This document shows, piece by piece, positions 1 through 64,000 of a stretch of DNA of 64,000 bases. The stretch is from assembly GCF_001975705.1 (NCBI RefSeq), contig NZ_CP015091.1:124001-188000 (forward strand). Reading direction: 5' to 3'. Origin of the DNA: Salipiger abyssi. Its GTDB lineage: Bacteria > Pseudomonadota > Alphaproteobacteria > Rhodobacterales > Rhodobacteraceae. The number at the start of each line of letters is the position of its first letter. The first letter of the stretch is position 1. The notes beneath the pieces are model-generated. The model made no database searches. It was not told the DNA's origin and was given only the letters and a program-made list of their open reading frames with translations. The position numbers and the translations under genes were made by a program.

Positions 1-632
1 GCTTGACCGAACAGCGCTTCTCCAACCGTCAGCTGCCGCATGTCGCCAATGAATGGCTCTCCGCCTACGCGATGGCGGTGAACGAGGAAAACGCCGCCGG
101 CGGGCGGGTTGTCACGGCGCCGACCAATGGCGCGGCGGGCACCGTGCCGGCGGTGCTGCGCTACTGGGCCGATCATTGTGACGAGGCCAGCGCCGAGAAA
201 CGCAGGATCTTTCTTTTGACAGCGGGGGCCATCGGCGGGCTGATCAAGCACAATGCCTCTATTTCCGGCGCCGAGGTCGGTTGTCAGGGCGAAGTCGGAT
301 CCGCCTCGGCCATGGCCGCTGCCGGTCTCTGCGCTGTGCTGGGCGGCAGCAACGAGCAGATCGAGAACGCCGCCGAGATCGCGCTTGAACACCATTTGGG
401 CATGACCTGCGATCCCGCCGCCGGGCTGGTGCAGGTGCCCTGTATCGAGCGCAACGCCATGGGCGCGATCAAGGCCGTCTCTGCCGCGGCGCTCGCGCTG
501 CGCGCGGACGGTACGCATTTCAGGCCGCTCGACAACTGCATCCGGGTGATGCGCGACACCGGTCGGGACATGAGCGACAAGTACAAGGAAACCTCGACCG
601 GCGGGATCGCGGTGAACCTGCCGGAATGTTGA
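1..632 (+). CDS. sdaA: L-serine dehydratase (L-serine ammonia-lyase), C-terminal part
   Basis: This is the 3' part of a gene that runs off the left edge; the first complete codon is at position 3. The enzyme deaminates L-serine to pyruvate and ammonia in the cytoplasm using a [4Fe-4S] cluster. About 209 residues remain, covering the alpha domain. Visible family landmarks are [18 protein letters not shown], the [19 protein letters not shown] stretch and a C-terminal [17 protein letters not shown]. The cysteines in CQGE, TCDP and PCIE are the expected cluster ligands of the bacterial single-chain type. A HAD hydrolase follows after 13 bases and is probably co-transcribed. Pyruvate from serine would fit the one-carbon (glycine/serine) genes downstream, but that link is inference. 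Confidence 0.93.
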
Positions 633-645
633 CGGGAGGGGCGTC

Positions 646-1251
646 ATGATCTGTCTGGATTTCGATGGGGTGATCGCCGACACGCTGGGTTTCTGGGACA
701 GGTTGTGCCGTCAGGCGGCGGCTGAACAGGGCCTCGTGCTGCCGCGCGGGATGACACCTTTCGCCCGGCTCTGCCCGCTGACCTTTCTTCAGCTTGGCGC
801 CGATCTCGGGCTCGATGCCGCCCGGTTCGACAAGCGTATGGCCGCGCTGTCTCTGGAGCAGGAGAGCGTGGCGGCGCCGTTTCCCGAAATGCCGGCGTGC
901 CTCGAGACGCTCGCCGCGCTGGCGCCGCTTTGCGTGCTCAGCTCAAGCCGGACGGTCTTTGTCCGGTGGTTTCTGTCGCGTCACGGGCTCGACGGCCATT
1001 TTCGCGACGTGCTGGGCGGCGACCGCCACCCGGGCAAGGCGGCGGCGCTGCGAAGCATGCCGCAGGCGGTGCTGATGATCGGCGACGCCAAGAGCGATAT
1101 CGACGCGGCACGGCAGGCCGGGTTGCGCTCTGTCGGGGTGCTCTGGGGCTGGCAGGATCGAAGCATGCTGGAGGGGGCCGACTACCTGGCGGAGCGCCCG
1201 GAAGAGCTGCTGACCTTCGCCCGCGCCGCGCTGGCGGAGCCGCGCGGCTGA
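646..1251 (+). CDS. HAD-superfamily hydrolase (phosphoglycolate-phosphatase-like)
   Basis: A 201-residue cytoplasmic phosphohydrolase. All four HAD motifs are visible: motif I DFDGVIAD near residues 5-12 with the nucleophilic Asp, motif II LSSSRT around 98-103, the motif III lysine in HPGKAAAL, and motif IV GDAKSDIDAARQAG around 145-158. The helical insertion after motif I indicates a type-I cap as in phosphoglycolate phosphatase and related enzymes. The start is supported by GGGAGGGG six to eight bases upstream. The substrate cannot be read from sequence. The position directly after sdaA suggests a shared transcript and possibly a phosphoserine- or phosphoglycolate-like small substrate, which is inference only. 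Confidence 0.88.
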   Translation: MICLDFDGVIADTLGFWDRLCRQAAAEQGLVLPRGMTPFARLCPLTFLQLGADLGLDAARFDKRMAALSLEQESVAAPFPEMPACLETLAALAPLCVLSSSRTVFVRWFLSRHGLDGHFRDVLGGDRHPGKAAALRSMPQAVLMIGDAKSDIDAARQAGLRSVGVLWGWQDRSMLEGADYLAERPEELLTFARAALAEPRG

Positions 1252-1290
1252 GCGGACATGGCCTGGCGCGCGCCTTGCCGGGGTTCTCGC

Positions 1291-3537
1291 TCAGGCCGCG
1301 CGTGCCGTCATCACCCGCAGCACGGTATCGAGAAGCTCCTGCCGGAAGAACGGCTTGGTAAGCACGGCGTCGAGTCCAATACGGCGCGCCTCTTCGGCGA
1401 CGGCATCTTTCAGGATCCCGCTATAGAGCAGAATGGGAAGCTGCGGGCGGTCCTGCCGAAGCGCCCGCGCCAGATCGACGCCGGTCATGCCGGGCATGGC
1501 GTAATCGGTGACGATCAGGTCATAGGCATCCCGACCGCGCACGCGAAAGGCGCTCAGCGCCTCGGCGGGGTCGGAAAAGCGCTCGACCTCGGCAAAGAGT
1601 TCGCGCAGCGCGAGTTCCGTGGTTTCGGCAAGTTGGTCTTCGTCATCCACCACCATGGCGCGTTCGAACCGTGCCGCGCGCGGCTGCTGCCGCGCGCCTG
1701 CCGGCGCCGCTGTGCCATCCGCGGCGCCCTCGTGTATCGGCAGGCAGATGGTGAAGCGGCTGCCCTCGCCCGGCGCGCTGCTCACCGAGAGGCTGCCGCC
1801 ATGGCTGGCGACGATCCCGTGCGCCAGCGTCAGGCCCAGACCGTGCCCGGTGCCCTTGGTGGTGAAAAACCCGTCGAAAATGCGCCGGCAGGTCGCCTCG
1901 TCCATGCCGGTGCCGGTGTCCGAGATCGACAGAGACAGGACGTCTCCGCCATCGGAATCCGGGCGGTGTTCACGCAGCAATGTAACCTCGATCCGCCCGC
2001 CTTCAGGCATCGCGTCGAGCGCGTTCAGCAGGATATTGTCGAGCACCTGGCTGATCTGGACGGGATCGGCATAGATCACCGCATCCTCGACATCCGAAGC
2101 GAAGCGGATCGACACCTCCGGCGGCGCACTTTCGCTGAACGCACGCACGCAGCCGCGGATATGTCCGACCGCCGAGAGAGCGGTGCGGTGCTTGCTCGAC
2201 GGGCTGGCAAAGCTCAGGATCTGTTCCACCAGCGCCCGCCCGCGCGCGCCGGCCTCGAGCACCCGGGCAAGATATTTCCGCGCCGCACCATCCTCCGGGG
2301 TCAGGTCGGTGGCAATTTCCGCCGCGCCCACGGCGACGCCGAGGATGTTGTTGACGTCATGGGCGATGCCGCTGGCCATGGTTCCCAGCGCCTCCATCTT
2401 CTGGGACTGGGCGAGCTGCTCTTCGAGCCGTGTCTTGTCGCGCTCGATGGCCTTGCGTCGCGACAGGTCGCGCAGCTGGATGACAAAGAACCGTTCCTGC
2501 GGCAGCAGCACCTCGGAAACGGTCATTTCCGCCGGAAAATGCGCGCGCTCGGGCGAGGCGAGCGAGATCTCCTTGCGCGGGTTGAAAATCGTCGAGGGGT
2601 GGCTGTGAGTGTCCGGCGGCAGGCCGCCGCGGTCGGGCAGGGAGTCCTCGGGCAGCCAGACGACCTCGGCAAAGGGTTTGCCGACCACCGCGTCGCGCTT
2701 CATGCGAAAGATCTTTTCGGCGGCGGGATTGAAATCGACGATCCTGCCATCCGCCGCGACCGTGACCAGCCCGTCCAGCGTGCTGTCGATCACCGCGCGT
2801 TTCAGCGCCTCGCTTTCCTGCAACTCCTTTTGCTGGGCGCGGGTCTGCCGGAAATTCGCCTGGAGCGCCCGGCGCATGGAGTCGAAGGATTCGCCAAGCC
2901 GGCCGACCTCTCCCCAGCCCGAGGTGTCGACACGGGTGTCGAGCACGCCGGCGGCGACGGATTGCGCGCTGAGCGCCAGAGATCGCAGCGGCCGGACGAT
3001 CTTGAGCTGAAGGAAGAACAGGATCATCAGCATGCTGACACCGAACTGCCCCACGGCGGTGCGCAGGATCTGCGCCTCTTCCAGCCGCAGCGCCTCTTCC
3101 ATGCGGGCGGTCGACATTTCCACTACGACAAAGGCGATCTTTTCGTCGCCGCGATAGATCGCGCGCTGCATCAGGAGCGGGCGCCCGACGCTGCTGCGCC
3201 GCTCGGGCCGGCTGGCCTGGAGAAAGCGCGGGATCAGCTCGGTATAGACGGTGATGTCCACGACGCGCTCGTCGCTCATCACCGCATCGAGCAGCGGGCG
3301 CGCGGCCTCGGCGTCGAGGTTCCAGGTCGGCGCGACGAGGCCCGAGGCGAGCACCTCCGTCACCTCCGCCAGATGCTGCCGCAACTCGGTCAGCAGCGCG
3401 GTCTTGCGCTCCTTGTGGGTGTGGAAGGCGAGCAACGAGATCGGCACCACCAGCCCGAGCACGAGGACGAGGATCAGTGACCATTGCAGCGATCCCCGGC
3501 CCGTCAGTACCCCGGGCAGCCGCGTCGCGCGGCTCAC
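1291..3537 (-). CDS. Hybrid sensor histidine kinase with C-terminal receiver domain
   Basis: A 748-residue inner-membrane sensor. Order of parts: TM1 about 17-37, periplasmic region about 38-162, TM2 about 165-182, HAMP about 180-235, PAS about 245-360, HisKA with phosphoacceptor His-393 in GIAHDVNN, HATPase about 490-600 (N-box NALDAM, G-box SDTGTGMD, GHGLGLT), and a receiver domain about 625-745 with phosphoacceptor Asp-678 in VTDYAMPG. The start is GTG, overlapping the stop of the upstream solute-binding-protein gene by 4 bases, so the two are translationally coupled. The periplasmic binding protein is therefore the likely signal-capturing partner. No separate output regulator is encoded beside it; the OmpR-type regulator at 11.1 kb is a candidate partner. 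Confidence 0.93.
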   Translation of the reverse strand: MSRATRLPGVLTGRGSLQWSLILVLVLGLVVPISLLAFHTHKERKTALLTELRQHLAEVTEVLASGLVAPTWNLDAEAARPLLDAVMSDERVVDITVYTELIPRFLQASRPERRSSVGRPLLMQRAIYRGDEKIAFVVVEMSTARMEEALRLEEAQILRTAVGQFGVSMLMILFFLQLKIVRPLRSLALSAQSVAAGVLDTRVDTSGWGEVGRLGESFDSMRRALQANFRQTRAQQKELQESEALKRAVIDSTLDGLVTVAADGRIVDFNPAAEKIFRMKRDAVVGKPFAEVVWLPEDSLPDRGGLPPDTHSHPSTIFNPRKEISLASPERAHFPAEMTVSEVLLPQERFFVIQLRDLSRRKAIERDKTRLEEQLAQSQKMEALGTMASGIAHDVNNILGVAVGAAEIATDLTPEDGAARKYLARVLEAGARGRALVEQILSFASPSSKHRTALSAVGHIRGCVRAFSESAPPEVSIRFASDVEDAVIYADPVQISQVLDNILLNALDAMPEGGRIEVTLLREHRPDSDGGDVLSLSISDTGTGMDEATCRRIFDGFFTTKGTGHGLGLTLAHGIVASHGGSLSVSSAPGEGSRFTICLPIHEGAADGTAAPAGARQQPRAARFERAMVVDDEDQLAETTELALRELFAEVERFSDPAEALSAFRVRGRDAYDLIVTDYAMPGMTGVDLARALRQDRPQLPILLYSGILKDAVAEEARRIGLDAVLTKPFFRQELLDTVLRVMTARAA

Positions 3538-4340
3538 GGGCGGTCCTCTTCGGAGAGGCCGTATTTGGCGCGCAGCGCCGCAAGGCGCCCGCTCTCGGCG
3601 AGAATGCGCATGCCTTCGTCGAAAAGCGCGGCATAGCGGGGCGAGTCGGCGGAGGCAGGGGAGAAGGCGATATAGAGATGTGTGGGCTCGCCCACCGGGA
3701 CAAGCCGCAGCCGGTCGGACAGCGCCAGCCGTTCCGCCAGATAGGCCAGCACCGCCTCGTATCCCAGAAAGGCGTCGATGCGCCCGATGGTGAGCTTGCG
3801 CAGCCCGAGGGTTTCGGCGTCGTGCTGAAAGACCAGATCGGTGCGGGTCATGTCATCGGCGGCATTGGCCAGATAAGCGTCGATTTCGGCGGTGTAATTG
3901 TAGCCCTTCACGGCGCCCACCAGCAGCGGCGCGAGCGACGCGGGCCCGTCGTAGCGATAGCGGCTCTGGGCGCGGAGGGCGAGCACCGGTTGCACCGTGG
4001 CGAGCGGCGTCTGCGGGATCACATAGCGTTCGACGCCGCGCGGCACCGCGCCCACGACCGCATCGAGAAAGCCCATGCGCGCCTCGCGCAGCGCGCGGTT
4101 GCGGGGCCGTGTCTCGTAGGCGATGCGGTGGCCGACCGCGGCGAAGGCCTCGGTCAGCACATCGACCATATAGCCGGGGCGGTCGTCAGCCGGGCCGCAA
4201 TTGTAGGGGCACCACTCGTTCGAGGCGACGCGGATGATGTCCGCCGCGCGGGCAGGGGGCGTCGCGCCGGCCACAACCATGGTCAAAAGCGCGGCCCATG
4301 CCGCGATCCGGAGGCCTGATGCTGTGTGACGGCCCGGCAT
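3534..4340 (-). CDS. Periplasmic solute-binding protein (SBP_bac_3 type), probable sensor accessory
   Basis: A 268-residue exported protein with an N-terminal signal sequence ending near ARAAD (residues 30-34) and a family-3 periplasmic binding fold: IRVASNEWCPYNC at the start of the mature part, GYMVDVLTEAFAAVGH, and a late MRILAESGRLAALRAKYGL segment. It has no cognate ABC permease or ATPase next to it. Its stop codon overlaps the GTG start of a hybrid histidine kinase, so it most likely delivers a ligand signal to that kinase rather than feeding a transporter. Two cysteines close together after the first strand (CPYNCG) are unusual for an exported binding protein and may form a disulfide. 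Confidence 0.82.
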   Translation of the reverse strand: MPGRHTASGLRIAAWAALLTMVVAGATPPARAADIIRVASNEWCPYNCGPADDRPGYMVDVLTEAFAAVGHRIAYETRPRNRALREARMGFLDAVVGAVPRGVERYVIPQTPLATVQPVLALRAQSRYRYDGPASLAPLLVGAVKGYNYTAEIDAYLANAADDMTRTDLVFQHDAETLGLRKLTIGRIDAFLGYEAVLAYLAERLALSDRLRLVPVGEPTHLYIAFSPASADSPRYAALFDEGMRILAESGRLAALRAKYGLSEEDRP

Positions 4341-4580
4341 TCCCTGCGGTCCTCCGGCGGTTGGCGGTTTGCGACCGGAGGGATCCGGCCGGGCGGCATG
4401 ACGGTAAAGCTAGCCTGCTTTCGGCATCCGGGCCAATGGGGCACAGCGCAGAGATTTCACCTGAAATATTTCGAAACCCGATTTCAATAGAAGCCGGCCC
4501 CTGCCCTCCGCCAAGCTGCATGGAACGGTCACACGACACCAGAATGGCCGCCAAATCAGACATCCAACAGAGAGTGACAC
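4341..4580. other. Divergent intergenic region between sensor pair and betaine transporter operon
   Basis: About 240 bases separate the minus-strand sensor genes from the plus-strand transporter operon, so promoters for both must lie here. Around 4452-4476 the composition turns AT-rich relative to the surroundings (ATTTCACCTGAAATATTTCG), and GAAATATTTC forms a 10-base palindrome within that stretch. This is a plausible operator or promoter element. I see no ORF or terminator worth calling. Confidence 0.35.
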
Positions 4581-5528
4581 ATGCGTAGATCCCCTATCCT
4601 GACCCCCGCCCTGATCTGTCTTATGGCCGGCGCCGCGCCGCTGCCCGTGCTGGCCCAGTCCGACGAACCGATCAAGATTGTCGAGAACAACTGGACCAGC
4701 CAGCTCGTGCTGTCGCGGATCTCGGGCATGCTGCTGGAAAAGGGCGGCTACAGTGTCGAATACCGCCCCGCCGACAACCAGCTGCAATTCGTCGCCATCG
4801 GCAATGGTGACATGCATCTTCAGATCGAGGTCTGGGAAGGCACGCACCGCACTTCGTTCCAGCGCCAGCTCGATGCCGGGCGGATGGTGGATGCCGGCAA
4901 CCACGATGCGGTCACCCGCGAGGACTGGTGGTATCCGAGCTATATGGAGGAAAGCTGCCCGGGCCTGCCGGACTATGAGGCCCTGACCGCCTGTAGCGCG
5001 CTTTTTGCGACGCCGGAGACGGCGCCCAAGGGCCGCTATCTGGGCGGACCGGTGGACTGGGAAAAGCCCGATCCGGAGCGCATCGAGGCGCTTGGGCTGG
5101 CGTTCGAGGTGGTCAATGCCGGCCAGGCCTCGACGCTCTGGGCCGAGCTCGATGCCGCCTATCGCCGCGAAGAGCCCATCGTGCTGTTCAACTGGACGCC
5201 GAACTGGGTCGAGGCGCGCTATGACGGCAAGTTCATCGAGTTTCCCGCCTACGACCCCGCCTGCGAGAGCGATCCTTCCTGGGGCATCAATCCCGACAAG
5301 ACCCATGATTGCGGCAATCCCAGCGCCGGCTGGCTGAAAAAGGGCGTCTGGGCCGGCATGGAAGAGACATGGCCGGGGGCCTTCGAGATCGTCGAGAAGA
5401 TCAATTTCACCAACGCCCATATCGCCGAGGCCGCGGCGATGGTCGATGTCGACGGGCTCACACCCGAGGGCGCGGCGGAGAAATGGATCGCCGAGAACGA
5501 GAACGTCTGGAACGCCTGGCTCGACTGA
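4581..5528 (+). CDS. Glycine-betaine/proline-type ABC transporter substrate-binding protein
   Basis: A 315-residue periplasmic binding protein of the OpuAC/ProX family. A signal peptide ends at about VLAQ (residues 23-26). The mature part opens with IKIVENNWTSQLVLSRISG and contains GDMHLQIEVWEG, ending with WIAENENVWNAWLD. The protein is rich in tryptophan, as expected for the aromatic cage that binds quaternary ammonium groups. It is the first gene of an operon with an ATPase and a fused permease, and a strong hairpin follows it. Ligand class (betaine, choline, carnitine or similar) is inferred from family and neighbours; the exact ligand is not determinable. Confidence 0.9.
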   Translation: MRRSPILTPALICLMAGAAPLPVLAQSDEPIKIVENNWTSQLVLSRISGMLLEKGGYSVEYRPADNQLQFVAIGNGDMHLQIEVWEGTHRTSFQRQLDAGRMVDAGNHDAVTREDWWYPSYMEESCPGLPDYEALTACSALFATPETAPKGRYLGGPVDWEKPDPERIEALGLAFEVVNAGQASTLWAELDAAYRREEPIVLFNWTPNWVEARYDGKFIEFPAYDPACESDPSWGINPDKTHDCGNPSAGWLKKGVWAGMEETWPGAFEIVEKINFTNAHIAEAAAMVDVDGLTPEGAAEKWIAENENVWNAWLD

Positions 5529-5547
5529 CCTGTCGGGCCCGCGCGCC

Positions 5548-5571
5548 GGGCGGGCGCCTTTGTGCCCGCCC
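5548..5571 (+). terminator. Intercistronic hairpin after binding-protein gene
   Basis: A perfect 8-bp stem GGGCGGGC / GCCCGCCC closes an 8-base loop directly after the binding-protein stop. There is no T-run, so it is more likely a partial terminator or mRNA 3'-end stabiliser that keeps the binding protein more abundant than the membrane components. Confidence 0.55.
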
Positions 5572-5603
5572 AAACCGGAACTCTCATTCGGGCGACCACC
5601 ACA

Positions 5604-6632
5604 ATGAACATGCCAGTCAAGCTTTCCTGCCGGGGCCTTTGGAAGGTCTTCGGCCCCCGGCCGCATGCCTTTCTCGAACGCCACGACCACCGCCCCGCCG
5701 AGGCCGATTTCGCCGCCTCGCATCATGTCGGCGCGGTGCGCGATGTCTCCTTCGATGTGCATGAAGGCGAGATTCTCGTCATCATGGGGCTGAGCGGCTC
5801 GGGAAAATCCACACTTATCCGCTGCCTGACGCGGCTCATCGAGCCCACGGCCGGGCGCATGGAATTCGAAAACCGCGACCTGCTGAAGCTGAGCCGGGTC
5901 GAGCATCTCCGGCTGCGCCGCGACAAGCTTGGCATGGTGTTCCAGCATTTCGGCCTGCTGCCGCACCGAACTGCCCTCGACAACGTTGCCTTCCCGCTCG
6001 AGGTGAAGGGGGTCGACAAGGAGGCCCGCCGGGCGATCGCGCGGCGCTACCTGTCGATTGTCGGGCTCGACGGCAAGGAGGCGTTCTATCCGCGCGAGCT
6101 GTCGGGCGGCCAGAAACAGCGCGTGGGCATCGCGCGGTCGCTGACCACCGATCCCGAAATCTGGTTTCTCGACGAACCGTTCTCGGCGCTCGATCCGCTG
6201 ATCCGGCGGGATCTTCAGGACGAGTTTCTCAAGCTGCAAAAACAGCTTCACAAGACGATCATCTTCATTACCCACGACTTTTCCGAAGCGCTGCGCGTGG
6301 CGGACCGGATCGCGATCATGAAGGACGGGCGGATCATCCAGCTCGATACGCCGGAAAACATCGTGCTGCGCCCCGCCGACGGGTATGTTGCCCGGTTCGG
6401 GGCGGATACGCCCAAGGATAGCGTGCTGTCCGCCGGCGCCATCGCCGATACCGCGCTGCCGGAGCGTCTGCCGCCGCGCCGTGTCTACGATCACCAGAAG
6501 CTCTCGGACATCGCGCCCGACATGCTGCTTGACGGCGAGGACCGGCTGGTGCTCGACGCGGCGGACCTTCCTGCGGGTATTCTCACGCGCCGGCATCTGG
6601 TGTCGGCCGTTTTTGGGGGGCGGACATCATGA
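5604..6632 (+). CDS. Glycine-betaine-type ABC transporter ATP-binding protein
   Basis: The ATPase of the betaine-type importer, 342 residues from the ATG at 5604. Walker A is GLSGSGKSTLIRCL, the Q-loop lies in VFQHFGLLPHRT, the signature is LSGGQKQRVGIAR, Walker B is IWFLDEPFSALDP, and the switch His is in FITHDFSEAL. A C-terminal extension of about 70 residues after the ATPase core resembles the regulatory region of ProV/OpuAA, though I do not recognise a clear CBS pair. A longer reading from GTG 5562 is in frame, but that codon lies inside the upstream hairpin, so I prefer 5604. The gene overlaps the permease start by 4 bases (ATGA). Confidence 0.92.
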   Translation: MNMPVKLSCRGLWKVFGPRPHAFLERHDHRPAEADFAASHHVGAVRDVSFDVHEGEILVIMGLSGSGKSTLIRCLTRLIEPTAGRMEFENRDLLKLSRVEHLRLRRDKLGMVFQHFGLLPHRTALDNVAFPLEVKGVDKEARRAIARRYLSIVGLDGKEAFYPRELSGGQKQRVGIARSLTTDPEIWFLDEPFSALDPLIRRDLQDEFLKLQKQLHKTIIFITHDFSEALRVADRIAIMKDGRIIQLDTPENIVLRPADGYVARFGADTPKDSVLSAGAIADTALPERLPPRRVYDHQKLSDIAPDMLLDGEDRLVLDAADLPAGILTRRHLVSAVFGGRTS

Positions 6633-8623
6633 GCAGCGAAAGTACGACCGACCCCATCTCCGCCCGTGGTGCGACGGGTCTCTCTGCCTCCGGCCGCAGG
6701 GCCGCCGCCTGCGCGGGGCTGCTGCTGGCCACGGTCGCGGCGGCGCTGTTTCTCAACAGCGTGGACTGGGCGCGGGACTATCCCGCCGCCTGGGAACTGC
6801 CGCTTGCGGCAAAGATCACCCGGTTCTTCGAGTGGCTCGGCTACGAGGCGGATTTCGGCCTCTTCACCTTTCGCGAGGCGACGCGCGCCCTTTCCTGGTT
6901 GCTGCAACAGCCACTTGATCTGACCGAGGCGCTGCTTGTCGGCGACGCCGGTGAGGGCGGCTGGCTCCTGCCGCTGCCCTGGATCACCGTGCTGGGTGCC
7001 TTTGCGCTGGCCGGCGTCCTTCTGGGCGGGCCCCGTCTGGGCGCGCTGCTCGCCGGCAGTTGCGCGTTCCTTGCCGGTTTCGGCATGTGGGAGCCGGCGA
7101 TGCATACGCTGGCGCTGGTGCTGGTGATCGTGCCGCTCTCGGTCCTCGCCGGCACTGCCGCCGGGCTGGTTCTGTTCGCCTCGCGGCGGCTGGAGCGGGG
7201 GCTGACCCCGGTGCTCGACGTGATGCAGAGCACGCCGCATTTTGCCTATCTCGCCCCGATCGTCGTGCTGTTCGGCTTTGGACAGGTGCCGGCGCTGATC
7301 GCCACGGTGATCTTTGCCGCGCCGCCGATGATCCGCTGCACGCTGATCGGGCTGCGCTCGGTGCCCTCCGAGCTGATCGAGGCCGGCGCCATTGCTGGTT
7401 GCACGCGCTGGCAGATGCTGGCCAAGATCCGCTTTCCGGCAGCGGCCCCGACACTGCTGCTCGGGGTGAATCAGGTCATCATGCAGACCCTGGCCATGGT
7501 GGTGATCGCCTCGCTGATCGGCGCCGCCGGGCTCGGGCATAACCTGCTCATCGCGCTCAATTCGCTGCGGCTCGGCGCTGCGCTCGAGCTGGGTGCCGCC
7601 ATTGTCGTGCTGGCGGTGGCGCTCGACCGGCTGAGCCTCGCCGCGTCGCGCTACGATCCGTTCCGCCGTGGCGAGACCGTCCGCCGGCGGCGACTGCTCA
7701 TGATCGGCGCCGGCATGCTGGCTGTCAGCCTCGCGGCTGCCTGGCTGTTCGACGGGCTTCGCAGCTTTCCGCCGGAACAGGCGGTCAGCACGGCTGCGTT
7801 CTGGGATGCGCTTGTGATCCGTATCTCCGATGCCTGGTACGAGGAGCTGCGGGCGCTGAAGACCGTGCTGCTGGTCTATCTGTTCATCCCGGTGCGCGAC
7901 ACGCTGCAATGGTTGCCCTGGCCGGTGGTGATCGCGCTGACGGCGGCGCTCGGTTACCGGGTCGGGGGCGCCGGGCTGGCGCTGACCGTCGCGCTGCTCG
8001 CCGCCTTTCCGCTGGTGACCGGCTTCTGGGTCGAGACCATGACCACGCTCTACATGATCGGCATGGCGGTGATCGCCAGCATTGCCATCGGGTTCCCGCT
8101 CGGTCTGCTGGCCTCGCGCAGCGATGCCGGGTCGCGCGCCATCCTGCTGGTCTGCGACACGCTTCAGACCTTTCCGTCCTTCGTCTACCTGATCCCGGTG
8201 GTGATGCTGTTCAAGGTCGGCGATGTGGCGGCGATCACCGCGGTCATCGCCTATGCCACGGTGCCGATGATCCGCTACACCAATCTCGGCCTGCGCCGTG
8301 TCTCGCCCCAGACCAAGGAGGCCGCGGAGGCCATCGGCTGTTCCCGGACGCAGCGGCTGTGGAAGGTCGAGCTGCCGCTGGCGCTGCCCGAAATCATGCT
8401 GGGGCTGAACCAGACCATCCTGATGGGGCTGTTCATGGTCGCCATCGCGGCGCTGGTCGGCACCAAGGATCTGGGACAGCAGATTTCCCGCGCGCTTTCC
8501 GACGGCGATACCGGGCGGGGCCTGATCGCGGGGCTGTGCATCGCCTGCCTGGGCATCATCGCCGACCGTATCCTGCGCAGCATGAGCCGCCGCCGCAGCG
8601 CCGCGCTCGGCCTGACCGGCTGA
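6629..8623 (+). CDS. Betaine-type ABC transporter permease, two permease units fused in one chain
   Basis: A 664-residue inner-membrane protein, about twice the length of ProW/OpuAB permeases. It carries two complete binding-protein-dependent permease units. The first has its cytoplasmic coupling (EAA) loop at EAGAIAGCTRWQMLAKIRFP, and the second at EAAEAIGCSRTQRLWKVELP. The two loops sit roughly 310 residues apart, each followed by a similar LGxNQ segment. An N-terminal hydrophobic segment precedes the first unit. The protein should supply both halves of the transmembrane channel in one polypeptide. It starts inside the ATPase stop codon (ATGA overlap), and the DUF1989-GcvT gene follows 24 bases later, implying one operon. 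Confidence 0.92.
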   Translation: MSSESTTDPISARGATGLSASGRRAAACAGLLLATVAAALFLNSVDWARDYPAAWELPLAAKITRFFEWLGYEADFGLFTFREATRALSWLLQQPLDLTEALLVGDAGEGGWLLPLPWITVLGAFALAGVLLGGPRLGALLAGSCAFLAGFGMWEPAMHTLALVLVIVPLSVLAGTAAGLVLFASRRLERGLTPVLDVMQSTPHFAYLAPIVVLFGFGQVPALIATVIFAAPPMIRCTLIGLRSVPSELIEAGAIAGCTRWQMLAKIRFPAAAPTLLLGVNQVIMQTLAMVVIASLIGAAGLGHNLLIALNSLRLGAALELGAAIVVLAVALDRLSLAASRYDPFRRGETVRRRRLLMIGAGMLAVSLAAAWLFDGLRSFPPEQAVSTAAFWDALVIRISDAWYEELRALKTVLLVYLFIPVRDTLQWLPWPVVIALTAALGYRVGGAGLALTVALLAAFPLVTGFWVETMTTLYMIGMAVIASIAIGFPLGLLASRSDAGSRAILLVCDTLQTFPSFVYLIPVVMLFKVGDVAAITAVIAYATVPMIRYTNLGLRRVSPQTKEAAEAIGCSRTQRLWKVELPLALPEIMLGLNQTILMGLFMVAIAALVGTKDLGQQISRALSDGDTGRGLIAGLCIACLGIIADRILRSMSRRRSAALGLTG

Positions 8624-8647
8624 GGGCCCAACGCAAGGAGCAATATC

Positions 8648-11014
8648 ATGAGCATTTACGACACCCAGACCAGCCGCTGGCATCACCTCGTCGAGCCGGG
8701 CATTTCGCTCTGGCAGCAGGGCATCGAGCGCGACGAGATCGTCTCGCGCGCGCTGGCGGTCGTCTCCCTCAGGGCCGGCGATCACCTGCATCTGGTGGCG
8801 ATTGAAGGCGGCCAGCCCTGCGAGCTTCTGTTTGTGACAGCGGCGGGCCGAGCCGATCCCGCCGGGCTCGAACCGCTTTCCGGCGAGCCGCGCATGGCGG
8901 TTTTCGACAGCGGGCAGGGCTCAGAGCGTTTCGACGGCGCGGCCCTTGCGGCGCTGCGCGGAATGGCCCGGCGCATGCAGCTCGATCCCGCCGGGCGACA
9001 GGTGCGCCGCGTGTTCGACGACGACCCCGCCCCCGGCGCTGTCGCGGGCTTTGCCGCCGTCGAGGACGGGCTCTGCCTGATCGCGGCCCCGGCGCCCGCG
9101 ATGTCGCTTTGCGGCGCCCACGCGCCGTCGCGGGTGGAGCTGCTGACGCGGCGCGCAGACCCCGCCGCGTCGCCGCTCATGGCGTTGCCCGAGCCGCTGG
9201 CGGACCCGTTGCAGGAGATCCATGTCCCGCATTCGACGGCGGTTTCCTACGAAGTGCGGGCGGGTGACTATATCCAGATCATCGACGTGTCGGGGCGGCA
9301 ATGCTCCGATTTTCAGGCCCTGACACTGCGCGGGCTCGATGCCGGGCGCGAGCTGGAGATCCACCACACCACGACGCGCTCTCTGATGGGGGCGGCCTAT
9401 CCGGCACCGGGGCTGCATTCGCGGTTCTTCAACGTCGCGCAGGAGCCGATGTTCGAGGTGATCCGCGATACCGTCGGGCGGCACGACACCTTCGGGCTGG
9501 CCTGTTTCGCGCGGTTCTACGAAGAGCTCGGCTATCCCGGGCACGTCAACTGCACCGACAATATCAACGCACGGCTGACGCCTTATGGCGTGGCACCGCG
9601 CGCGGGCTGGGAGGCGGTGAACTTCTTCTTCAACTCCCGCGCCGAGCACGACAATGCGCTGTCCTTCGACGAGGCCTGGTCGCGGCCCGGCGATTACGTG
9701 CTGCTGCGGGCGCTGACCGATTGCGTCTGCCTGACGACCTCCTGTCCGAACGATCTCGACCCGGCGAACGGGTGGAACCCGACCGACATTCATGTGCGCA
9801 CCTACGGCGCGAAAAACCTCTTCTCCAGATCCGTGGCGGTACGAATGACTCCCGAAGCCAAGCCCAGCCTGACACGGCAAACGCCGTTCCATGAAAAGAC
9901 CTCCGCTCTGACCGCGCACTATGTCGAGGCCGGCGAGGTCTGGTTGCCCGCCACCTATCGCAACCACGGCGCGGTGGCGGAATATCATGCCTGCCGGGAA
10001 AAGGCGGTGATGATGGATCTGTCCTCGCTGCACAAATTCGAGGTGACCGGTCCCGATGCCGAGGCGTTGATGATCCTGGCGCTCACACGCAATGTGCGGC
10101 GCATGTCTGTGGGCGAGGTGGTCTATTCCGCCATGTGCCACGAGACCGGTGGCATGATCGACGACGGCACGCTGTTCCGGATGGGCGACGATCTGTTCCG
10201 CTGGGTCTGCGCCGACGCCTATTGCGGCGTCTGGCTGCGCAGGCTGGCCGAGGAGAACGGGTTCAAGGCCTGGGTGCGGCCCTCGACGGAGGCGCTTGCC
10301 AACCTTTCGGTGCAGGGACCGGAGAGCCGCCGTATCCTCGAAGAGATCGTCTGGACCCGCGACGACGAAACGCCGCTGGCCGAGCTGGGATGTTTCCGCT
10401 TTTCGGTGGCGCGGCTGGGTGGCTTCGGCGGCATTCCCGTGGTGGTCTCGCGCACCGGCTATACCGGTGAACTGGGATACGAGATCTTTTGCCACAGCGG
10501 CGACGCGCCCGCCGTCTGGGACGCGGTTGCCGAAGCGGGTGCGGGGGTCGGCATTCTGCCCTGCGGGCTTGAGGCGATGGAGATGCTGCGCGTCGAGGCG
10601 GGGCTGGTCATGGCGCATGCGGAGTTCGACGGCACCACAGATCCGTTCGAGGCGGGCATCGGCTTTACCGTGCCGCTGAAGTCCAAGACGGACGCCTTTG
10701 TCGGACGCGACGCGCTGGTGAAACGCAAGGAGCAGGGCCGCTTCCGCCTCGCCGGCCTGGAACTGGCCGGCAATGAGACGGCGCAGCATGGCGATCCGAT
10801 CTTTGTCGGGCGGGCGGAGATCGGCGTGGTGACCAGCTGTGTGCGCTCGCCGTTGCTGAAAAAGACCGTCGCGCTCTGCCGGCTCGACCGGGACTATGCG
10901 GAGGAGGGCAGGGCGGTGGAGATCGGCCAGCTCGACCATCACCAGAAACGGCTCCGCGCACATGTCGTGCCGTTTCCCTTCTACGATCCGCAGCGGACGC
11001 GGTTGCGGTCGTGA
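8648..11014 (+). CDS. DUF1989 - GcvT-like aminomethyltransferase fusion protein
   Basis: A 788-residue cytoplasmic protein in two parts. Residues about 190-400 match the DUF1989 (urea-carboxylase-associated) family: VRAGDYIQIIDVSGRQCSDFQAL with Cys-219, HxHTT-like IHHTTTRSL, and a cysteine-rich CVCLTTSCP segment (Cys-359, -361, -366) that could bind metal. Residues about 410-788 are a folate-binding GcvT/DMSP-demethylase-like domain with DLSSLHKFEVTGPDA, YSAMCHETGGMIDDGTL and SRTGYTGELGYEIF. The first 180 residues look like a weak second DUF1989-type barrel. Placed in a betaine-importer operon, it probably demethylates or deaminates a methylated amine and passes one-carbon units to tetrahydrofolate. 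That role is inference; the reaction is not established. Confidence 0.82.
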   Translation: MSIYDTQTSRWHHLVEPGISLWQQGIERDEIVSRALAVVSLRAGDHLHLVAIEGGQPCELLFVTAAGRADPAGLEPLSGEPRMAVFDSGQGSERFDGAALAALRGMARRMQLDPAGRQVRRVFDDDPAPGAVAGFAAVEDGLCLIAAPAPAMSLCGAHAPSRVELLTRRADPAASPLMALPEPLADPLQEIHVPHSTAVSYEVRAGDYIQIIDVSGRQCSDFQALTLRGLDAGRELEIHHTTTRSLMGAAYPAPGLHSRFFNVAQEPMFEVIRDTVGRHDTFGLACFARFYEELGYPGHVNCTDNINARLTPYGVAPRAGWEAVNFFFNSRAEHDNALSFDEAWSRPGDYVLLRALTDCVCLTTSCPNDLDPANGWNPTDIHVRTYGAKNLFSRSVAVRMTPEAKPSLTRQTPFHEKTSALTAHYVEAGEVWLPATYRNHGAVAEYHACREKAVMMDLSSLHKFEVTGPDAEALMILALTRNVRRMSVGEVVYSAMCHETGGMIDDGTLFRMGDDLFRWVCADAYCGVWLRRLAEENGFKAWVRPSTEALANLSVQGPESRRILEEIVWTRDDETPLAELGCFRFSVARLGGFGGIPVVVSRTGYTGELGYEIFCHSGDAPAVWDAVAEAGAGVGILPCGLEAMEMLRVEAGLVMAHAEFDGTTDPFEAGIGFTVPLKSKTDAFVGRDALVKRKEQGRFRLAGLELAGNETAQHGDPIFVGRAEIGVVTSCVRSPLLKKTVALCRLDRDYAEEGRAVEIGQLDHHQKRLRAHVVPFPFYDPQRTRLRS

Positions 11015-11079
11015 GCGCAGTGCAGTTGCGTCACGCGGAGCGCTGTAAGATAACGCCGGCGCAGCTGGAAAATCACGCG

Positions 11080-11829
11080 ATGTCCCCTGACCTCAAGACG
11101 ATCCTCATCATCGACGACGATCCCGGCATCCGGGGTCTGCTGACCGATTACCTTGAGGATCAGGGCTTTCAGGCCGAGGCCTTTGCCACCTGCCGTTCCG
11201 CCGAGGCGCGTCTGCGCAGGGGTTCGGCCGATCTTGTGCTGCTGGATCTCAAGCTGCCCAGCGAAAGCGGGCTGGTCTTTCTTCAGGAGCTGCGGCGCAG
11301 CATGCAGACACCGGTGATCATGCTGACCGGCGCCAGCGAGGAAGCCGACCGGATCGTCGGGCTCGAACTAGGGGCCGACGATTACGTCACCAAGCCCTTC
11401 AGCCCGCGCGAGTTGCTGGCGCGGGTGCGCGCGGTGTTGCGCCGCAGCGGCCCGGTGGCGGAGGCCGCGCCCGACCCGGCGCCCCTTGCCTCTGAGTCCT
11501 ATACTTTCAGCGGCTGGACACTGAAGGTCATCGGGCGGCGTCTGATCAGCCCGCTGGGCACGACCGTCAACCTCTCGAACCACGAGTTCAACCTGCTATG
11601 CGCGCTCAGCCGGAACATGAACACGCCGCTGTCGCGCAACGAGCTGATCGACCTCAGCCGGGTCAGCGGCGACGAGGTGTTCGACCGGAGCGTCGATGTG
11701 CTGATTTTCCGGCTGCGGCAGAAGATCGAGCCCGACCCGGCCTCGCCGCAGACGCTGAAGACGGTGCGCAATGTCGGCTATGTGCTGGTCGATGGCGGCG
11801 GTCCCGATGCGCCGTCGGAGGGGGCCTAG
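11080..11829 (+). CDS. OmpR-family response regulator
   Basis: A 249-residue DNA-binding response regulator. The receiver domain opens with ILIIDDDPGIRGLL, has the phosphoacceptor Asp in LVLLDLKLPSESG, and the switch lysine in DYVTKPFSPREL. A winged-helix Trans_reg_C domain occupies the last 100 residues (NHEFNLLCAL to VDVLIFRLRQKIEPDP and RNVGYVL). An in-frame GTG at 11011 overlaps the upstream stop by 4 bases and would add 23 residues. I chose ATG 11080 because receiver domains normally begin within about ten residues. No histidine kinase is adjacent on this strand. The hybrid kinase at 1.3-3.5 kb is the only kinase in the window and a candidate partner. Confidence 0.88.
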   Translation: MSPDLKTILIIDDDPGIRGLLTDYLEDQGFQAEAFATCRSAEARLRRGSADLVLLDLKLPSESGLVFLQELRRSMQTPVIMLTGASEEADRIVGLELGADDYVTKPFSPRELLARVRAVLRRSGPVAEAAPDPAPLASESYTFSGWTLKVIGRRLISPLGTTVNLSNHEFNLLCALSRNMNTPLSRNELIDLSRVSGDEVFDRSVDVLIFRLRQKIEPDPASPQTLKTVRNVGYVLVDGGGPDAPSEGA

Positions 11830-11832
11830 GGA

Positions 11833-12594
11833 TCAGTGGCGCGGCAGGCGCAGGTCCAGATCGGCCAGCAGATCGTCATAGGCGGCATCCGGGGCGCGAT
11901 CCGTCACCAGGATGTCGTCGGGCCGCATCACCGGCATGCGCAGCGGCGCGTTGGCCTTGCGGGCCATCCACTTGCTGTGATCGACCGCCATGATGCGGCG
12001 GTCGGCGATGCGCGACATGGCAATTGCCATGTCCACCTCGTGCTGGTCGTTGGCGAGAAAGCCCAGCTCGGGATGCACCAGCGACGCGCTGAGGATCGTC
12101 ATGTCGACGGTAAAGCGCGACACGACCTCAAAGGCTGACTGGTCGAAGGCCGCGCCGTCATGGCTGCGCAGCTGGGTGCCGGCCATATAGACCTGATTGC
12201 CCTCGCTCAGCGCCAAAACCGCGGCGATATGCGCTGAATTCGTCACCACCGTCAGATCCCGATGCTGACTCAGCGCCTGCGCCACGAAGCTCGATGTCGA
12301 GCCGGTGTCGATGGCCAGCGTCGCGCCATTCGGTACGACCTCGGCGACGGTGCGGGCGATGATCGCCTTTTCCTGTCGGTTGGCCACCAGCCGTTTCGTC
12401 AGCGGCGGGTCATTGGATTCGTTCACCGCGACGATGGCGCCATGCACCTTGCGGATCTCGCCACGCTCCACCATCGGCTTGACGATTCGCCGGATCGTCT
12501 GGTCGGTGACCTTCAGCTGATCGGCCAGCGCCATGACCGAGACGGTGCCATGCAGCGCAACCGTGTCGAGGATTTCTTTCTCGTATTTCGACAT
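11833..12594 (-). CDS. DeoR/GlpR-family transcriptional repressor
   Basis: A 253-residue sugar-phosphate-type repressor. The N-terminal winged helix (residues about 3-57, LDTVALHGTVSVMALADQLKVT and IRRIVKPMVERGEI) is followed by a DeoR C-terminal sensor domain with the family landmarks AIDTGSTSSFVAQAL and MAVDHSKW. The gene is transcribed away from the dimethylglycine-dehydrogenase-like gene, across an intergenic region that contains a perfect palindrome and a second matching half-site. It therefore most likely controls that gene and itself. Its 3' end converges on the OmpR-type regulator with only three bases between them. The effector is unknown; DeoR domains usually bind a phosphorylated metabolite, which fits the kinase gene downstream at 15.2 kb. 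Confidence 0.9.
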   Translation of the reverse strand: MSKYEKEILDTVALHGTVSVMALADQLKVTDQTIRRIVKPMVERGEIRKVHGAIVAVNESNDPPLTKRLVANRQEKAIIARTVAEVVPNGATLAIDTGSTSSFVAQALSQHRDLTVVTNSAHIAAVLALSEGNQVYMAGTQLRSHDGAAFDQSAFEVVSRFTVDMTILSASLVHPELGFLANDQHEVDMAIAMSRIADRRIMAVDHSKWMARKANAPLRMPVMRPDDILVTDRAPDAAYDDLLADLDLRLPRH

Positions 12595-12607
12595 TCCGCG
12601 CGTTTCT

Positions 12608-12685
12608 ATGTTGATTTTGCTTCATTCTAAGGCGTCAGCGGGCAGGTTCAACGGCCAATAAAAACATAAATCAACATTTATGTTT
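12608..12685. promoter_or_regulatory. Putative DeoR operator pair
   Basis: A perfect inverted repeat, AAACATAAAT-N4-ATTTATGTTT, spans 12662-12685. Its core AAATCAACAT (12668-12677) recurs in reverse as ATGTTGATTT at 12608-12617, close to the start of the DeoR-type gene. The AT-rich spacing and location between two divergent genes are typical of a repressor controlling both promoters. Binding by the adjacent regulator is inference. Confidence 0.65.
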
Positions 12686-12740
12686 ACTTGTCGTCGATAT
12701 TGGGTTGAAATTCCAACAAATCCAACAGGAGTTGCAACAC

Positions 12741-15164
12741 ATGTCCCAACACGCGACGAAACACCTCATCATCGGCGGCGGCATTATCGGCTGTTCGGTC
12801 GCCTATCACCTCGCCCGCGCCGGCGAGAAGGATGTCGTGGTTCTCGAAAAGGCCGCGATCACCGAGGGGGCGACCTGGCATGCCGCCGGTCTCGTCGGTC
12901 AGCTCCGCTCCAGCCGCAACACCACGCGGATGCTGAAGAAATCCGTCGAGCTCTACGACCGGCTCGAGGCAGAGACCGGCATGGCCTTTGACTGGAAGAA
13001 AGTCGGCAGCCTGCGGCTCGCGGCCACCAAGGACCGGCTGCTGGAGGCCAAGCGGCTCGCCACCATGGCGCAGAGCTTCGATCTGGAGATGCATATCATC
13101 ACGCCCGACGAGGCCAAGGATCTCTTCCCTTATATCAATGCCGAGGGGCTCGAAGGCGCGGCCTTCATCCCGTCCGACGGGCATGTGGACCCGGCCAGCC
13201 TCTGCCAGGCCATCGCCGCTGGCGCCCGCCGAAACGGCGCGCAGATCCGCCAGGGCGTGAAGGTGCTGGATTTCATCGTCGAGAACGGCCGGGTGACCGG
13301 GGTCGAAACCTCCGAGGGCACCTGGACCGCCGAGACGGTGACCGTCGCCGCCGGCATGTGGAGTCGCGAGATCGGCGCCAAGCTGGGGCTGCATGTGCCG
13401 GCCTGCGCCGTCGAGCACCAGTATATCGTGACCGAGCCGCTGCCCGATACCGACAGCGTCAAGACCCTGCCGACGCTGCGCGATCCGGAACGGCTGGTCT
13501 ATTACAAACCCGATGCCGGCGGGCGGCTGGTGATCGGCGGCTACGAGGAGGGCACGCTGCCCTTTGGCGACGACGGCATTCCCGGAGAATTCGTGCGCCA
13601 GCTCTTGCCCGACAATCTCGACCGCTTCGGCCCGCTGGCCGAGCTTGCCGCCGAGGTCACGCCGGTGATCAACGAGGTGGGCATCCGCTCGGTCATCAAC
13701 GGGCCGATCCCTTATTCGGCGGATGGCGATTTCGTGCTGGGCTGGCAGCCGGGCTTCGACAACCTGATGATGGCGACAGGTTTCCTCTACGGTATCGCCG
13801 CCGGCGGCGGGGCCGGCGAGATGATCGCCGAATGGATCCTCGAAGGCCGCCCGAGCCTCGATCTCTGGCCGCTGGATGTGCGCCGCTTCTCGCCGCATCA
13901 CGGCACCAGGCGCTTTATGTATCCGCGCGCGGTGGAGCATTACGAATACCACTACAAACAGCGCTATCCGGGCCAGGAATATCAGACCGCCCGCAATCTG
14001 CGCCTGTCGCCGCTGCATGACCGGCTCGATGAAATGGGCGCGATCTTCGGCTCCAAGAACGGCTGGGAGCGCCCGCTCTGGTTCGCTCCGGAAGGCGTCG
14101 AGCAGAAAGACCAGCTCGCCTTTATCGATCCCGGTTACAAGAAATACGTCGCCGAAGAGCACCGCGCGGTGCGCGAGGGCGTGGCGCTGATCGACCAGAC
14201 CTCTTTCTCGAAATTCGAGCTGATCGGCCCCGGCGCGCTCGACCTGCTGCAACGGCTGGCCGCCTGCAACATGGACAAGCCCGTGGGCGCGGTGATCTAT
14301 GCGCAGTTCTGCAACGAGACCGGCGGCACCGAGGCGGATATCACCATCACCCGCACCGGCGAGCAGAGCTTCTATCTCGTCACCGGCTCGGGCTTTGGCG
14401 TGCATGACAGCGACTGGATCCGCCGCCACATGCCCGATGACGGTTCGGTGCATCTGATCGAGCTGACCTCGGGCCGCGCGGTGATCAATATCGTCGGGCC
14501 AAAGGCGCGCGAGGTGCTGCAAAGCGTGTCGGAAAACGATCTGTCGAACGAGGCCTTCCCCTTTGCCACCGCGCAGGAGATCGTCGTCGGCATGGCGGTC
14601 GTCCGGGCCGCGCGCATCGGCTATGTGGGCGAGCTCGGCTGGGAGCTGCATGTGCCCACGGAATTCGCCCGCCATGTCTATGACACGCTCTGGGAGGCGG
14701 GGCAGGCGCATGACATCCGCAATGTCGGCTACCGCGCCATCGAGAGCCTGCGGCTGGAGAAGGGCTATATCTACTGGTCGGGCGATCTGACGCCGGATTA
14801 CACGCCCATCGAGGCCGGTCTGGGCTTTCGTGTGCATCTGAAGGCCAAGGGCGATTTCATGGGCCGCGCGGTGCTGGAAAAGCAGAAGACCGAAGGCCCT
14901 GAACAGATGCTCTGCACCTTCGTAACAGATGCGCAGCTGCCGGTGTCGGGCGGCGAGCCGATCCTGCTGAACGGCGAGACGGTGTCGCTCGCCACCTCCG
15001 CCGGGCGCGGTTATTCGGTCGGGAAAACCATCCTGATGGGGTACCTTCCCAAGGCGCTTGCCAAGGAGACCGCCTTCGAATGCGTCGTTTTCGGCGACAC
15101 ACATGCCGTCACCCGCGTCGACGGCCCGCTTTACGATCCGGAAAACAAACGCCTCAAGGCGTAA
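12741..15164 (+). CDS. Dimethylglycine/sarcosine-dehydrogenase-like FAD protein with GcvT domain
   Basis: An 807-residue two-domain enzyme. The N-terminal DAO fold binds FAD: dinucleotide motif IIGGGIIG at residues 10-17, and ATWHAAG with His-47, the position that carries covalent flavin in dimethylglycine dehydrogenases. A FAO_M linker follows, then a folate-binding GcvT domain from about residue 430 to the end (DQTSFSKFELIGPGA, QFCNETGG, GYVGELGWELHVP). Such enzymes oxidatively demethylate N-methyl amines and hand the methyl carbon to tetrahydrofolate. The start at 12741 follows AGGAG by nine bases; an upstream in-frame ATG at 12705 lacks this. The gene lies across a palindromic operator from the DeoR-type repressor. 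Confidence 0.9.
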   Translation: MSQHATKHLIIGGGIIGCSVAYHLARAGEKDVVVLEKAAITEGATWHAAGLVGQLRSSRNTTRMLKKSVELYDRLEAETGMAFDWKKVGSLRLAATKDRLLEAKRLATMAQSFDLEMHIITPDEAKDLFPYINAEGLEGAAFIPSDGHVDPASLCQAIAAGARRNGAQIRQGVKVLDFIVENGRVTGVETSEGTWTAETVTVAAGMWSREIGAKLGLHVPACAVEHQYIVTEPLPDTDSVKTLPTLRDPERLVYYKPDAGGRLVIGGYEEGTLPFGDDGIPGEFVRQLLPDNLDRFGPLAELAAEVTPVINEVGIRSVINGPIPYSADGDFVLGWQPGFDNLMMATGFLYGIAAGGGAGEMIAEWILEGRPSLDLWPLDVRRFSPHHGTRRFMYPRAVEHYEYHYKQRYPGQEYQTARNLRLSPLHDRLDEMGAIFGSKNGWERPLWFAPEGVEQKDQLAFIDPGYKKYVAEEHRAVREGVALIDQTSFSKFELIGPGALDLLQRLAACNMDKPVGAVIYAQFCNETGGTEADITITRTGEQSFYLVTGSGFGVHDSDWIRRHMPDDGSVHLIELTSGRAVINIVGPKAREVLQSVSENDLSNEAFPFATAQEIVVGMAVVRAARIGYVGELGWELHVPTEFARHVYDTLWEAGQAHDIRNVGYRAIESLRLEKGYIYWSGDLTPDYTPIEAGLGFRVHLKAKGDFMGRAVLEKQKTEGPEQMLCTFVTDAQLPVSGGEPILLNGETVSLATSAGRGYSVGKTILMGYLPKALAKETAFECVVFGDTHAVTRVDGPLYDPENKRLKA

Positions 15165-15181
15165 ACGCGATCGCAAGGCCT

Positions 15182-15206
15182 GCCGAACCGGCCTGCCCGG
15201 TTCGGC
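15182..15206 (+). terminator. Intercistronic hairpin
   Basis: A perfect 10-bp stem, GCCGAACCGG / CCGGTTCGGC, with a five-base loop lies between the dehydrogenase and the kinase-like gene. It has no T-run and probably tunes the ratio of the two products or acts as a partial terminator. Confidence 0.5.
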
Positions 15207-15239
15207 CACACAAAAAAGAACGCCACAGGGAGGCGAACA

Positions 15240-16175
15240 ATGCCGGAAAACCACAAAACCATCATCCTCAAAGCCCTGGCGCAGACGCCGGGCTATGCCG
15301 ATCTGCCCGAGAGCGCGCTGACCATCACCCGTCAGGGCGGGCTGACCAATCTGGTCTTTCGCGTCGATGCCGAAGGGATGACGCCGGTCGTCGTGCGCGT
15401 GCCGGGCGCCGGGACCGAGGAATATATCGACCGTGCCGCCGAGCTCGCCAATGCCCAGGCGGCGGCGCGTGCGGGCGTGTCGCCGCAGATCCTTTACAGT
15501 GCGCCCGAAGAGGGGCTGCTGGTGATGGATTGCGTCGAGAACATCGTCACGATGACGCCGGAGAATTTCGCCAGCATCGCCGGCAGCCCCGCCCGCGCCG
15601 GTGCCGCGCTGCGCCAGCTCCACGGCTCGGGCGAGGTCTTTGCCGGCCGGTTCGAGCTGTTCGCGATGATCGAGGAATATCTCGCGGTGCTGGGCAAAAA
15701 GGGCAACGTGCAACTGCCCGAGGGCTATCACGACGTGGTCGCCTCTGCCGGGCCGATCCGCGAGGCGCTGGATGCCAACCCGGCCGAGCTTGCGCCCTGC
15801 CATTGCGATCCGCTCTGCGAGAATTTTCTCGATGACGGTGAAAAGATGTGGATCGTCGATTTCGAATATGGCGGCATGAACGATCCGCTCTGGGATCTGG
15901 GCGATCTCAGCGTCGAGGGCCACTTCACCGACGCGATGGACCGGGAGATGCTGGAGGCCTATTTCGGGCGCAGTCCGACAGCCGCCGAGATGGGCCGGGT
16001 CGTTGTCTACAAGGCGATGTGCGATCTGCTCTGGACGCTCTGGGGCCTGATCCAGTTCGCCGACGGCAACACCGCCGAGGATTTCTGGGACTACGCAACC
16101 ACGCGCTTTGCCCGCTGCAAGGCGTTGATGAATACGCCGTCTTTCGACACGCATGTCGCGGCTCTGCGCGGCTGA
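15240..16175 (+). CDS. Choline-kinase/aminoglycoside-phosphotransferase family protein
   Basis: A 311-residue small-molecule kinase of the APH/ChoK fold. The N-terminal lobe has LTITRQGGLTNLVFRV, a nucleotide-loop-like segment. The catalytic loop is HCDPLCEN with His-188, Asp-190 and Asn-195, followed by the metal-binding Asp-207 in VDFEYGG. The following GMNDPLWDLGDL matches bacterial choline/ethanolamine kinase-like proteins. It is probably co-transcribed with the dimethylglycine-dehydrogenase-like gene, 75 bases upstream. Phosphorylation of choline or another amino alcohol is inferred. Its phosphorylated product would be a natural effector for the DeoR-type repressor, but that is speculation. 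Confidence 0.83.
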   Translation: MPENHKTIILKALAQTPGYADLPESALTITRQGGLTNLVFRVDAEGMTPVVVRVPGAGTEEYIDRAAELANAQAAARAGVSPQILYSAPEEGLLVMDCVENIVTMTPENFASIAGSPARAGAALRQLHGSGEVFAGRFELFAMIEEYLAVLGKKGNVQLPEGYHDVVASAGPIREALDANPAELAPCHCDPLCENFLDDGEKMWIVDFEYGGMNDPLWDLGDLSVEGHFTDAMDREMLEAYFGRSPTAAEMGRVVVYKAMCDLLWTLWGLIQFADGNTAEDFWDYATTRFARCKALMNTPSFDTHVAALRG

Positions 16176-16234
16176 CACGCGGTCTGTGGGAACGCCGCTG
16201 CGGCTCGGTGTTTCAACATCTGGCAACCGCTATA

Positions 16235-16271
16235 GCAAAAAACGTGTCTCGGCCCCCAAAGGGGCCGAGAC
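16235..16271 (-). terminator. Rho-independent terminator for MFS operon
   Basis: A perfect 11-bp stem (GTCTCGGCCCC / GGGGCCGAGAC) with a four-base loop lies about 115 bases past the MFS stop. Read on the minus strand, it is followed within two bases by a run of six T. It therefore ends the cupin-monooxygenase-MFS transcript. Confidence 0.75.
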
Positions 16272-16385
16272 CGGCGCATCGCCCGAGCCGAACAGGAGAG
16301 GGTCCGTCCGGCTCTCGGGCTGATCCACGCAACTGGCCTGTCGTGCCTCTTACTGACACACACAGGCCAATCGAGCTTCGGCCAG

Positions 16386-17762
16386 CTAGTTTCGGCCAGG
16401 CACTTGCAGCCCCATGTCGACATCGTCCTCAAGAACCGTATCGCCCTCGAGATTTGCCTTTCTGGCCTCAAGCTCCCGCGCACTGGGAAACAGCTTGCTG
16501 AAGATGATCGGCCACATCCCCGCGATCATCATCACGATCCCGAAAAAAGCTGTCGTCCGCATGAAGCCGTCTTCCCCGCCTTCGAAGAAGAGCCCGGCGA
16601 CATAGGGCCCGACGAAACCGCCCAGGTTGCCCACGCCGTTGATCAGCGCGAGACCACCGGCGGCAGCTGTCGCGCTCAGCACGCTGGTAGGCGACGGCCA
16701 CCAGAGCGCCGCGAAGGTGAACGAACAGGAGACGGCGATACACAGAGCGGCATAGGCCACGACCGAAGACGGGCTCAGCAGGCTCAGCAGCAGGGCGGCG
16801 CCCGAGGTCAGGCCGAGCGTGGCGAGGTGCCAGCGCCGGTCGCCCGTCTTGTCCTGGGTCCAGCCCAGAATGTAGAGCGTACACATCGCAAAGGCGAAGG
16901 GCACACCGGCCAGGATGCCGTTTTCGAGCGAGGTCAGCGACGGGAACCCGTGCTGAATGAGCTGCGGCAGCCACATCAGGATGCCGAGCATCCCCATGCC
17001 CATGGCGAAGAGGCCAAGGCTGTAGATCCAGACCGGCGGCGTTTTGAGCGCCTGGAGCAGGCTGCTCGTGCCGTGTTCACGCGAGTTCTGCGCGCGGCGT
17101 TCGAGCTCCAGCTCCTCCAACAGCGCCGTCTTCTGGTGCTCTGTCAGCCATTTCGCCTGTTGCGGAGCATTGGGAACGCCCATCGCCCAGTAGACACCGA
17201 AGCACACGGTGACAACGCCCTCGACGATGAACAGCCATTGCCATCCCTCGAAGCCGCCATATTCGATCCCGAGCAGGAACCCGGAAATCGGCCCGCCGAC
17301 AAGACCGGCGAGAGGCACCGAAAGCAGGAAAAGCGAATAGGCCCGGCCCCGACGCGCCTGCGGCACCCACAGTGTAATGAGATAAAGCATCGCCGGCGTA
17401 TATCCGCCTTCGAAAACACCCATAAGGAAACGCAATAATATAAGGCTGGTTGAATCGGTAACAAAAGCCAGGCAGCCGGTGGTGAGACCCCAGCAGACGA
17501 TCAACCCGGACACCCATCGCGTCGCACCGATTTTTTCCAGAAGAAGATTGCTCGGTATTTCGATGAGCGCATATCCGACAAAGAAAATGCCAGCCGCCAG
17601 ACCGAATGCTTCCGGAGTCAGGCCGATGGAATCGCGCATCGGAAGAGCGGCATAGGAAATACCGGATCTGTCGATATTCATGATCAGCTGCCCCATGAAA
17701 AAGAATGGCAGCAAATTTATGGATATTTTATAGAAAATATCCTGGTTCTTCTCTGATGACAT
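16386..17762 (-). CDS. MFS transporter, anion:cation symporter type
   Basis: A 458-residue inner-membrane protein with about 12 hydrophobic segments. It resembles the ACS family (phthalate, hexuronate and tartrate permeases): LPFFFMGQLIMNIDRSGISY at TM1, then GIFFVGYALIEIPSNLLLEKIGATRW with the typical MFS loop 2-3, and GVFEGGYTPAMLYLITLWVP. The start is strongly supported by GGAGGAG 5-7 bases upstream. It is the last gene of an operon with a Baeyer-Villiger monooxygenase and a cupin, and a perfect terminator follows. Uptake of the acid or ketone substrate handled by the monooxygenase is inferred. Confidence 0.9.
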   Translation of the reverse strand: MSSEKNQDIFYKISINLLPFFFMGQLIMNIDRSGISYAALPMRDSIGLTPEAFGLAAGIFFVGYALIEIPSNLLLEKIGATRWVSGLIVCWGLTTGCLAFVTDSTSLILLRFLMGVFEGGYTPAMLYLITLWVPQARRGRAYSLFLLSVPLAGLVGGPISGFLLGIEYGGFEGWQWLFIVEGVVTVCFGVYWAMGVPNAPQQAKWLTEHQKTALLEELELERRAQNSREHGTSSLLQALKTPPVWIYSLGLFAMGMGMLGILMWLPQLIQHGFPSLTSLENGILAGVPFAFAMCTLYILGWTQDKTGDRRWHLATLGLTSGAALLLSLLSPSSVVAYAALCIAVSCSFTFAALWWPSPTSVLSATAAAGGLALINGVGNLGGFVGPYVAGLFFEGGEDGFMRTTAFFGIVMMIAGMWPIIFSKLFPSARELEARKANLEGDTVLEDDVDMGLQVPGRN

Positions 17763-17807
17763 GTTGTTCTCCTCCTCCTTGATTCCGTGCAGATTGCACG
17801 ACCCCCC

Positions 17808-19346
17808 TCACCGCATGGCAGCCGAAAGCTGCGGCGTCTCCTCCTCGCCGCGTGTCTTCGAAACCGGCGCCGATGACGGCTCGCGATAATGTTCGGCGAC
17901 AAAGACCGTGTGCTGCGCGATCTGGTCGAGATCGTCGCCCGGCCAGTCGGCCATGTTGTTGCCGAAATCGTCCGTGAGATAGTTCGTGCATTGGCCCGAG
18001 CTGTAGGCCCCGCGCGCATTGATCGTATCGGCGCGCTGCTTCCACTCGGTTTCCGCCTCCTCCAGCACCTCCAGCGCGGCAACACCCGCGTGCTCCATAT
18101 GCGCGATGGCGGTGACGATGTAGTGGCTGGCGATCTCGCCGGTGCGCAGGCCGCCCAGCGATTTGGCACGCCCGTTGGGGCCGCCGCCGACCAGGAACAG
18201 GTTGGGGCACATGCTGACCTGAATGCCCTTGTAGGCCCGCGGATGCCCGCCCTGCGCCTCGGCCACGCTGAGCCCGTCGCGGCGCTGCACACGGTCGAGA
18301 ATGCTGGTCCCCCAGCGGAAGCCCGTGGCCATCACGATCGTGTCCACCTCGAAGGCCCGCCCGCTGCGCGAGACCACGCCGTCCTCGGTGATCGCGCTGG
18401 CGGCCTCGGGCACCAGCTCCACATTGGGCTGTTGCAGGGCGCGGAACCAGTCGTCGCTCATGCCCGGTCGCTTGCAGCCGAAATTGTAATCCGGAGTCAG
18501 CAGCTTGCGCAGCTCGGGGTCGGGGACCTCCTGCTCCAGAAAGGCGAGGGCCTGCGCCTCGATCTCTGCAAACATGGCCTCCCGATCGGCATCGGGGTCG
18601 AGTTCGAGATCCGCGCGATAGCCGGCCCGGCGCCACTCCTCGTTCTCCCTCCGCTTCTTGCGGATATGGTCGATATTCGTCGCGATGAACGCGCGCTCTT
18701 CCTCGGTGAAGACTTTCTGGTTCTGCGGCAGGATCCAGTTCGGCGTGCGCTGAAAGACCACGACCTCGGCGCCGGCCCTCTGCATCGCCGGCACGATCTG
18801 AAGGCCGGACGATCCGCTGCCGATGACAGCGATCCGGTCGCCCTCGCCGGTATAGCCCGAGGGCCAGTGCTGCGAGTGGAAATAGCGCCCGCGAAAGCTG
18901 TCATAGCCGGGAATGACATTGCTGACCGCATCGTCGAGAAAGCCGGTCGCCAGGATCAGATGCCGCGCCCGGCGGGGCCCGCGCGTCGTCTCGACCTCCC
19001 AGGCCGCGCGCGCCTCGTCCCAGCGGCACGACGTCATTTCGACCTCGAATTCGGTCCGCTCATACATCCCGAGATCACGGGCAACCTTCTGGAAATAAGC
19101 GAGGATTTCCGGTTGCATCGGGAATTCCCGGGTCCAGGGCGTGCCGAGCGCGCATTCGAGCTGATAGTCCAGCGCCGGCGTGTCCACGCCGCATCCGGGG
19201 TAGCGGTTGACCCACCACGCGCCGCCGTAATCGCCATGCGCGGTGATGACCCGGTAATCGGTGATGCCCGCCTCGGCGAGCCGCGCCGCGACGGCGATTG
19301 CGTTGCCGCCGGAGCCGACGATAAGGACGTTCTCGATTTCTGTCAT
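17808..19346 (-). CDS. Flavin-dependent monooxygenase, type I Baeyer-Villiger type
   Basis: A 512-residue cytoplasmic flavoprotein using NADPH, FAD and oxygen. It has the first Rossmann motif at residues 9-16 (IVGSGGNAIAV, with Ala in the third-glycine position), the type I BVMO fingerprint FRGRYFHSQHW (Phe-151, Gly-153, His-157, Trp-161), and the second nucleotide motif VIGSGSSGLQIVP at about 174-186. The start at 19346 follows AGGAG; an in-frame ATG at 19367 overlaps the cupin gene end. The fingerprint implies conversion of a ketone to an ester or lactone. The cupin upstream and MFS transporter downstream share its transcript. The ketone substrate is not determinable. Confidence 0.88.
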   Translation of the reverse strand: MTEIENVLIVGSGGNAIAVAARLAEAGITDYRVITAHGDYGGAWWVNRYPGCGVDTPALDYQLECALGTPWTREFPMQPEILAYFQKVARDLGMYERTEFEVEMTSCRWDEARAAWEVETTRGPRRARHLILATGFLDDAVSNVIPGYDSFRGRYFHSQHWPSGYTGEGDRIAVIGSGSSGLQIVPAMQRAGAEVVVFQRTPNWILPQNQKVFTEEERAFIATNIDHIRKKRRENEEWRRAGYRADLELDPDADREAMFAEIEAQALAFLEQEVPDPELRKLLTPDYNFGCKRPGMSDDWFRALQQPNVELVPEAASAITEDGVVSRSGRAFEVDTIVMATGFRWGTSILDRVQRRDGLSVAEAQGGHPRAYKGIQVSMCPNLFLVGGGPNGRAKSLGGLRTGEIASHYIVTAIAHMEHAGVAALEVLEEAETEWKQRADTINARGAYSSGQCTNYLTDDFGNNMADWPGDDLDQIAQHTVFVAEHYREPSSAPVSKTRGEEETPQLSAAMR

Positions 19347-19363
19347 CGGTCTCAGATCTCCTG

Positions 19364-19786
19364 TCATTGCTGCGCGAACCTGAGGACGAGGGCGAGCGGC
19401 TCGGCATCGCCCACCCAGCGGGAGATGTGCCCGTTGCCGCCGGCATCGTCCATCAGGATGATCGAGCCCGCCCCGAAGCGGCGCTTTGTCCCGTCGCTGA
19501 CCTCGACCTCGACCACGCTGGCGAGCACGACGATGAACTGCCGCGCCGGCGCCGGGTGCAGATAGCCGGTGGAGCTGTCCTCGAAGACCCGGCGCAGGGT
19601 CACTTCGACATCGCCGAGGGGCTCGGATTTACCGTCGACGCGGCCCTCCCACATCTGCACGGTGGTGAGCGCGAATTCTTCATCGACGAAAATGGAATCG
19701 CCGTTCTCCGCCACGCAGACGCGCACATAGGGCTGGCCGACGACGGGCGACACGGTTTGGCTTTCGGTGACGATCATCATGCGCAT
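19364..19786 (-). CDS. Small cupin-domain protein
   Basis: A 140-residue single-domain cupin. The barrel is visible as VEVTLRRVFEDSSTGYLHPAPARQFIVVLASVVEVEVSDG followed in the second motif by FGAGSIILMDDAGGNGH. In cupin motif 1 the usual two-histidine pair is reduced to His in YLHP, and motif 2 keeps His in GNGH, so metal binding is possible but not certain. It is the first gene of the operon with the Baeyer-Villiger monooxygenase and lies divergent to a LysR regulator. It may act on the ester or lactone product or serve as an accessory binding protein. I do not recognise a specific characterised homologue. Confidence 0.75.
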   Translation of the reverse strand: MRMMIVTESQTVSPVVGQPYVRVCVAENGDSIFVDEEFALTTVQMWEGRVDGKSEPLGDVEVTLRRVFEDSSTGYLHPAPARQFIVVLASVVEVEVSDGTKRRFGAGSIILMDDAGGNGHISRWVGDAEPLALVLRFAQQ

Positions 19787-20244
19787 TCCGCCAGCGGCAT
19801 CACCCGAAGACAGGCAGAGTCAGCAATAGCGCTGCGCAAAATTGCGCATGCGAATCCGTGGGTCATTTATTTCATCCTCCTGGGAGGGCTGAGGAAGGAT
19901 CGACGCCACGCTTTTCCGGAAATCGTATCGGCTGTTTTGCGGCAAGAGACATCTCGTCCACTTGCATATGTTTCGCTCGGCGCATAGTAATACTGGCGCT
20001 CCGAATAGTGGATTCCGGAAACGTCGATGAAATAAACCTCATCGTCTGAACACGGCACGTTGTGTGTTCAGCACTGCGATGCGCTGCGAAAGAGCCTCCC
20101 GAACAAGCGGGTGGGATCCTCCCTTTTCCTCCATTCAGCCGGTCTGGCTGTTCCTCCTGATTTTGATTTTGACGAAAAACATATCGTTTGCAAATTGATA
20201 TACAGGGGTGGTTTTATGCTCTTCATGAATACAGGGAGGGCGGC
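19787..20244. promoter_or_regulatory. Divergent control region, cupin operon versus LysR gene, with two inverted repeats
   Basis: This 458-base gene-free stretch lies between divergent genes. Two repeats stand out. CTGAACAC-N10-GTGTTCAG is a perfect 8-bp inverted repeat at 20046-20071. ATATC-N11-GATAT at 20181-20201 has the T-N11-A geometry of LysR boxes and lies about 45 bases before the LysR start, suggesting autoregulation. The ORFs that can be read here (about 60-65 codons) show no coding character. Confidence 0.55.
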
Positions 20245-21201
20245 GTGACCAGCTGGAACAATCTGGACCTTAACCTACTGAAAATATTCGATGCGATATA
20301 TCAGGAGCAGAGCGTTTCCGCAGCTGCGGACAGGCTCGGCATGACGCAACCGACCGTGTCCAACGCATTGAGCCGGCTGCGGCAGGCGCTTGGCGATCAG
20401 CTTTTCGTCCGTACGCGCCAGGGTATGGAGCCCACCCTGCTGGCCCAGTCGATTGCCGGCTCCGTTCAACAGGGGCTCAAGGAAATCTCGACCTCGATCC
20501 GGCAGGGGATGCCCTTCGATCCGTTGGAGACCGAGCGGACCTTCACCATGCTGTGTACCGATGTGGGCGAGGAGACCTATGTCGCCGCGATGATGAAAGT
20601 GCTCGAGACGTCGGCGCCGTATATTGATATCAAGGTATTGGAAGCGCCGCTCGACGAGTGCGAGAGCCTGCTCGAATACGGCTATGCGGATTTCGCCATC
20701 GGGCGGCTTGAGATCTCCGATCGGCACATGCGGGAACATATCGCCAGTTGCAGCTATTCCGTGCTGCTTTGTGCCGATTATGCCGAAGCGATTGGCGTAG
20801 CCGAAGGCGAAGTCATTCCGTTCGACCTCTATCTCGCGCAGCGGCATGTGAATGTCCTGCCCCGCGCCACGCCGTTGAATCAGCATCCGGTGGATCTGGC
20901 TCTGCGGGATTGCGACGGCCAACGCCGGATCGTCCTGACACTGCCGCATACATCGGTGCTGTCAGAGATCCTTCCCGGCACCACACTTCTGGCCACTGTG
21001 CCGGAGCCGGCCGTCGCCCCGGTCCGCTCCAAAGCCCGCCTGGTGCGGGCCAGGCTGCCGTTCGAGACGGCGCCTCTGGATATTCTGCTGATCTGGCATC
21101 GCCGCCAGCAGCTGGACAAGGGCCATAGCTGGATGCGGTCTCAGATCCGGTCCCTGCCGATGAGTTCCTGGAACATGAAGGACATGCGCGTCCCGGTGTA
21201 G
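20245..21201 (+). CDS. LysR-family transcriptional regulator (NodD/LinR/NahR-like)
   Basis: A 318-residue activator from a GTG start preceded by GGGAGGG at a good distance; upstream in-frame ATG 20188 lacks this. The N-terminal winged helix reads LDLNLLKIFDAIYQEQSVSAAA then LGMTQPTVSNALSRLRQAL, typical of the NodD-like branch that often senses aromatic compounds. The C-terminal part is a periplasmic-binding-like effector domain beginning at about residue 90 (FTMLCTDVGEE). It is divergent from the cupin-monooxygenase-MFS operon and most likely controls it. A 10-bp hairpin lies between its end and the convergent gab operon. Confidence 0.9.
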   Translation: MTSWNNLDLNLLKIFDAIYQEQSVSAAADRLGMTQPTVSNALSRLRQALGDQLFVRTRQGMEPTLLAQSIAGSVQQGLKEISTSIRQGMPFDPLETERTFTMLCTDVGEETYVAAMMKVLETSAPYIDIKVLEAPLDECESLLEYGYADFAIGRLEISDRHMREHIASCSYSVLLCADYAEAIGVAEGEVIPFDLYLAQRHVNVLPRATPLNQHPVDLALRDCDGQRRIVLTLPHTSVLSEILPGTTLLATVPEPAVAPVRSKARLVRARLPFETAPLDILLIWHRRQQLDKGHSWMRSQIRSLPMSSWNMKDMRVPV

Positions 21202-21275
21202 GGTGCGGCAGACCGCCCGGTCATGCCGGGCTCGGATACTGGCCGAGGCCGGTCAGGACTGTTCCCGGTATGCGT

Positions 21276-21297
21276 GGCGGGATCATGTGATCCCGCC
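21276..21297 (-). terminator. Hairpin at the 3' end of the gab operon
   Basis: GGCGGGATCA and TGATCCCGCC form a perfect 10-bp stem around two bases, overlapping the gabD stop codon region. It lies between convergent genes and could serve both strands. No T-run is present. Confidence 0.45.
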
Positions 21298-22752
21298 GAA
21301 GCAGACGTTCTTCAGTTCGAGGAAATCCTCGATGCCGTATTTCGATCCCTCGCGCCCGAGGCCCGATTGCTTGATCCCGCCGAACGGCGCGACCTCGGTC
21401 GAGATCAGGCCGGTGTTCACGCCGACCATGCCACTTTCCAACGCCTCGGCGACCCGCCAGACGCGGGAGAGATCGTTGGCGTAGAAATACGCGGCCAGGC
21501 CGAATTCGCTGTCATTGGCCATGTCGATCACCTCGGCCTCTGTTTCGAACCGGACGAGGGCCGCCAGCGGGCCAAAGGTTTCCTCACGGCAGACCAGCAT
21601 ATCGCGGGTCACGCCCGTCAGCACGGTCGGCGCAAAGAAGGCACCGCCGGCGTTCGATCGGGCGCCCCCGGTGCTGACCGTGGCCCCCTTGCCGACCGCG
21701 TCGGCGATATGCGCCTCGACCTTGGCGACGGCGGCCTCGTTGATCAGCGGGCCGGTGGTCACACCCTCTTCAAAGCCATTGCCGACATGCAATTGCCGGA
21801 CAGCATCCTTCAGCTTTTCGGCAAAGGCGTCGTAGATGCCGGATTGCACGTAGATCCGGTTGGCGCAGACGCAGGTTTGACCATTATTGCGGAACTTGGC
21901 GATCATGGCGCCCTCGACCGCTGCATCGACATCGGCGTCGTCGAAGACGATGAAGGGCGCATTGCCGCCGAGTTCGAGCGACATCTTCTTGATCGTGCCC
22001 GCCGCCTGCTCCATCAGGATTTTGCCCACGCGGGTGGAGCCGGTGAAGGTGATCTTCCGCACTTTGGTGTTTGCGCAAAGCTCTTTGCCGACGCCCGAGG
22101 CATCGGTCGACGGGATGACGTTGAACACACCCGCGGGCAGGCCTGCGCGCTCGGCAAGAACCGCCATGGACAGCGCCGATAGCGGCGTCAGTTCCGCCGG
22201 GCGGGCGACAAAGGTGCAGCCGGCGGCCAAAGCAGGGCCGACCTTGCGCGCGATCATCGCGTTGGGGAAATTCCACGGGGTGATGGAGCCGACGACACCC
22301 ACGGGCTGTTTCAGAACCATGATCCGGGTGTCGCGCTGATGGCCGGGGATCACGTCGCCATAGATGCGCTTGGCCTCTTCCGCGAACCATTCGATAAAGG
22401 AGGCGCCATATAGGATCTCTCCACGCGCCTCCGCCCAGGGCTTGCCCATCTCGGCGGTCAGGATCGTGGCCAGATCGTCCGCGTTCTCAAACATCAGATC
22501 GTGCCAGCGACGCAGGATCGCCGCGCGCTCCTTGCCGGTCATCGCAGCCCAGCCGGGGCCGGCGGCATGCGCCGCCTCCACCGCCCGCGCCGTTGCAGCC
22601 ACATCCAGATCTGCAACCGAGGCAACAAGCTTCCCGGTCGCGGGATCAAACACGTCAAAGCGCGCCTCGCCCTCGATCCATGCGCCGTTCACATAGGCGC
22701 GGGTTTCCAGAAGGCTGGGGTCTTTCAGGGTCAGATTCATCAGGTCTTTCAT
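21283..22752 (-). CDS. gabD: Succinate-semialdehyde dehydrogenase
   Basis: A 489-residue aldehyde dehydrogenase, the usual length for GabD. Landmarks are the ITPWNFPNAMIARKVGPALAAG segment, the general base region MSLELGGNAPFIVFDDAD, and the catalytic cysteine in NNGQTCVCANRIYVQ. The preceding ITFTGSTRVGK is the cofactor-binding turn. The gene lies one base after gabT on the same strand, so the pair converts GABA via succinate semialdehyde to succinate. Assignment as GabD rests on family features plus this context. A divergent XRE-cupin regulator probably controls the operon. Confidence 0.92.
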   Translation of the reverse strand: MKDLMNLTLKDPSLLETRAYVNGAWIEGEARFDVFDPATGKLVASVADLDVAATARAVEAAHAAGPGWAAMTGKERAAILRRWHDLMFENADDLATILTAEMGKPWAEARGEILYGASFIEWFAEEAKRIYGDVIPGHQRDTRIMVLKQPVGVVGSITPWNFPNAMIARKVGPALAAGCTFVARPAELTPLSALSMAVLAERAGLPAGVFNVIPSTDASGVGKELCANTKVRKITFTGSTRVGKILMEQAAGTIKKMSLELGGNAPFIVFDDADVDAAVEGAMIAKFRNNGQTCVCANRIYVQSGIYDAFAEKLKDAVRQLHVGNGFEEGVTTGPLINEAAVAKVEAHIADAVGKGATVSTGGARSNAGGAFFAPTVLTGVTRDMLVCREETFGPLAALVRFETEAEVIDMANDSEFGLAAYFYANDLSRVWRVAEALESGMVGVNTGLISTEVAPFGGIKQSGLGREGSKYGIEDFLELKNVCFGGIT

Positions 22753-22753
22753 C

Positions 22754-24031
22754 TCAGGCCCCTTTCACAGCGTCGATCGACGCCTCCAGAATGTCGAGCG
22801 CTTCGGCAAAGACGTCCTCGGGGATGGTCAGCGGCGCGAGGAAACGGATCACGTTGCCGTGGACCCCGCAGGTCAGCAGAACGAGCCCGCGTCTGAGCGC
22901 TTCAGCGCGAATGGCATTGGTCATTTCGGGGTTCGGCGCGCTGCCATCGGCGGTGTTGAACTCTGCCGCGACCATGAAACCGGGGCCGCGCACATCGACA
23001 ATTTCCGGCACTCGCGACCGGATTTCGTTGAGCCGCTGTTTCAGACGCGATCCAAGGATATTGGCGCGATTGCAGAGGTTTTCTTCCTCGATCACGTCCA
23101 GCACCGCATGGGCGGCGGCGATGCCCAGGGGGTTGCCGCCATAGGTGCCCCCCAGCCCGCCGGGGGCCGCGGCGTCCATGATCTCGGCCCGGCCGGTGAG
23201 CGCGGCAAGCGGCAGGCCCCCGGCCAGACCTTTGGCCATGGTCGTGATGTCGGCGGCGACGTCATAGCCCTCCATCGCGAACAGGTGACCGGTGCGCGCG
23301 AAACCCGTCTGCACCTCATCCGCGATCAACAGGATGCCATGGGTGTCGCACAAGTCGCGCAGGGCGCGCATCAATTCGGCGGGCGCGGGATAGAAGCCAC
23401 CCTCGCCCTGCACCGGCTCAAGGATGATCGCGGCCACGCGGTCGGGGTCGAGATCGGCCTTGAACAGCTTTTCGATCCCCGCCAGCGCATCGACCGTGGA
23501 GGTGCCATGCAGCTCGACCGGGAAGGGCACATGGAAGACATCGGGCATCATCGCGCCGAAGCCCTTCTTATAGGGGGCGACCTTGCCCGTCAGGCTCATC
23601 CCCATGAAGGTCCGGCCATGGAAGCCGCCGCCAAAGGCGATGATGGCGTTGCGACCGGTGGCGGCGCGGGCGACCTTGATGGCGTTTTCTACCGCCTCGG
23701 CCCCGGTGGTGACAAAGACGGTCTTTTTCTCGAAATCGCCGGGCACCTTGTCGTTCAGCCGTTCGGCCAGCCGGATGTAGTTCTCGTAAGGCAGGACCTG
23801 ATGGCAGGTATGGGTGAAGGCCTCGGATTGGCGGCGCACCGCCTCCATCGCCTTAGGGTGGCAATGGCCGGTGTTCACCACGGCGATCCCGGCGGCAAAG
23901 TCGATATAGCGCTTGCCCTCGACGTCCCAGACTTCCGACCCGGAGGCACGTTCGACATAGACCTGCGTCTGCATGCCGACACCCCGAGAGATGGCGGCGT
24001 CGCGGCGGGCGGAGATTTCGGCATTCAGCAT
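22754..24031 (-). CDS. gabT: 4-aminobutyrate aminotransferase
   Basis: A 425-residue class-III PLP aminotransferase that transfers the amino group of GABA to 2-oxoglutarate. Visible features are DFAAGIAVVNTGHCHPKAMEAV near the N-terminus, AFGGGFHGRTFMGMSLTGK, the LIADEVQTGFARTG segment with the PLP-contacting Asp, and the Schiff-base lysine in TTMAKGLAGGLPL. Downstream gabD on the same strand completes the GABA shunt. The upstream intergenic region holds a widely spaced GAAACAG/CTGTTTC repeat that may be the site for the divergent regulator. Confidence 0.93.
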   Translation of the reverse strand: MLNAEISARRDAAISRGVGMQTQVYVERASGSEVWDVEGKRYIDFAAGIAVVNTGHCHPKAMEAVRRQSEAFTHTCHQVLPYENYIRLAERLNDKVPGDFEKKTVFVTTGAEAVENAIKVARAATGRNAIIAFGGGFHGRTFMGMSLTGKVAPYKKGFGAMMPDVFHVPFPVELHGTSTVDALAGIEKLFKADLDPDRVAAIILEPVQGEGGFYPAPAELMRALRDLCDTHGILLIADEVQTGFARTGHLFAMEGYDVAADITTMAKGLAGGLPLAALTGRAEIMDAAAPGGLGGTYGGNPLGIAAAHAVLDVIEEENLCNRANILGSRLKQRLNEIRSRVPEIVDVRGPGFMVAAEFNTADGSAPNPEMTNAIRAEALRRGLVLLTCGVHGNVIRFLAPLTIPEDVFAEALDILEASIDAVKGA

Positions 24032-24116
24032 TGTTCCGTATCCTGGCTGGAGCGGGGGCAGGGCCCCGTCGATTGTGGTGGGCGGCAGGATATGGCGTTG
24101 AATTTTTGGCGAAAGT

Positions 24117-24163
24117 CTGTTTCTTTAATCATGTAAGTCACTGAATTATATATGGTGAAACAG
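24117..24163. promoter_or_regulatory. Putative operator between gabT and XRE-cupin regulator
   Basis: CTGTTTC at 24117-24123 and GAAACAG at 24157-24163 form a perfect 7-bp inverted repeat separated by 33 bases of AT-rich sequence (two TATA-like stretches). It sits between divergent genes, the usual arrangement for a PuuR-like regulator. Function is inferred. Confidence 0.4.
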
Positions 24164-24178
24164 AAATGTTGATCTATC

Positions 24179-24751
24179 ATGAACGATACTAACAACGCGC
24201 CCGAGGAACGCGAGTTGGGTCTGCGCCTGCGGGCGGTGCGTGACCGGGCCGGACTGTCGCAGCGGGCACTTGCCAAAAAGACCGGCGTGCCCAACTCGAC
24301 GATTTCGCTGATCGAGGCGGGAAAGATGAACCCGTCCGTCGGCGCGTTGCGGCGTATTCTAGATGGCGTGCCGATCAGCCTGTCGGAGTTCTTTGCCTTC
24401 GAGCCGGAGCGCGAGAAAACCAGCTTTTACGCCGCCGGGGAGCTGACCGAAATCGGCAAGGGCAAGGTGTCGCTGAAACAGGTCGGGGCGAGCCTCTTCG
24501 GGCGTCAGCTGATGATCCTTTACGAGACCTACGAGCTTGGCGCCGATACCGGTCGGGTGATGTATGGCCACGAGGGCGAGGAGGGCGGCATTGTGCTGTC
24601 CGGCCGGGTCGAGATCACCGTGGGCGAAGACCGCAAGATCCTCGGGCCGGGAGATGCCTATTACTTCGACAGCCGCGCGCCGCATCGCTTTCGCCAGGTG
24701 GGGCCCGAGAAATGCGTGCTGGTCAGCGCCTGCACCCCGCCGACCTTCTGA
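24179..24751 (+). CDS. XRE-family regulator with C-terminal cupin domain (PuuR-like)
   Basis: A 190-residue regulator. Residues about 15-68 are an XRE helix-turn-helix (RLRAVRDRAGLSQRALAKKT, then NSTISLIEAGKMNPS). Residues about 110-188 form a cupin barrel ending in LGPGDAYYFDSRAPHRFRQ. This domain order matches PuuR and related regulators of polyamine and GABA catabolism. The gene is divergent from gabT-gabD, so it most likely represses that operon and is relieved by a pathway amine bound in the cupin. The start has no strong ribosome-binding site. Confidence 0.88.
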   Translation: MNDTNNAPEERELGLRLRAVRDRAGLSQRALAKKTGVPNSTISLIEAGKMNPSVGALRRILDGVPISLSEFFAFEPEREKTSFYAAGELTEIGKGKVSLKQVGASLFGRQLMILYETYELGADTGRVMYGHEGEEGGIVLSGRVEITVGEDRKILGPGDAYYFDSRAPHRFRQVGPEKCVLVSACTPPTF

Positions 24752-24772
24752 ACACGGGCGCATGCCGGCCGG

Positions 24773-25813
24773 TCAGGTCTGGGCAAGCTCCAGGAGCAGG
24801 ATGAAGAGTTCACGCTCTGTGGTGATATCGAGCTTGTAATACAGGCGATGCTTGTGGTTTCGCACGGTTCCGGCACTGATCTCCAGCGCGTCGGCGATGC
24901 GTGAATTCGGCTCTCCCTGAACCATCATGGAGACGATCTGCCGTTCCCGCGAGGTGAGCTGATATTTCACCTGAAGCTGGTCCACCAGATCGGCGGCTTC
25001 GAGCGCTGTATAGCCCGGCGATTTCTGCTCGACCGTCAGAACCTTTCCTTCCGGCGCGACCGGGTTGGTCTCCGAAAGTTCCGACCATTTCAGGATGAAT
25101 TCCGTGCCGATCCCGGCTTCGCCGGATTTGCCCGTGCCCAGAAGGGCGTCGATCTCATGACGGATGTCCGGAGAGATCGCGCTGTTCCAGGAATCGTTCC
25201 TGAAGATCTCCCGGCCCCTGCGGTCCTGCACCAGCATGGAGATCTCGGAGTTCTTCAGATCCGTTGCGCCATAATTGACGAAGCTGAGACGGACATGTTG
25301 CTGATGCACCATGTTGATCGTGTCGAAGATGAGCTTGGCGCGAAAGATGTCCTGTTCGGAAAAGGTGCGCGAGGAAAGATCAATGCAGATCGCGACAAAG
25401 ACTCCGTTGACGATCGGCAGCATGAAAATCAGCTCGTCGCGTATGTTCGCGGTGCGGAACATGGCGTCGTAAAAGAACGTATCAGCGCTGCCCCGGCGCA
25501 GCTCATCGAAGGTCAGGACGGGGTTCACGCGGCCTTCCCGCACCCGCCGGAGCAGCGGGTCGATCCGGTAATACTGGTCCAGATATTGCGAGACGGCAGC
25601 CTCTTCCATGGCATGGTTGGACAGGAATTCCGGCTTTGCGTGCATCGCGTAGCGAATGACCAGGTATCTGTCAGTATTGAAGAAACTGGCCAGTTCCCGG
25701 GCCAGAGAGGGGTAGAACATATCCTGGCCGCTGCGCGCGATTACCGTGCCGAGCGACACGAGAAAGTCGATCGCCAGTTTGTCTTTCATGCCGGTGTCGT
25801 CATCCTCTTGCAT
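24773..25813 (-). CDS. LuxR-type transcriptional regulator
   Basis: A 346-residue regulator from the ATG at 25813; longer in-frame starts up to 25936 would run into the divergent amidase promoter. The last 65 residues are a LuxR/GerE helix-turn-helix (YQLTSRERQIVSMMVQGEPN, ISAGTVRNHKHRLYYKLDI). The N-terminal 200 residues are a sensor region that I cannot assign to a named ligand family; it is not clearly an autoinducer domain. No receiver Asp is present. Divergent orientation to the amidase-peptidase-ABC operon, with a perfect palindrome between them, marks it as the likely regulator of that operon. Confidence 0.85.
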   Translation of the reverse strand: MQEDDDTGMKDKLAIDFLVSLGTVIARSGQDMFYPSLARELASFFNTDRYLVIRYAMHAKPEFLSNHAMEEAAVSQYLDQYYRIDPLLRRVREGRVNPVLTFDELRRGSADTFFYDAMFRTANIRDELIFMLPIVNGVFVAICIDLSSRTFSEQDIFRAKLIFDTINMVHQQHVRLSFVNYGATDLKNSEISMLVQDRRGREIFRNDSWNSAISPDIRHEIDALLGTGKSGEAGIGTEFILKWSELSETNPVAPEGKVLTVEQKSPGYTALEAADLVDQLQVKYQLTSRERQIVSMMVQGEPNSRIADALEISAGTVRNHKHRLYYKLDITTERELFILLLELAQT

Positions 25814-25864
25814 GCTTGCCCTGTTCTCTCCCTCCGGCATATGCCCGATCATCCGTCCGCGGCG

Positions 25865-25884
25865 ATGGTGACGGTTGTCACCAT
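25865..25884. promoter_or_regulatory. Perfect palindrome between LuxR-type gene and amidase operon
   Basis: ATGGTGAC-N4-GTCACCAT is a perfect 8-bp inverted repeat with a four-base centre. It is 51 bases from the regulator start and 63 from the amidase start, the expected place for a LuxR-type dimer site. Confidence 0.6.
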
Positions 25885-25947
25885 ACACATGTGCGCCGTC
25901 CTGGGGTTTGCTTGATTGCGTCAAAGCGCATCGCAACCGGGGACCGA

Positions 25948-27333
25948 ATGCACCGTCATACCGTTCACACGATTCAGCAAACCCTCCTGAAACGGGAGCG
26001 CTCTGTTGCGGAGATTGTAGAGGATGCGCTGGCGCGGGCTGAAGAGGTCCAAAAGCACTGCAATGCCTTCACGCGCATCTTTGCGGAGGAGGCGCTGCAA
26101 AGTGCGCGGCGGGCGGACGAGGCTCTGGCCGGCGGAAAGCCCATGCGCGCGCTGGAAGGCGTCCCAGTCTGCATCAAGGATATGACGCCCATCGCCGGGC
26201 ATCCCCCGACATATGGCACATGGGCGCGGGCGCGAAATGGTGCGCCGGGCGAGGCGGTGATCGTGTCTCGCCTGAAGCGGGCCGGCGCCATCGTTCTGGC
26301 CCGGACCACGACCGCCGAGCTGGCGTTTTCCAGCTTTACCGCGACAGAGCGTTACGGCGTCACGCGAAACCCCTGGGACGGTCGGCGGACCTCCGGCGGG
26401 TCGTCCGGTGGCAGCGCCGTTGCGGTGGCCGCGGGTGTGGTGCCACTGGCCGAAGGCTCCGACATGGGGGGCTCCGTGCGCATTCCCGCCGCCGCCTGTG
26501 GGGTGGCGGGTTTCAAGCCGAGCCTCGGGCGGATCCCGATGGATATTCTTCCCACGCCTTGCGATACGATCTCGCATTTCGGTCCGCTCGCGGGCTCCGT
26601 GCAGGATGCCGTCAGCTTTATGGCGGTGACCGCCGGGCACGCTCCGGCGGATCTGCTGAGCCAGAAGCGACCGTTCCGTATCACCGAGGCCGCGCCGGGA
26701 TCTCTGCGCGGGCTGCGGATCGCCGCGTCGGTCGATCTTGGCTATTGCGATGTCTCTCCGGAGGTCTCGGAGACGTTTCACACCGTTCTGGACCGCCTGC
26801 GCGCGCATGGCGCCGATATCCGCGAAGTGCGCCTGCCCTGGACGCGCGCGGTCTACGATCTCTGGGCCACGCATTGGAACGCGCTGCTCTGCGCGATGGC
26901 CGAAGAGTTCGAAGACACCTCCCGGATGGGCGCGCCGCTTCGGCGCTGTCTCGCGCAGGGGCAGGCGGTCAGGGCGCGGGATCTGATGCAGGCGGACCGT
27001 CTGCGGAAGGCCATGGCAGCGGACATGGCCGGTATCTTCGAACACTGCGATGCCTTCCTCTGTCCCACGCTGGCGCGCCTCGCCCCCGACGCAGACAAGA
27101 CCGATGCGGATTTCGAAGACGATCTGCCAGATGGTCGCTTTCATGCCTTCGACATGACGCACCCCTTCAACATGTTGTCGGCACATCCCGCCATATCCAT
27201 GCCGGTGCGGCAGTCCGGAGATCTGCCGGTCGGTCTCCAGATCGTCGGTCCGGCCTATGAGGACGAGCGCACCCTGGCCCTGGCCGGCGCCGTCGAACGG
27301 ATCTTTCCCCCGCTTCCCCTTCCCATGTTCTGA
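25948..27333 (+). CDS. Amidase, amidase-signature family
   Basis: A 461-residue cytoplasmic amide hydrolase. The catalytic triad is visible with exact family spacing: Lys-77 in VPVCIKDMT, cis-Ser-152 in SGGSSGGSAV and nucleophile Ser-176 in SDMGGSVRIPAA. I start it at ATG 25948, preceded by GGGGA; the longer reading from 25816 overlaps the divergent regulator. The M24 peptidase gene follows 12 bases later and the ABC importer genes after that. Together they suggest uptake of an amide- or peptide-like nitrogen compound that is cleaved inside the cell. The true substrate is unknown. Confidence 0.9.
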   Translation: MHRHTVHTIQQTLLKRERSVAEIVEDALARAEEVQKHCNAFTRIFAEEALQSARRADEALAGGKPMRALEGVPVCIKDMTPIAGHPPTYGTWARARNGAPGEAVIVSRLKRAGAIVLARTTTAELAFSSFTATERYGVTRNPWDGRRTSGGSSGGSAVAVAAGVVPLAEGSDMGGSVRIPAAACGVAGFKPSLGRIPMDILPTPCDTISHFGPLAGSVQDAVSFMAVTAGHAPADLLSQKRPFRITEAAPGSLRGLRIAASVDLGYCDVSPEVSETFHTVLDRLRAHGADIREVRLPWTRAVYDLWATHWNALLCAMAEEFEDTSRMGAPLRRCLAQGQAVRARDLMQADRLRKAMAADMAGIFEHCDAFLCPTLARLAPDADKTDADFEDDLPDGRFHAFDMTHPFNMLSAHPAISMPVRQSGDLPVGLQIVGPAYEDERTLALAGAVERIFPPLPLPMF

Positions 27334-27345
27334 AAGGAGACAGAT

Positions 27346-28566
27346 GTGACTCTGCCCAATATTCCCGATGCCGAGTTCGAAACCCGGCGCGAGCGCGCCC
27401 GTCAGATGGCGAAGGAGGCGGGTCTCGACGCGCTGGTGATCTGGTCGCGCAGCGGCAATTCGGTCGAGGCCTATGGCGATCTTTTCTACCTGACGAATTT
27501 CGTGTCGCTGTTCCCCTGCGTGCCCGACCGGAAAACCTGGAGCAGCCGGGGCCATGCGGCCCTGATCCTGCCGGTGGACGGCGCGCCGGTGCTTCTGACC
27601 GATTATCTCGACGATCCGGAAGACCGCATCAAGGTGACCGATGTCCGCTTTGCTCTCGATCTGGCTGCGGGCACCGGCAAGGCTCTGGCCGATATGGGGC
27701 TGCTGGACCGCCGGATCGGGATGGTGGGCATGATGTCCTATCTGGTCAGCGCGCATCAGCGCCTGGAAGCCGCCGCCGGACGCCCCGTCGCGTTCGAAAG
27801 CGCCGATCATATTCTCGAACATCTGCGGCTGATCAAGAGCCCGTCCGAGATCGCCATGCTGCGGCACTCCGCCAGCGTTGGGAAAAAATGGATGGATGCC
27901 ACCATGGCGGCGCTGGTCGAGGGCAATACTGAAGGCGACGCGGTGGGCGCGGGGCTTGCGGTGCTGGCGGCCAATGGCGGTACGCAACAGGACATCGCCA
28001 TTGCCAGCGGGCCGAACGCGATCCACTACATGGGCAGCTCAGGCGTGCCGCACTGGAACGTGCAGCGCGCGCTGGAGCCCGGTGATCTCGTCCATGTCGA
28101 CCTCTGGGGGCCGGTCTTCGGCTATTATACCGATTTCGCCCGCTCCACCGTTGTCGGTGGCAAGCCCGATGGCGGGCAGAAAGAGCTGCTCGAAGGCAGC
28201 TGCGCGCTGATCCATCACATCATCGCCGGGATCGAACCGGGCAAAACCCGGTTCTGCGATCTCTACACGCGCGGCACCGCGTGGCTCGATGCCAACGGCT
28301 TTGCCAACCACAAAAGCACGGCGGACGAGACCAACAATTTCAGCCAGCAATTCCCGTGTTTCGGCCATGCCATCGGCCTCGGGATCGACGGGCCGTGGAT
28401 CGTCGAGGACGAGCAGACCGTGATTCAGCCGAACATGACGATCGCGGTCGAGGCGCTGGTGTCGAAGCTCGGGGTTGGCGCTGCCAACTATGAAGAAGAC
28501 GTGCTGGTGACCGATGAAGGCGCGGAAATCCTGACCTCGGCCTGCGACGGCGTGCGCTGGGGCTGA
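27346..28566 (+). CDS. M24-family metallopeptidase (Xaa-Pro aminopeptidase / creatinase type)
   Basis: A 406-residue pita-bread-fold enzyme. The start is GTG, preceded by AAGGAG six bases upstream. An N-terminal creatinase-like domain spans about 1-165. In the catalytic domain the metal ligands are recognisable: Asp in HVDLWG and YYTDFARST, His in GHAIGLGIDG, Glu in IAVEALVSKLG and Glu in NYEEDVLVT. The family includes prolidases, creatinase and related C-N hydrolases, so the substrate may be a dipeptide or an N-acyl or N-methyl amino compound. It sits between the amidase and the ABC importer and is surely part of the same pathway. Confidence 0.88.
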   Translation: MTLPNIPDAEFETRRERARQMAKEAGLDALVIWSRSGNSVEAYGDLFYLTNFVSLFPCVPDRKTWSSRGHAALILPVDGAPVLLTDYLDDPEDRIKVTDVRFALDLAAGTGKALADMGLLDRRIGMVGMMSYLVSAHQRLEAAAGRPVAFESADHILEHLRLIKSPSEIAMLRHSASVGKKWMDATMAALVEGNTEGDAVGAGLAVLAANGGTQQDIAIASGPNAIHYMGSSGVPHWNVQRALEPGDLVHVDLWGPVFGYYTDFARSTVVGGKPDGGQKELLEGSCALIHHIIAGIEPGKTRFCDLYTRGTAWLDANGFANHKSTADETNNFSQQFPCFGHAIGLGIDGPWIVEDEQTVIQPNMTIAVEALVSKLGVGAANYEEDVLVTDEGAEILTSACDGVRWG

Positions 28567-28576
28567 GGCCCGGACC

Positions 28577-28603
28577 GGCGGACCGGGCAGGTTCCGGTCC
28601 GCC
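28577..28603 (+). terminator. Intercistronic hairpin before binding-protein gene
   Basis: GGCGGACCGG and CCGGTCCGCC make a perfect 10-bp stem with a seven-base loop, just after the M24 peptidase stop. It lacks a T-run and probably insulates or tunes expression of the binding protein that follows. Confidence 0.5.
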
Positions 28604-28634
28604 TTACAGAAACACAAACAACAGGGAAAACGAC

Positions 28635-29825
28635 ATGAAACTCACTTATTTTGCAGGCGCGATGCTCGCCGCCGGTGCGATGTCTCAGATGGCCGCCGCG
28701 CAGGAGACGATCAAGATCGGCGCCCCCATCCCCTTGACGGGATATTTCGCCGCCGATGGTCAGACCATGCAAGAGGCGGTCGATCTGGCCGCCGCTGATC
28801 TGAATGCCGAGGGCGGTGTGCTGGGCAGGCAGGTCGAGGTCGTCACCTTCGATATCGGCGACCTGACGCCCGACAAGCTCACCGCCGCTGCCGCCAATCT
28901 GATCGAACGCGACGAGGTGAGCGTGCTCATCAACGGCTATGGCGGCATGGGGCCGGATATCCCGGCATTCTGCCCCTATGGCATCCCCTACATCCACAAC
29001 GATGCCGTCAGCAGCGTGGTCGATCTTGCCGAGCGGATGAATTGCGGCGCCATTTTCAACGCCTCGGATATCGACGTGAATTACGGGCGCATCGTCTTCG
29101 AGCAGATGCTTGCGAGCGGCTACGACTTCCCCTCCGAAACCCTCGCGCTCGTGCATGGCGATTACGAATGGGACATCAATGTCGCCAAGGGCATGGCAGA
29201 GGCGGCGGAAGCGGCGGGATGGACCGTCGTTTATGAACAGGAAGTGCCCTACGATACGGTCGAGTGGACCAATGTCATCGGCAAGCTGAACGACGCCAAG
29301 CCCGGCCTGATCCATTTCGAGGCGCTCGACCCGTCGGTTGCCACGACCTTCATGTCGCAGCTCGCGCTGGATCCGGTTCCGGGCGCGGCGCTCAATATCG
29401 GCTATATCGGTGCGACCCCCGGTGTCGATGACGCGATTGCCCAGGGGCAGGCGGAGGGGGTCTTTACCTTCACCCTGAACGCACACGGCACCGACGAGGC
29501 GGGCGCGGCTTTCGAACAGGAGTGGATGGACGCCTATAATGCGGAACCTCCGGTCAGCCTCGCCGCTGCGGTTTACGATATGGTCCATCTTTGGGCCGCC
29601 GCTGTCGAAGCCGTTGGCGACGACCGCGATTTCGCGGCTGTTGCAGAGCAGATCGGAGCGCTCGATTTCGACGGGATCGCCGGCACCTATGCCTTCAACG
29701 ACCGCAACTTCATCGACTCCAGCGCCGAGACCCAGCCGGCCCAGCTGTTCCAGATCCAGGATGGCAAACGCGTACCGGTTGTCATCGGCGACGAGGTCGT
29801 TGCGCCGGTAACCGCCGCGGAGTGA
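28635..29825 (+). CDS. Branched-chain-amino-acid-type ABC transporter substrate-binding protein
   Basis: A 396-residue periplasmic protein with a signal peptide ending near MAAAQ (residues 18-22) and a family-6 periplasmic-binding fold: IKIGAPIPLTGYFAADGQTM, then DLNAEGGVLGRQVEVVTFDI, characteristic of LivJ/LivK and amide-binding relatives. A ribosome-binding site AGGGAAA precedes the ATG. The gene is flanked by two strong hairpins, so its mRNA segment may be stabilised. The ABC components follow in order. The ligand may be an amide or peptide rather than leucine, given the amidase and peptidase upstream; this is inference. Confidence 0.9.
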   Translation: MKLTYFAGAMLAAGAMSQMAAAQETIKIGAPIPLTGYFAADGQTMQEAVDLAAADLNAEGGVLGRQVEVVTFDIGDLTPDKLTAAAANLIERDEVSVLINGYGGMGPDIPAFCPYGIPYIHNDAVSSVVDLAERMNCGAIFNASDIDVNYGRIVFEQMLASGYDFPSETLALVHGDYEWDINVAKGMAEAAEAAGWTVVYEQEVPYDTVEWTNVIGKLNDAKPGLIHFEALDPSVATTFMSQLALDPVPGAALNIGYIGATPGVDDAIAQGQAEGVFTFTLNAHGTDEAGAAFEQEWMDAYNAEPPVSLAAAVYDMVHLWAAAVEAVGDDRDFAAVAEQIGALDFDGIAGTYAFNDRNFIDSSAETQPAQLFQIQDGKRVPVVIGDEVVAPVTAAE

Positions 29826-29835
29826 CGTGTTTCGT

Positions 29836-29866
29836 GGCGCCGGCCCGCATCTGACGGGCCGGCGCC
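29836..29866 (+). terminator. Strong hairpin after binding-protein gene
   Basis: GGCGCCGGCCCG and CGGGCCGGCGCC form a perfect 12-bp stem with a seven-base loop starting ten bases after the binding-protein stop. It has no T-run. It is likely a partial terminator or 3'-end stabiliser. Confidence 0.6.
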
Positions 29867-29896
29867 CGCGCGTCGATGTCTGCCGGAGGGGATCAA

Positions 29897-30619
29897 ATGA
29901 CGTCAAATCATATCATGTCGCTGAAAGCGGTCGGAATGCGGTTCGGGTCCTTCCAGGCCCTGTCCGATCTGTCTTTCGATATCGACGCGGGCGAAGTGCT
30001 CGGCGTCGCGGGACCGAACGGCGCGGGCAAGAGCACGCTGCTCAATGTCTGTACCGGCGGGCTCTGCCCGACATCCGGGAGCGTGCTGCTCGACGGGCAG
30101 GACATCACCGCCCTGCCGCGCCATTCGAGATGCTCCAGGGGCATCGCGATGACCTTTCAGATTCCGACGGTCATTTCGTCGCTGACCGTGGCCGAGAACC
30201 TGCTGGTGGGCCGGAGTTTCGGCGGCAGCCACAGGCATGATTTCGACGCCATTGTCGAGATCGCCGGGCTGGGCGATGTGCTCGGCGCCGATGCCGGGAC
30301 GGTGGATCTGCTGACGCGCAAGGCGATCATGCTTGGCGCCGCCCTCGCGACGGGTCCGCGGATCGTTTTCATGGATGAGCCGCTTGGCGGTCTGAACGCG
30401 GACGAGATCAAGCGCTTCGTGCGGATGATCGACCGCTGCCGGCAGGCATTCGGTGTCACCGTCGTCATGGTCGAACACAAGACCCGCGCGCTTGCCGAGA
30501 TCGCCGACCGTATTCTGATCATCAATTTCGGCAAGTTCGTCTGCCTCGACCGGCCCTCCGTCGTGCTCAACGACGACCATGTTGTCGAAATCTACCTCGG
30601 GAAGAAACACGATGCTTGA
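29897..30619 (+). CDS. ABC transporter ATP-binding protein, LivG type
   Basis: A 240-residue ATPase from ATG 29897, supported by CGGAGGGG upstream; an in-frame ATG at 29876 is upstream of that site. Walker A is GPNGAGKSTLLNVCTGG, the Q-loop lies in AMTFQIPTVIS, Walker B is RIVFMDEPLGGLN, and the switch His is in VMVEHKT. The signature region reads VDLLTRKAIMLGAALA: the usual LSxGQ is replaced by LTRKA, which is unusual. It overlaps the next ATPase by 8 bases. It energises the importer with the LivF-type partner. Confidence 0.87.
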   Translation: MTSNHIMSLKAVGMRFGSFQALSDLSFDIDAGEVLGVAGPNGAGKSTLLNVCTGGLCPTSGSVLLDGQDITALPRHSRCSRGIAMTFQIPTVISSLTVAENLLVGRSFGGSHRHDFDAIVEIAGLGDVLGADAGTVDLLTRKAIMLGAALATGPRIVFMDEPLGGLNADEIKRFVRMIDRCRQAFGVTVVMVEHKTRALAEIADRILIINFGKFVCLDRPSVVLNDDHVVEIYLGKKHDA

Positions 30620-31286
30620 AGTTGACAGGATCAATGTCAGCTATGGCGACTTTCATGTGCTGCACGACGTTTCGCTGAAGGTCGAAAAGGGCGAAATGGT
30701 CGCCGTCCTCGGCGCCAATGGCCATGGCAAGAGCACCCTGCTGAAAGCCCTGTGCGGCCTGCTGCCAATCCAGAGCGGGACTGTCCGCTATGAGGGGTCC
30801 GACATCACCCGGCTTGCATCGACGGAGCTGGTGCAGCGCGGTCTTGTCTACGTCGCCGAAGACCGGCGGCTTTTCCGCGACATGACGGTGCTCGACAACC
30901 TCATGCTCGGCGCGTTCAACACCCGCGCTTGGAAATGCCGCGAAAAGACGCTGGATCAGGTCTTTGCGCTTTATCCGCGTCTGGAGGAGCGCCGGCATCA
31001 GCTTTGCCGCCATCTCAGCGGCGGCGAGGCGCAGATGGTTGCGCTGGGGCGCGGGCTCATGTCGAAGCCGCATCTTCTGGTCATCGACGAGCCGTCTCTC
31101 GGGCTCGCGCCGAACCTGACGGCGCAGATGATGGAAACGATCCACGACCTGAACAGGGCCGGGATGACCATCCTGCTGGTCGAGCAGAACGCGGCGCTGC
31201 TGACCGGACATATAAGCCGGAGCTACGTGATCGAAGAGGGTGTGATTGCCCAGGGCGATCTTTCGGCATTCGGGGAGTTGCAGTGA
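30612..31286 (+). CDS. ABC transporter ATP-binding protein, LivF type
   Basis: A 224-residue ATPase starting at ATG 30612, inside the end of the LivG-type gene. Walker A is GANGHGKSTLLKALCG, the Q-loop-equivalent region holds VYVAEDRRLFRDM, the signature is HLSGGEAQMVALGRGL, Walker B is LLVIDEPSLGLAP, and the switch region is ILLVEQNAAL, with Gln in place of the common switch His as in LivF proteins. It pairs with the LivG-type ATPase, and its stop overlaps the permease start by one base. Confidence 0.92.
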   Translation: MLEVDRINVSYGDFHVLHDVSLKVEKGEMVAVLGANGHGKSTLLKALCGLLPIQSGTVRYEGSDITRLASTELVQRGLVYVAEDRRLFRDMTVLDNLMLGAFNTRAWKCREKTLDQVFALYPRLEERRHQLCRHLSGGEAQMVALGRGLMSKPHLLVIDEPSLGLAPNLTAQMMETIHDLNRAGMTILLVEQNAALLTGHISRSYVIEEGVIAQGDLSAFGELQ

Positions 31287-32155
31287 TGAACATCGTCGAA
31301 ATCCTGATCAGCGGTACGACACAGGGTGCTGTCTACTGCGTGATCGCGATGGGGCTGTCGCTCGTCTATGGCACGTCCCGCATTCTCAATTTCGCCCATG
31401 GTGCGCTTTACACCCTTGGCGGCTATATCGCGTGGTTCCTGATGTATGGCGGCCCGGGCCTGTCCTTTGGCCTCGCATTCGCCGCGTCCCTGCCGCTGCT
31501 CTTCTGTATCGGCGTGGCCCTTGAGGCGGGCATCATCCGCCCGCTCCGGCGCCATACGAACTGGCAGGTCAACGCAATCATGGTCACGCTCGGGCTGGCC
31601 TTCGTGATCGAGAACGGGTTGCAGCTCCTCTTCGGGCCGAAAACCAAGACCATTCCCGCCTTTATCGAGGGCGGCGTCTCCATCGGCGGGACGACGGTCT
31701 CGCTCTACAAGATTGCCCTTGTCGGCATCTCGGTCCTGCTCGTGGTGCTGCTGGAGCTGTTCCTGGCGCGCACGCGGGCGGGGAAATCCGTTCAGGCGGT
31801 GTCGCAGGATCTTCAGGCGGCGGCGCAGGTCGGGATCAATGTGAACCGTGTCTTCGGTCTGGCCCTCGGCCTGTCGGTCGTGCTGACCGGGGCGGCGGGC
31901 ATTCTGCTGGCGCCGGTCTTTCAGATTTCGCCGACCGGCGGCTGGTCGCCTTTTCTGAAAGCCTTCGTGATCGTCGTCTTCGGCGGGCTGGGAAGCACGC
32001 GGGGCGCCATGCTCGCGGCGTTCATCCTGGCGTTTCTGGAGGCCATCGTCGTTGCCTCCGTGGGGCCGGGCTGGGCGATGCCGGCCTGGCTCATCGTGCT
32101 GATGATCGTCCTGATGACACGGCCGAAGGGCCTCTTGGGGGTATGGGAGAACTGA
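31286..32155 (+). CDS. ABC transporter permease, LivH type
   Basis: A 289-residue inner-membrane permease. The start at 31286 shares one base with the LivF-type stop (TGATG), and GGGGAG lies about ten bases upstream. It has the LivH landmark NFAHGALYTLGGYIAWF near residue 35, a GLAFVIENGLQLLFGPK segment, the AxDxxAA-like coupling loop VSQDLQAAAQVGINVNR, and FKAFVIVVFGGLGSTRGAML near the end. It pairs with the LivM-type permease that begins two bases after its stop. Confidence 0.92.
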   Translation: MNIVEILISGTTQGAVYCVIAMGLSLVYGTSRILNFAHGALYTLGGYIAWFLMYGGPGLSFGLAFAASLPLLFCIGVALEAGIIRPLRRHTNWQVNAIMVTLGLAFVIENGLQLLFGPKTKTIPAFIEGGVSIGGTTVSLYKIALVGISVLLVVLLELFLARTRAGKSVQAVSQDLQAAAQVGINVNRVFGLALGLSVVLTGAAGILLAPVFQISPTGGWSPFLKAFVIVVFGGLGSTRGAMLAAFILAFLEAIVVASVGPGWAMPAWLIVLMIVLMTRPKGLLGVWEN

Positions 32156-32156
32156 G

Positions 32157-33188
32157 ATGACAAAACCGATACAAGACAGCCGGTCCAGACCCGCCGGCCT
32201 GAGCTCGCGGTTCACGGGCGCCCACTATCTCCGCGACAGCCTGGCGTTTCTCGGCTGCGCGATGGCGTTTCTCGCTGCAGGGCTCGTGATCGGCGAAAAC
32301 TACGTGTTCCATATCCTGATCCTGATCTGCATATGGAGCGCGGTCATCGCGGGGTGGGATCTTCTGATCGGCTATGCCGGTGTCTTCAACTACGCTCAGC
32401 TCGTGTTTTTCGCCGTCGGTGCCTATGGCAGCGCGATGCTGTCGGTGTCGGGCGGGCTGCCCGCACTCGCCGCAATCCCGCTCGCCGCGGGGATCGGCGG
32501 GCTTTTCGGCGCACTGATCGCCATTCCGAGCGCCCGCCTCAAGGGCGAATACGTGGCCCTCTTCACCTTTGCGGTGCATCTCGCGCTGCCGTCGATCCTG
32601 CAACAGACACGGGGTCTCGGGACGGGGGGCAGCACGGGTATTCTGGGCCTGCCGCCGATCTCGCTGTTCGGGCAGACGTTCTATGCGATCGACAAACAGG
32701 CCTGGTTCCTCATGGCCCTGATCGTCGCCGTGATCTGCATCTACCTGATCTATTTCGTCGTACTGCGCAGCAGGTTCGGCCTGGCGCTTCTGGCGATGCG
32801 CGACGCGCCGGCCTTTTCCGAGGCGCTCGGCGTGAACGGGCGCCGGTATCAGATCGCCGCCTTTGCGATCTCGGCTGCCATCACCGCCTTTGCCGGCGCG
32901 TTCTATGCGCATTACACCGCCGTGGTGACGCCGCGCATCCTCGGGACGGAGTTCTTCCTGATGGCCATGGTGATGCTCGCCATCGGGGGCATGGGACGGT
33001 TTCCCGGCGCGTTGCTCGGTGTCTGTGTCGTCGTCATCGGCAATGAAGTGCTTCGCAGTTTCGACAGCTACCGGCTGGTCGCGCTGGGGCTGATCGTCAT
33101 CGGGTCCGTGATCTTCCTCCCGGACGGTCTCGGCGGCTTCCTCTCCGGACGGATGAAGAAGAGAGCGTCTTCTGCCGACCCGACATAG
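32157..33188 (+). CDS. ABC transporter permease, LivM type
   Basis: A 343-residue inner-membrane permease with about eight to ten hydrophobic segments. Landmarks of the LivM family are GYAGVFNYAQLVFFAVGAYG near residue 75, a central LGTGGSTGILGLPPI, the coupling loop LAMRDAPAFSEALGVNGRRY, and GGMGRFPGALLGVCVV close to the end. It is the last gene of the amidase-peptidase-ABC operon. A long hairpin follows in the convergent space before the P450 gene. Confidence 0.92.
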   Translation: MTKPIQDSRSRPAGLSSRFTGAHYLRDSLAFLGCAMAFLAAGLVIGENYVFHILILICIWSAVIAGWDLLIGYAGVFNYAQLVFFAVGAYGSAMLSVSGGLPALAAIPLAAGIGGLFGALIAIPSARLKGEYVALFTFAVHLALPSILQQTRGLGTGGSTGILGLPPISLFGQTFYAIDKQAWFLMALIVAVICIYLIYFVVLRSRFGLALLAMRDAPAFSEALGVNGRRYQIAAFAISAAITAFAGAFYAHYTAVVTPRILGTEFFLMAMVMLAIGGMGRFPGALLGVCVVVIGNEVLRSFDSYRLVALGLIVIGSVIFLPDGLGGFLSGRMKKRASSADPT

Positions 33189-33288
33189 TTGCGGATCCCC
33201 TGATCTCCAGAAACCAAGGCGTTTTCGGGGATCATGTCACGGGTCAGACGCCCCCGCGTCGGCTTTCGTGACCGGCTCTGTGTATCAT

Positions 33289-33321
33289 GGCCTCCTTGCC
33301 CCGAATTTGGCGAAGGAGGCC
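33289..33321. terminator. Hairpin in convergent gap between LivM-type and P450 genes
   Basis: GGCCTCCTTGCC and GGC-G-AAGGAGGCC form a stem of about 12 bp with one bulged base, flanking an AT-richer loop. It lies between convergent genes, so it can act in both directions. A weaker GATCCCC/GGGGATC pair lies at 33194-33233. Confidence 0.5.
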
Positions 33322-33337
33322 TCTACGATACGTGGAA

Positions 33338-34597
33338 TTATTCCGGCTGCGACCATTGCACGAAGAATTTCTGCCGGATGGGCAGTAGCGCGATATCGGC
33401 GAAAGCCAGCGGCTGATCCGCAACCATTTTCAGTTCGGGCAGACGCTCGTAGAGTGCCTTGATGCCGATGGGCCCCTGAACGCGCGCGAGCGGTGAGCCC
33501 AGACAGGTGTGGCGGCCGGTGGTGAAAGCCAGATGGTCGGTCGGGTTCTCGCGGTGGATGTCGAACTCCATCGGGCAGCTATGGTAGGACGGATCGGTAT
33601 TGGCGCTGGCGAGCGCGACCCAGATCGGCGCGCCTTCGGGAATGGTCACACCGCTCAGTGTCACTTCCTTGGTGGTGATCCGACCGGTGAAGGGGGCCGA
33701 GGGGCGGCGGCGGACGGTCTCTTCGAAGACCCTGCTCCAGAACGACGGATCGGCCAGCGCCTCCTTGACGTAATCGGGCTTGGACGAGAGGAACATGACC
33801 GCGTTCGCCATCGCCTGCGCCGTCGAATCCGTGCCGGCAAAGGCAATCTCGGCCATGTGTTGGGCGATGCGCTCCGCCGACAGGGCAGGGGTGCCGTCCG
33901 GCCGGCGGGCCGAGGCGCAGGTGGAGATCACGTCGATCGCATCGGAGTCGCGGCGCTCCTCCACCATATTGCGGAAATACTCGTTCTCGGAAACGTAGGC
34001 CTCCCACAGCTCGCTGCGCTGCGGTTCGGGGAAGGTCTCGCGCGTCTGCGCGAGGATCATGCCGCCATGGAGGCGCATGGCCTCGAACAGAGGACGGTCG
34101 GAATCCGGCAGCCCCATCAGCGCCATCAGCGTCTTGGTCGTGAGGTTGAGGCAGTAGGAATTCATGATGTCGCAGCCGGTGCGGTCGGTCGCCGGGTCGG
34201 CGAGGATCTCGTCTATGATCCCATGTGCCCGTGCCTCGATGATCGGGGCGAGTGGTTCGAGTTTGGGCTTGGTGAAGCTCGCCTGAAGCACGCGGCGGGC
34301 ATGCGTATGCTCCGGCGGGTCCATGGCGGTGACCATCTTGTCCATCAGATCCTGCGGGAATCGTTCCCGGAAGGCTTCGGGCACCTCCGGGTTGTTCGCC
34401 TCCGACGAAAAGGTCTGCCATTCGGTCACGACCTTGAGGATGTCCTCGCGCCGGGTCACGACCCAGACGCCAAGGGGTTCGTAGAAGAACACCGGGCGCG
34501 CTTCGCGGGCATGGATGCAGATGGCTGCGGGATCGCGGAATCCGGCCTCGCTGGTCGGGTTGAACTCCGGCAGATCGAGTGTCTGTTCGGTGGTCAC
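33338..34597 (-). CDS. Cytochrome P450 (first of two)
   Basis: A 419-residue soluble bacterial P450. The start is GTG 34597, preceded by GGAGGAGG; the longer ATG reading at 34645 has none. The heme loop is FTTGRHTCLGSPLAR with Cys-365 as thiolate ligand, and the K-helix ExxR is Glu-293 to Arg-296. The I-helix reads FAGTDSTAQ (Ala-254 to Thr-259), so the position of the usual oxygen-activating Thr is Ser-258. It lies divergent to a TetR-type gene across a putative operator. A VanB-type reductase 825 bases from its stop-distal neighbour is the likely electron donor. Substrate unknown. Confidence 0.92.
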   Translation of the reverse strand: MTTEQTLDLPEFNPTSEAGFRDPAAICIHAREARPVFFYEPLGVWVVTRREDILKVVTEWQTFSSEANNPEVPEAFRERFPQDLMDKMVTAMDPPEHTHARRVLQASFTKPKLEPLAPIIEARAHGIIDEILADPATDRTGCDIMNSYCLNLTTKTLMALMGLPDSDRPLFEAMRLHGGMILAQTRETFPEPQRSELWEAYVSENEYFRNMVEERRDSDAIDVISTCASARRPDGTPALSAERIAQHMAEIAFAGTDSTAQAMANAVMFLSSKPDYVKEALADPSFWSRVFEETVRRRPSAPFTGRITTKEVTLSGVTIPEGAPIWVALASANTDPSYHSCPMEFDIHRENPTDHLAFTTGRHTCLGSPLARVQGPIGIKALYERLPELKMVADQPLAFADIALLPIRQKFFVQWSQPE

Positions 34598-34679
34598 GTT
34601 GGGTCCTCCTCCTGACCTGTTTCGTGCTGTTGCACGGCCTGTCAACGACAGGTCCGAAGAAAATTATACGTAAGTATAG

Positions 34680-34697
34680 TCACTATACAATAGTCTA
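34680..34697. promoter_or_regulatory. Putative TetR operator, site A
   Basis: The sequence TCACTATACA-ATA-GTCTA lies between the divergent P450 and TetR-type starts. It overlaps a perfect palindrome GTATAGT-C-ACTATAC (34674-34688) and abuts AATAG-T-CTATT (34689-34699). The same pattern recurs at sites B (36.5 kb) and C (54.6 kb). Confidence 0.7.
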
Positions 34698-34793
34698 TTA
34701 AACTGCCCGATGCCCAGCCCGGGCGGTTTTGGGTTTGCGGTCGGGGCGCCTCCCGCGCCAGTATGCGCGCGACAGGTGCCAAAGAGGATGCAG

Positions 34794-35390
34794 ATGACCG
34801 CATCGACCGGAAAGAAGCCCACGCTCCGGGCCCAGCAGCAGCAGGAAACCCGGCGCAAGCTGGTGGATGCGGCCTTTGAGGTGTTTTCGAAAGAGGGCTA
34901 CCGCGACGCCACCATTCAGGCGATCACGCGCGAGGCGGGGGCCAGCCGCGCGACCTTCTATCTGCATTTCAGCAGCAAGGCCGAGGTGATCGCCGCCGCC
35001 TGGCAGGAGCTTATGGCCACCAAGGTGCTGCCGCGCTTCCGCGCGCTGGACGCGCTCGACCCGGAGTCGGATCGCGAAATGGCCGCCTGGATCGACGACA
35101 TGCTGTCGAACTGGGAAAGCGAGCGGAACTTTGCGATTGCCTCCAACCAGGCGCTTTCGGACGATCCTGAGCTGGCGGCGGTCTGGTTGGACGGGATCAA
35201 ATCGTTTTACGAGGCGGCGCCGCGCTTTGTGTCGCGGATGCGCTGCGGTCCGGAGCAATCCGAATTGCGCTTCCTTCTGCTCTGCTCGCAGCTCGACCGG
35301 ATCGTGTTCCACTGGCTGACCGGCGCGGCAGCGTTCGAGCGTGCCGCACTGGTCGAGGCGCTGACGGTGACCTGGCGCAACGAGTTCTGA
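34794..35390 (+). CDS. TetR-family transcriptional regulator (first of two paralogues)
   Basis: A 198-residue repressor-type protein. I chose ATG 34794, which follows AAGAGG by seven bases; ATG 34788 is too close to that site. The N-terminal helix-turn-helix spans about residues 15-60 (RRKLVDAAFEVFSKEGYRD, REAGASRATFYLHFSSK). The C-terminal ligand domain has RNFAIASNQAL and RFLLLCSQLDRIVFHWL, both closely matched in the second TetR at 54.7-55.4 kb. It lies between a P450 and its probable reductase and faces operator sites A and B, so it most likely controls both. Confidence 0.9.
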   Translation: MTASTGKKPTLRAQQQQETRRKLVDAAFEVFSKEGYRDATIQAITREAGASRATFYLHFSSKAEVIAAAWQELMATKVLPRFRALDALDPESDREMAAWIDDMLSNWESERNFAIASNQALSDDPELAAVWLDGIKSFYEAAPRFVSRMRCGPEQSELRFLLLCSQLDRIVFHWLTGAAAFERAALVEALTVTWRNEF

Positions 35391-35421
35391 CAGCGGGGCG
35401 GCATGGGCCGCGCCCTTGATG

Positions 35422-36390
35422 TCACAGATCAAGCACCAGTTTCTTGCCGCAGGCGCGGGAGACGCAGATCATCATCGTTTCTCCTGCCTCGCGTTCGCTC
35501 TCGGTCAGCACCGAATCGCGGTGCAGCGGCTCGCCCTCCAGCACAACCGTTTCGCAGGTGCCGCAGGTGCCTTCCTGACAGGAGGTCAGCACGTCGATAC
35601 CGGCCTCGGTCACCACGTCGAGAATCGAGCGGTCGGCGGGCACATGCAGCGTGAGGCCCGATGCGGCCAGCACCACCTCGATGGGCTGGTCGGGGATATC
35701 GTCCTCGACCGGTTTGGGGGTGAAATGCTCCACATGCAGGCTGCCTTTCGGCCAGGCGGCGGTCTGCGCCTCGACCGCGCTCAGCAGCGCCTCAGGGCCG
35801 CAGCAATAGATCCGCGTCTCCTCGTCCGGCGTGCCGAGCAGCGTGGCGAGCGGTAGCAGCCCTGCCTCGTCCTGAGGATAAAGCGTGACCCTGTCGCCAT
35901 AGAGCGCCTTGAGCTCGGCGCCATAGGCCATGGTCTCGGCGCTGCGCCCGCCATAGCTCAGCGTCCAGTCCGCGCCGGCCTTTTCCGCCGCCGCCAGCAT
36001 GGGGAGCAGCGGCGTGATCCCGATCCCGCCGGCGACAAAGAGATAGCGCGAGGAGGGCGACAACGCGAAGTGATTGCGCGGGCCGCGCACGTCGACGGGC
36101 TGGCCCACCTCCAGCTTATGCGCCGCGACAGAGCCGCCCCGGCTTTCGGGCTCGCGCAGAATGGCGACGCGCCAGGTCGTCGGGTCGGTGCAATCGCCGA
36201 GCAGCGAATACTGCCGGACGAGCGCGTCGCCGAGCAGCAGGTCGATATGTGCGCCGGGTCGCCAGTCGGGCAGGGCGCTGTGATCGGCATTGCGCAATGT
36301 CAGCTCCACGATGTCCCGCGCGACGATGCGTTTGTCGGTCACGGTCAGGGACAGCGGGGCGTCGGGGCCTGTGTTGAGTCGAACGGTCAT
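35422..36390 (-). CDS. VanB/phthalate-dioxygenase-reductase-type oxidoreductase
   Basis: A 322-residue electron-transfer flavoprotein. From ATG 36390, preceded by GGGAGG, the order is flavin domain (RQYSL near residue 60), NAD(P) domain (GGIGITPLLPML, then CCGPEALL), and a C-terminal plant-type [2Fe-2S] domain with Cys-271, -276, -279 and -309 (SCQEGTCGTC ... ICVSRAC). This order is that of VanB and phthalate dioxygenase reductase, which move electrons from NADH via FMN to an oxygenase. No Rieske oxygenase lies nearby, so the two P450s of this locus are the probable acceptors. It is divergent from an SDR across operator site B. Confidence 0.9.
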   Translation of the reverse strand: MTVRLNTGPDAPLSLTVTDKRIVARDIVELTLRNADHSALPDWRPGAHIDLLLGDALVRQYSLLGDCTDPTTWRVAILREPESRGGSVAAHKLEVGQPVDVRGPRNHFALSPSSRYLFVAGGIGITPLLPMLAAAEKAGADWTLSYGGRSAETMAYGAELKALYGDRVTLYPQDEAGLLPLATLLGTPDEETRIYCCGPEALLSAVEAQTAAWPKGSLHVEHFTPKPVEDDIPDQPIEVVLAASGLTLHVPADRSILDVVTEAGIDVLTSCQEGTCGTCETVVLEGEPLHRDSVLTESEREAGETMMICVSRACGKKLVLDL

Positions 36391-36467
36391 GAATCCTCCC
36401 TTGGGTATCGCAATGCGGCAGAGGGTTTCTGACGAAATCCGCCGCATTTCAAAATACACTTACTTAG

Positions 36468-36485
36468 TCACTAGACATGTGTCTA
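36468..36485. promoter_or_regulatory. Putative TetR operator, site B
   Basis: TCACTAGACA-TGT-GTCTA lies between the reductase and SDR starts. It overlaps the palindrome TAGT-C-ACTA (36465-36473) and the inverted repeat TAGACA-N2-TGTCTA (36472-36485). Aligned with site A, all but about five of 20 positions agree. Confidence 0.72.
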
Positions 36486-36564
36486 CTGATGTGATTATTT
36501 TCATCCTCAGAAATTTCGTGCCGGGACGATGCAAAGGCGTCAGGCACGCTTCGAGGGAGGGGAT

Positions 36565-37377
36565 ATGTCACTCAAGGGCCGTGTCGTCGTCATCACTGGC
36601 GGCGCATCCGGAATCGGTCGCGCATCGGCGAACCTGTTCACCGAGCAGGGCGCGCGCGTCTATCTGTTCGACCGCGACGATGCACGTCTGGGCGAGGTTG
36701 CGGCGGCGGGCGATGCCGTTGCCGGAACCGCGCTCGACATCGCCGACAGCACGGCTGTGACCGCCGCCATCGACGAGATCGCCGGGGCCGAGGGGCGCTT
36801 GGACATTCTGGTCAACGGCGCGGGGATCAATGCGCCCACGGCAGAGGCCAATCAGGCACTGATCGACGCCAATCTTGCAACGCTCGCGGCGGTGAAAGAC
36901 GGCAGGCGGCTCAACCATGAATTCATCGAGACCACCACGGACGCCGATTTTCAGCGGGTGCTGGAGGTCAACCTGTTCAGCCAGTTCTACTGCATTCGTG
37001 CCGCCGTGCCGCATATGAAGGCGAGCGGCGGCGGGGCCATCGTGAACATCTCCAGCGCGGCGGCGCTATCGGGTGTGGTGATGCCGCTCTACTACCCTGC
37101 CTCCAAGGCCGGGGTGCTGGGCATGACCCGCGCGGCGGCGGCGGAGCTGGCCGCTTTCGACATCCGTGTCAACGCCATCGCGCCCGGCGGTGTCGATACG
37201 CCGCTGATGCATCAGCAGCCGCCGGAATTCGTGGATTTCCTCGTCAGCATGCAGCCCATCCGCAGGCTGGCGCAGCCAGAGGAGCTGGCCCAGACGGTGC
37301 TGTTCCTCTCCGACGAGGACCGCTCGGGCTTTTACACCGGGCAGACGATTTCGCCCAATGGCGGGCTTCACATGTGA
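36565..37377 (+). CDS. Short-chain dehydrogenase/reductase (first of two)
   Basis: A 270-residue NAD(P)-dependent oxidoreductase of the classical SDR type. The cofactor motif is TGGASGIGRAS near residues 11-21, NNAG is present as NGAG, the catalytic serine is in VNISSAAAL, and the YxxxK pair is in YYPASKAG. An extended loop of about 30 residues between strands (IDANLATLAAVKDGRRLNHE) is longer than usual. The start is supported by GGGAGGGG. The stop overlaps an in-frame ATG of the next gene's longer reading. The enzyme probably oxidises an alcohol in the pathway fed by the TRAP transporter downstream. Confidence 0.9.
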   Translation: MSLKGRVVVITGGASGIGRASANLFTEQGARVYLFDRDDARLGEVAAAGDAVAGTALDIADSTAVTAAIDEIAGAEGRLDILVNGAGINAPTAEANQALIDANLATLAAVKDGRRLNHEFIETTTDADFQRVLEVNLFSQFYCIRAAVPHMKASGGGAIVNISSAAALSGVVMPLYYPASKAGVLGMTRAAAAELAAFDIRVNAIAPGGVDTPLMHQQPPEFVDFLVSMQPIRRLAQPEELAQTVLFLSDEDRSGFYTGQTISPNGGLHM

Positions 37378-37418
37378 CCGCCTGGGGCGGCTGGAAAAGA
37401 CAGACGAGGGAGGGGACG

Positions 37419-38582
37419 ATGACCGAAGGGTTTGACGCGGCGGCTCTGCGCCGGTTCGAGGACGCCATCCGGCAGGATATCGACGCGGAGCTTTATGACG
37501 GCGCGGTGGTCCGGATCGCGCGCCATGGCGAGCTGGCCTTCGACAAGGCCATTGGTTTCGCCGACCGCGCGGCGGGGCGCGCGGCGGATGCGGGCGACGT
37601 GTTCAAGGTCTATTCGCTGACCAAGGCCTTTACCAACGCGCTGGTCTTGCAGGCCATCGACCGGGGCCAGATCGCGCTGACAACCAGGGTGGTCGATGTG
37701 ATCCCGGAATTCTACGGGCGCGACAAGTTCCGCGCCGCGAAAAAGGACATCATCAATGTCGGGCATCTGCTGACGCATCGCGCCGGGCTGCCCTCGACCC
37801 CCTCGCCGCTGGGTTATGACAAGCTGCACGATTTCGCCGCCGTGGTCGATGCTGTCTGCCAGATGGATGTTGTCGGCACGCCGGGCGAGGCCTTTGCCTA
37901 TTCGCCGACGCTGAACCATGTGCTGATGGCCGAGATCGTGCGCCGGGTGCATGGCGAGGGCCTGTCGCTGCGCGAGATCATGGCAAAAGAGATCTTCGAA
38001 CCGCTCGGTATGGGCTCTTCCGGGCTGGGCGTCATCCCCGCGCATCAGGGGCGGATCGTGCCGGTTGTCTCGGCCATGCCCGAAGCGAGCTGGATCACCG
38101 ACAAGGACACGCTGGACCTGGCAGACACGATGGAGCATCCCGACGCGGAGCTGCCTTGGGTCGGCGCGCTGACCACCACAGGCGACGTGTTCCGCTTTGC
38201 CGAAATGCTGCGCCTCGGCGGGACGCGGGAGGGCCAGCGCATCCTGTCGCCCGCCGTGATCGACAAGGCTGTGACATTGCAGACCGGCGACGCGATCAAC
38301 GACCTGTATCACCATCTCGCGCATGCGCGCGGGTGGGAGACCCCACCGGGCAATATGGGGCTTGGCTTTGCGCTTGGCGGCGCGGGGCTGCGGGTCACGC
38401 AGTTCGGCACGCTGTCCTCGCCCAGGACCTACGGAAACTTCGGCGCGGGTTCGACGCTCTTCTGGATCGACCCGGAACGCCAGATCACCTTCGTCTGCCT
38501 GACCGCAAAGGTGATCGAGGAAAGCCGCAATATCGAGCGCTTCCAGCGCTTGTCCGACATGGTGCTCTCCGCCGCCACATAG
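37419..38582 (+). CDS. Serine hydrolase of the beta-lactamase fold (esterase EstB type)
   Basis: A 387-residue hydrolase of the class-C beta-lactamase superfamily. The nucleophile motif SxxK is VYSLTKA (Ser-66, Lys-69), and the second motif tyrosine is probably in GEAFAYSPTLNHVLM. The YxN form of true beta-lactamases is not met (Tyr-Ser-Pro), pointing to an esterase, lactonase or amidase. There is no signal peptide, so it acts in the cytoplasm. ATG 37419 has GGGAGGGG upstream; the longer reading from 37374 overlaps the SDR stop. It lies in the operon with SDR and TRAP genes, suggesting that the imported compound is an ester or lactone. Confidence 0.85.
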   Translation: MTEGFDAAALRRFEDAIRQDIDAELYDGAVVRIARHGELAFDKAIGFADRAAGRAADAGDVFKVYSLTKAFTNALVLQAIDRGQIALTTRVVDVIPEFYGRDKFRAAKKDIINVGHLLTHRAGLPSTPSPLGYDKLHDFAAVVDAVCQMDVVGTPGEAFAYSPTLNHVLMAEIVRRVHGEGLSLREIMAKEIFEPLGMGSSGLGVIPAHQGRIVPVVSAMPEASWITDKDTLDLADTMEHPDAELPWVGALTTTGDVFRFAEMLRLGGTREGQRILSPAVIDKAVTLQTGDAINDLYHHLAHARGWETPPGNMGLGFALGGAGLRVTQFGTLSSPRTYGNFGAGSTLFWIDPERQITFVCLTAKVIEESRNIERFQRLSDMVLSAAT

Positions 38583-38593
38583 GCGCAGGGCAG

Positions 38594-38621
38594 ACGGCGC
38601 CGCGAAGGAGGGCGGCGCCGT
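38594..38621 (+). terminator. Intercistronic hairpin before TRAP genes
   Basis: ACGGCGCCGC and GCGGCGCCGT form a perfect 10-bp stem with an eight-base purine-rich loop just after the hydrolase stop. No T-run follows, so partial termination or RNA processing is likelier than full termination. Confidence 0.5.
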
Positions 38622-38645
38622 TAGAACACTACAGGGAGGAGGAAC

Positions 38646-38756
38646 ATGTTTCAGAGATGTCTGGGACATGCGGGGCAGCGCTTTGCGCCCGCACTGTCGA
38701 CCGCATGGGGCGGTTCCATTACGCAGGCGGGGCGTGACTGCCCCGGATGGGGCTGA
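38646..38756 (+). CDS. Possible 36-codon small ORF upstream of dctQ
   Basis: A short ORF starts at ATG 38646 directly after a very strong GGGAGGAGG ribosome-binding site and stops two bases before the dctQ-type start at 38758. It encodes MFQRCLGHAGQRFAPAL and continues to a total of 36 residues, with two cysteines and no recognisable motif. The arrangement suggests either a leader whose translation opens the dctQ start, or simply a displaced former start region. I do not recognise a homologue. Confidence 0.35.
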   Translation: MFQRCLGHAGQRFAPALSTAWGGSITQAGRDCPGWG

Positions 38757-38757
38757 G

Positions 38758-39297
38758 ATGGCCGTGTTGTCGACCGTGAAAGCCGGGTTCGACCGGCTGT
38801 CCGCCGGGCTCTACTGGCTTGCGATGCTGGCGCTGCTCGCCATGTCGGTGCATGTGTTCCTCTCCGTGGCCGCACGCAGCGTTCTGGGCCGCGATCTGTC
38901 CGGCACGCTGGAAACCACCGCTTATTACTACATGCCCGTCCTCGCCTTTGCGGCGCTGCCGCATCTCGATGCGCTGGGGGGGCACATCCGCGCGGATCTG
39001 ATCTCTGCCCGGCTGACGGCGCGCGCCGACCGCGTGCTTGAGACGCTGGCTTGCCTTGCCATGTGCGCATTCTTCACCGGGCTTGCCGTCTACGGCACCG
39101 AGGTCGCCTATGACCGCACGATCTCTGCGGAGGTGGCGCGCTCGGCGAACGGGTTCATGCCGGTCTGGCCGGGCCGCTGGGCTCTGGCCGCCGCCGCCGC
39201 GCTGACCGCCGTGCATTACCTGCTGGCCTGTCTCGGCCTCCTCCTAGGGACCGGTGCGGATACCGCCCGGCCGGGCCATGACGGAGAGGCGGCATGA
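38758..39297 (+). CDS. TRAP transporter small permease, DctQ type (first system)
   Basis: A 179-residue inner-membrane protein with four hydrophobic segments, the normal DctQ length and topology. Landmarks are LYWLAMLALLAMSVHVFLSV, then VLGRDLSGTLETTAYYYMPV with the conserved pattern between TM1 and TM2. It starts two bases after a small ORF and overlaps the DctM-type gene by four bases (ATGA). With DctM and DctP it forms a secondary, sodium- or proton-driven uptake system for a carboxylate. A paralogous copy lies at 49.2 kb. Confidence 0.9.
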   Translation: MAVLSTVKAGFDRLSAGLYWLAMLALLAMSVHVFLSVAARSVLGRDLSGTLETTAYYYMPVLAFAALPHLDALGGHIRADLISARLTARADRVLETLACLAMCAFFTGLAVYGTEVAYDRTISAEVARSANGFMPVWPGRWALAAAAALTAVHYLLACLGLLLGTGADTARPGHDGEAA

Positions 39298-40589
39298 GCG
39301 ATCTGATGATCGGTTTCGGCGCGCTCGGGATGTCGCTTGTCCTCATCGTGCTGCGCTTTCCCATCGGTCTGGCCATCGGCGGCACCTCGTTGATCGGGAT
39401 CTATCTCACCGTGGGCCTGCGCCCGATGGTGTCGATCCTGAAAACCGCGCCTTTCGAATTCGTCGCGAGCTGGGAGCTCTCGGCAATCCCGCTCTTCCTC
39501 TTCATGGGGGCGATTGCCTATTCGGCGGGGATGACCCAGGCGCTGTTCGAGGCGGCGCGGATCTGGCTGGCGCGACTGCCGGGCGGGCTGGCGGTGGCGA
39601 CGAATTTCGCCTGCGCCGGGTTTTCGGCGGCCTCGGGCAACAGCCTTGCGACGACCATCGCCATGGGGCGGATCGCGATCCCGGAGATGCGCAAGTACAA
39701 GTATGACATCAGTCTGACGACCGGTGTGGTGGCCGCCTCGGGCACGCTGGGGGCGCTGCTGCCGCCGTCGATCCTGCTGGTGATCTTCGGTATCTTCGCC
39801 GAGCAGAGCATCCCGAAACTCTTCATCGCGGGGATCGTGCCGGCGCTGCTGACAGCGGTGATCTATGCGGCGATGATCGTGCTGCGCTGCACGCTGAACC
39901 CGGCACTGGCGCCGCGCCCGCCGAAAGAGGACGTCTCGGGCGACCGCTTCCGGGTGCTTCTTGCCACATGGCCGCTGATGATGCTGGTGCTGGCAGTGGT
40001 CGGGTCGATCTACACGGGCCTTGCCACCGCGACCGAGGCCGGCGCCATCGGCGTCGTCGCCTCGATGGGCATCGCGGCGGTGAACCGGCGTCTGACCTGG
40101 CTGGTGCTGCGCGAGAGCCTGCGCCAGTCGGTGCATGCGACGGCCTCGGTGTTCTTTATCGCCATCGGCGCGGTTCTGATGACCCGGCTGATGACCTATT
40201 CCGGCGTGCCGCTGTTTCTCGCCGATCTGATGTCGGGCATGGCGCTGGGGCCGGTCGGGCTCGTGCTGATGACGGCGGCGCTTTATCTGGTGCTCGGCTG
40301 TCTGATCGACCCGCTCGGCATGGTGCTGCTGACGCTGCCGGTGCTTCTGCCGATGTTCAAGGCGGTGGGGATCGACCTCATCTGGTTCGGTATCCTCGTG
40401 GTGAAGTTCATCGAGATCGGGCTGATCACCCCGCCCATCGGCCTCAACGTGTTTTCCGTCCGCGCCATGGTGCCGGATGTCGCCATTACCACCGTCTTCC
40501 GGGGCACGCTCTGGTTCCTGGTCTGCGAGCTGATCGTCGTGGGCCTGCTGATCGCCTTTCCCGGCATCGTGACCTTTCTCGTCCGGTGA
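39294..40589 (+). CDS. TRAP transporter large permease, DctM type (first system)
   Basis: A 431-residue inner-membrane protein with about 12 hydrophobic segments. Family landmarks are SWELSAIPLFLFMGAIAYSA, GGLAVATNFACAGFSAASGN, GTLGALLPPSILLVIFGIF and the late LGCLIDPLGMVLLTLPVLLP plus KFIEIGLITPPIGLNVF. These form the two transport halves. It is closely similar to the second DctM at 49.8 kb, so the two TRAP systems arose by duplication. It is coupled to DctQ by ATGA overlap and is followed by DctP. Confidence 0.93.
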   Translation: MSDLMIGFGALGMSLVLIVLRFPIGLAIGGTSLIGIYLTVGLRPMVSILKTAPFEFVASWELSAIPLFLFMGAIAYSAGMTQALFEAARIWLARLPGGLAVATNFACAGFSAASGNSLATTIAMGRIAIPEMRKYKYDISLTTGVVAASGTLGALLPPSILLVIFGIFAEQSIPKLFIAGIVPALLTAVIYAAMIVLRCTLNPALAPRPPKEDVSGDRFRVLLATWPLMMLVLAVVGSIYTGLATATEAGAIGVVASMGIAAVNRRLTWLVLRESLRQSVHATASVFFIAIGAVLMTRLMTYSGVPLFLADLMSGMALGPVGLVLMTAALYLVLGCLIDPLGMVLLTLPVLLPMFKAVGIDLIWFGILVVKFIEIGLITPPIGLNVFSVRAMVPDVAITTVFRGTLWFLVCELIVVGLLIAFPGIVTFLVR

Positions 40590-40633
40590 CAGGCAATTTT
40601 CGACAAACAAAGACGTAAAACAGGGAGAGAGAG

Positions 40634-41740
40634 ATGAAGACAATGATGACGTCCATGGCCGTCGCGTTTGCGGTCGGGAGCCTCGCCGCCCCGGCGCAGG
40701 CGCGCGAGCTGACCTATAATTCCTTCCTTCCGGCGGGGGAGCCGGTCAACAGTGAGGGCCTGGTGCCCTTCTGGGAACGGATCGAGCAGGACACCGGCGG
40801 CGCCTATTCCGGCCGCATGTTCTATGCCGGGCAGATGTTCGGCCCCGCCGAGGTTCTGTCGGGCATCAAGGACGGCGCGATTGACGCGGGCCATGTGCAG
40901 GCAACCGCGGTGCTGGGCGATATGCCCTATGCGGCGGTGATGTCCGAGATGCAGATCTTTTCGCCGGACCCGGTGGTGGCGACCGCCGCGATGGCCGAGA
41001 CCTATCTCGCCGACTGTCCGCAATGCACCGAAGAGCTGGCGGAGAACGGCGTGATGTCGCTGGCGGGCATCGTCACGCAGCCGCTTTACATGGTCTGCGC
41101 GCCCGAGGTCGAGACCACGGAGGATCTCAAGGGGCTGCGCCTGATGACGGTGCTGCGCTCCCAGCAATCCGCCGCCCGGCATTTCGGCATGACGCCGGTC
41201 AGCCTGTCGTTCAACGAGATGATGCCGTCGCTGCAACGGGGGGCCATCGACTGCATCATGGTCATGGACAGCTGGTTCCCGGCATTTCAGTTGCAGGACA
41301 TGGTGTCGTCGGTCATCGCGACGCACAGCTTCGGCGGCGCGCCGATCCCGAATTTCCTGACCATGAGCCGCGAGGTCTGGGACGAGATGGACGCCGAGAC
41401 GCAGGCGGTGTTTGTCGACAACGCCATCGAGCTGTCGGCGGGTCTTGCGGTCTATCACCGGGACGCCGCCGTGCAGGCGCGGCAATACGCGGTGGAGCAC
41501 GGGGTGTCCGAGGTCGATCCCGGCCCGGAATTCGAAGCGCTTTTCGACGCCTTCGTCGCGGAGGAGCCGGAAGACATTCAGCGCAGCTTTGAAGAGTTCG
41601 GTCTGACCGATATCGGCCCGATGATCGAAACCTATCGCGAAAACCTCGCGAAATGGGCGGAGATGATCCCCGAAGACGTGGATGCCGAGACGCTGGCCGC
41701 GATGATCAAGACCGAAATCTACGACCAGACAGGGTTCTGA
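40634..41740 (+). CDS. TRAP transporter solute-binding protein, DctP type (first system)
   Basis: A 368-residue periplasmic protein. The signal peptide ends at APAQA (residues about 20-24). The DctP fold shows YAGQMFGPAEVLSGIKDGAIDAG and a DLKGLRLMTVLRSQQSAARH segment, where the carboxylate-binding Arg of DctP proteins (here in GLRLMT) is expected. The GGGAGAGAGAG ribosome-binding site is strong. A perfect 8-bp hairpin follows the stop. It belongs to the SDR-hydrolase-TRAP operon and is paralogous to the protein at 51.1 kb (shared DCPxC and GAIDCIM/NVDCML segments). Confidence 0.9.
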   Translation: MKTMMTSMAVAFAVGSLAAPAQARELTYNSFLPAGEPVNSEGLVPFWERIEQDTGGAYSGRMFYAGQMFGPAEVLSGIKDGAIDAGHVQATAVLGDMPYAAVMSEMQIFSPDPVVATAAMAETYLADCPQCTEELAENGVMSLAGIVTQPLYMVCAPEVETTEDLKGLRLMTVLRSQQSAARHFGMTPVSLSFNEMMPSLQRGAIDCIMVMDSWFPAFQLQDMVSSVIATHSFGGAPIPNFLTMSREVWDEMDAETQAVFVDNAIELSAGLAVYHRDAAVQARQYAVEHGVSEVDPGPEFEALFDAFVAEEPEDIQRSFEEFGLTDIGPMIETYRENLAKWAEMIPEDVDAETLAAMIKTEIYDQTGF

Positions 41741-41746
41741 GGGTTC

Positions 41747-41781
41747 GCGCGGGCGGTTGGACAGGCGCCTTCAGCCCGCGC
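41747..41781 (+). terminator. Hairpin ending first TRAP operon
   Basis: GCGCGGGC and GCCCGCGC form a perfect 8-bp stem around a 19-base loop a few bases after the DctP stop. The following TGTTCTT is only moderately T-rich. Confidence 0.5.
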
Positions 41782-41886
41782 TGTTCTTACGACCGATACG
41801 TGCCGGAAACCGGCCCTTTGCAGCCGCCGTGCTGAAAACGCTCCAGAGCGACGGAGGGCGGTTTGTTCGCTGACTAAAATAGAGGC

Positions 41887-42004
41887 AATCCAATGATTTT
41901 AAATGGATTTATGAAATTTGAGCTCCCGCCGCCGCGCAGGCTTGCAATCGGAAAATCGACTCAATAACTTCCATTTAACGAAATATGATTCCGATAAACG
42001 GAAT
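41887..42004. promoter_or_regulatory. AT-rich control region with two inverted repeats, upstream of second catabolic operon
   Basis: In the 281-base gap after the first TRAP operon, sequence turns AT-rich. AATCCA-N11-TGGATT (41887-41909) and ATTCCG-N5-CGGAAT (41988-42004) are perfect inverted repeats. The second ends 17 bases before the first gene of the second operon and is a good candidate site for the IclR-type regulator at the end of that operon. No TetR-type site is seen here. Confidence 0.5.
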
Positions 42005-42021
42005 AATATGGGGGACAGATT

Positions 42022-43014
42022 ATGGCCGAGCGCAGTGATCTTGTGGAGGTGCTGAAGACGCCTTTGCGCCTGAACGCCAAGGCGGGCGACCGCATCTACA
42101 TCATCACCGATACGGCGATGGAGGAGCCGGTCTGGCGCGGCCTGCACGACGCGGCGCTGGCGCTGGAGATGCAGCCGACCGTGGCGCTGATGCAGCCGCG
42201 CGCCACGCATTCCACCGATCCCGAAAGTGCGGTGCGCAGTGGGGCGATGGATGCGTCGAACGACCTGGTGGTCTACCTCACCAGTACCGCCATGGCCCAT
42301 GCGCCGATCACCGATGCGCTGCTCGAAGAGGGCCGCCGGTTCATCCTGATGGAAGAGCTGACGGCGCGGATGCTCGACCCGGACGGGCCGGCGGGCGCCG
42401 ACTACTTCGAGATCGACAAGCTGGGGCAGAAGCTCGCCAAGATCTTTACCGAAGGCTCCGAGGTTCGGGTGACCTGCCCCAATGGCACCGACCTTCTCGC
42501 GCGGATCGACGGGCGGCCGGGGCGCTCGATCTCGGGGATTCCGCTGGTGATGCATGAAAGCGGCGGCGGCGGCTGTGCCTTCCCCGACGGCGAGTGCCAT
42601 GTCTGCCCGGTGGAGGGCACGGGGCAGGGCGTCATCGTCTTCGATCTGACCGCCCACAATGTCGGCGCGATCAAGACCCCGATCCGGGTCACGGTCGAGA
42701 ACGGCATGGCCACCGCCATCGAGGGCGGCGAGGAGGCCGAGATCTGGCGCAAGCTGTTGCGCGAGCACGGCGATGCCAACAGCTTTAACTGCCCCGCCGA
42801 GATCTCCATCGGGCTGAATCCGAAGGTGACGCCCATGGGCTCCATGCGCACCGACAAGAAGATGTACGCCACCTCGCATATCGGCCTCGGCGACACCATC
42901 GCGCTTGGCGGCACCTGCAAATCGAAGCTGCGGATCGAGGGCGTGATCAGGCAGCCCTGCATCTCGGTCGACGGCACCGAGCTTACCCGAGGCGGCAAGA
43001 TCCTGATCGGCTGA
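42022..43014 (+). CDS. M29-like metalloenzyme (aminopeptidase T / 2,5-dihydroxypyridine dioxygenase NicX superfamily)
   Basis: A 330-residue cytoplasmic protein of the M29-like superfamily, which contains thermophilic aminopeptidases and the ring-opening dioxygenase NicX. Candidate metal ligands are Glu in GGEEAEIW, His in ATSHIGLGDT and Asp in the same segment, in the same order as the C-terminal ligands of NicX as I recall it. A cysteine-rich GGGGCAFPDGECHVCPVEG stretch in the middle is distinctive. A GGGGGA ribosome-binding site supports the start. It heads the second catabolic operon, so a ring-cleavage or hydrolytic role is plausible, but the reaction is not determinable. Confidence 0.75.
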   Translation: MAERSDLVEVLKTPLRLNAKAGDRIYIITDTAMEEPVWRGLHDAALALEMQPTVALMQPRATHSTDPESAVRSGAMDASNDLVVYLTSTAMAHAPITDALLEEGRRFILMEELTARMLDPDGPAGADYFEIDKLGQKLAKIFTEGSEVRVTCPNGTDLLARIDGRPGRSISGIPLVMHESGGGGCAFPDGECHVCPVEGTGQGVIVFDLTAHNVGAIKTPIRVTVENGMATAIEGGEEAEIWRKLLREHGDANSFNCPAEISIGLNPKVTPMGSMRTDKKMYATSHIGLGDTIALGGTCKSKLRIEGVIRQPCISVDGTELTRGGKILIG

Positions 43015-43051
43015 CCGGGCGCGCAAACACTGTTTTACCAAGAGAGATGAC

Positions 43052-44479
43052 ATGACCAAGCAATGGGACCACTTCATTCAAGGCCGTTTCGCAGCACCGG
43101 AGGCGGGCGGCTATTTGCAGGAATACAAACCCATGACCGGCGCGCCCGGCGATGAGATCGCGCGCGGCACGGCGGCGGATGTCGACGTGGCGGTAAACTC
43201 CGCCCACGCTGCCATTGCGCCCTGGAATGCGCTGAAGCAGATCGAGCGCGGCCGCCTGCTGCTGGCCATCGCGCGCGACATTCGCGCCAATGCCGCCGAT
43301 TTCGCCGCGCAGGAGGCCGACGAGACCGGCAAACCGCTCAAGGTGGCGGCTATCGAGGTCGAGCTTTGCGCCCAGTATTTCGAATATTACGGCGGGCTGA
43401 GCACCGCCATTCATGGCGAGCAGATCGACCTCGGGCCGAATTACCACTGCTACACGACGCGCGATCCGTTCGGCGTGATCGGGGTGATCCTGCCGTGGAA
43501 CGCGCCGATAAACCAGGCCGGGCGCGCCATCGCCCCGGCGATCGCGGCGGGCAACACGGTGGTGGTCAAGCCGTCGGAATTCACCTCCGTCTCGCTGCTG
43601 CGGCTGGCCGAGATGGCGGTAGAGACCTCGGGGCTTCCGGCAGGCGTGTTCAACGTGGTGACGGGCACCGGCAAGGAGACGGGCGAGCCGCTGGTGCTGC
43701 ACCCGCTGGTGCGCAAGGTGGCCTTTACCGGCTCGGTCCGTGCCGGGCGCGAGATCGGCAAGCTGGCGGGCGACCGCATCCTGCCGCTGACGCTCGAACT
43801 TGGGGGAAAATCGCCCAATATCGTCTTTGAGGACGCGGATCTCGACAAGGCGGTGATGGGCGCGATCATGGCTTTCACCATCAATAGCGGGCAGGTCTGC
43901 CTTGCCGGGACGCGGGCGCTGGTACATGAGTCGATCTTTGACGAGTTTGCCGAGCGGCTCACCGCCGCCGTGCAGAAGGTGCCCGTGAGCGACGGTGTGG
44001 AATTCGGCCTCGGGCCGATGACGACCAGAGCGCAATACGAGCAGGTCGGGCGCTATTACGATGTGGCGCGCGAAGAGGGCGCCACCGCGCTGATCGGCGG
44101 CGAGATGCCCGAGACCGAAGGCGGCTGGTATGTGGCGCCGACGATCTACAAGGATGTGCGCAGCGACATGCGCATCGCCCGCGAAGAGATCTTCGGCCCC
44201 GTACTCGTGCTGATCCCGTTTCGCGACGAGGACGAGGCCGTCGCGATTGCCAACGACACCGAATACGGGCTCGCCGCCGGGCTCTGGACCGGCGATCTGT
44301 CGCGGGCGCACCGGGTCTCGGCACGGATCGAGGCGGGGCAGATCTATGTCAACGAATACCCGGCGGGTGGCGTCGAGACCCCGTTCGGCGGGTTCAAGAA
44401 AAGCGGCTATGGCCGGGAAAAGGGTCTGGAGGCGCTGCACCATTACACCCAGACCAAGACCACCATCGTGCGTCTGTGA
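43052..44479 (+). CDS. Aldehyde dehydrogenase (NAD(P)+)
   Basis: A 475-residue cytoplasmic aldehyde dehydrogenase of usual length. Visible features are [31 protein letters not shown], the general-base region [18 protein letters not shown], catalytic Cys in [15 protein letters not shown], and a C-terminal [19 protein letters not shown]. In the operon it would oxidise the aldehyde produced by the GMC oxidoreductase or by P450 O-dealkylation. Its stop overlaps an in-frame GTG of the next gene. Confidence 0.92.
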
Positions 44480-44493
44480 GCCGGGCCGGGCGG

Positions 44494-46101
44494 ATGTTCG
44501 ACTTCATCATCATCGGTGCGGGCTCGGCGGGCTGTGTGCTGGCCAACCGCCTGTCCCGCGACCCAAGGCACAAGGTGCTGCTGTTGGAAGCGGGGGAAAA
44601 GCCGCGCGGGCTCTGGGCGCGGATGCCGGCGGGGATTTCCAAGCTCGCCCGTCCGCACCGGCTCAACTGGAATTACTATTCCGAGCCGGAACCCAATCTC
44701 GACGGGCGGGCGGTGTTTGTGCCGCGCGGCAAGGCGCTTGGCGGGTCGAGCGCGATCAACGGCATGGCCTATCTGCGCGGCAACCGGCACGATTACGACC
44801 ACTGGCGCCAGCTCGGCAATACCGGCTGGGGCTGGGACGACGTGCTGCCGCATTTCATGTCGGTCGAGACGCGCCCCGGCGGCGACCCGGCCTATCGCGG
44901 ACAGGGCGGCGAGCAATATGTCACCGACCCGAGGGTGAAATACAAATCCTCCGCCGCCTTCGTCGAGGCCTGTGTCGGTCTCGGCATCCCGCGCGCCGAG
45001 GACATCAACAACCCGGAGGGCGAAGGCGCCTCCTTCCTGCAATTCTCGATCCGCGACGGGCGGCGGCACTCCACCGCCACCGCGTTTCTCGACCCGGTAA
45101 AACGGCGTGCGAACCTTTCCGTGGCGACCCGCGCGCATGTGGAGGCTGTGATTGTCGAGGAGGGCCGCGCCACCGGCGTGCGCTACAGCGTCGGGGGCGA
45201 GAGCCGGACGGCGCAGGCCGGTGAGGTGATCCTCTCGGCGGGGGCGATCAATTCGCCGCAGATTCTCATGCGCTCAGGCATCGGACCCGGTGCGCATCTG
45301 GCGGAGATGGGGATCGAGGTGCTCTGCGATCTGCCCGGCGTCGGGCAGAACCTTCAGGATCATGTCTATCTCCACAGCACCTACAGGGCCACGCGTGCCG
45401 GCTCGATCAACACACGGCTGCGCGGGATCAGCGCGCTCTGGGAAGGGGTCAAATACCTGACGCTGCGCCAGGGCTTTCCCACCATGGGCGCCTCGCAGGC
45501 GGTGGCGCTGACCCGCGTGCTGCCGGATGCCGCACGCCCGGACGCGCAGATCAACTTCCGCCCGATGAGCTGGGCCTTCAACAAGGACGGCGCGGTCGAG
45601 ATCGGCCGCGACCACGCGGTGACGATTTCAAGCTGCCAGCTCGTGCCGCAATCGCGCGGCCATCTGGAGCTTGCCTCCGCCGATAGCCGGGCGGCGCCGA
45701 AGATCTACCCGAACTACCTCGATGCCGAGATCGACCGGCGCACTGTCATCGCCATCCTGCGCCGCATCCGCGAGATCGCGGCGGCGCCAGCGCTGAAGGG
45801 CTACGTCCTTGCCGAGACCGAGCCGGGACCGGAGCGGGCCAGCGACGAAGAACTACTGGCCTATGTGCGGGCGCAGGGTGGCAGCTCGATGCTGCACTGG
45901 GTCGGCAGCTGCCGGATGGGCCGGGACGCCATGGCCGTGGTCGACGAGCGGTTGCGCGTGCACGGCGTCGCGGGGCTGCGCGTGGTGGATGCCTCGATCA
46001 TGCCGGTGATCACTTCGGGCAACACCAACGCCCCCACGATCATGATCGGCGAGAAGGCCAGCGCGATGATCCTGGAAGACGCAAAAGCCGCGGCGGCATG
46101 A
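44494..46101 (+). CDS. GMC-family flavin oxidoreductase (choline/alcohol dehydrogenase type)
   Basis: A 535-residue FAD enzyme of the glucose-methanol-choline family. The FAD motif is [18 protein letters not shown] at the N-terminus, the GMC signature regions are [20 protein letters not shown] and [19 protein letters not shown], and the catalytic His region is WVGSCRMG ... [17 protein letters not shown] chose ATG 44494, which gives the usual short lead before the FAD motif; GTG 44476 overlaps the aldehyde dehydrogenase stop and is possible. It should oxidise an alcohol to the aldehyde used by the upstream enzyme. Confidence 0.92.
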
Positions 46102-46138
46102 CGCCCGCCCGAGAAGCACAGGGAGAGGAGAGACCGAT

Positions 46139-47317
46139 ATGACGACAACCGACATACCCGCACTGGATTTCGACCCGTTCTCGGTCGAGAGCATTGCCGC
46201 TGGCCCCACTGTCTTCGCCGAGATCCGCGAAATGGCGCCGCTGGTCTGGCTGAAGCCCTACGGGGTCTACGCCACCTGCCGCCACGAGTTCGCGCAGAAG
46301 GCGCTGCGCGACTGGCAGAGCTTTACCTCCACGGTCAAGGCTTTCGGCGAGCGCGAGCACATCCCCAATATCATGGTGCAGGAAGATCCGCCGGACCATT
46401 CCGCGCATCGCAACCCGGTGATGAAGTTCTTCACCCCGGTCGCGCTCAACAACTACCGGGCGTTCTTTGAACAGAGCGCCGCCGACCATGCCGACCGGCT
46501 GGTCGAGACCGGCGCGGTGGACGGGTTCGACGATGTCGCCTCGGGCTATATCCTCCAGGTCTTTCCCGACATTCTCGGGATGAAGGAGATGGATCGCAAG
46601 CAGCTGCTGCTCTTTGGCGATCTGGCCTTCAACTCGACGGTGCCGGTGAACGATCTCTACAAGGCCTGCAAGGCGCGCAGCGGCGACGTTCTGGAGTGGT
46701 TCAACCGCCAGTGCCAGCGCGAGTCCGTCACCCGCGACGGTCTGGCCGAAGAGATCTACCGGCTGGGCGACAGCGGCGAGGTGTCGGAGCAATCGGCGCA
46801 ACTTCTGGTCCGGGCGGTGTTCTCGGGCGGGTTCGACACGACGGTGCTGTCGATCACCAGCGGGCTGAAGCTCTTTGCGGAAAATCCCGATCAGTGGGAT
46901 CTGCTGCGCGAAGAACCGAAGCTCGCCCGCAATGCCTTTGAAGAGGTCATCCGCATGGAGCCACCCTCGCGCTTCCTCGGGCGCGGGGTGGCGGCAGAGA
47001 CCGAGCTGGCCGGGGTGCCGCTAAAGCCGGGCGACAAGTTCGCCACCTTCCTCGGCGGCGTCGGGCGCGACCCGCGCCAGTGGCAGGATCCCGACCGCTT
47101 CGACATCCGCCGCAAGAAGGTGCTGGGCCATATGTCCTTTGGTCACGGGGTGCATTCCTGCCTGGGGCAGGGGCTGGCACGGATCGAGTTCGCCTCGCTG
47201 TTCACCGCCCTGGCGAAACGGGTGAAGCGGATCGAGATCACCGGCGAGATCAAGCGCAACATCAACAATCAGGCCAACGGGTTCCACGTTCTGCCGCTGC
47301 GCCTGCACGCCGGCTGA
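46139..47317 (+). CDS. Cytochrome P450, CYP199-like (second of two)
   Basis: A 392-residue soluble P450. The heme loop is [15 protein letters not shown] with Cys-341, ExxR is Glu-269 to Arg-272, and the I-helix is [10 protein letters not shown] with Asp-233 and Thr-234. Long stretches recall CYP199A enzymes, which oxidise para-substituted benzoates: [36 protein letters not shown] and a C-terminal [11 protein letters not shown]. The Arg-containing SSRGVG loop that I recall as holding the benzoate carboxylate in CYP199A is here FTSTVKAFG, so the substrate may differ. No ferredoxin is encoded beside it; the VanB-type reductase at 35.4 kb may serve it. Confidence 0.9.
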
Positions 47318-47335
47318 GGCCCCGGAGGAGGGGCC
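47318..47335 (+). terminator. Short intercistronic hairpin after P450
   Basis: GGCCCC-N6-GGGGCC directly follows the P450 stop. It is a modest 6-bp stem without a T-run. Confidence 0.3.
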
Positions 47336-47386
47336 GGGGACATAACAGCCGGGGGCGGCTAGCCACCGGCGATGGGAGGAGATCAC

Positions 47387-48328
47387 ATGCGGACTTTCAA
47401 CATACTGGCGGCGGCGCTGGCCGCCTGCCTTGCACCGATCGGCGCTCTGGCGCAGCAGCCGGCGCCCGAGGTGCGCCACGATCTGAGCGAGATCTGCGCC
47501 GGCGATAGCTGCCAGTGGGAGCGCTACGCGCAATGCGACGGTTTCATCGAAGGCATCAACTTCGACGCGGACGGCACGCTGTGGATGCTGGCCTATTTCA
47601 AGGGCGAGGTTCTGAAGGTCGAGGACGGCGCTTGTGTGACCGTTGGCGATGCGGCCGGGGCACCGAACGGCGCCAAGATCGCAGCGGATGGACGGATGAT
47701 CGTGGCGGACCGCATGGCCGGGCTGCAAAGCGTCGATCTGGCGACGGGCGCGCGCAGCAGCCTGCACCCGTCCTTCGGGGTGGCGCAGTTCCGCGGGCTC
47801 AACGACCTGACGATTGCCGGGGATGGCGGGATCTATTTCACCGAACCCTACGGCTCGGACGCGCTGAACAAGGTCGGGCGGGTCTATTTCGTCGGGCCGG
47901 AGGAGGGAGCGCAGCCCGAGCTCTTTCACGAGGGCGTGGCCTATCCCAACGGGATCGCCGTCTCGGCGGACGGCCAGCGGGTCTATGTGGCCGAGTTCGC
48001 CGAGAACCGGGTGATTTCGCTGCCGTCGAAGACCACGCAAAACCCCTTCGACACGCCCTTTATCTTCGCGCGCATGGAGGGCGGGATCGGCCCGGACGGG
48101 CTGACTGTGGATGCCGACGGCAACCTTTATGTGGCGCATTTCGCGGCTGGCGAGGTCGTGTTCTTCGACCCGCAGGGCTTTGCCTACGGCACGCTGCGCC
48201 TGCCCGAGGGGGCGGGCGTTTGGACCACCAATCTCGCGCTGCATGACGGCTATCTCTACGTGACCGAAGCCAGCCATAACGTGGTCTGGCGCCTGCCGGT
48301 CAAGACCACCGCCCTGCCGCGCGGCTGA
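47387..48328 (+). CDS. Exported SMP-30/gluconolactonase-like beta-propeller protein
   Basis: A 313-residue protein with a clear signal peptide (residues 1 to about 23, ending GALAQ) from ATG 47387, which has GGGAGGAG five bases upstream. The mature part is a six-bladed SGL-type propeller: INFDADGTLWMLAYFKGEV, PNGAKIAADGRMIVADRMAG, YPNGIAVSADGQRVYVAEFAENR, GPDGLTVDADGNLYVAHFA. Conserved Glu, Asn and Asp of gluconolactonases are in place at the blade starts (YPNG, PDGL). A periplasmic lactonase in a cytoplasmic operon is notable. It could open a lactone before uptake by the TRAP system. Confidence 0.85.
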   Translation: MRTFNILAAALAACLAPIGALAQQPAPEVRHDLSEICAGDSCQWERYAQCDGFIEGINFDADGTLWMLAYFKGEVLKVEDGACVTVGDAAGAPNGAKIAADGRMIVADRMAGLQSVDLATGARSSLHPSFGVAQFRGLNDLTIAGDGGIYFTEPYGSDALNKVGRVYFVGPEEGAQPELFHEGVAYPNGIAVSADGQRVYVAEFAENRVISLPSKTTQNPFDTPFIFARMEGGIGPDGLTVDADGNLYVAHFAAGEVVFFDPQGFAYGTLRLPEGAGVWTTNLALHDGYLYVTEASHNVVWRLPVKTTALPRG

Positions 48329-48350
48329 ACGCGGCGGCCATATATCCAGT

Positions 48351-48374
48351 CTCCCGGCGCTGAGGTGCCGGGAG
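48351..48374 (+). terminator. Intercistronic hairpin
   Basis: CTCCCGGC and GCCGGGAG form a perfect 8-bp stem with an eight-base loop between the SMP-30-like gene and the SDR. No T-run. Confidence 0.45.
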
Positions 48375-48394
48375 CGGTTTCCGGGAAAGACCCA

Positions 48395-49216
48395 ATGCAA
48401 GACAGATTTCGAGTGACGGATCAGAGCGTGATCGTGACCGGCGGCGCAAGCGGCCTTGGCCTGGCGATGGCCGAGGCCATGTGCGAGGGCGGTGCGAAAG
48501 TGGTGCTCATGGATCTCGACGAGGCGGCGCTGACGCGCGAGGTGGCGCGGTTGAGCGGGCTTGGTCAACTGGTTGCCGGGCGCAGGCTCGATGTCGTCGA
48601 CCGCGCGGATCTCGACCGCGCGTTCGATGAGGTTGCAGCGCGTGAGGGTCGGATCGACACGGTATTTGCCAATGCCGGCATCGACCCGGGGCCGGGATTT
48701 GCCGCGCGCGACGCCGACGGGCAGCTGTCGGACGCGAACAGGATCGAACATTATGCGGATGCCCGGTGGGCGCGGGTGATGCGCGTCAATCTCGATGGGG
48801 TGTTCTATACCCTGCGAGCTGCCGCCCGCCACATGCGCCCGCAGGGCGCGGGCAGCATCGTGGTGACAAGCTCGATCTCGGCGCTGCGCCCCTCCGCCGC
48901 GCTGGCCTCGGCCTATGCCGCCTCCAAGGCTGGCGCCGCGCAGCTCATGCGCCATCTGGCGCTGGAGCTTGCGGCGGACGGGGTGCGGGTGAATGCCGTC
49001 GCGCCGGGGCCGTTCGCCACGAATATCGCGGGGGGCGCGATGCAGGATGCCGACAAGCGCGCCGCCTTCGCCGGGATCGTGCCCATGGGCCGCGTGGCGG
49101 AGGTGGAGGAGATCAAGGGGCTGGCGCTGTTTCTCGCCTCGTCCGCCTCCTCCTTTATCACCGGTCAGCAGATCGCCATCGACGGCGGTGCCTCGCTTTC
49201 GGCGGCGCGGCAATGA
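48395..49216 (+). CDS. Short-chain dehydrogenase/reductase (second of two)
   Basis: A 273-residue classical SDR. It has the cofactor motif VTGGASGLGLAMAEAM, NAG in VFANAGIDPG, catalytic Ser in VVTSSISALRP and YxxxK in AYAASKAGAAQL, with a C-terminal FITGQQIAIDGGASLS. ATG 48395 is preceded by GGGAAAG; a longer GTG reading at 48365 lies in the hairpin. It overlaps the DctQ-type gene by 4 bases. It is a distant paralogue of the SDR at 36.6 kb and probably acts on another alcohol of the same pathway. Confidence 0.9.
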   Translation: MQDRFRVTDQSVIVTGGASGLGLAMAEAMCEGGAKVVLMDLDEAALTREVARLSGLGQLVAGRRLDVVDRADLDRAFDEVAAREGRIDTVFANAGIDPGPGFAARDADGQLSDANRIEHYADARWARVMRVNLDGVFYTLRAAARHMRPQGAGSIVVTSSISALRPSAALASAYAASKAGAAQLMRHLALELAADGVRVNAVAPGPFATNIAGGAMQDADKRAAFAGIVPMGRVAEVEEIKGLALFLASSASSFITGQQIAIDGGASLSAARQ

Positions 49217-49755
49217 GCGGGGTGGATGGTCTCATGAGCGGGCTCGACCGCGCCGCCGGGCGGCTTGGCAACGCCCTGTCCTGGCTGGCCTATGCGGCGC
49301 TGATCCTCATGGCGGTGCAGGTCAGCGCCTCGGTCGCGTCGCGCTGGCTGTTCGGGCAGGACATTCCCGTCACCACCGAGCTTGCGACTTATTACTACAT
49401 GGTCGCGCTGACCTATCTGCCGCTGGCTCTGGTCGACCGGCGACACGGACATCTCTTTGCCGAGTTCTTCTATGTGCTGATGCCGACGCGGGTGCAGCGG
49501 CTGATGGATGTGCTGAACGCGGCGCTGGCGCTGGGATTTCTCGGCTTCCTTGGCTGGCGCACCGCGCTTGGCGCCATCGACCGCACCCGGAGCGGCGACG
49601 TGATCTCGACCACTATCGGGCTGTTCCCGGTCTGGCCGGCGCAATGGATCGTGCCGGTCGGGCTTGGCGCGGCGGGGCTCGCCGTGGCGGTTCGGCTTGC
49701 CGAGGCATTCCGGGCGCTGCCCCACGACCCCCATCAGGAAGGAGACCGGCGCTGA
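49213..49755 (+). CDS. TRAP transporter small permease, DctQ type (second system)
   Basis: A 180-residue four-helix membrane protein. ATG 49213 overlaps the SDR stop (ATGA), and the protein shows LSWLAYAALILMAVQVSASVASRWLF and the family segment DIPVTTELATYYYMVALTYL, matching the first DctQ at 38.8 kb. The stop shares one base with the DctM start (TGATG). It forms the membrane part of the second TRAP system together with DctM. Confidence 0.9.
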   Translation: MSGVDGLMSGLDRAAGRLGNALSWLAYAALILMAVQVSASVASRWLFGQDIPVTTELATYYYMVALTYLPLALVDRRHGHLFAEFFYVLMPTRVQRLMDVLNAALALGFLGFLGWRTALGAIDRTRSGDVISTTIGLFPVWPAQWIVPVGLGAAGLAVAVRLAEAFRALPHDPHQEGDRR

Positions 49756-51044
49756 TGTCCGGAATCGCAATCGGCGCGCTGGCGCTTGTCGGCGCAATCG
49801 TTCTGATCGGCCTGCGCGTGCATATCGGGCTGGCGCTCGGCCTGACGGCGATTGTCGGGATCAACGCCATTGTCGGCTCCGCCGCCATGATGGCCGTGGT
49901 CACGAGCGTGCCCTATGAATTCGCCGCAAGCTGGGAGCTCTCGGCGATCCCGATGTTCCTCTTCATGGGCAATCTGGTGTTCCATTCCGGCATGACCGAC
50001 AGTCTGTTCCGCGCGGCGCGGGTCTGGATGTCGCGGCTGCCCGGTGGGCTCGCAATTGCCACCAATTTCGCCTGCGCGGGTTTTGCCGCCGCCTCCGGAT
50101 CGAGCCTCGCCACGACGATCTCCATGGCGCGCATCGCGATCCCGGAAATGCGCCGTCACGGCTACGATCTGGGGCTCGCCACCGGGGTCGTGGCGGCGGC
50201 GGGCACCCTTGGCTCGTTGATCCCGCCGAGCATCCTGCTGGTGCTTTACGGGATCTTCGCCAAGGTCTCGGTCACCAAGCTCTTCGTCGCGGCAATCGTG
50301 CCGGGCGTCCTGACGGCGCTTGCCTATGGCGCGATGATCATGATCCGCTGCAAGCTGCGCCCCGAGCTGACGCCGATGCCGGACGAACGCGCCTCCTGGT
50401 CGGAAAAGCTCGCCGTGCTGCGCGAGATCTGGCCGCTGCCGGTTCTGGTGATCGGGGTGATCGGCTCGATCTATTCCGGCATCGCCACCGCGACCGAAGC
50501 GGGCGCCGTGGGCGCGGTGTTGGCCTTCCTGATCGCGCTGTTGCAGGGGCGTCTGTCGCTGGCGACGTTTCGCACCAGTGTGGTGGAGTCGGTGCAGACC
50601 ACCGCGTCGCTGTTCTTCATCGCGCTCGGCGCAATCCTGATGGTGCGTCTCATGGCGTTCAGCGGTCTGCCTCAGGAGATCGCCGACATCATGAATGCCC
50701 ATGCGGTCGGGCCCTGGCAGCTGCTGGCGATCACGGTGGTGATCTTTCTGATCCTCGGCTGTCTGATCGACCCGATGGGTATGATCCTGCTGACGCTGCC
50801 GGTGTTCCTGCCGATGTTCGAGAGCTCGGGCTTCGACATGGTTTGGTTCGGCATCCTGATCGTGAAATTCGTCGAGATCGGGCTGCTGACACCGCCGCTG
50901 GGGCTGAACGTCTTTGCGGTGAAGTCGCTCGAACGCGACATCCCGCTGGGCGTGATCTTTCGCGGCGTGGGCTGGTTCCTGCTCTGCGAGCTGATCGTCG
51001 TCGCCATCCTCTGCGCCTTTCCGGGCATCACGCAGATTTTGTGA
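49755..51044 (+). CDS. TRAP transporter large permease, DctM type (second system)
   Basis: A 429-residue membrane protein with about 12 hydrophobic segments, closely similar to the first DctM. Shared segments include ASWELSAIP, FLFMG, ATNFACAGF, ASG-SLATTI, and LGCLIDP-GMILLTLP. ATG 49755 shares a base with the DctQ stop, and GAAGGAG lies about ten bases upstream. The duplicate systems differ mainly in the first 60 residues, which may mirror different binding proteins. Confidence 0.93.
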   Translation: MSGIAIGALALVGAIVLIGLRVHIGLALGLTAIVGINAIVGSAAMMAVVTSVPYEFAASWELSAIPMFLFMGNLVFHSGMTDSLFRAARVWMSRLPGGLAIATNFACAGFAAASGSSLATTISMARIAIPEMRRHGYDLGLATGVVAAAGTLGSLIPPSILLVLYGIFAKVSVTKLFVAAIVPGVLTALAYGAMIMIRCKLRPELTPMPDERASWSEKLAVLREIWPLPVLVIGVIGSIYSGIATATEAGAVGAVLAFLIALLQGRLSLATFRTSVVESVQTTASLFFIALGAILMVRLMAFSGLPQEIADIMNAHAVGPWQLLAITVVIFLILGCLIDPMGMILLTLPVFLPMFESSGFDMVWFGILIVKFVEIGLLTPPLGLNVFAVKSLERDIPLGVIFRGVGWFLLCELIVVAILCAFPGITQIL

Positions 51045-51092
51045 GCCGCGCCGCCACAAGACCCAAATCAATCGTCACGAAGGAGGAGACCG

Positions 51093-52205
51093 ATGACCTT
51101 GATGACCAAAACCACCGGGCTTTGCGCCCTTGCCAGCGTTCTTGCGGCGGGGAGCGCCAGCGCCGAACGCATTTCCTTTAACGTCTGGGTGCCGCCCAGC
51201 GAGGTGATCGTGACCGCGCTGTTCGAGCCCTATTTCGAAGCGGTGGAACAGGCGACCGACGGCGAGGCGCGCTTTCAGCTCTTTACCGCCGGGCAGATGC
51301 TCGGGCCGCTCAACACCATGCAGGGGGTGCGCGACGGGGCGGTGTCGGGAGGCATGATCGACGCCTCCTATTACGGCAACGATCTGCCCTATACCGCTAC
51401 CTTCAGCGACCTGATTGCCTTTGCGCCCGATCCGGTCGCCGGGGCGGGGGCCAGCCTTGAGACGTTTTTCCACGATTGCCCGGAATGCCTGGCGGAGATG
51501 GCCGAGAACAATCTCATAGCCCTTGGCGGTTCGGCGACCGCGCCCTACACCATCATGTGCGCCAAGGAGATCGGCAGCCTCGACGATCTGAAAGGGCTGC
51601 GCATTCGCGGCTCCATCGACTTTCACTTCGCGCTGATCAATGCGCTGGGGGCGAACGGGGTCAACATTCCCTTTGGCGACATTGCCCAGTCCTTTGAGCG
51701 CGGCAATGTCGATTGCATGCTGGGCGGGCCGACCTGGATGGAGACCTTCGGGATCACCGAACTGATCGAGACCCGCCTGTCGACGGTCAGCTTCGGCACC
51801 ATTTCCCTGCCCGCGATGATGAGTTTCCAGCGCAGCGCCTGGGAGGGCTGGAGCGAGGAGATCCGGAGCGCAATGATCGCCGCGCTGCCCGAGTACATCG
51901 CCAACGGCACAATCGCGGTGATGGAGAACGACGAAAAGGCCGCCGCCACCGCGCGCGAGGCGGGTATGGCCGAGGTCGATCTCGGCCAGAGCATCGTGGA
52001 TCTGCGCGAGGCGTTTCTGGTGTCGGAACGAGCGCGGGTGATCGAGGCGGGCAAGGCGCGGGGCGCAGAAGATGTCGAAGCGCTGCTAGACCGGTTCCTT
52101 GCCAACTACGCGGAATGGGAGGCCCTGTCAGAGCAGATCGGCGGCGACCGGGCGGCCTTTGCCGACGCTCTGCGCGCGCGGGTCTATGACGACCTGCCCA
52201 TGTGA
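51093..52205 (+). CDS. TRAP transporter solute-binding protein, DctP type (second system)
   Basis: A 370-residue periplasmic protein with a signal peptide ending at SASAE (residues about 22-26). The DctP fold shows FTAGQMLGPLNTMQGVRDGAVSG and LDDLKGLRIRGSIDFHF, with the carboxylate-binding Arg expected in GLRIRG. It differs from the first DctP mainly around the ligand pocket (MTVLRSQQSA there, IRGSIDFHFA here), so the ligands may not be identical. A strong hairpin follows, then the convergent IclR-type gene. Confidence 0.9.
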   Translation: MTLMTKTTGLCALASVLAAGSASAERISFNVWVPPSEVIVTALFEPYFEAVEQATDGEARFQLFTAGQMLGPLNTMQGVRDGAVSGGMIDASYYGNDLPYTATFSDLIAFAPDPVAGAGASLETFFHDCPECLAEMAENNLIALGGSATAPYTIMCAKEIGSLDDLKGLRIRGSIDFHFALINALGANGVNIPFGDIAQSFERGNVDCMLGGPTWMETFGITELIETRLSTVSFGTISLPAMMSFQRSAWEGWSEEIRSAMIAALPEYIANGTIAVMENDEKAAATAREAGMAEVDLGQSIVDLREAFLVSERARVIEAGKARGAEDVEALLDRFLANYAEWEALSEQIGGDRAAFADALRARVYDDLPM

Positions 52206-52217
52206 CCAGCCTTTCCA

Positions 52218-52239
52218 GGCGGGCCGGAGACGGCCCGCC
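52218..52239 (+). terminator. Terminator hairpin between second TRAP operon and IclR gene
   Basis: GGCGGGCC and GGCCCGCC form a perfect 8-bp stem with a six-base loop, 13 bases after the DctP stop, between convergent genes. It lacks a T-run but the position is right for an operon end. Confidence 0.6.
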
Positions 52240-52283
52240 GACCGTTAGGGCAGCCTGACCGGGCGGTGACGCCCTGTGTTGGC

Positions 52284-53072
52284 CTATCTCGTGCCGAGAT
52301 GGCCGAGTGCCTTGCTCAGCGCTTGCGCCTGCGGCAGCAACACGCCGAGAATTCGGTCCTCTGTCTCCTGCGAAAATCGGATCTCCGGGACCGTCACGCA
52401 GAGCGCGCCGATGGTGTCGCCGCTCTTGTCGAATACCGGCGCGCCGATCCCGACGGCGCCCTCGATGGTCTGGCCGCGCGACAGCGCATAGCCCTGCGCC
52501 GCGAACACCTCCATTTGATGGAGATAGACGTCCTTCGAAGGCAGCCTTGCGCCGGTCTGCGGAAAGCTGTCGCTCTCGCGACTGTCGTAAAGCGCCTCCT
52601 GTTCCGCGCGCGGAAGGAAGGCCACGACCGACTGTCCCGTGGCGCCCCAGAGCGGACTGCGGGTGCTGAAAAGCTCGGTGCGGTATTGCAGCGGGTTCGC
52701 GGAGTTGCAGGCACCGACCACGGTGATCTGCCCCCGGGCACGCAGATAGCGCACGATGACACAGGTCTCGTTGGCGGTCTCGGCGACGCGCTCCATAAAC
52801 GGCTGCGCGATCTCTGCCAGCCCGGTCCTGCCGGCGACGAGCGACGCGATGCGCAGAAATTCGGGGCCGATGCGATAGCGCTTGTGATCGGCGTCGAGAG
52901 TGATGATGTCATCCTCGGCCAGCAGGTGCAGCAGCCGGTGCGAGGTGCTGGGCGCGAGGCCGGTGATGGCGGAAAGTTCCTTGATGGACAGATCGCCATC
53001 CGCCTCGGCAAACACTTGCAGGATGCGGATGGCCCGGGCCACGGTGCCGCTGCGCGTGCTGTCTTCACCCAT
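52284..53072 (-). CDS. IclR-family transcriptional regulator
   Basis: A 262-residue regulator. The N-terminal winged helix (VARAIRILQVFAEADGDLSI, ITGLAPSTSHRLLHLLAEDD) and the C-terminal IclR effector domain (SPLWGATGQSVVAFLP, YALSRGQTIEGAVGIGAPVFD, IGALCVTVPEIRF) are both clear. IclR-type proteins often sense aromatic acids or their ring-cleavage products. It sits convergent with the 42-52 kb operon and probably regulates it from the repeats near 41.9-42.0 kb, which are about 10 kb from this gene. That distance makes the assignment inference. Confidence 0.9.
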   Translation of the reverse strand: MGEDSTRSGTVARAIRILQVFAEADGDLSIKELSAITGLAPSTSHRLLHLLAEDDIITLDADHKRYRIGPEFLRIASLVAGRTGLAEIAQPFMERVAETANETCVIVRYLRARGQITVVGACNSANPLQYRTELFSTRSPLWGATGQSVVAFLPRAEQEALYDSRESDSFPQTGARLPSKDVYLHQMEVFAAQGYALSRGQTIEGAVGIGAPVFDKSGDTIGALCVTVPEIRFSQETEDRILGVLLPQAQALSKALGHLGTR

Positions 53073-53190
53073 TCCGTCGGGAACCCGTTCTTGTTGCTGC
53101 GGTCCGCGCGCCGAAGCCAGCGCGCCGCCTTCCCTAGCATGAGTGAGACGGCGTTGGGTATCCCCTCACGAGCGGCGTGTCACGGGCAGA

Positions 53191-53232
53191 CCTCTCCAGC
53201 GATGGCGGCAGGATGCGCCACCGCCGGAGAGG
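53191..53232 (-). terminator. Hairpin after outer-membrane protein gene
   Basis: CCTCTCC (53191-53197) pairs with GGAGAGG (53226-53232), and GGCGG (53204-53208) with CCGCC (53221-53225), giving an interrupted 12-bp stem 13 bases beyond the stop of the minus-strand gene. No T-run. Confidence 0.4.
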
Positions 53233-53244
53233 CTGGACAAGCTC

Positions 53245-54213
53245 TCAGAACTTGAAGCCCATGCTCACGGTCAGGCCTTCGGATTGGGGAATATACTCCC
53301 CCTCGACCATCCAGAGATACTTGGCCTTGATGAAGGCGGGCCGGTTGGCGACGGTGAAACTGTATTGCGCGATCAGCCCGAGATTCATCGCACTGCCGCG
53401 CAGACCGTTGCTGTTTCCGTCGATCTTGTCGTCGGCGATCTGGGTCCAGCCTGTGCCCGCCACACCGAACTGCCAGGGCCCGACGATCTCGGAGGCGCTG
53501 AAATCAAGCGAAACGGTGTTGCCGGTGTTGTAATCCGTGTCACCGTTTTCGGTGTAGTGGTTGTAGAAAAGCCGCGCGCTCACCTGCGTGGCCCGGCCCG
53601 GCCCGGCGCCGAAGATCGAGGGCGCGGTATGGGTGACGGCCATGGTCGGCGAGATGGTGAAGAAGTTCGACCCGACATTGACGGGATCGCTGGAGCTGTA
53701 TTCCCCGGTCGGCCAGGTCACCCCGAGGCCGAGCATGAAGGCGGTGCCGTAGGGGATCGGGAACGCCCGGTCGCGGGGCTGGTCCGCAAAGGCCTTGCTG
53801 GGGCTGAATTTGCTCCACAGCAGCAGGTCCGTATAGATGTCCATCGCGCCTTCCGAGCAGGACTCGGGCGCCGGGCCTGCGCTATAGCAGACGCGCTGCT
53901 TCCCGGCACCGAAGGACGAGGCGAGCTGGCCGCCGAACAGCGTCTGCGGATAGACGAACAACGCACCCACCGCACCGAAGCCCACATGGCCGTCGCCCCG
54001 CACATCGTCGCCGCCGCCAAGCCGGTAGCGGCTGAGGTCGACGCCGCCGCCCACGAGAAACGGATAGAGCCCGGGCTGGGGAAGCAGCGCCTGGTTGAGA
54101 TCGGTGCCGCCGATCGGCCCGGCGGGCGCGGTGCCTTCAAGGGCCTGCGCGGTGCCGGTCGCCGCGAATAGGATAATGGCCGCCTGGGCGAGCCGCTTGC
54201 TAAGTCTGATCAC
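53245..54213 (-). CDS. Outer-membrane protein of the MetA-pathway (Phenol_MetA_deg / SphA) type
   Basis: A 322-residue exported beta-barrel protein. A signal peptide ends near AQALEG (residues about 22-28). The sequence alternates hydrophobic and polar residues, is rich in Gly, Tyr and aromatic turns (FNNHYTENGDTDYN-like, SVSMGFKF), and ends in Phe, as outer-membrane barrel proteins do. The FGAVGALFVYPQTLFGG and PYGTAFMLGLGVTWPTGEYS segments match the MetA-pathway phenol-degradation family, found in catabolic clusters for aromatics and terpenoids. It likely lets the hydrophobic substrate through the outer membrane. Operator site C lies 423 bases upstream. Confidence 0.8.
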   Translation of the reverse strand: MIRLSKRLAQAAIILFAATGTAQALEGTAPAGPIGGTDLNQALLPQPGLYPFLVGGGVDLSRYRLGGGDDVRGDGHVGFGAVGALFVYPQTLFGGQLASSFGAGKQRVCYSAGPAPESCSEGAMDIYTDLLLWSKFSPSKAFADQPRDRAFPIPYGTAFMLGLGVTWPTGEYSSSDPVNVGSNFFTISPTMAVTHTAPSIFGAGPGRATQVSARLFYNHYTENGDTDYNTGNTVSLDFSASEIVGPWQFGVAGTGWTQIADDKIDGNSNGLRGSAMNLGLIAQYSFTVANRPAFIKAKYLWMVEGEYIPQSEGLTVSMGFKF

Positions 54214-54521
54214 GATGGTTTTCCCCCTCTGTTGTGGATGACTGCGCTAGGCGCCCCGCGGTGACCCTGAGTTTGCAGGCATGCGGGGACGTGGCGCATC
54301 CCGGCTGCGGGATACGCTGAGACGTCAGAGACGTGCGTTGATGTCCGATGCGTGCCGGCAGTACCGGGCACACATGCGTCAGATCCATCCGCGCTCGGTC
54401 AGGAGGCGCGGACGGGACGGTCGGAAAGACTTGGCGGTAAGTGTGGCTCTAGATCGGAAGCCTGCACCTTGCGTGACGCGTGATCCGGCTGGACGCGCGC
54501 GTGATGACACACAAAGGCTGT

Positions 54522-54540
54522 AAGCCCTGCGGGCTTTTAT
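54522..54540 (+). terminator. Possible intrinsic terminator on the plus strand
   Basis: AAGCCC-TGC-GGGCTT is a tight 6-bp stem with a three-base loop, and the stem runs into TTTTAT on the plus strand. No clear plus-strand gene precedes it. Confidence 0.45.
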
Positions 54541-54635
54541 AGTGGTTCATTGTCCCTCCTCCCCGCAGCATCGCTGCGACCGGCTGACCTTGTGGCCACT
54601 CAATTGACACCGGTATAGCGAAATTGCCAAATAAC

Positions 54636-54653
54636 TAGATTCGTGTCTAGTGA
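54636..54653. promoter_or_regulatory. Putative TetR operator, site C
   Basis: Read on the minus strand, this is TCACTAGACA-CGA-ATCTA, matching site B at 14 of 15 defined positions and site A at 13 of 15. It lies 73 bases from the stop of the second TetR gene and upstream of the outer-membrane protein gene, both on the minus strand. Confidence 0.68.
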
Positions 54654-54725
54654 AATTTCAAATGCCTTCGGAGCGGGGGGCGGCGCGTATTACGGGCATG
54701 GGAGAAGGCGGCGCCACGGGGGCGC

Positions 54726-55406
54726 TCAGCTCCGTTCGACCAGCGCGTCGCGCCAGAACTCGCCGAGGGTGGCGACGAACTCGTCGCGCGTGCCCGGGAA
54801 GCTTTCGGTCAGGTACATGAAGACGCTGCGATCCATCTGTGTGCAAAGCATCATGAATCGATAGGCGGGATTATCGCTGTCCTGCGCGAGGCGCCGCAAC
54901 ACATTGGGCACGTATTCCATATACTCGGAGATGCCGCGAAACCACTGCTGGCTCATCTCGATATTGCTGGAGACCGCCTGATTGGAGGCGATCGCAAAAT
55001 TCCGCGCGTCTTCCCAGACGTCGATCATGTCCGCCATCCAGCCATGAATGCCGGCTTCCGTCCACGGATCCATCGCATCGAGCTTGTGCCACTGCTCGAT
55101 CATGCGCGACTGTTCGAGCTCGGCCCAGGAGGCGGCGAGTGCCTCGCTCTTGCCGGCGAAATGCAGGTAGAAGGTGGCCCGGCTCGTCCCTGCTGCCTTG
55201 ACGATCTCGGCGATCGTGGTGTCGTGAAAGCCCTTGTGCGTAAAGCACTTGAAGGCCGCCTGAATCAGCTTGTAGCGCGTGGCGCGCTGTTGCTCCTCCC
55301 GCAGGGTACGCGGCTCGCGCTCCAACGGAACACTCGCACGCGCCTGCGCGAGCGAGCCGACACCGGCCGCGCCGGAGGCCTTTTTATTTGCTGTCTTTCT
55401 GGACAT
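54726..55406 (-). CDS. TetR-family transcriptional regulator (second of two paralogues)
   Basis: A 226-residue protein starting at ATG 55406; a GTG at 55421 would add five residues. About 40 lysine/alanine-rich residues precede the helix-turn-helix (RYKLIQAAFKCFTHKGFHD, KAAGTSRATFYLHFAGK). The ligand domain carries RNFAIASNQAV and RFMMLCTQMDRSVFMYL, which align with RNFAIASNQAL and RFLLLCSQLDRIVFHWL of the TetR at 34.8 kb, so they are paralogues. The outer-membrane protein gene lies downstream on the same strand, with operator site C between. It probably co-regulates the 33-55 kb locus with its paralogue. Confidence 0.9.
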   Translation of the reverse strand: MSRKTANKKASGAAGVGSLAQARASVPLEREPRTLREEQQRATRYKLIQAAFKCFTHKGFHDTTIAEIVKAAGTSRATFYLHFAGKSEALAASWAELEQSRMIEQWHKLDAMDPWTEAGIHGWMADMIDVWEDARNFAIASNQAVSSNIEMSQQWFRGISEYMEYVPNVLRRLAQDSDNPAYRFMMLCTQMDRSVFMYLTESFPGTRDEFVATLGEFWRDALVERS

Positions 55407-55795
55407 AGCTCCATGTGCCACAAGACGCCGTTTCCCGACAAGGGTGCATGACGCGCAGTTGAGAAGCCCGGGGTCAAGAGGCTACGGCAAATAACGCCGG
55501 ACAGACGCCGGGCGCAGCCTGCCGCATCTTCCGGATCTCTAACGTCACCTGGGTCATGTTGACAAATGGCGGAGCCAAAGGCGGAAAGAACGAGGCAGTG
55601 GTTGGTGGGTTTGCGCCCATTCAGCGCGCGGACGACGAGAATGAAACCCTCAAAGACGGCCCCTTCCTCGTTCGACACAAGGCCTCCTGCCAAGCTGGTT
55701 TCCATCCCAGAGACCAGCTTGAATCATGCACAAAGCCTCATAGGAGTTCTTTCTGTCTAAACGACGTAATTTCCGTTCGGATTCAAGAGAGTAGT
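55407..55795. other. Gap without a supported gene
   Basis: About 390 bases between the TetR gene and the IS21 remnant. ORFs exist on both strands (up to 146 codons on the minus strand, 124 on the plus) but neither shows a start site, domain or conserved motif that I recognise. The minus-strand reading VSNEEGAVFEGFILVVRALN has some protein-like character and may be decayed coding sequence. Confidence 0.3.
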
Positions 55796-55867
55796 GATCG
55801 GCTCACGCATCACCGCGACATCGATGAAACCGGCAACGAGAGCTGGCGTTTCAAGACCCGGGAACAC
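55796..55867 (+). pseudogene. Remnant of IS21-family helper ATPase (IstB) C-terminus
   Basis: A short in-frame stretch reads DRLTHHRDIDETGNESWRFK followed by TR, which corresponds to the C-terminal tail of IstB proteins (LLDRLTHHCDIxETGNxSWRFK as I recall it). Nothing of the Walker motifs or of the IstA transposase is present, so this is only the last 25 codons or so of a decayed IS21-type element. Sequence match is by memory. Confidence 0.6.
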
Positions 55868-55960
55868 CCTGACTGCTGCTGGCCCGACGCGCTGTGTGAA
55901 GGATACACCGCATCGGGCCAGCACGGGTGATATGGCCCAGGAGCTTTGGGAGACGTCAGA

Positions 55961-56299
55961 TTATCCGGCGGTCTCCAGCGCCTCTTCCTCCAGCTGGCTC
56001 CAGAGTTCGTCGATCATCGGCGTCAGTTTTTCTTTCGCCTCTTCCATCGTGATGACCTCGTCGGGCGGACACTTCCTGAGCTCGCCCTTGGCGGTGTAGA
56101 CGTGTTCGCCCATCATCCGGCCGTCTGCGCTGTAAGGCCACAGCATGCAGGTCCAGCGGTCTTCGACATAGGTCGCGTCTATGTCGTCAACCTCGTAGCC
56201 CTTCGCAATCGCCGCCTCCGCCGGCATGAATGTGTGATACACCGCCTCCGACGCAAAACCTCCGTCGTTCACGATGATCGTTTCGTCCGTCAGCGTCAT
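55961..56299 (-). CDS. Unknown 112-residue protein, probably truncated at its 5' end
   Basis: From ATG 56299 the ORF encodes 112 residues with normal protein composition, including ATYVEDRWTCMLWPYSADGR and a charged C-terminal helix (MEEAKEKLTPMIDELWSQL). The WTCxxWPYSADGRxxGEHVY pattern could belong to an NTF2/SnoaL-like fold, but I cannot confirm this. Its start abuts, within about ten bases, the point where thiolase sequence begins on the opposite strand, so the start may be an artefact of a recombination junction and the protein a C-terminal fragment. The longer reading to 56590 is antisense to the thiolase and is not used. Confidence 0.45.
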   Translation of the reverse strand: MTLTDETIIVNDGGFASEAVYHTFMPAEAAIAKGYEVDDIDATYVEDRWTCMLWPYSADGRMMGEHVYTAKGELRKCPPDEVITMEEAKEKLTPMIDELWSQLEEEALETAG

Positions 56300-56302
56300 C
56301 AC

Positions 56303-56948
56303 GGTGGCATCCCACCAAAGGGCGGCCAAGGCGATTGCCGAGGGGCGGTTTCGGGAACAGATCCTTCCGCTTTCCGTCAAGCGCGGACGCTCGGAGACCA
56401 TGTTCGACACCGATGAACACGTCCGCTCCGACGTGACGCTCGAGGATCTGGGCAAGCTGAGACCGGCGTTCGACCGCGACGGCTCTGTCACGGCGGGCAA
56501 TGCATCCGGCATTAATGACGGCGCCGCGGCGCTGGTCCTGATGAACGCGGCCACTGCGGCTGATCGCGGGATTGCAGCTCTTGCGCGCATCGTATCCTAC
56601 GGCCTGGGCGGTGTTGCGCCGGAGGTCATGGGGCTCGGTCCCGTGCCGGCGGTCAGGCAGGCACTGGCGAGGGCGGGGCTCGGCATTTCGGATATGGATG
56701 TCATCGAATCCAACGAAGCCTTCGCCGCGCAGGCCTGCGCGGTGTCCGAAGAGCTGGGGTTTCCCGAGGACAAGACCAACCCGAACGGCGGGGCTGTCGC
56801 GCTGGGTCATCCGATTGGCGCGTCGGGGGCGATCCTGCTGGTCAAGCTGGTGTACGAGCTCCGCCGGATCGGGGGCCGGTACGGGCTGGTCACCATGTGC
56901 ATCGGTGGCGGGCAGGGGATCGCCGTCGTCATTGAGAACGCGGCATGA
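56303..56948 (+). pseudogene. Acetyl-CoA acetyltransferase (thiolase), 3' half only
   Basis: From about 56306 the plus strand reads the C-terminal half of a thiolase: SHQRAAKAIAEGRFREQILP, KLRPAFDRDGSVTAGNASG, INDGAAALVLMN, ESNEAFAAQACAVSEELG, GGAVALGHPIGASGAILL with the catalytic His, and CIGGGQGIAVVIENAA with the second catalytic Cys. The first about 200 residues, which hold the acylated nucleophilic Cys, are missing, so the product cannot be active. The left border coincides with the start of a facing ORF, indicating a deletion or insertion junction. Confidence 0.85.
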
Positions 56949-57043
56949 CGATGGGCCCGAACGGCGCGGGCGCAGGTGAGAGCGCCTCCGACGTGCCGGC
57001 GGCCTGCCGTGGTGTGCGATGCAAAACCTCGGCGGAGACGATC

Positions 57044-57313
57044 TCAGACTGAAGATGGCTGTCGCAGCGCTGAAGAACCGACGCACGGGTGAGCTGGGCC
57101 GTTCCCCAAGTCGTCGTTCGGGGCCAGTTTCAGCGCCATGCTTTCGTCGCTGAACCAATTCCGCTTGATCTCGCGATGGATCGTGGCTTTCGAGCGCTTC
57201 AGGATCCGCGCGATCTCATGGACGGGGATCTTTGCCAGATTCCGGCCTTCGATCTGCGTGCGTTCGTTGATGCTCAGTGGCTTGTACACGGCTCCATGGC
57301 AATCTCTTTCCAC
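57044..57313 (-). pseudogene. IS30-family transposase, N-terminal fragment
   Basis: An 89-codon minus-strand ORF starts with YKPLSINERTQIEGRNLAKI, then HEIARILKRSKATIHREIKRN, the N-terminal helix-turn-helix of IS30-type transposases. After about residue 55 the similarity stops (WFSDESMALKLAPNDD), and there is no DDE catalytic domain downstream. It is a truncated remnant of an insertion sequence. It lies in the same scar as the IstB tail and thiolase fragment. Confidence 0.75.
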
Positions 57314-57591
57314 TAGATAACGCTCTGTTTTCTAATAGGAGGCGCGCTCGAGGGTAGCGCACCCCCCTCGGTGTTTGATCCCACAGTTTGATGGTGCGAT
57401 CCATTCGTCGGAATGGAACGAAGCACTAAGGGACAAGTTCATCACGGCTGGGCAGAGTCACGCGAGGAGTGATGTCCGACGCCGCGTTCATTGTGGAGGC
57501 ACTACGCCAGCCAATCTGGCGCAACCCTTGAACGGGGAATGCCGCGGGAGAGGCCCCCGGCCCAGTCAACTGGTGATCCCGATCATTCGGT
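57314..57591. other. Scar sequence without a supported gene
   Basis: About 278 bases between the IS30 fragment and the TIGR02186 gene. Short overlapping ORFs on both strands (62-76 codons) show no motif. The stretch may be more decayed insertion-sequence DNA; I see no terminal inverted repeats. Confidence 0.3.
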
Positions 57592-58341
57592 CTAGCGCCG
57601 GCTGAAGATAGCGGAAGCGAGCCAGCCCGCGAAGAGCGCAATCAGCGCGGCGGCGATCCCGTAGAGCAGCCCGTAATCCTGCGCTGCCCGGTAGATCAGG
57701 CGTTGCAGCGAACTTTTTCGAACCGGCAGATCCACGTCCGAACGGCTTAGCACCACACCGTCCTCTAGCAGAAAGACCCGCACGTCATAGGTGCCTGGAA
57801 CGAGGCTCACCGGCAGCGGAATCCGGGCCTGGAACAACACGCCCTGCGACAGTTCGACAATGCCTTCCTCCAGCGTGATGCGGCGGCTTTCGCTGGTCAG
57901 CCTGCGCATTGCATCGAAGTAGAGATCGGTCTCTTCGCGGGTTTCGAGGCCGATGGGGGCGGGGATATAGGTGCTGGGCGCGATGCCGTGCCGCAGGTTT
58001 TCCACCGGGTCGACGATCTCGTCTAGCGGGCCGGTCGTCGCAACCGTGTAGAAGCTGGGCATCCAGACGAACTGGGCTTCGCGGGTGAACATCCAGATAC
58101 CGGCGACCTGTTCCTTGCGGCGCAGCGTGGCGCGGCCGGGCGGGCCGGTGACCGTGATGACCACGTCGTAGTTGCCCGCGGTCCCCCCGGTGGGGGCTCC
58201 AAAGACCAGCAGTTCGGCGCCATGGAATCCGGTGGTGATCTCCACCTCGTCGAGACTGAGGGCAAAGGTGGCCTCGGGTGCATCGGCCGCATTCCCGGCG
58301 GCGGGGAGGAGCGCCAGAAGCAGCGCCAGGGCTTTCCTCAT
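57592..58341 (-). CDS. TIGR02186-family membrane-anchored protein
   Basis: A 249-residue protein with a signal peptide (residues 1 to about 19, ending AGNAAD) and one C-terminal transmembrane helix (LLYGIAAALIALFAGWLASAIF), so most of it faces the periplasm. The body (VEITTGFHGAELLVFGAP, YDVVITVTGPPGRATLRRK, YFDAMRRLTSESRR) matches the alphaproteobacterial TIGR02186 family, usually encoded next to TSUP exporters. ATG 58341 is preceded by GGGAGG and overlaps the TSUP stop by four bases. It is thought to partner the exporter; its molecular role is not established. Confidence 0.85.
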   Translation of the reverse strand: MRKALALLLALLPAAGNAADAPEATFALSLDEVEITTGFHGAELLVFGAPTGGTAGNYDVVITVTGPPGRATLRRKEQVAGIWMFTREAQFVWMPSFYTVATTGPLDEIVDPVENLRHGIAPSTYIPAPIGLETREETDLYFDAMRRLTSESRRITLEEGIVELSQGVLFQARIPLPVSLVPGTYDVRVFLLEDGVVLSRSDVDLPVRKSSLQRLIYRAAQDYGLLYGIAAALIALFAGWLASAIFSRR

Positions 58342-59243
58342 CGCGTTGCCTCCCAGAACAGCGCGAACGCTTCCGCAGGCATCCGAACTAGATCGACCGC
58401 AACCTTGGCGCTGACCCCGAGCACCAGGATCGACAGCAGGATGCGTAGCTGTTCGCCGCGTAACCTTGCCCCAAAGCGCGTGCCCAGCTGTGCGCCCACG
58501 ACACCGCCGATCAGCAGCAGCAGCGCCAGCACGATATCCACCGTGTGGTTGGTGGCTGAGTGCAATATGGTGGTGAAGACGGAAACAAAGGTGATCTGGA
58601 ACAGCGACGTACCGACGACGACCTTGGTGGGCATTTTCAGCAGGTAGATCATCGCGGGCAGCATGATAAAACCGCCGCCCACACCCATGATCGCCGCCAG
58701 CACGCCGCAAAGCAGCCCCACCAGCAGCGGCGGGATGGCCGAGATATAGAGGCCGGATGTGCGGAACTTCACCTTGAGAGGCCAACCCTGACCCCAGCCA
58801 TGCCCGCGTTTGCGCGGGGCGCTGCGGCCGCGCAGCGCTTTGAGGCTCTCCACGAACATCATGAGCCCGATGAAGCCGAGGAAGACCACGTAGAAAAGCT
58901 GCACCGCGAGGTCGATCTGACCCAGCGAGCGCAGGAAAGCGAATAGCCAGACCCCCAATGTCGATCCGACCAGACCCCCGATGAGCAGCACGGTGCCCAT
59001 TCGGATGTCGAGTGTCTTGCGGCGCCAATGCGCGAGTGCCCCGGAGCAGGAGGAGGCGACGATCTGCACCGCCTGGGTCGACACGGCGACCGCTGGCGGG
59101 ATGCCGATGAAGAACAGCAGCGGCGTCAGGATGAAGCCGCCGCCGACCCCGAAGAGCCCGGACATGATCCCGACGAAGGCCCCCAGCCCCACGATGAGGA
59201 AGAGGTTCACGGGAATTTCGGCAACGGGGAGGTAAATGTGCAT
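58338..59243 (-). CDS. TSUP-family (TauE/SafE-type) sulfite/sulfur-compound exporter
   Basis: A 301-residue inner-membrane protein with about eight helices. Both TSUP repeats are visible: GLGAFVGIMSGLFGVGGGFILTPLL in the N-terminal half and GLLCGVLAAIMGVGGGFIMLPAMI in the C-terminal half. Such proteins move sulfite, sulfoacetate or related anions across the membrane. It begins 19 bases after TctA and ends inside the TIGR02186 start, placing it in the sulfatase operon, where it could remove sulfate- or sulfite-type anions produced by sulfur-ester cleavage. Confidence 0.9.
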   Translation of the reverse strand: MHIYLPVAEIPVNLFLIVGLGAFVGIMSGLFGVGGGFILTPLLFFIGIPPAVAVSTQAVQIVASSCSGALAHWRRKTLDIRMGTVLLIGGLVGSTLGVWLFAFLRSLGQIDLAVQLFYVVFLGFIGLMMFVESLKALRGRSAPRKRGHGWGQGWPLKVKFRTSGLYISAIPPLLVGLLCGVLAAIMGVGGGFIMLPAMIYLLKMPTKVVVGTSLFQITFVSVFTTILHSATNHTVDIVLALLLLIGGVVGAQLGTRFGARLRGEQLRILLSILVLGVSAKVAVDLVRMPAEAFALFWEATR

Positions 59244-59262
59244 CCTGTCCTGGCGTTAGCGG

Positions 59263-60738
59263 TCACATCTTTTTGGAAAAGACCATTATCAGCAGGGCGA
59301 CGAGGCACAACCCGAGAAACACGGCTGAAATCGGAGATGTGACGAAGGTGCTGAAATCGCCACGCGACAGCAGCAAGGCACGCCGGAAATTCTCCTCCAT
59401 CATCGGCGAGAGAATGAAGGCCAGCACCAGCGGCGCCGGCGGAAAGCCGAGCCGCGCCATGACAAGGCCGAAGATGCCGAATCCCAGCACGAGGTAGATA
59501 TCCACCACCGAGGAGTTGATCGAATAGACGCCGATGGAGACCAGTACCAGGATGATCGGGAAGAGCGCGTTGTAGGGCACCTGCAAGAGCCGCGTCCAGA
59601 TCCCCACGAAGGGGATGTTGAGCAGCACCAGCAGCAGGTTGCCGACGAAAAAGCTGACCACCAGCCCCCAGAACATCGTCGGGTTCTCGGCGATGAAGGT
59701 CGGCCCCGGCGTGATGCCGTGGATCATCAGCGCGCCGATCATCACCGCCATGACGGCGTCGCCGGGCACGCCCAGCGTCAGCGTCGGGATAAAGGCCGCC
59801 TGCGCGGTGGCGTTGTTGGCGCTTTCCGGCGCGGTCAGCCCCTCGATCCGGCCCTTGCCGAAGAGATGCGGCACGCGGCTGAGGCGCAGCTCCACCGCAT
59901 AGGCGACGAATGAGGCCATGGCCGCGCCGGCGCCGGGCAGGATGCCCGCCACCGCGCCGATGGCCGAGCCGCGCCCCATGGCGGGGGCGGACTGGCGCCA
60001 TTCCTCGCGGGTAGGCATCATCGAGGAGAAGGAAAATTTCTCGAAAGTGGTGGCGTGGCTGCGCATCGCGATGGTCGAGATGATCTCGGAGACGCCAAAG
60101 ACCCCCATGGCCACCGCCACGATGTTCAGCCCGTCGGCGATGGCGGGCAGGCCGAAGGTGAAGCGGAAGGTGCCCGAGGTGACGTCCTGCCCGACGATGC
60201 CGAGGATCAGCCCGATCACCACCATCGACAGCGATTTCAGAATGTCGGACCCGCCCACGGCGGCAGCGGCAAACAGGGCGAATACCATCAGAGAGAAATA
60301 CTCGGCGGCACCGAATTCAAGCGCGAAGCGGGCCAGCACAGGCGCGAACGAGGCAACCAGGACGATGCCCACCATCGACCCCACCAGCGAGGCGATGGCG
60401 GTCATGAAGAGCGCCACCGAGGCGCGACCCTTCTTGGCCATCGGATAGCCTTCGAGACAGGTGACGGCGGCGGCGGGCGTGCCGGGCAGGTTCAACAGGA
60501 TCGAGGCGGTCGAGCCGCCATATTGCCCGCCGTAATAGATCCCGGCGAGCATGATGATCGCCTCGGACGGATCGATATAGAAGGTCAGCGGCAGCAGCAT
60601 GGCGATGGCGGGCAGGGGGCCGATGCCGGGCAGCACGCCCACGATCATTCCGAGCGTCACGCCGAGGAAGCAGTAGAAGACGGCCGACCAGCTGAGCGCG
60701 ATGCTGGCGCCGTCCGCGAGATTTGCGAGAAGGTCCAT
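59263..60738 (-). CDS. Tripartite tricarboxylate transporter large permease, TctA type
   Basis: A 491-residue inner-membrane protein with about ten to twelve helices. Landmarks are GVLPGIGPLPAIAMLLPLTFYI, IYYGGQYGGSTASILLNLPGTPAA and GILPGAGAAMASFVAYAVEL, the two conserved glycine/proline motifs of TctA permeases. It starts ten bases after TctB. With TctB and the Bug-type binding protein it forms an ion-driven uptake system. The sulfatase encoded between the binding protein and TctB marks the substrate as a sulfated compound. Confidence 0.93.
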   Translation of the reverse strand: MDLLANLADGASIALSWSAVFYCFLGVTLGMIVGVLPGIGPLPAIAMLLPLTFYIDPSEAIIMLAGIYYGGQYGGSTASILLNLPGTPAAAVTCLEGYPMAKKGRASVALFMTAIASLVGSMVGIVLVASFAPVLARFALEFGAAEYFSLMVFALFAAAAVGGSDILKSLSMVVIGLILGIVGQDVTSGTFRFTFGLPAIADGLNIVAVAMGVFGVSEIISTIAMRSHATTFEKFSFSSMMPTREEWRQSAPAMGRGSAIGAVAGILPGAGAAMASFVAYAVELRLSRVPHLFGKGRIEGLTAPESANNATAQAAFIPTLTLGVPGDAVMAVMIGALMIHGITPGPTFIAENPTMFWGLVVSFFVGNLLLVLLNIPFVGIWTRLLQVPYNALFPIILVLVSIGVYSINSSVVDIYLVLGFGIFGLVMARLGFPPAPLVLAFILSPMMEENFRRALLLSRGDFSTFVTSPISAVFLGLCLVALLIMVFSKKM

Positions 60739-60748
60739 GTTCGGGCTC

Positions 60749-61231
60749 TCAGTAAAGCTTGAAGGGAAGGCCGAAGCCCAGCACGAAAATCGCCCAGGCG
60801 CCCACCGGCGTCAGCAGCGCGATTACGAACAGGCGCTTGAGGTTCGGCTTTTCGGCGGCGAGGCCGGAGATCATCACCAGCGCGAAGGTGGCGATCAGCA
60901 ACCCGGCACTTTCCAGCAGCGCGGCGAAGGCGGCGATGCCCAGCGGCACCAGCAGCATGGGCCGCAGCCTGTGCCAGCGTTCGGTCCAGTCGATGGTCTC
61001 GGGCTCGGCATCCTCTGCCGGGGCGGGGAAGAGGCCGTGCCGCACGGTGATCGCCAGCCCCAGAAGGATGGCGCAGCTGCCGAGCAGCATCGGGAAGTAC
61101 CCTGTATCCATGCGGCGCAGCGAGCCGATGCCGTAGCCGACCGAGGTCACGGTAACGCCGATGCCGATGGTCAGCATGATGGCTCCGGCGATCAGCCCGC
61201 CTGCATCGGGAGCGAATGTCCTGCGTGTCAC
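60749..61231 (-). CDS. Tripartite tricarboxylate transporter small permease, TctB type
   Basis: A 160-residue inner-membrane protein with four hydrophobic segments and the family feature MDTGYFPMLLGSCAILLGLAI. The start is GTG 61231, preceded by GGGAGGG five bases upstream; the long ATG reading to 61375 runs back into the sulfatase gene. TctB is the usually most divergent component of such transporters. TctA follows after ten bases. Confidence 0.88.
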   Translation of the reverse strand: MTRRTFAPDAGGLIAGAIMLTIGIGVTVTSVGYGIGSLRRMDTGYFPMLLGSCAILLGLAITVRHGLFPAPAEDAEPETIDWTERWHRLRPMLLVPLGIAAFAALLESAGLLIATFALVMISGLAAEKPNLKRLFVIALLTPVGAWAIFVLGFGLPFKLY

Positions 61232-61253
61232 GTTTACCCTCCCTGGGTCGCGT

Positions 61254-62738
61254 TCAGGCCGAGCCGACGGCGACGGACGGGTCGCTGGCCGGAACCTGCG
61301 GATAGTGAAAGCCGCGCTGGCCCGACAATCCGCGATTGTCGGGAGTGGCATCGGCGGGTTCGGGGAGACCGACAAAGCGGTCGCCCTCGATCATGTCGAG
61401 ATCGCTGCCATAGAGATGTCCGCGCAGCAGCGTCTTCATCTTTTCCAGCGTTTCGGCCTGGGCCGGATCGGCGGCCAGATCGTGCTGTTCGCGCGGGTCT
61501 TCCATCATGTCGAAGAGCTGGAAGCGGTTGCCGGCGGGATACCAGATCAGCTTGTGCTGGCGGTCGCGGATCATCCGCGTGGCCTTGGCCCCGGACTGGC
61601 TTTCGCCATAGAGGTGATCGCGAGTGTCGGGCGCCAGCAGCGAGCTGCCCTCGACGCCTTCGGGGATCGCCACGCCTGCCATGTCGAGCATTGTCGGCAT
61701 CAGATCGTGCAGCGCGACCAGCCGGTCGCTGGTGGCATTGCGCCCGATGCGGTCGTGCCTGCGGGTGTCGATCACCAGCAGCGGTACATTGGCCGATGCA
61801 TCGTACATCAGCCGTTTGCCGAACATGCCGTGATCGCCCAGCATGTCGCCGTGGTCCGAGCAAAAGACGATAATGGTGTCGTCAAGGATCCCTTCCTCGC
61901 GCAGCGTGCCGATCAGCAGGCGGATCTGGTGGTCGATATGCGTGCAGAGCGCATAGAACGCGCGCCGCGTATCGGCAAGCTGCGCGGGCGGCAGCGCCGC
62001 GTAATAGCCCCGCACCGAGCGCAGCAGCGCGGGCATCGCGGCGGTCTCGGCCGACCAGTCGCTTTGCAGCGGGTCCGCCACGCCGCGGCGGGCGTAGCGG
62101 TCGAAATAGCGTTGCAGCGGCACCAGCGGCGGGTGGGGATGGGTGTAGGAGACGTGCCAGAAACCGGGCCGTGTGGGGTCGCGCCGCTTGATCTGCCGCG
62201 CGGCGGTGCGCGTGGTCCAGTTGGTCACATGCAGGTCGTCGTCCAGATGCCAGGTGTTCCAGCCGTATTCGTTGTTGCTCATGCCGTGGGTGAACTGTTC
62301 GCCCGGATGGCCTCGGTCGGCGAGGAACATCTCGTAATCGTCGGGTCCGCCGAGATGGCCGCGGCCTTCTTCGGCCAGCAGCGCGTCGTCAAAGCCGATG
62401 CGGTCGCGCGGCGGGAAGACATGCAGCTTGCCGATGGCGCCGGTCTGATAGCCGGCGGCGGAAAAGGCCCCCGCCAGCGTCTGCGCCTTTGCGGGCATTC
62501 GCAGCGCCGGCTGGAAATCGCGGTCGCCATGTCCGCGCGCAGTCAGGCCCGTCATCATCGAGCGGCGCGAGGGGATGCAGATCGGCGTTTCGGCATAGCA
62601 GTTGCGGTAGAGCGTGCCGGAGCGCGCCAGCATGTCGAGCGTCGGGGTCTCGATGTCGGGATGGCCCATGCAGCCCAGCAGATGCGCGGGCCACTGGTCC
62701 ACGGTGACAAAAAGCACATGCGGTTGATCGGACATCAT
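61254..62738 (-). CDS. Sulfatase, formylglycine-dependent (type I)
   Basis: A 494-residue hydrolase of the alkaline-phosphatase/sulfatase fold. The sulfatase signature CIPSR has Cys-54, Pro-56, Ser-57 and Arg-58, the C-x-P-S-R form that is converted to formylglycine. Metal ligands are recognisable in VDQW (Asp-14) and VFCSDHGDMLGDHGMF. There is no signal peptide, so the enzyme acts in the cytoplasm on a compound imported by the transporter that flanks it. No formylglycine-generating enzyme gene is in the window, so one must be encoded elsewhere. The ester (aryl, alkyl or choline-type) cannot be told. Confidence 0.92.
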   Translation of the reverse strand: MMSDQPHVLFVTVDQWPAHLLGCMGHPDIETPTLDMLARSGTLYRNCYAETPICIPSRRSMMTGLTARGHGDRDFQPALRMPAKAQTLAGAFSAAGYQTGAIGKLHVFPPRDRIGFDDALLAEEGRGHLGGPDDYEMFLADRGHPGEQFTHGMSNNEYGWNTWHLDDDLHVTNWTTRTAARQIKRRDPTRPGFWHVSYTHPHPPLVPLQRYFDRYARRGVADPLQSDWSAETAAMPALLRSVRGYYAALPPAQLADTRRAFYALCTHIDHQIRLLIGTLREEGILDDTIIVFCSDHGDMLGDHGMFGKRLMYDASANVPLLVIDTRRHDRIGRNATSDRLVALHDLMPTMLDMAGVAIPEGVEGSSLLAPDTRDHLYGESQSGAKATRMIRDRQHKLIWYPAGNRFQLFDMMEDPREQHDLAADPAQAETLEKMKTLLRGHLYGSDLDMIEGDRFVGLPEPADATPDNRGLSGQRGFHYPQVPASDPSVAVGSA

Positions 62739-62807
62739 CCACCTCGGGTTCGTCGGAAAATTCGTGGAAAAGCGGGCGCCGGGTGGGCCGGCGCCCGTGG
62801 ATCGAGA

Positions 62808-63785
62808 TCAGTCGCGGCTGGCGCCCGACATCTCGACCAGCTTGCCGAGCGTGTCGGCCTGCTCGGTCACAAAGGCGGTGAACTCCTCGGGGCTGCCGCC
62901 GACAAGGCCGATGTTCAGGGCGCCGAACCGCTCCTGGATCTCGGGCCGGGCGAGGATTTCGTCCAGCGCGCCATTCACCTTGCCGATGATTTCGGGATCG
63001 GTGCCCTTGGGCGCCATGATGCCGTGCCACGAGGTATAGACCATGTCGACACCCTGTTCCTTCATCGTCGGCACGTCGGGCAGGGCGGCGACCCGCTCTT
63101 CCGAGGTGACCGCCAGCGCACGCAGGGTGCCGTCCTTGATCATCGGCACCAGCGTGCCGTCGATCATCACGCCGACCTCGCCGCTCATCAGCGCGGTGCG
63201 CGCCGGGGCCGAGCCCTGATAAGGGATGTGCAGTGCCTCGATCCCGGCAATGGAGCGGAAGAGCTCAAAGGCCAGGTGCTGTGCGGTGCCGACACCGGCG
63301 GAGGCATAATCGAGATATTCGGGATCGTCCTTGGCCCGCGCGATCAGGTCGGGCAGGTCGGTGACCTCTTCGAGCCGGGGGCCGACGCCCATGACCAGCG
63401 GGATCGAGGTGATCTGGATCACCGGGTCGAAATCTTCCAGCGGTTCGTAAACGAGGTTGTCATAGACATGCGGGTTGATGCCCATGGTGGCGATGTCGCC
63501 CACGACCAGCGTGTAGCCGTCCGCCTCGGCGCGCGAGGCTTCGCCCACGCCCACGGTGCCACCGGCGCCGCCACGGTTCTCGATCACCACGGGCTGGCCC
63601 AGCAGTTCCGAGAGCGGTTCTGCCAGGGTGCGCGCGATGAGGTCGGTGTTGCCGCCCGGCGGGTAGGGCACGATGATGTTGATGGGGTTCTGCGGCCAGC
63701 CGTCCTGGGCCAGCGCGGGCGCTGCGGTCAGGCCGAGCGCGGCGGCGCCTGCCAGCATGAGGGCACGGCGGGTGATGGTGAACAT
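62808..63785 (-). CDS. Bug-type (TctC) solute-binding protein of tripartite transporter
   Basis: A 325-residue periplasmic protein with a Tat-like or Sec signal (TRRALMLAGAAALGLTAAPALAQ; twin arginine at residues 5-6). ATG 63785 is preceded by a GGAGGAGG site; a longer reading to 63989 runs across the divergent promoter. The Bug fold shows INIIVPYPPGGNTDLIARTLAE, VVIENRGGAGGTVGVGEASRAE and a late FTAFVTEQADTLGKLVEMSGA. It is the first gene of the sulfatase operon and captures its substrate. Confidence 0.92.
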   Translation of the reverse strand: MFTITRRALMLAGAAALGLTAAPALAQDGWPQNPINIIVPYPPGGNTDLIARTLAEPLSELLGQPVVIENRGGAGGTVGVGEASRAEADGYTLVVGDIATMGINPHVYDNLVYEPLEDFDPVIQITSIPLVMGVGPRLEEVTDLPDLIARAKDDPEYLDYASAGVGTAQHLAFELFRSIAGIEALHIPYQGSAPARTALMSGEVGVMIDGTLVPMIKDGTLRALAVTSEERVAALPDVPTMKEQGVDMVYTSWHGIMAPKGTDPEIIGKVNGALDEILARPEIQERFGALNIGLVGGSPEEFTAFVTEQADTLGKLVEMSGASRD

Positions 63786-63844
63786 GTGTTGCAAGAGTTC
63801 CTCCTCCTTCTGTCGATGGATCCTGAGCGCGGCCCGGATCGGAC

Positions 63845-63892
63845 TGATAAGTGTTGCCATAGGTGCATAATTAAGAAATAAGTGATGCTTAT
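63845..63892. promoter_or_regulatory. Putative LysR box between TctC and LysR genes
   Basis: ATAAG-N5-CTTAT at 63878-63892 is a perfect inverted repeat with T-N11-A geometry, 18 bases before the LysR start. Another GATAAGTG lies at 63846-63853, forming a second half-site. Both lie between divergent genes, as expected for a LysR regulator of the operon. Confidence 0.55.
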
Positions 63893-63909
63893 CATTCTTC
63901 GGGGGCAAG

Positions 63910-64000
63910 ATGGACACGGGACAGATGCGGGCGATCGTCGTTCTCGCCGAAGAACTGCATTTTGCCCGCGCCGCGCGCAAGCTCGGCATCAGCCAGCCGG
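63910..64000 (+). CDS. LysR-family transcriptional regulator, N-terminal fragment
   Basis: The gene starts at ATG 63910 after GGGGGCAAG and runs off the right edge. The 30 visible residues are the LysR helix-turn-helix start: MRAIVVLAEELHFARAARKL and then GISQP. It is divergent from the sulfatase-transporter operon and probably activates it. Nothing can be said about its effector domain. Confidence 0.9.
   Translation, partial: MDTGQMRAIVVLAEELHFARAARKLGISQP

Follow-up and report, generated by a model that had tools for sequence, protein, structure and literature searches.

Three copies of one palindromic site most likely serve as operators of two sister TetR repressors in a catabolic locus of Salipiger abyssi

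Among the closest described systems is KstR, the TetR repressor of cholesterol catabolism in M. tuberculosis and relatives. KstR shows only 17–18% identity, its operator letters differ from those reported here, and the present locus has two paralogous regulators beside one type of site. Regulators linked to EthR/EthA are divergent from a Baeyer-Villiger/FMO monooxygenase gene, whereas TetR1 of the present locus is divergent from a P450 gene; the window genes scanned included no FMO-family member. The EthR operator is described, in an excerpt of a published study, as larger, with multiple copies and without a classical spaced palindrome (PMC4482099). PheR of Sphingobium, a member of the IclR family, is likewise presented in an excerpt as one repressor that couples outer-membrane functions to catabolism, and its protein family and operator differ from those found here (PMC13273656). 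We analysed a window of 64,000 nucleotides, i.e., the whole stretch under study, from S. abyssi (Table 1). The three sites in it are most likely the operators of the two sister TetR repressors of the locus, and we conclude from its sequence that the TetR regulon is real and compact.

A by-eye motif, TCACTAKACA-N3-RTCTA, had been listed in a first-pass annotation at 34680-34697 and 36468-36485 on the plus strand and at 54636-54653 on the minus strand, and all three copies were confirmed, as was their intergenic placing in the gene map of the window. The 18-mer had three exact copies in the window and none in each of 100 dinucleotide shuffles. Throughout the genome (5,259,072 bases), sites A, B and C were the only exact copies, and the sole copy with one mismatch was the opposite strand of site B. 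Two further genome places appeared at two mismatches; these matches were regarded as background, because the reversed 18-mer gave as many at up to two mismatches (6, equal to the real count). With the core at three mismatches, 28 matches were found against 242 for the reversed control, an excess that may reflect the rarity of CTAG. Equal matches scattered over the genome, which the first-pass annotation had named as refuting its proposal, were looked for in these scans and were not seen.

The natural unit of the motif is a 22-bp pseudo-palindrome, TCACTAGACA-NN-TGTCTAGTGA, with a 2-nt centre. When the genome (5.26 Mb) was scanned with this 22-mer at up to three mismatches, sites B and C only were recovered, and the reversed control gave none. 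Each site carries a single 22-bp palindrome instead of the two overlapping half-site pairs proposed earlier, and of the overlapping palindromes suggested for sites A and B, only those at site A were found, where two units overlap weakly. A promoter-like sequence, TTAATA-17-TATACT (minus strand, 34701-34673), overlaps site A, and the TAGACA of site B forms the -35-like hexamer of a promoter-like TAGACA-18-TATTTT (plus strand, 36472-36501). A sigma-70-like promoter was looked for at site C without success. Site C precedes the start of the outer-membrane gene by 418 bp and follows the stop codon of TetR2 by 72 bp.

Table 1. Sites and genes of the locus, in window coordinates.
Feature	Position	Strand	Remarks
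P450a, cytochrome P450	33338..34597	-	PF00067; PDB 7x53 at 1e-161; probable start from ribosome-binding-site-like stretch
Site A2, weak second copy overlapping site A	34661..34682		AAATTATACGTAAGTATAGTCA; 8/20 mismatches; borderline
Site A	34680..34701		TCACTATACAATAGTCTATTAA; 4/20 mismatches to palindrome; between divergent P450a and TetR1
TetR1, 198 aa	34794..35390	+	PF00440; probable start from homologues; database protein 198 aa
Reductase, FAD/NAD + 2Fe-2S	35422..36459	-	PF00111, PF00175
Site B, near-perfect	36468..36489		TCACTAGACATGTGTCTACTGA; 1/20 mismatches; between divergent reductase and SDR1
SDR1, first gene behind site B	36565..37377	+	PF13561; probable start
Beta-lactamase-fold esterase	37374..38582	+	PF00144; LipE/AcmB-like below cut-off
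TRAP transporter 1 (DctQ, DctM, DctP)	38668..41740	+	PF04290, PF06808, PF03480; last in gene run from site B
Different palindrome	41983..42009		ATATGATTCCG-N5-CGGAATAATAT; head of M29-like-ALDH-GMC-P450b-SGL-SDR2-TRAP2 gene run; candidate IclR site
Third regulator, IclR family	52284..53072	-	PF01614, PF09339
Outer-membrane protein, Phenol_MetA_deg family	53245..54213	-	PF13557 4e-26
Site C2, weaker second copy	54600..54621		TCAATTGACACCGGTATAGCGA; 5/20 mismatches; centre 32 bp from site C
Site C	54632..54653		TAACTAGATTCGTGTCTAGTGA; 3/20 mismatches; between TetR2 and outer-membrane protein gene
TetR2, TetR1 paralogue	54726..55421	-	PF00440; database protein 226 aa

The genes of the run from site B are separated by gaps of -4, 85, -4 and 44 bp, followed by 281 bp. 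The reductase, which we take to be of the phthalate-dioxygenase-reductase type, may truly start further in, since just 8 bp separate its annotated start from site B. O-demethylation as the chemistry of the pathway is a guess, and a look-up of PDB 7x53, the match of P450a, returned no biological role. An unsupported 53-aa reading frame in the stretch from site C to the outer-membrane gene was discarded. Transposon-like debris, as read by eye, apparently flanks the locus at about 56.3-57.4 kb.

We then asked whether the site recurs elsewhere. Of 389 TetR relatives found, 80 loci were kept, and the 300 bp upstream of each match were scanned. A site with up to 6/20 mismatches was present in 25 of the 80 loci (controls: 2/1600 same-locus windows and 3/2400 permuted-palindrome trials), and one with up to 7/20 in 38 (controls: 9/1600 and 52/2400); the other 42 had no site at up to seven mismatches within this distance. 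When one TetR was taken per 60% identity cluster, a site occurred in 5 of 19 clusters at up to seven mismatches (200 permuted motifs: mean 0.34, maximum 3) and in 2 of the 19 at up to six. The independent lineages are few. In six loci (L015, L017, L053, L094, L095 and L096) the operator stood before the SDR gene each time, and identities to the window genes were 46-56% for SDR, 46-59% for esterase, 48-51% for P450a and 52-60% for reductase. The site of the L096 plasmid is weak (7 mismatches), and the Rhodococcus plasmid L094 carries tandem copies 22 bp apart. In Xanthobacter, one operator lies upstream of an outer-membrane gene (47% to the window homologue) and another upstream of GMC (40%), esterase (44%) and P450-like (24%) genes; on the other side of the former is a divergent thiolase-domain gene, and either of the two genes could be its target. 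No site at up to seven mismatches was found in L011, L020 or the plasmid loci L097 (Cupriavidus), L098 (Roseomonas, with an outer-membrane homologue) and L099 (Embleya), and L014 had one only, far from its TetR. Among seven foreign genomes, the core at up to two mismatches was outnumbered by its reversed control in all except Georgenia, and only the Streptomyces genome G576 had every core place (2/2) inside the module.

Searches nearer to S. abyssi yielded little. TetR1 gave a single distant match (33%) outside its own genome among 292 genomes of the order (up to 10 candidates scored per genome), and a TetR1+TetR2 profile gave none beyond its own genome among 394 genomes of the family (up to 7 per genome), so that no close orthologous locus was available for comparison. 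Protein database relatives of TetR1 and TetR2 reached 61-66%. A first scan of genome contigs with TetR1 alone and a plasmid search with TetR2 gave no match, and a P450a search of 394 genomes from the family to which G576 belongs (4 candidates scored per genome) matched G576 itself only.

A matrix was next built solely from sites of Xanthobacter, Streptomyces, Georgenia and Rhodococcus and run over 63,979 window positions. Sites C, B, A, C2 and A2 ranked first to fifth in that order, with scores of 29.8 for C, 27.2 for B, 16.0 for C2 and 13.0 for A2 against a null maximum of 12.3 (20 simulations). The same five sites also took the first five ranks with an Actinobacteria-only matrix, and with a reciprocal matrix from A, B and C the module operator came out on top in each of the seven module loci. 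The foreign sites had been chosen by their likeness to the window motif, a choice that the de novo test alone avoids; there, CTAGAC-N4-GTCTAG was the top motif of eight foreign intergenic regions, two of which (Xanthobacter) had been obtained via the motif. Matrix scoring covered part of the 3-mismatch genome places. One genome position, C5:244389, scored 15.6 and was taken as background, lying in an integrase-like region as judged from translations read by eye; because it scores nearly as high as C2, sites C2 and A2 are unconvincing by themselves.

The two regulators are paralogues, as had been proposed, with 80/187 identical residues (43%), and both carry the TetR_N helix-turn-helix above cut-off (7.5e-15 and 2.1e-14). 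They were each other's sole matches at E≤1e-15 in their own genome (10 of 41 candidates scored). The DNA-binding part is identical at 34/62 positions and the ligand part at 46/127. TetR1, TetR2 and the TetRs of L010, L015, L017 and L053 all have the recognition helix SRATFYLHF; those of the plasmid loci L094 and L096 have changed helices (SRANIYLHF and SRANLYLYF). A structure model of TetR1 (mean pLDDT 92) has the all-helical TetR fold with a C-terminal ligand domain; its matches shown were TetR-type regulators spanning residues 11-198, and among solved structures 3bjb, KstR and EthR were tied within about 1 Z unit. TetR1 has a palindromic operator, site A, in its own divergent promoter. No operator was found in the 300 bp upstream of TetR2 (best matrix score 2.5), nor was there one directly upstream of the TetRs of Xanthobacter and Georgenia, indicating that autoregulation is not general.

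Since very distant bacteria carry the same site ahead of the same enzyme genes, A, B and C are most likely TetR binding sites, and as TetR1 and TetR2 keep one recognition helix, they most likely read the same ones; binding of every site by both TetRs is probable on these grounds. We predict binding, repression, ligand release and site sharing by both proteins as follows. A TetR dimer would bind the 22-bp pseudo-palindrome, which overlaps promoter-like sequence at A and B, and would block RNA polymerase until a ligand, either the substrate or a pathway intermediate, frees the DNA. Site A would govern P450a and, by autoregulation, tetR1; the reductase gene and the SDR-esterase-TRAP1 run would be under site B, and the outer-membrane protein under site C. 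An old duplication would have given rise to TetR1 and TetR2, after which the recognition helix was kept and the ligand domains drifted apart. We consider this overall model, in which operators of the TetR lineage mediate repression, ligand release and predicted sharing by both TetRs, highly probable. Operator conservation, the matrices and the identical recognition helix likewise support the proposed single regulon of P450a, reductase, SDR-esterase-TRAP1 and outer-membrane entry.

A division of labour, in which TetR1 alone acts at A and B, TetR2 alone acts at C and the shared letters are a remnant of the duplication, has a lesser yet appreciable chance of being correct. The TetR1 gene lies at site A and the TetR2 gene beside site C, their N-terminal arms differ in length, and the TetR2 group has as its sister in the tree (98/84) the Xanthobacter TetR, whose contig has an operator before an outer-membrane gene. 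However, the recognition helices of the two proteins are identical, sites B and C match the foreign consensus about equally well, and operators stand before both the outer-membrane gene and the GMC-esterase-P450 genes on the Xanthobacter contig, where the search gave one TetR relative. Somewhat less probable again are composite sites, A/A2 and C/C2, where TetR1 and TetR2 would sit side by side or as mixed dimers and exert two-signal (AND) control. The ranks of C2 and A2 with the foreign matrix, the spacing of their centres from the main sites (32 bp, about three helical turns, for C2 and 19 bp for A2) and the tandem copies in L094 are in line with such an arrangement, whereas A2 barely exceeds the null maximum at 8/20 mismatches, the strongest palindrome, site B, has no second copy, and nothing points to mixed dimers.

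No TetR-type operator was found before the ALDH-GMC-CYP199-TRAP2 half of the 22 kb locus. With no such site, a different palindrome at its head and an IclR gene nearby, this half probably has its own promoter and is controlled apart from the TetR sites; the palindrome is perhaps the site of the IclR-family regulator. That this regulator instead reads sites A, B and C is very unlikely. One IclR consensus type, TGRAACA-N1-2-TGTTYCA, has an ACA-NN-TGT core in common with the sites, according to an excerpt of its description (PMC13273656), and the IclR gene is near site C; yet no IclR relative (tblastn, E≤1e-4) occurred in 86 loci, three of which overlap others and which include all operator-bearing module loci, a TetR invariably shared the cluster or contig, and the separate palindrome could serve IclR. 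We therefore rejected IclR as the reader of the three sites. Chance or a dispersed repeat such as mobile-element ends, which the nearby transposon-like debris might suggest, has almost no probability left, being largely refuted by the genome uniqueness of the exact copies, the foreign matrix, the de novo motif and the recurrence of the site ahead of the same genes in other phyla.

With two diverged sensors of one DNA specificity, outer-membrane transport, first oxidation and inner-membrane uptake might be under two-ligand control, and operator, repressor and P450 module might have travelled jointly, as a transferable self-regulated cassette, between Actinobacteria and Proteobacteria; we offer this reading tentatively. 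An example of such a ligand pair would be the outside substrate and the first intermediate. The by-eye motif has become a testable regulon in which the operator, both candidate repressors and the target genes are named, and it provides a ready-made ligand screen, namely which compound frees which TetR. One operator marks a P450-SDR-esterase-reductase module in several phyla, predicting genes that act together, and in this locus nature provides a pair of paralogous repressors that may use one common site.

Among the literature matches listed for the exact half-site strings, one was a bacterial gene-control paper, where the string, in the excerpt, is a primer (PMC10486305); among those listed for TGTCTAG/CTAGACA with TetR, one of the bacterial examples likewise has the strings as primers in its excerpt (PMC9430170). 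We do not claim the operator as unpublished; literature matches were partly covered. Searches for two TetRs sharing one operator found none, and those for a P450/TetR/formaldehyde dehydrogenase combination found nothing relevant. Matches in Dietzia and Rhodococcus had prompted an early guess at AlkX/AlkU alkane regulators, which was later set aside.

The mechanism is a good example of a familiar kind and is not new. Its nearest counterparts are the six Rhodococcus, Streptomyces and Georgenia clusters, on which we know of no experimental work; like the window, they combine P450, SDR, serine hydrolase and reductase genes with an operator before SDR and a TetR alongside, and the other neighbours in the Rhodococcus clusters are a Rieske oxygenase and a formaldehyde dehydrogenase. 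Each of the six has one related TetR beside the module, whereas the window has two.

The 18-nt motif that the first-pass annotation had proposed as a three-site operator was found at the claimed positions: the window contains it exactly three times, 100 shuffles never produced it, and the 5.26 Mb genome has no exact copy beyond these three. Sites A, B and C, which are intergenic as had been stated, read symmetrically as a 22-bp pseudo-palindrome, TCACTAGACA-NN-TGTCTAGTGA, from which B, C and A deviate at 1, 3 and 4 of 20 positions, respectively. When the whole genome was searched with the 22-mer at ≤3 mismatches, only B and C were recovered (reversed control 0). The inner 14-base core likewise returned only B and C at ≤2 mismatches; allowing 3 mismatches brought in A together with 25 further places, and the reversed control was higher, at 242. 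The features are listed in the table.

Positions in the window of the sites and genes discussed
Feature	Coordinates	Strand	Flanks or description
Site A	34680-34701		divergent P450a (-) and TetR1 (+)
Site B	36468-36489		2Fe-2S/FAD reductase (-) and SDR1-esterase-TRAP1 (+)
Site C	54632-54653		TetR2 and outer-membrane Phenol_MetA_deg protein (-)
A2	34661-34682		weaker copy
C2	54600-54621		weaker copy
P450a	33338-34597	-	
TetR1	34794-35390	+	
SDR1	36565-37377	+	
Second palindrome	41983-42009		ATATGATTCCG-N5-CGGAATAATAT
P450b	46139-47317		
IclR gene	52284-53072		
TetR2	54726-55421	-	

The same operator emerged from tests with foreign sequences. An open search for gapped palindromes, made independently of the window motif in eight foreign intergenic regions (six selected by gene content, and two from Xanthobacter first met via the motif), ranked CTAGAC-N4-GTCTAG first, with 6/8 regions matching at ≤1 mismatch and 8/8 at ≤2 counting a one-base shift. 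A matrix built from ten foreign sites was run over 63,979 window positions, and its top five scores fell on C (29.8), B (27.2), A (21.9), C2 (16.0) and A2 (13.0); in 20 simulated windows no position scored above 12.3. The same five sites came out on top with an Actinobacteria-only matrix. Conversely, when the matrix was built only from sites A, B and C, the module operator came first in 7/7 module loci.

Tblastn of the window genes revealed homologues of SDR1, the esterase, P450a and the reductase (46-60%) together with a TetR in six loci, namely Streptomyces L015 and L017, Georgenia L053, Rhodococcus plasmids L094 and L095, and Streptomyces plasmid L096, and the operator precedes the SDR in each. 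A second operator in L015 precedes a reductase-P450b pair by roughly 0.7-1.5 kb, although an adjoining reading frame may be its target instead. Two operators were found on one 74-kb Xanthobacter contig. The first stands about 490 bp ahead of an outer-membrane homologue (47%) and is flanked on the opposite side by a divergent thiolase-domain gene; the second, whose core is perfect, precedes a GMC (40%)-esterase (44%)-P450-like (24%) set by about 435 bp. At ≤2 mismatches, the core occurs at two places in Streptomyces genome G576 (7.9 Mb), both in the module (reversed control 6), and at two places in genome G577, one of them in the module (reversed control 9).

A combined TetR alignment detected 389 relatives on other-genome contigs, and the best 80 of these were kept, with Xanthobacter at the top and the remainder mainly from Actinobacteria and Caulobacter. 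The palindrome was present at ≤6 mismatches in the 300 bp ahead of the TetR match in 25/80 loci, compared with 2/1600 control windows and 3/2400 permuted-motif trials; it was absent at ≤7 mismatches in 42/80. With one TetR per 60% cluster, 5/19 had it at ≤7 mismatches, and 200 permuted motifs reached 3 at most. Several groups of TetR loci have variant operators. All seven Caulobacter loci (L022, L025, L027, L028, L038, L049, L065) carry TCAGACGACA-NN-TGTCGTGTCA upstream of a TetR that adjoins a P450 with 27-28% identity to P450a; judged from sequence, these related TetRs have a second set of operator letters specific to their clade. In many Rhodococcus and other actinobacterial loci the palindrome's left arm is displaced by one base. 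In the actinobacterial loci L024, L041, L046, L048, L059, L068 and others, TCACTGAC-N4-TGTCTAGTGA stands about 30-140 bp ahead of the TetR match; its left arm lacks one base relative to the right, which looks like a one-base move of the half-sites.

The proposed paralogy of TetR1 and TetR2 was borne out (80/187 identical), and they were the only matches at E≤1e-15 in their own genome among the 10 of 41 candidates scored. The two proteins agree more closely in the DNA-binding part (34/62) than over the ligand domain (46/127), and they share the recognition helix SRATFYLHF. In a tree of 101 TetRs, which carries a long-branch warning that includes L010, one clade (100/99) unites the TetR1 group (4) with the TetR2 group (12) and a Xanthobacter protein, which is sister to the TetR2 group (98/84). 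The TetR1 model has a TetR fold (mean pLDDT 92), and its nearest solved structures, tied, are the uncharacterised Rhodococcus TetR 3bjb, KstR and EthR. Since the recognition helices are identical and the sites near each regulator are of similar quality, TetR1 and TetR2 probably both read the same sites. With the weaker copies A2 and C2 alongside, sites A and C could each accommodate two dimers.

Site A is overlapped by a promoter-like sequence on the P450 strand (one match; shuffle mean 0.1), and site B contains the -35-like TAGACA of another promoter-like sequence (one match; shuffle mean 0.2). Site C, 418 bp from its presumed target, the outer-membrane gene, gave no promoter-like match. On the best reading, a TetR dimer would sit over the promoter and repress it, and a ligand would lift the repression. 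From SDR1 to DctP1 the + strand genes are separated by -4 to 85 bp; a 281-bp gap follows, and then a tight run of M29-like-ALDH-GMC-P450b-SGL-SDR2-TRAP2. The matrix scan found no operator copy in this gap (best score 4.8), the sole long one of the + strand gene run, which holds a different, near-perfect 11+5+11 palindrome. Its inner 17-mer occurs exactly once in the window, with looser matches at chance level, and at ≤1 mismatch in the genome at its own place and one other (reversed control 0). This palindrome is a candidate operator of the IclR gene. Given the operator-free gap, its different palindrome and the presence of the IclR gene, we infer two regulatory blocks, with the TetR sites governing the first block and the outer-membrane gene.

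P450b resembles CYP199 enzymes, CYP199A4 among them (best 2.1e-84, to 9g9q). CYP199A4 is a para-methoxybenzoate demethylase. The Rhodococcus plasmid clusters L094 (3233-4450, 10137-12228) and L095 (6704-8795) have an extra Rieske oxygenase with a PDR/VanB reductase, and one Rhodococcus plasmid cluster also has a glutathione-independent formaldehyde dehydrogenase. From the CYP199 likeness and this dehydrogenase, O-demethylation of a methoxylated compound is a reasonable guess, no more.

The locus appears to sit on a contig about 250 kb long (250,394; contig C3 of its own genome), and no TetR1 relative was found at E≤1e-15 in three same-genus genomes, which together suggest an acquired island or plasmid. 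Near TetR2, at about 56270-57340, there is an apparent truncated thiolase fragment with what seems to be transposase-like helix-turn-helix debris behind it, and a seemingly similar stretch stands behind the Xanthobacter operator (L116, after 18250).

In protein family, operator style and regulon logic the system is familiar. Apparently new, with no description found by text searches that covered part of the literature, are the operator itself, its link with a single P450-SDR-esterase-reductase module across several phyla, and the occurrence within one locus of two paralogous repressors next to a single type of site.
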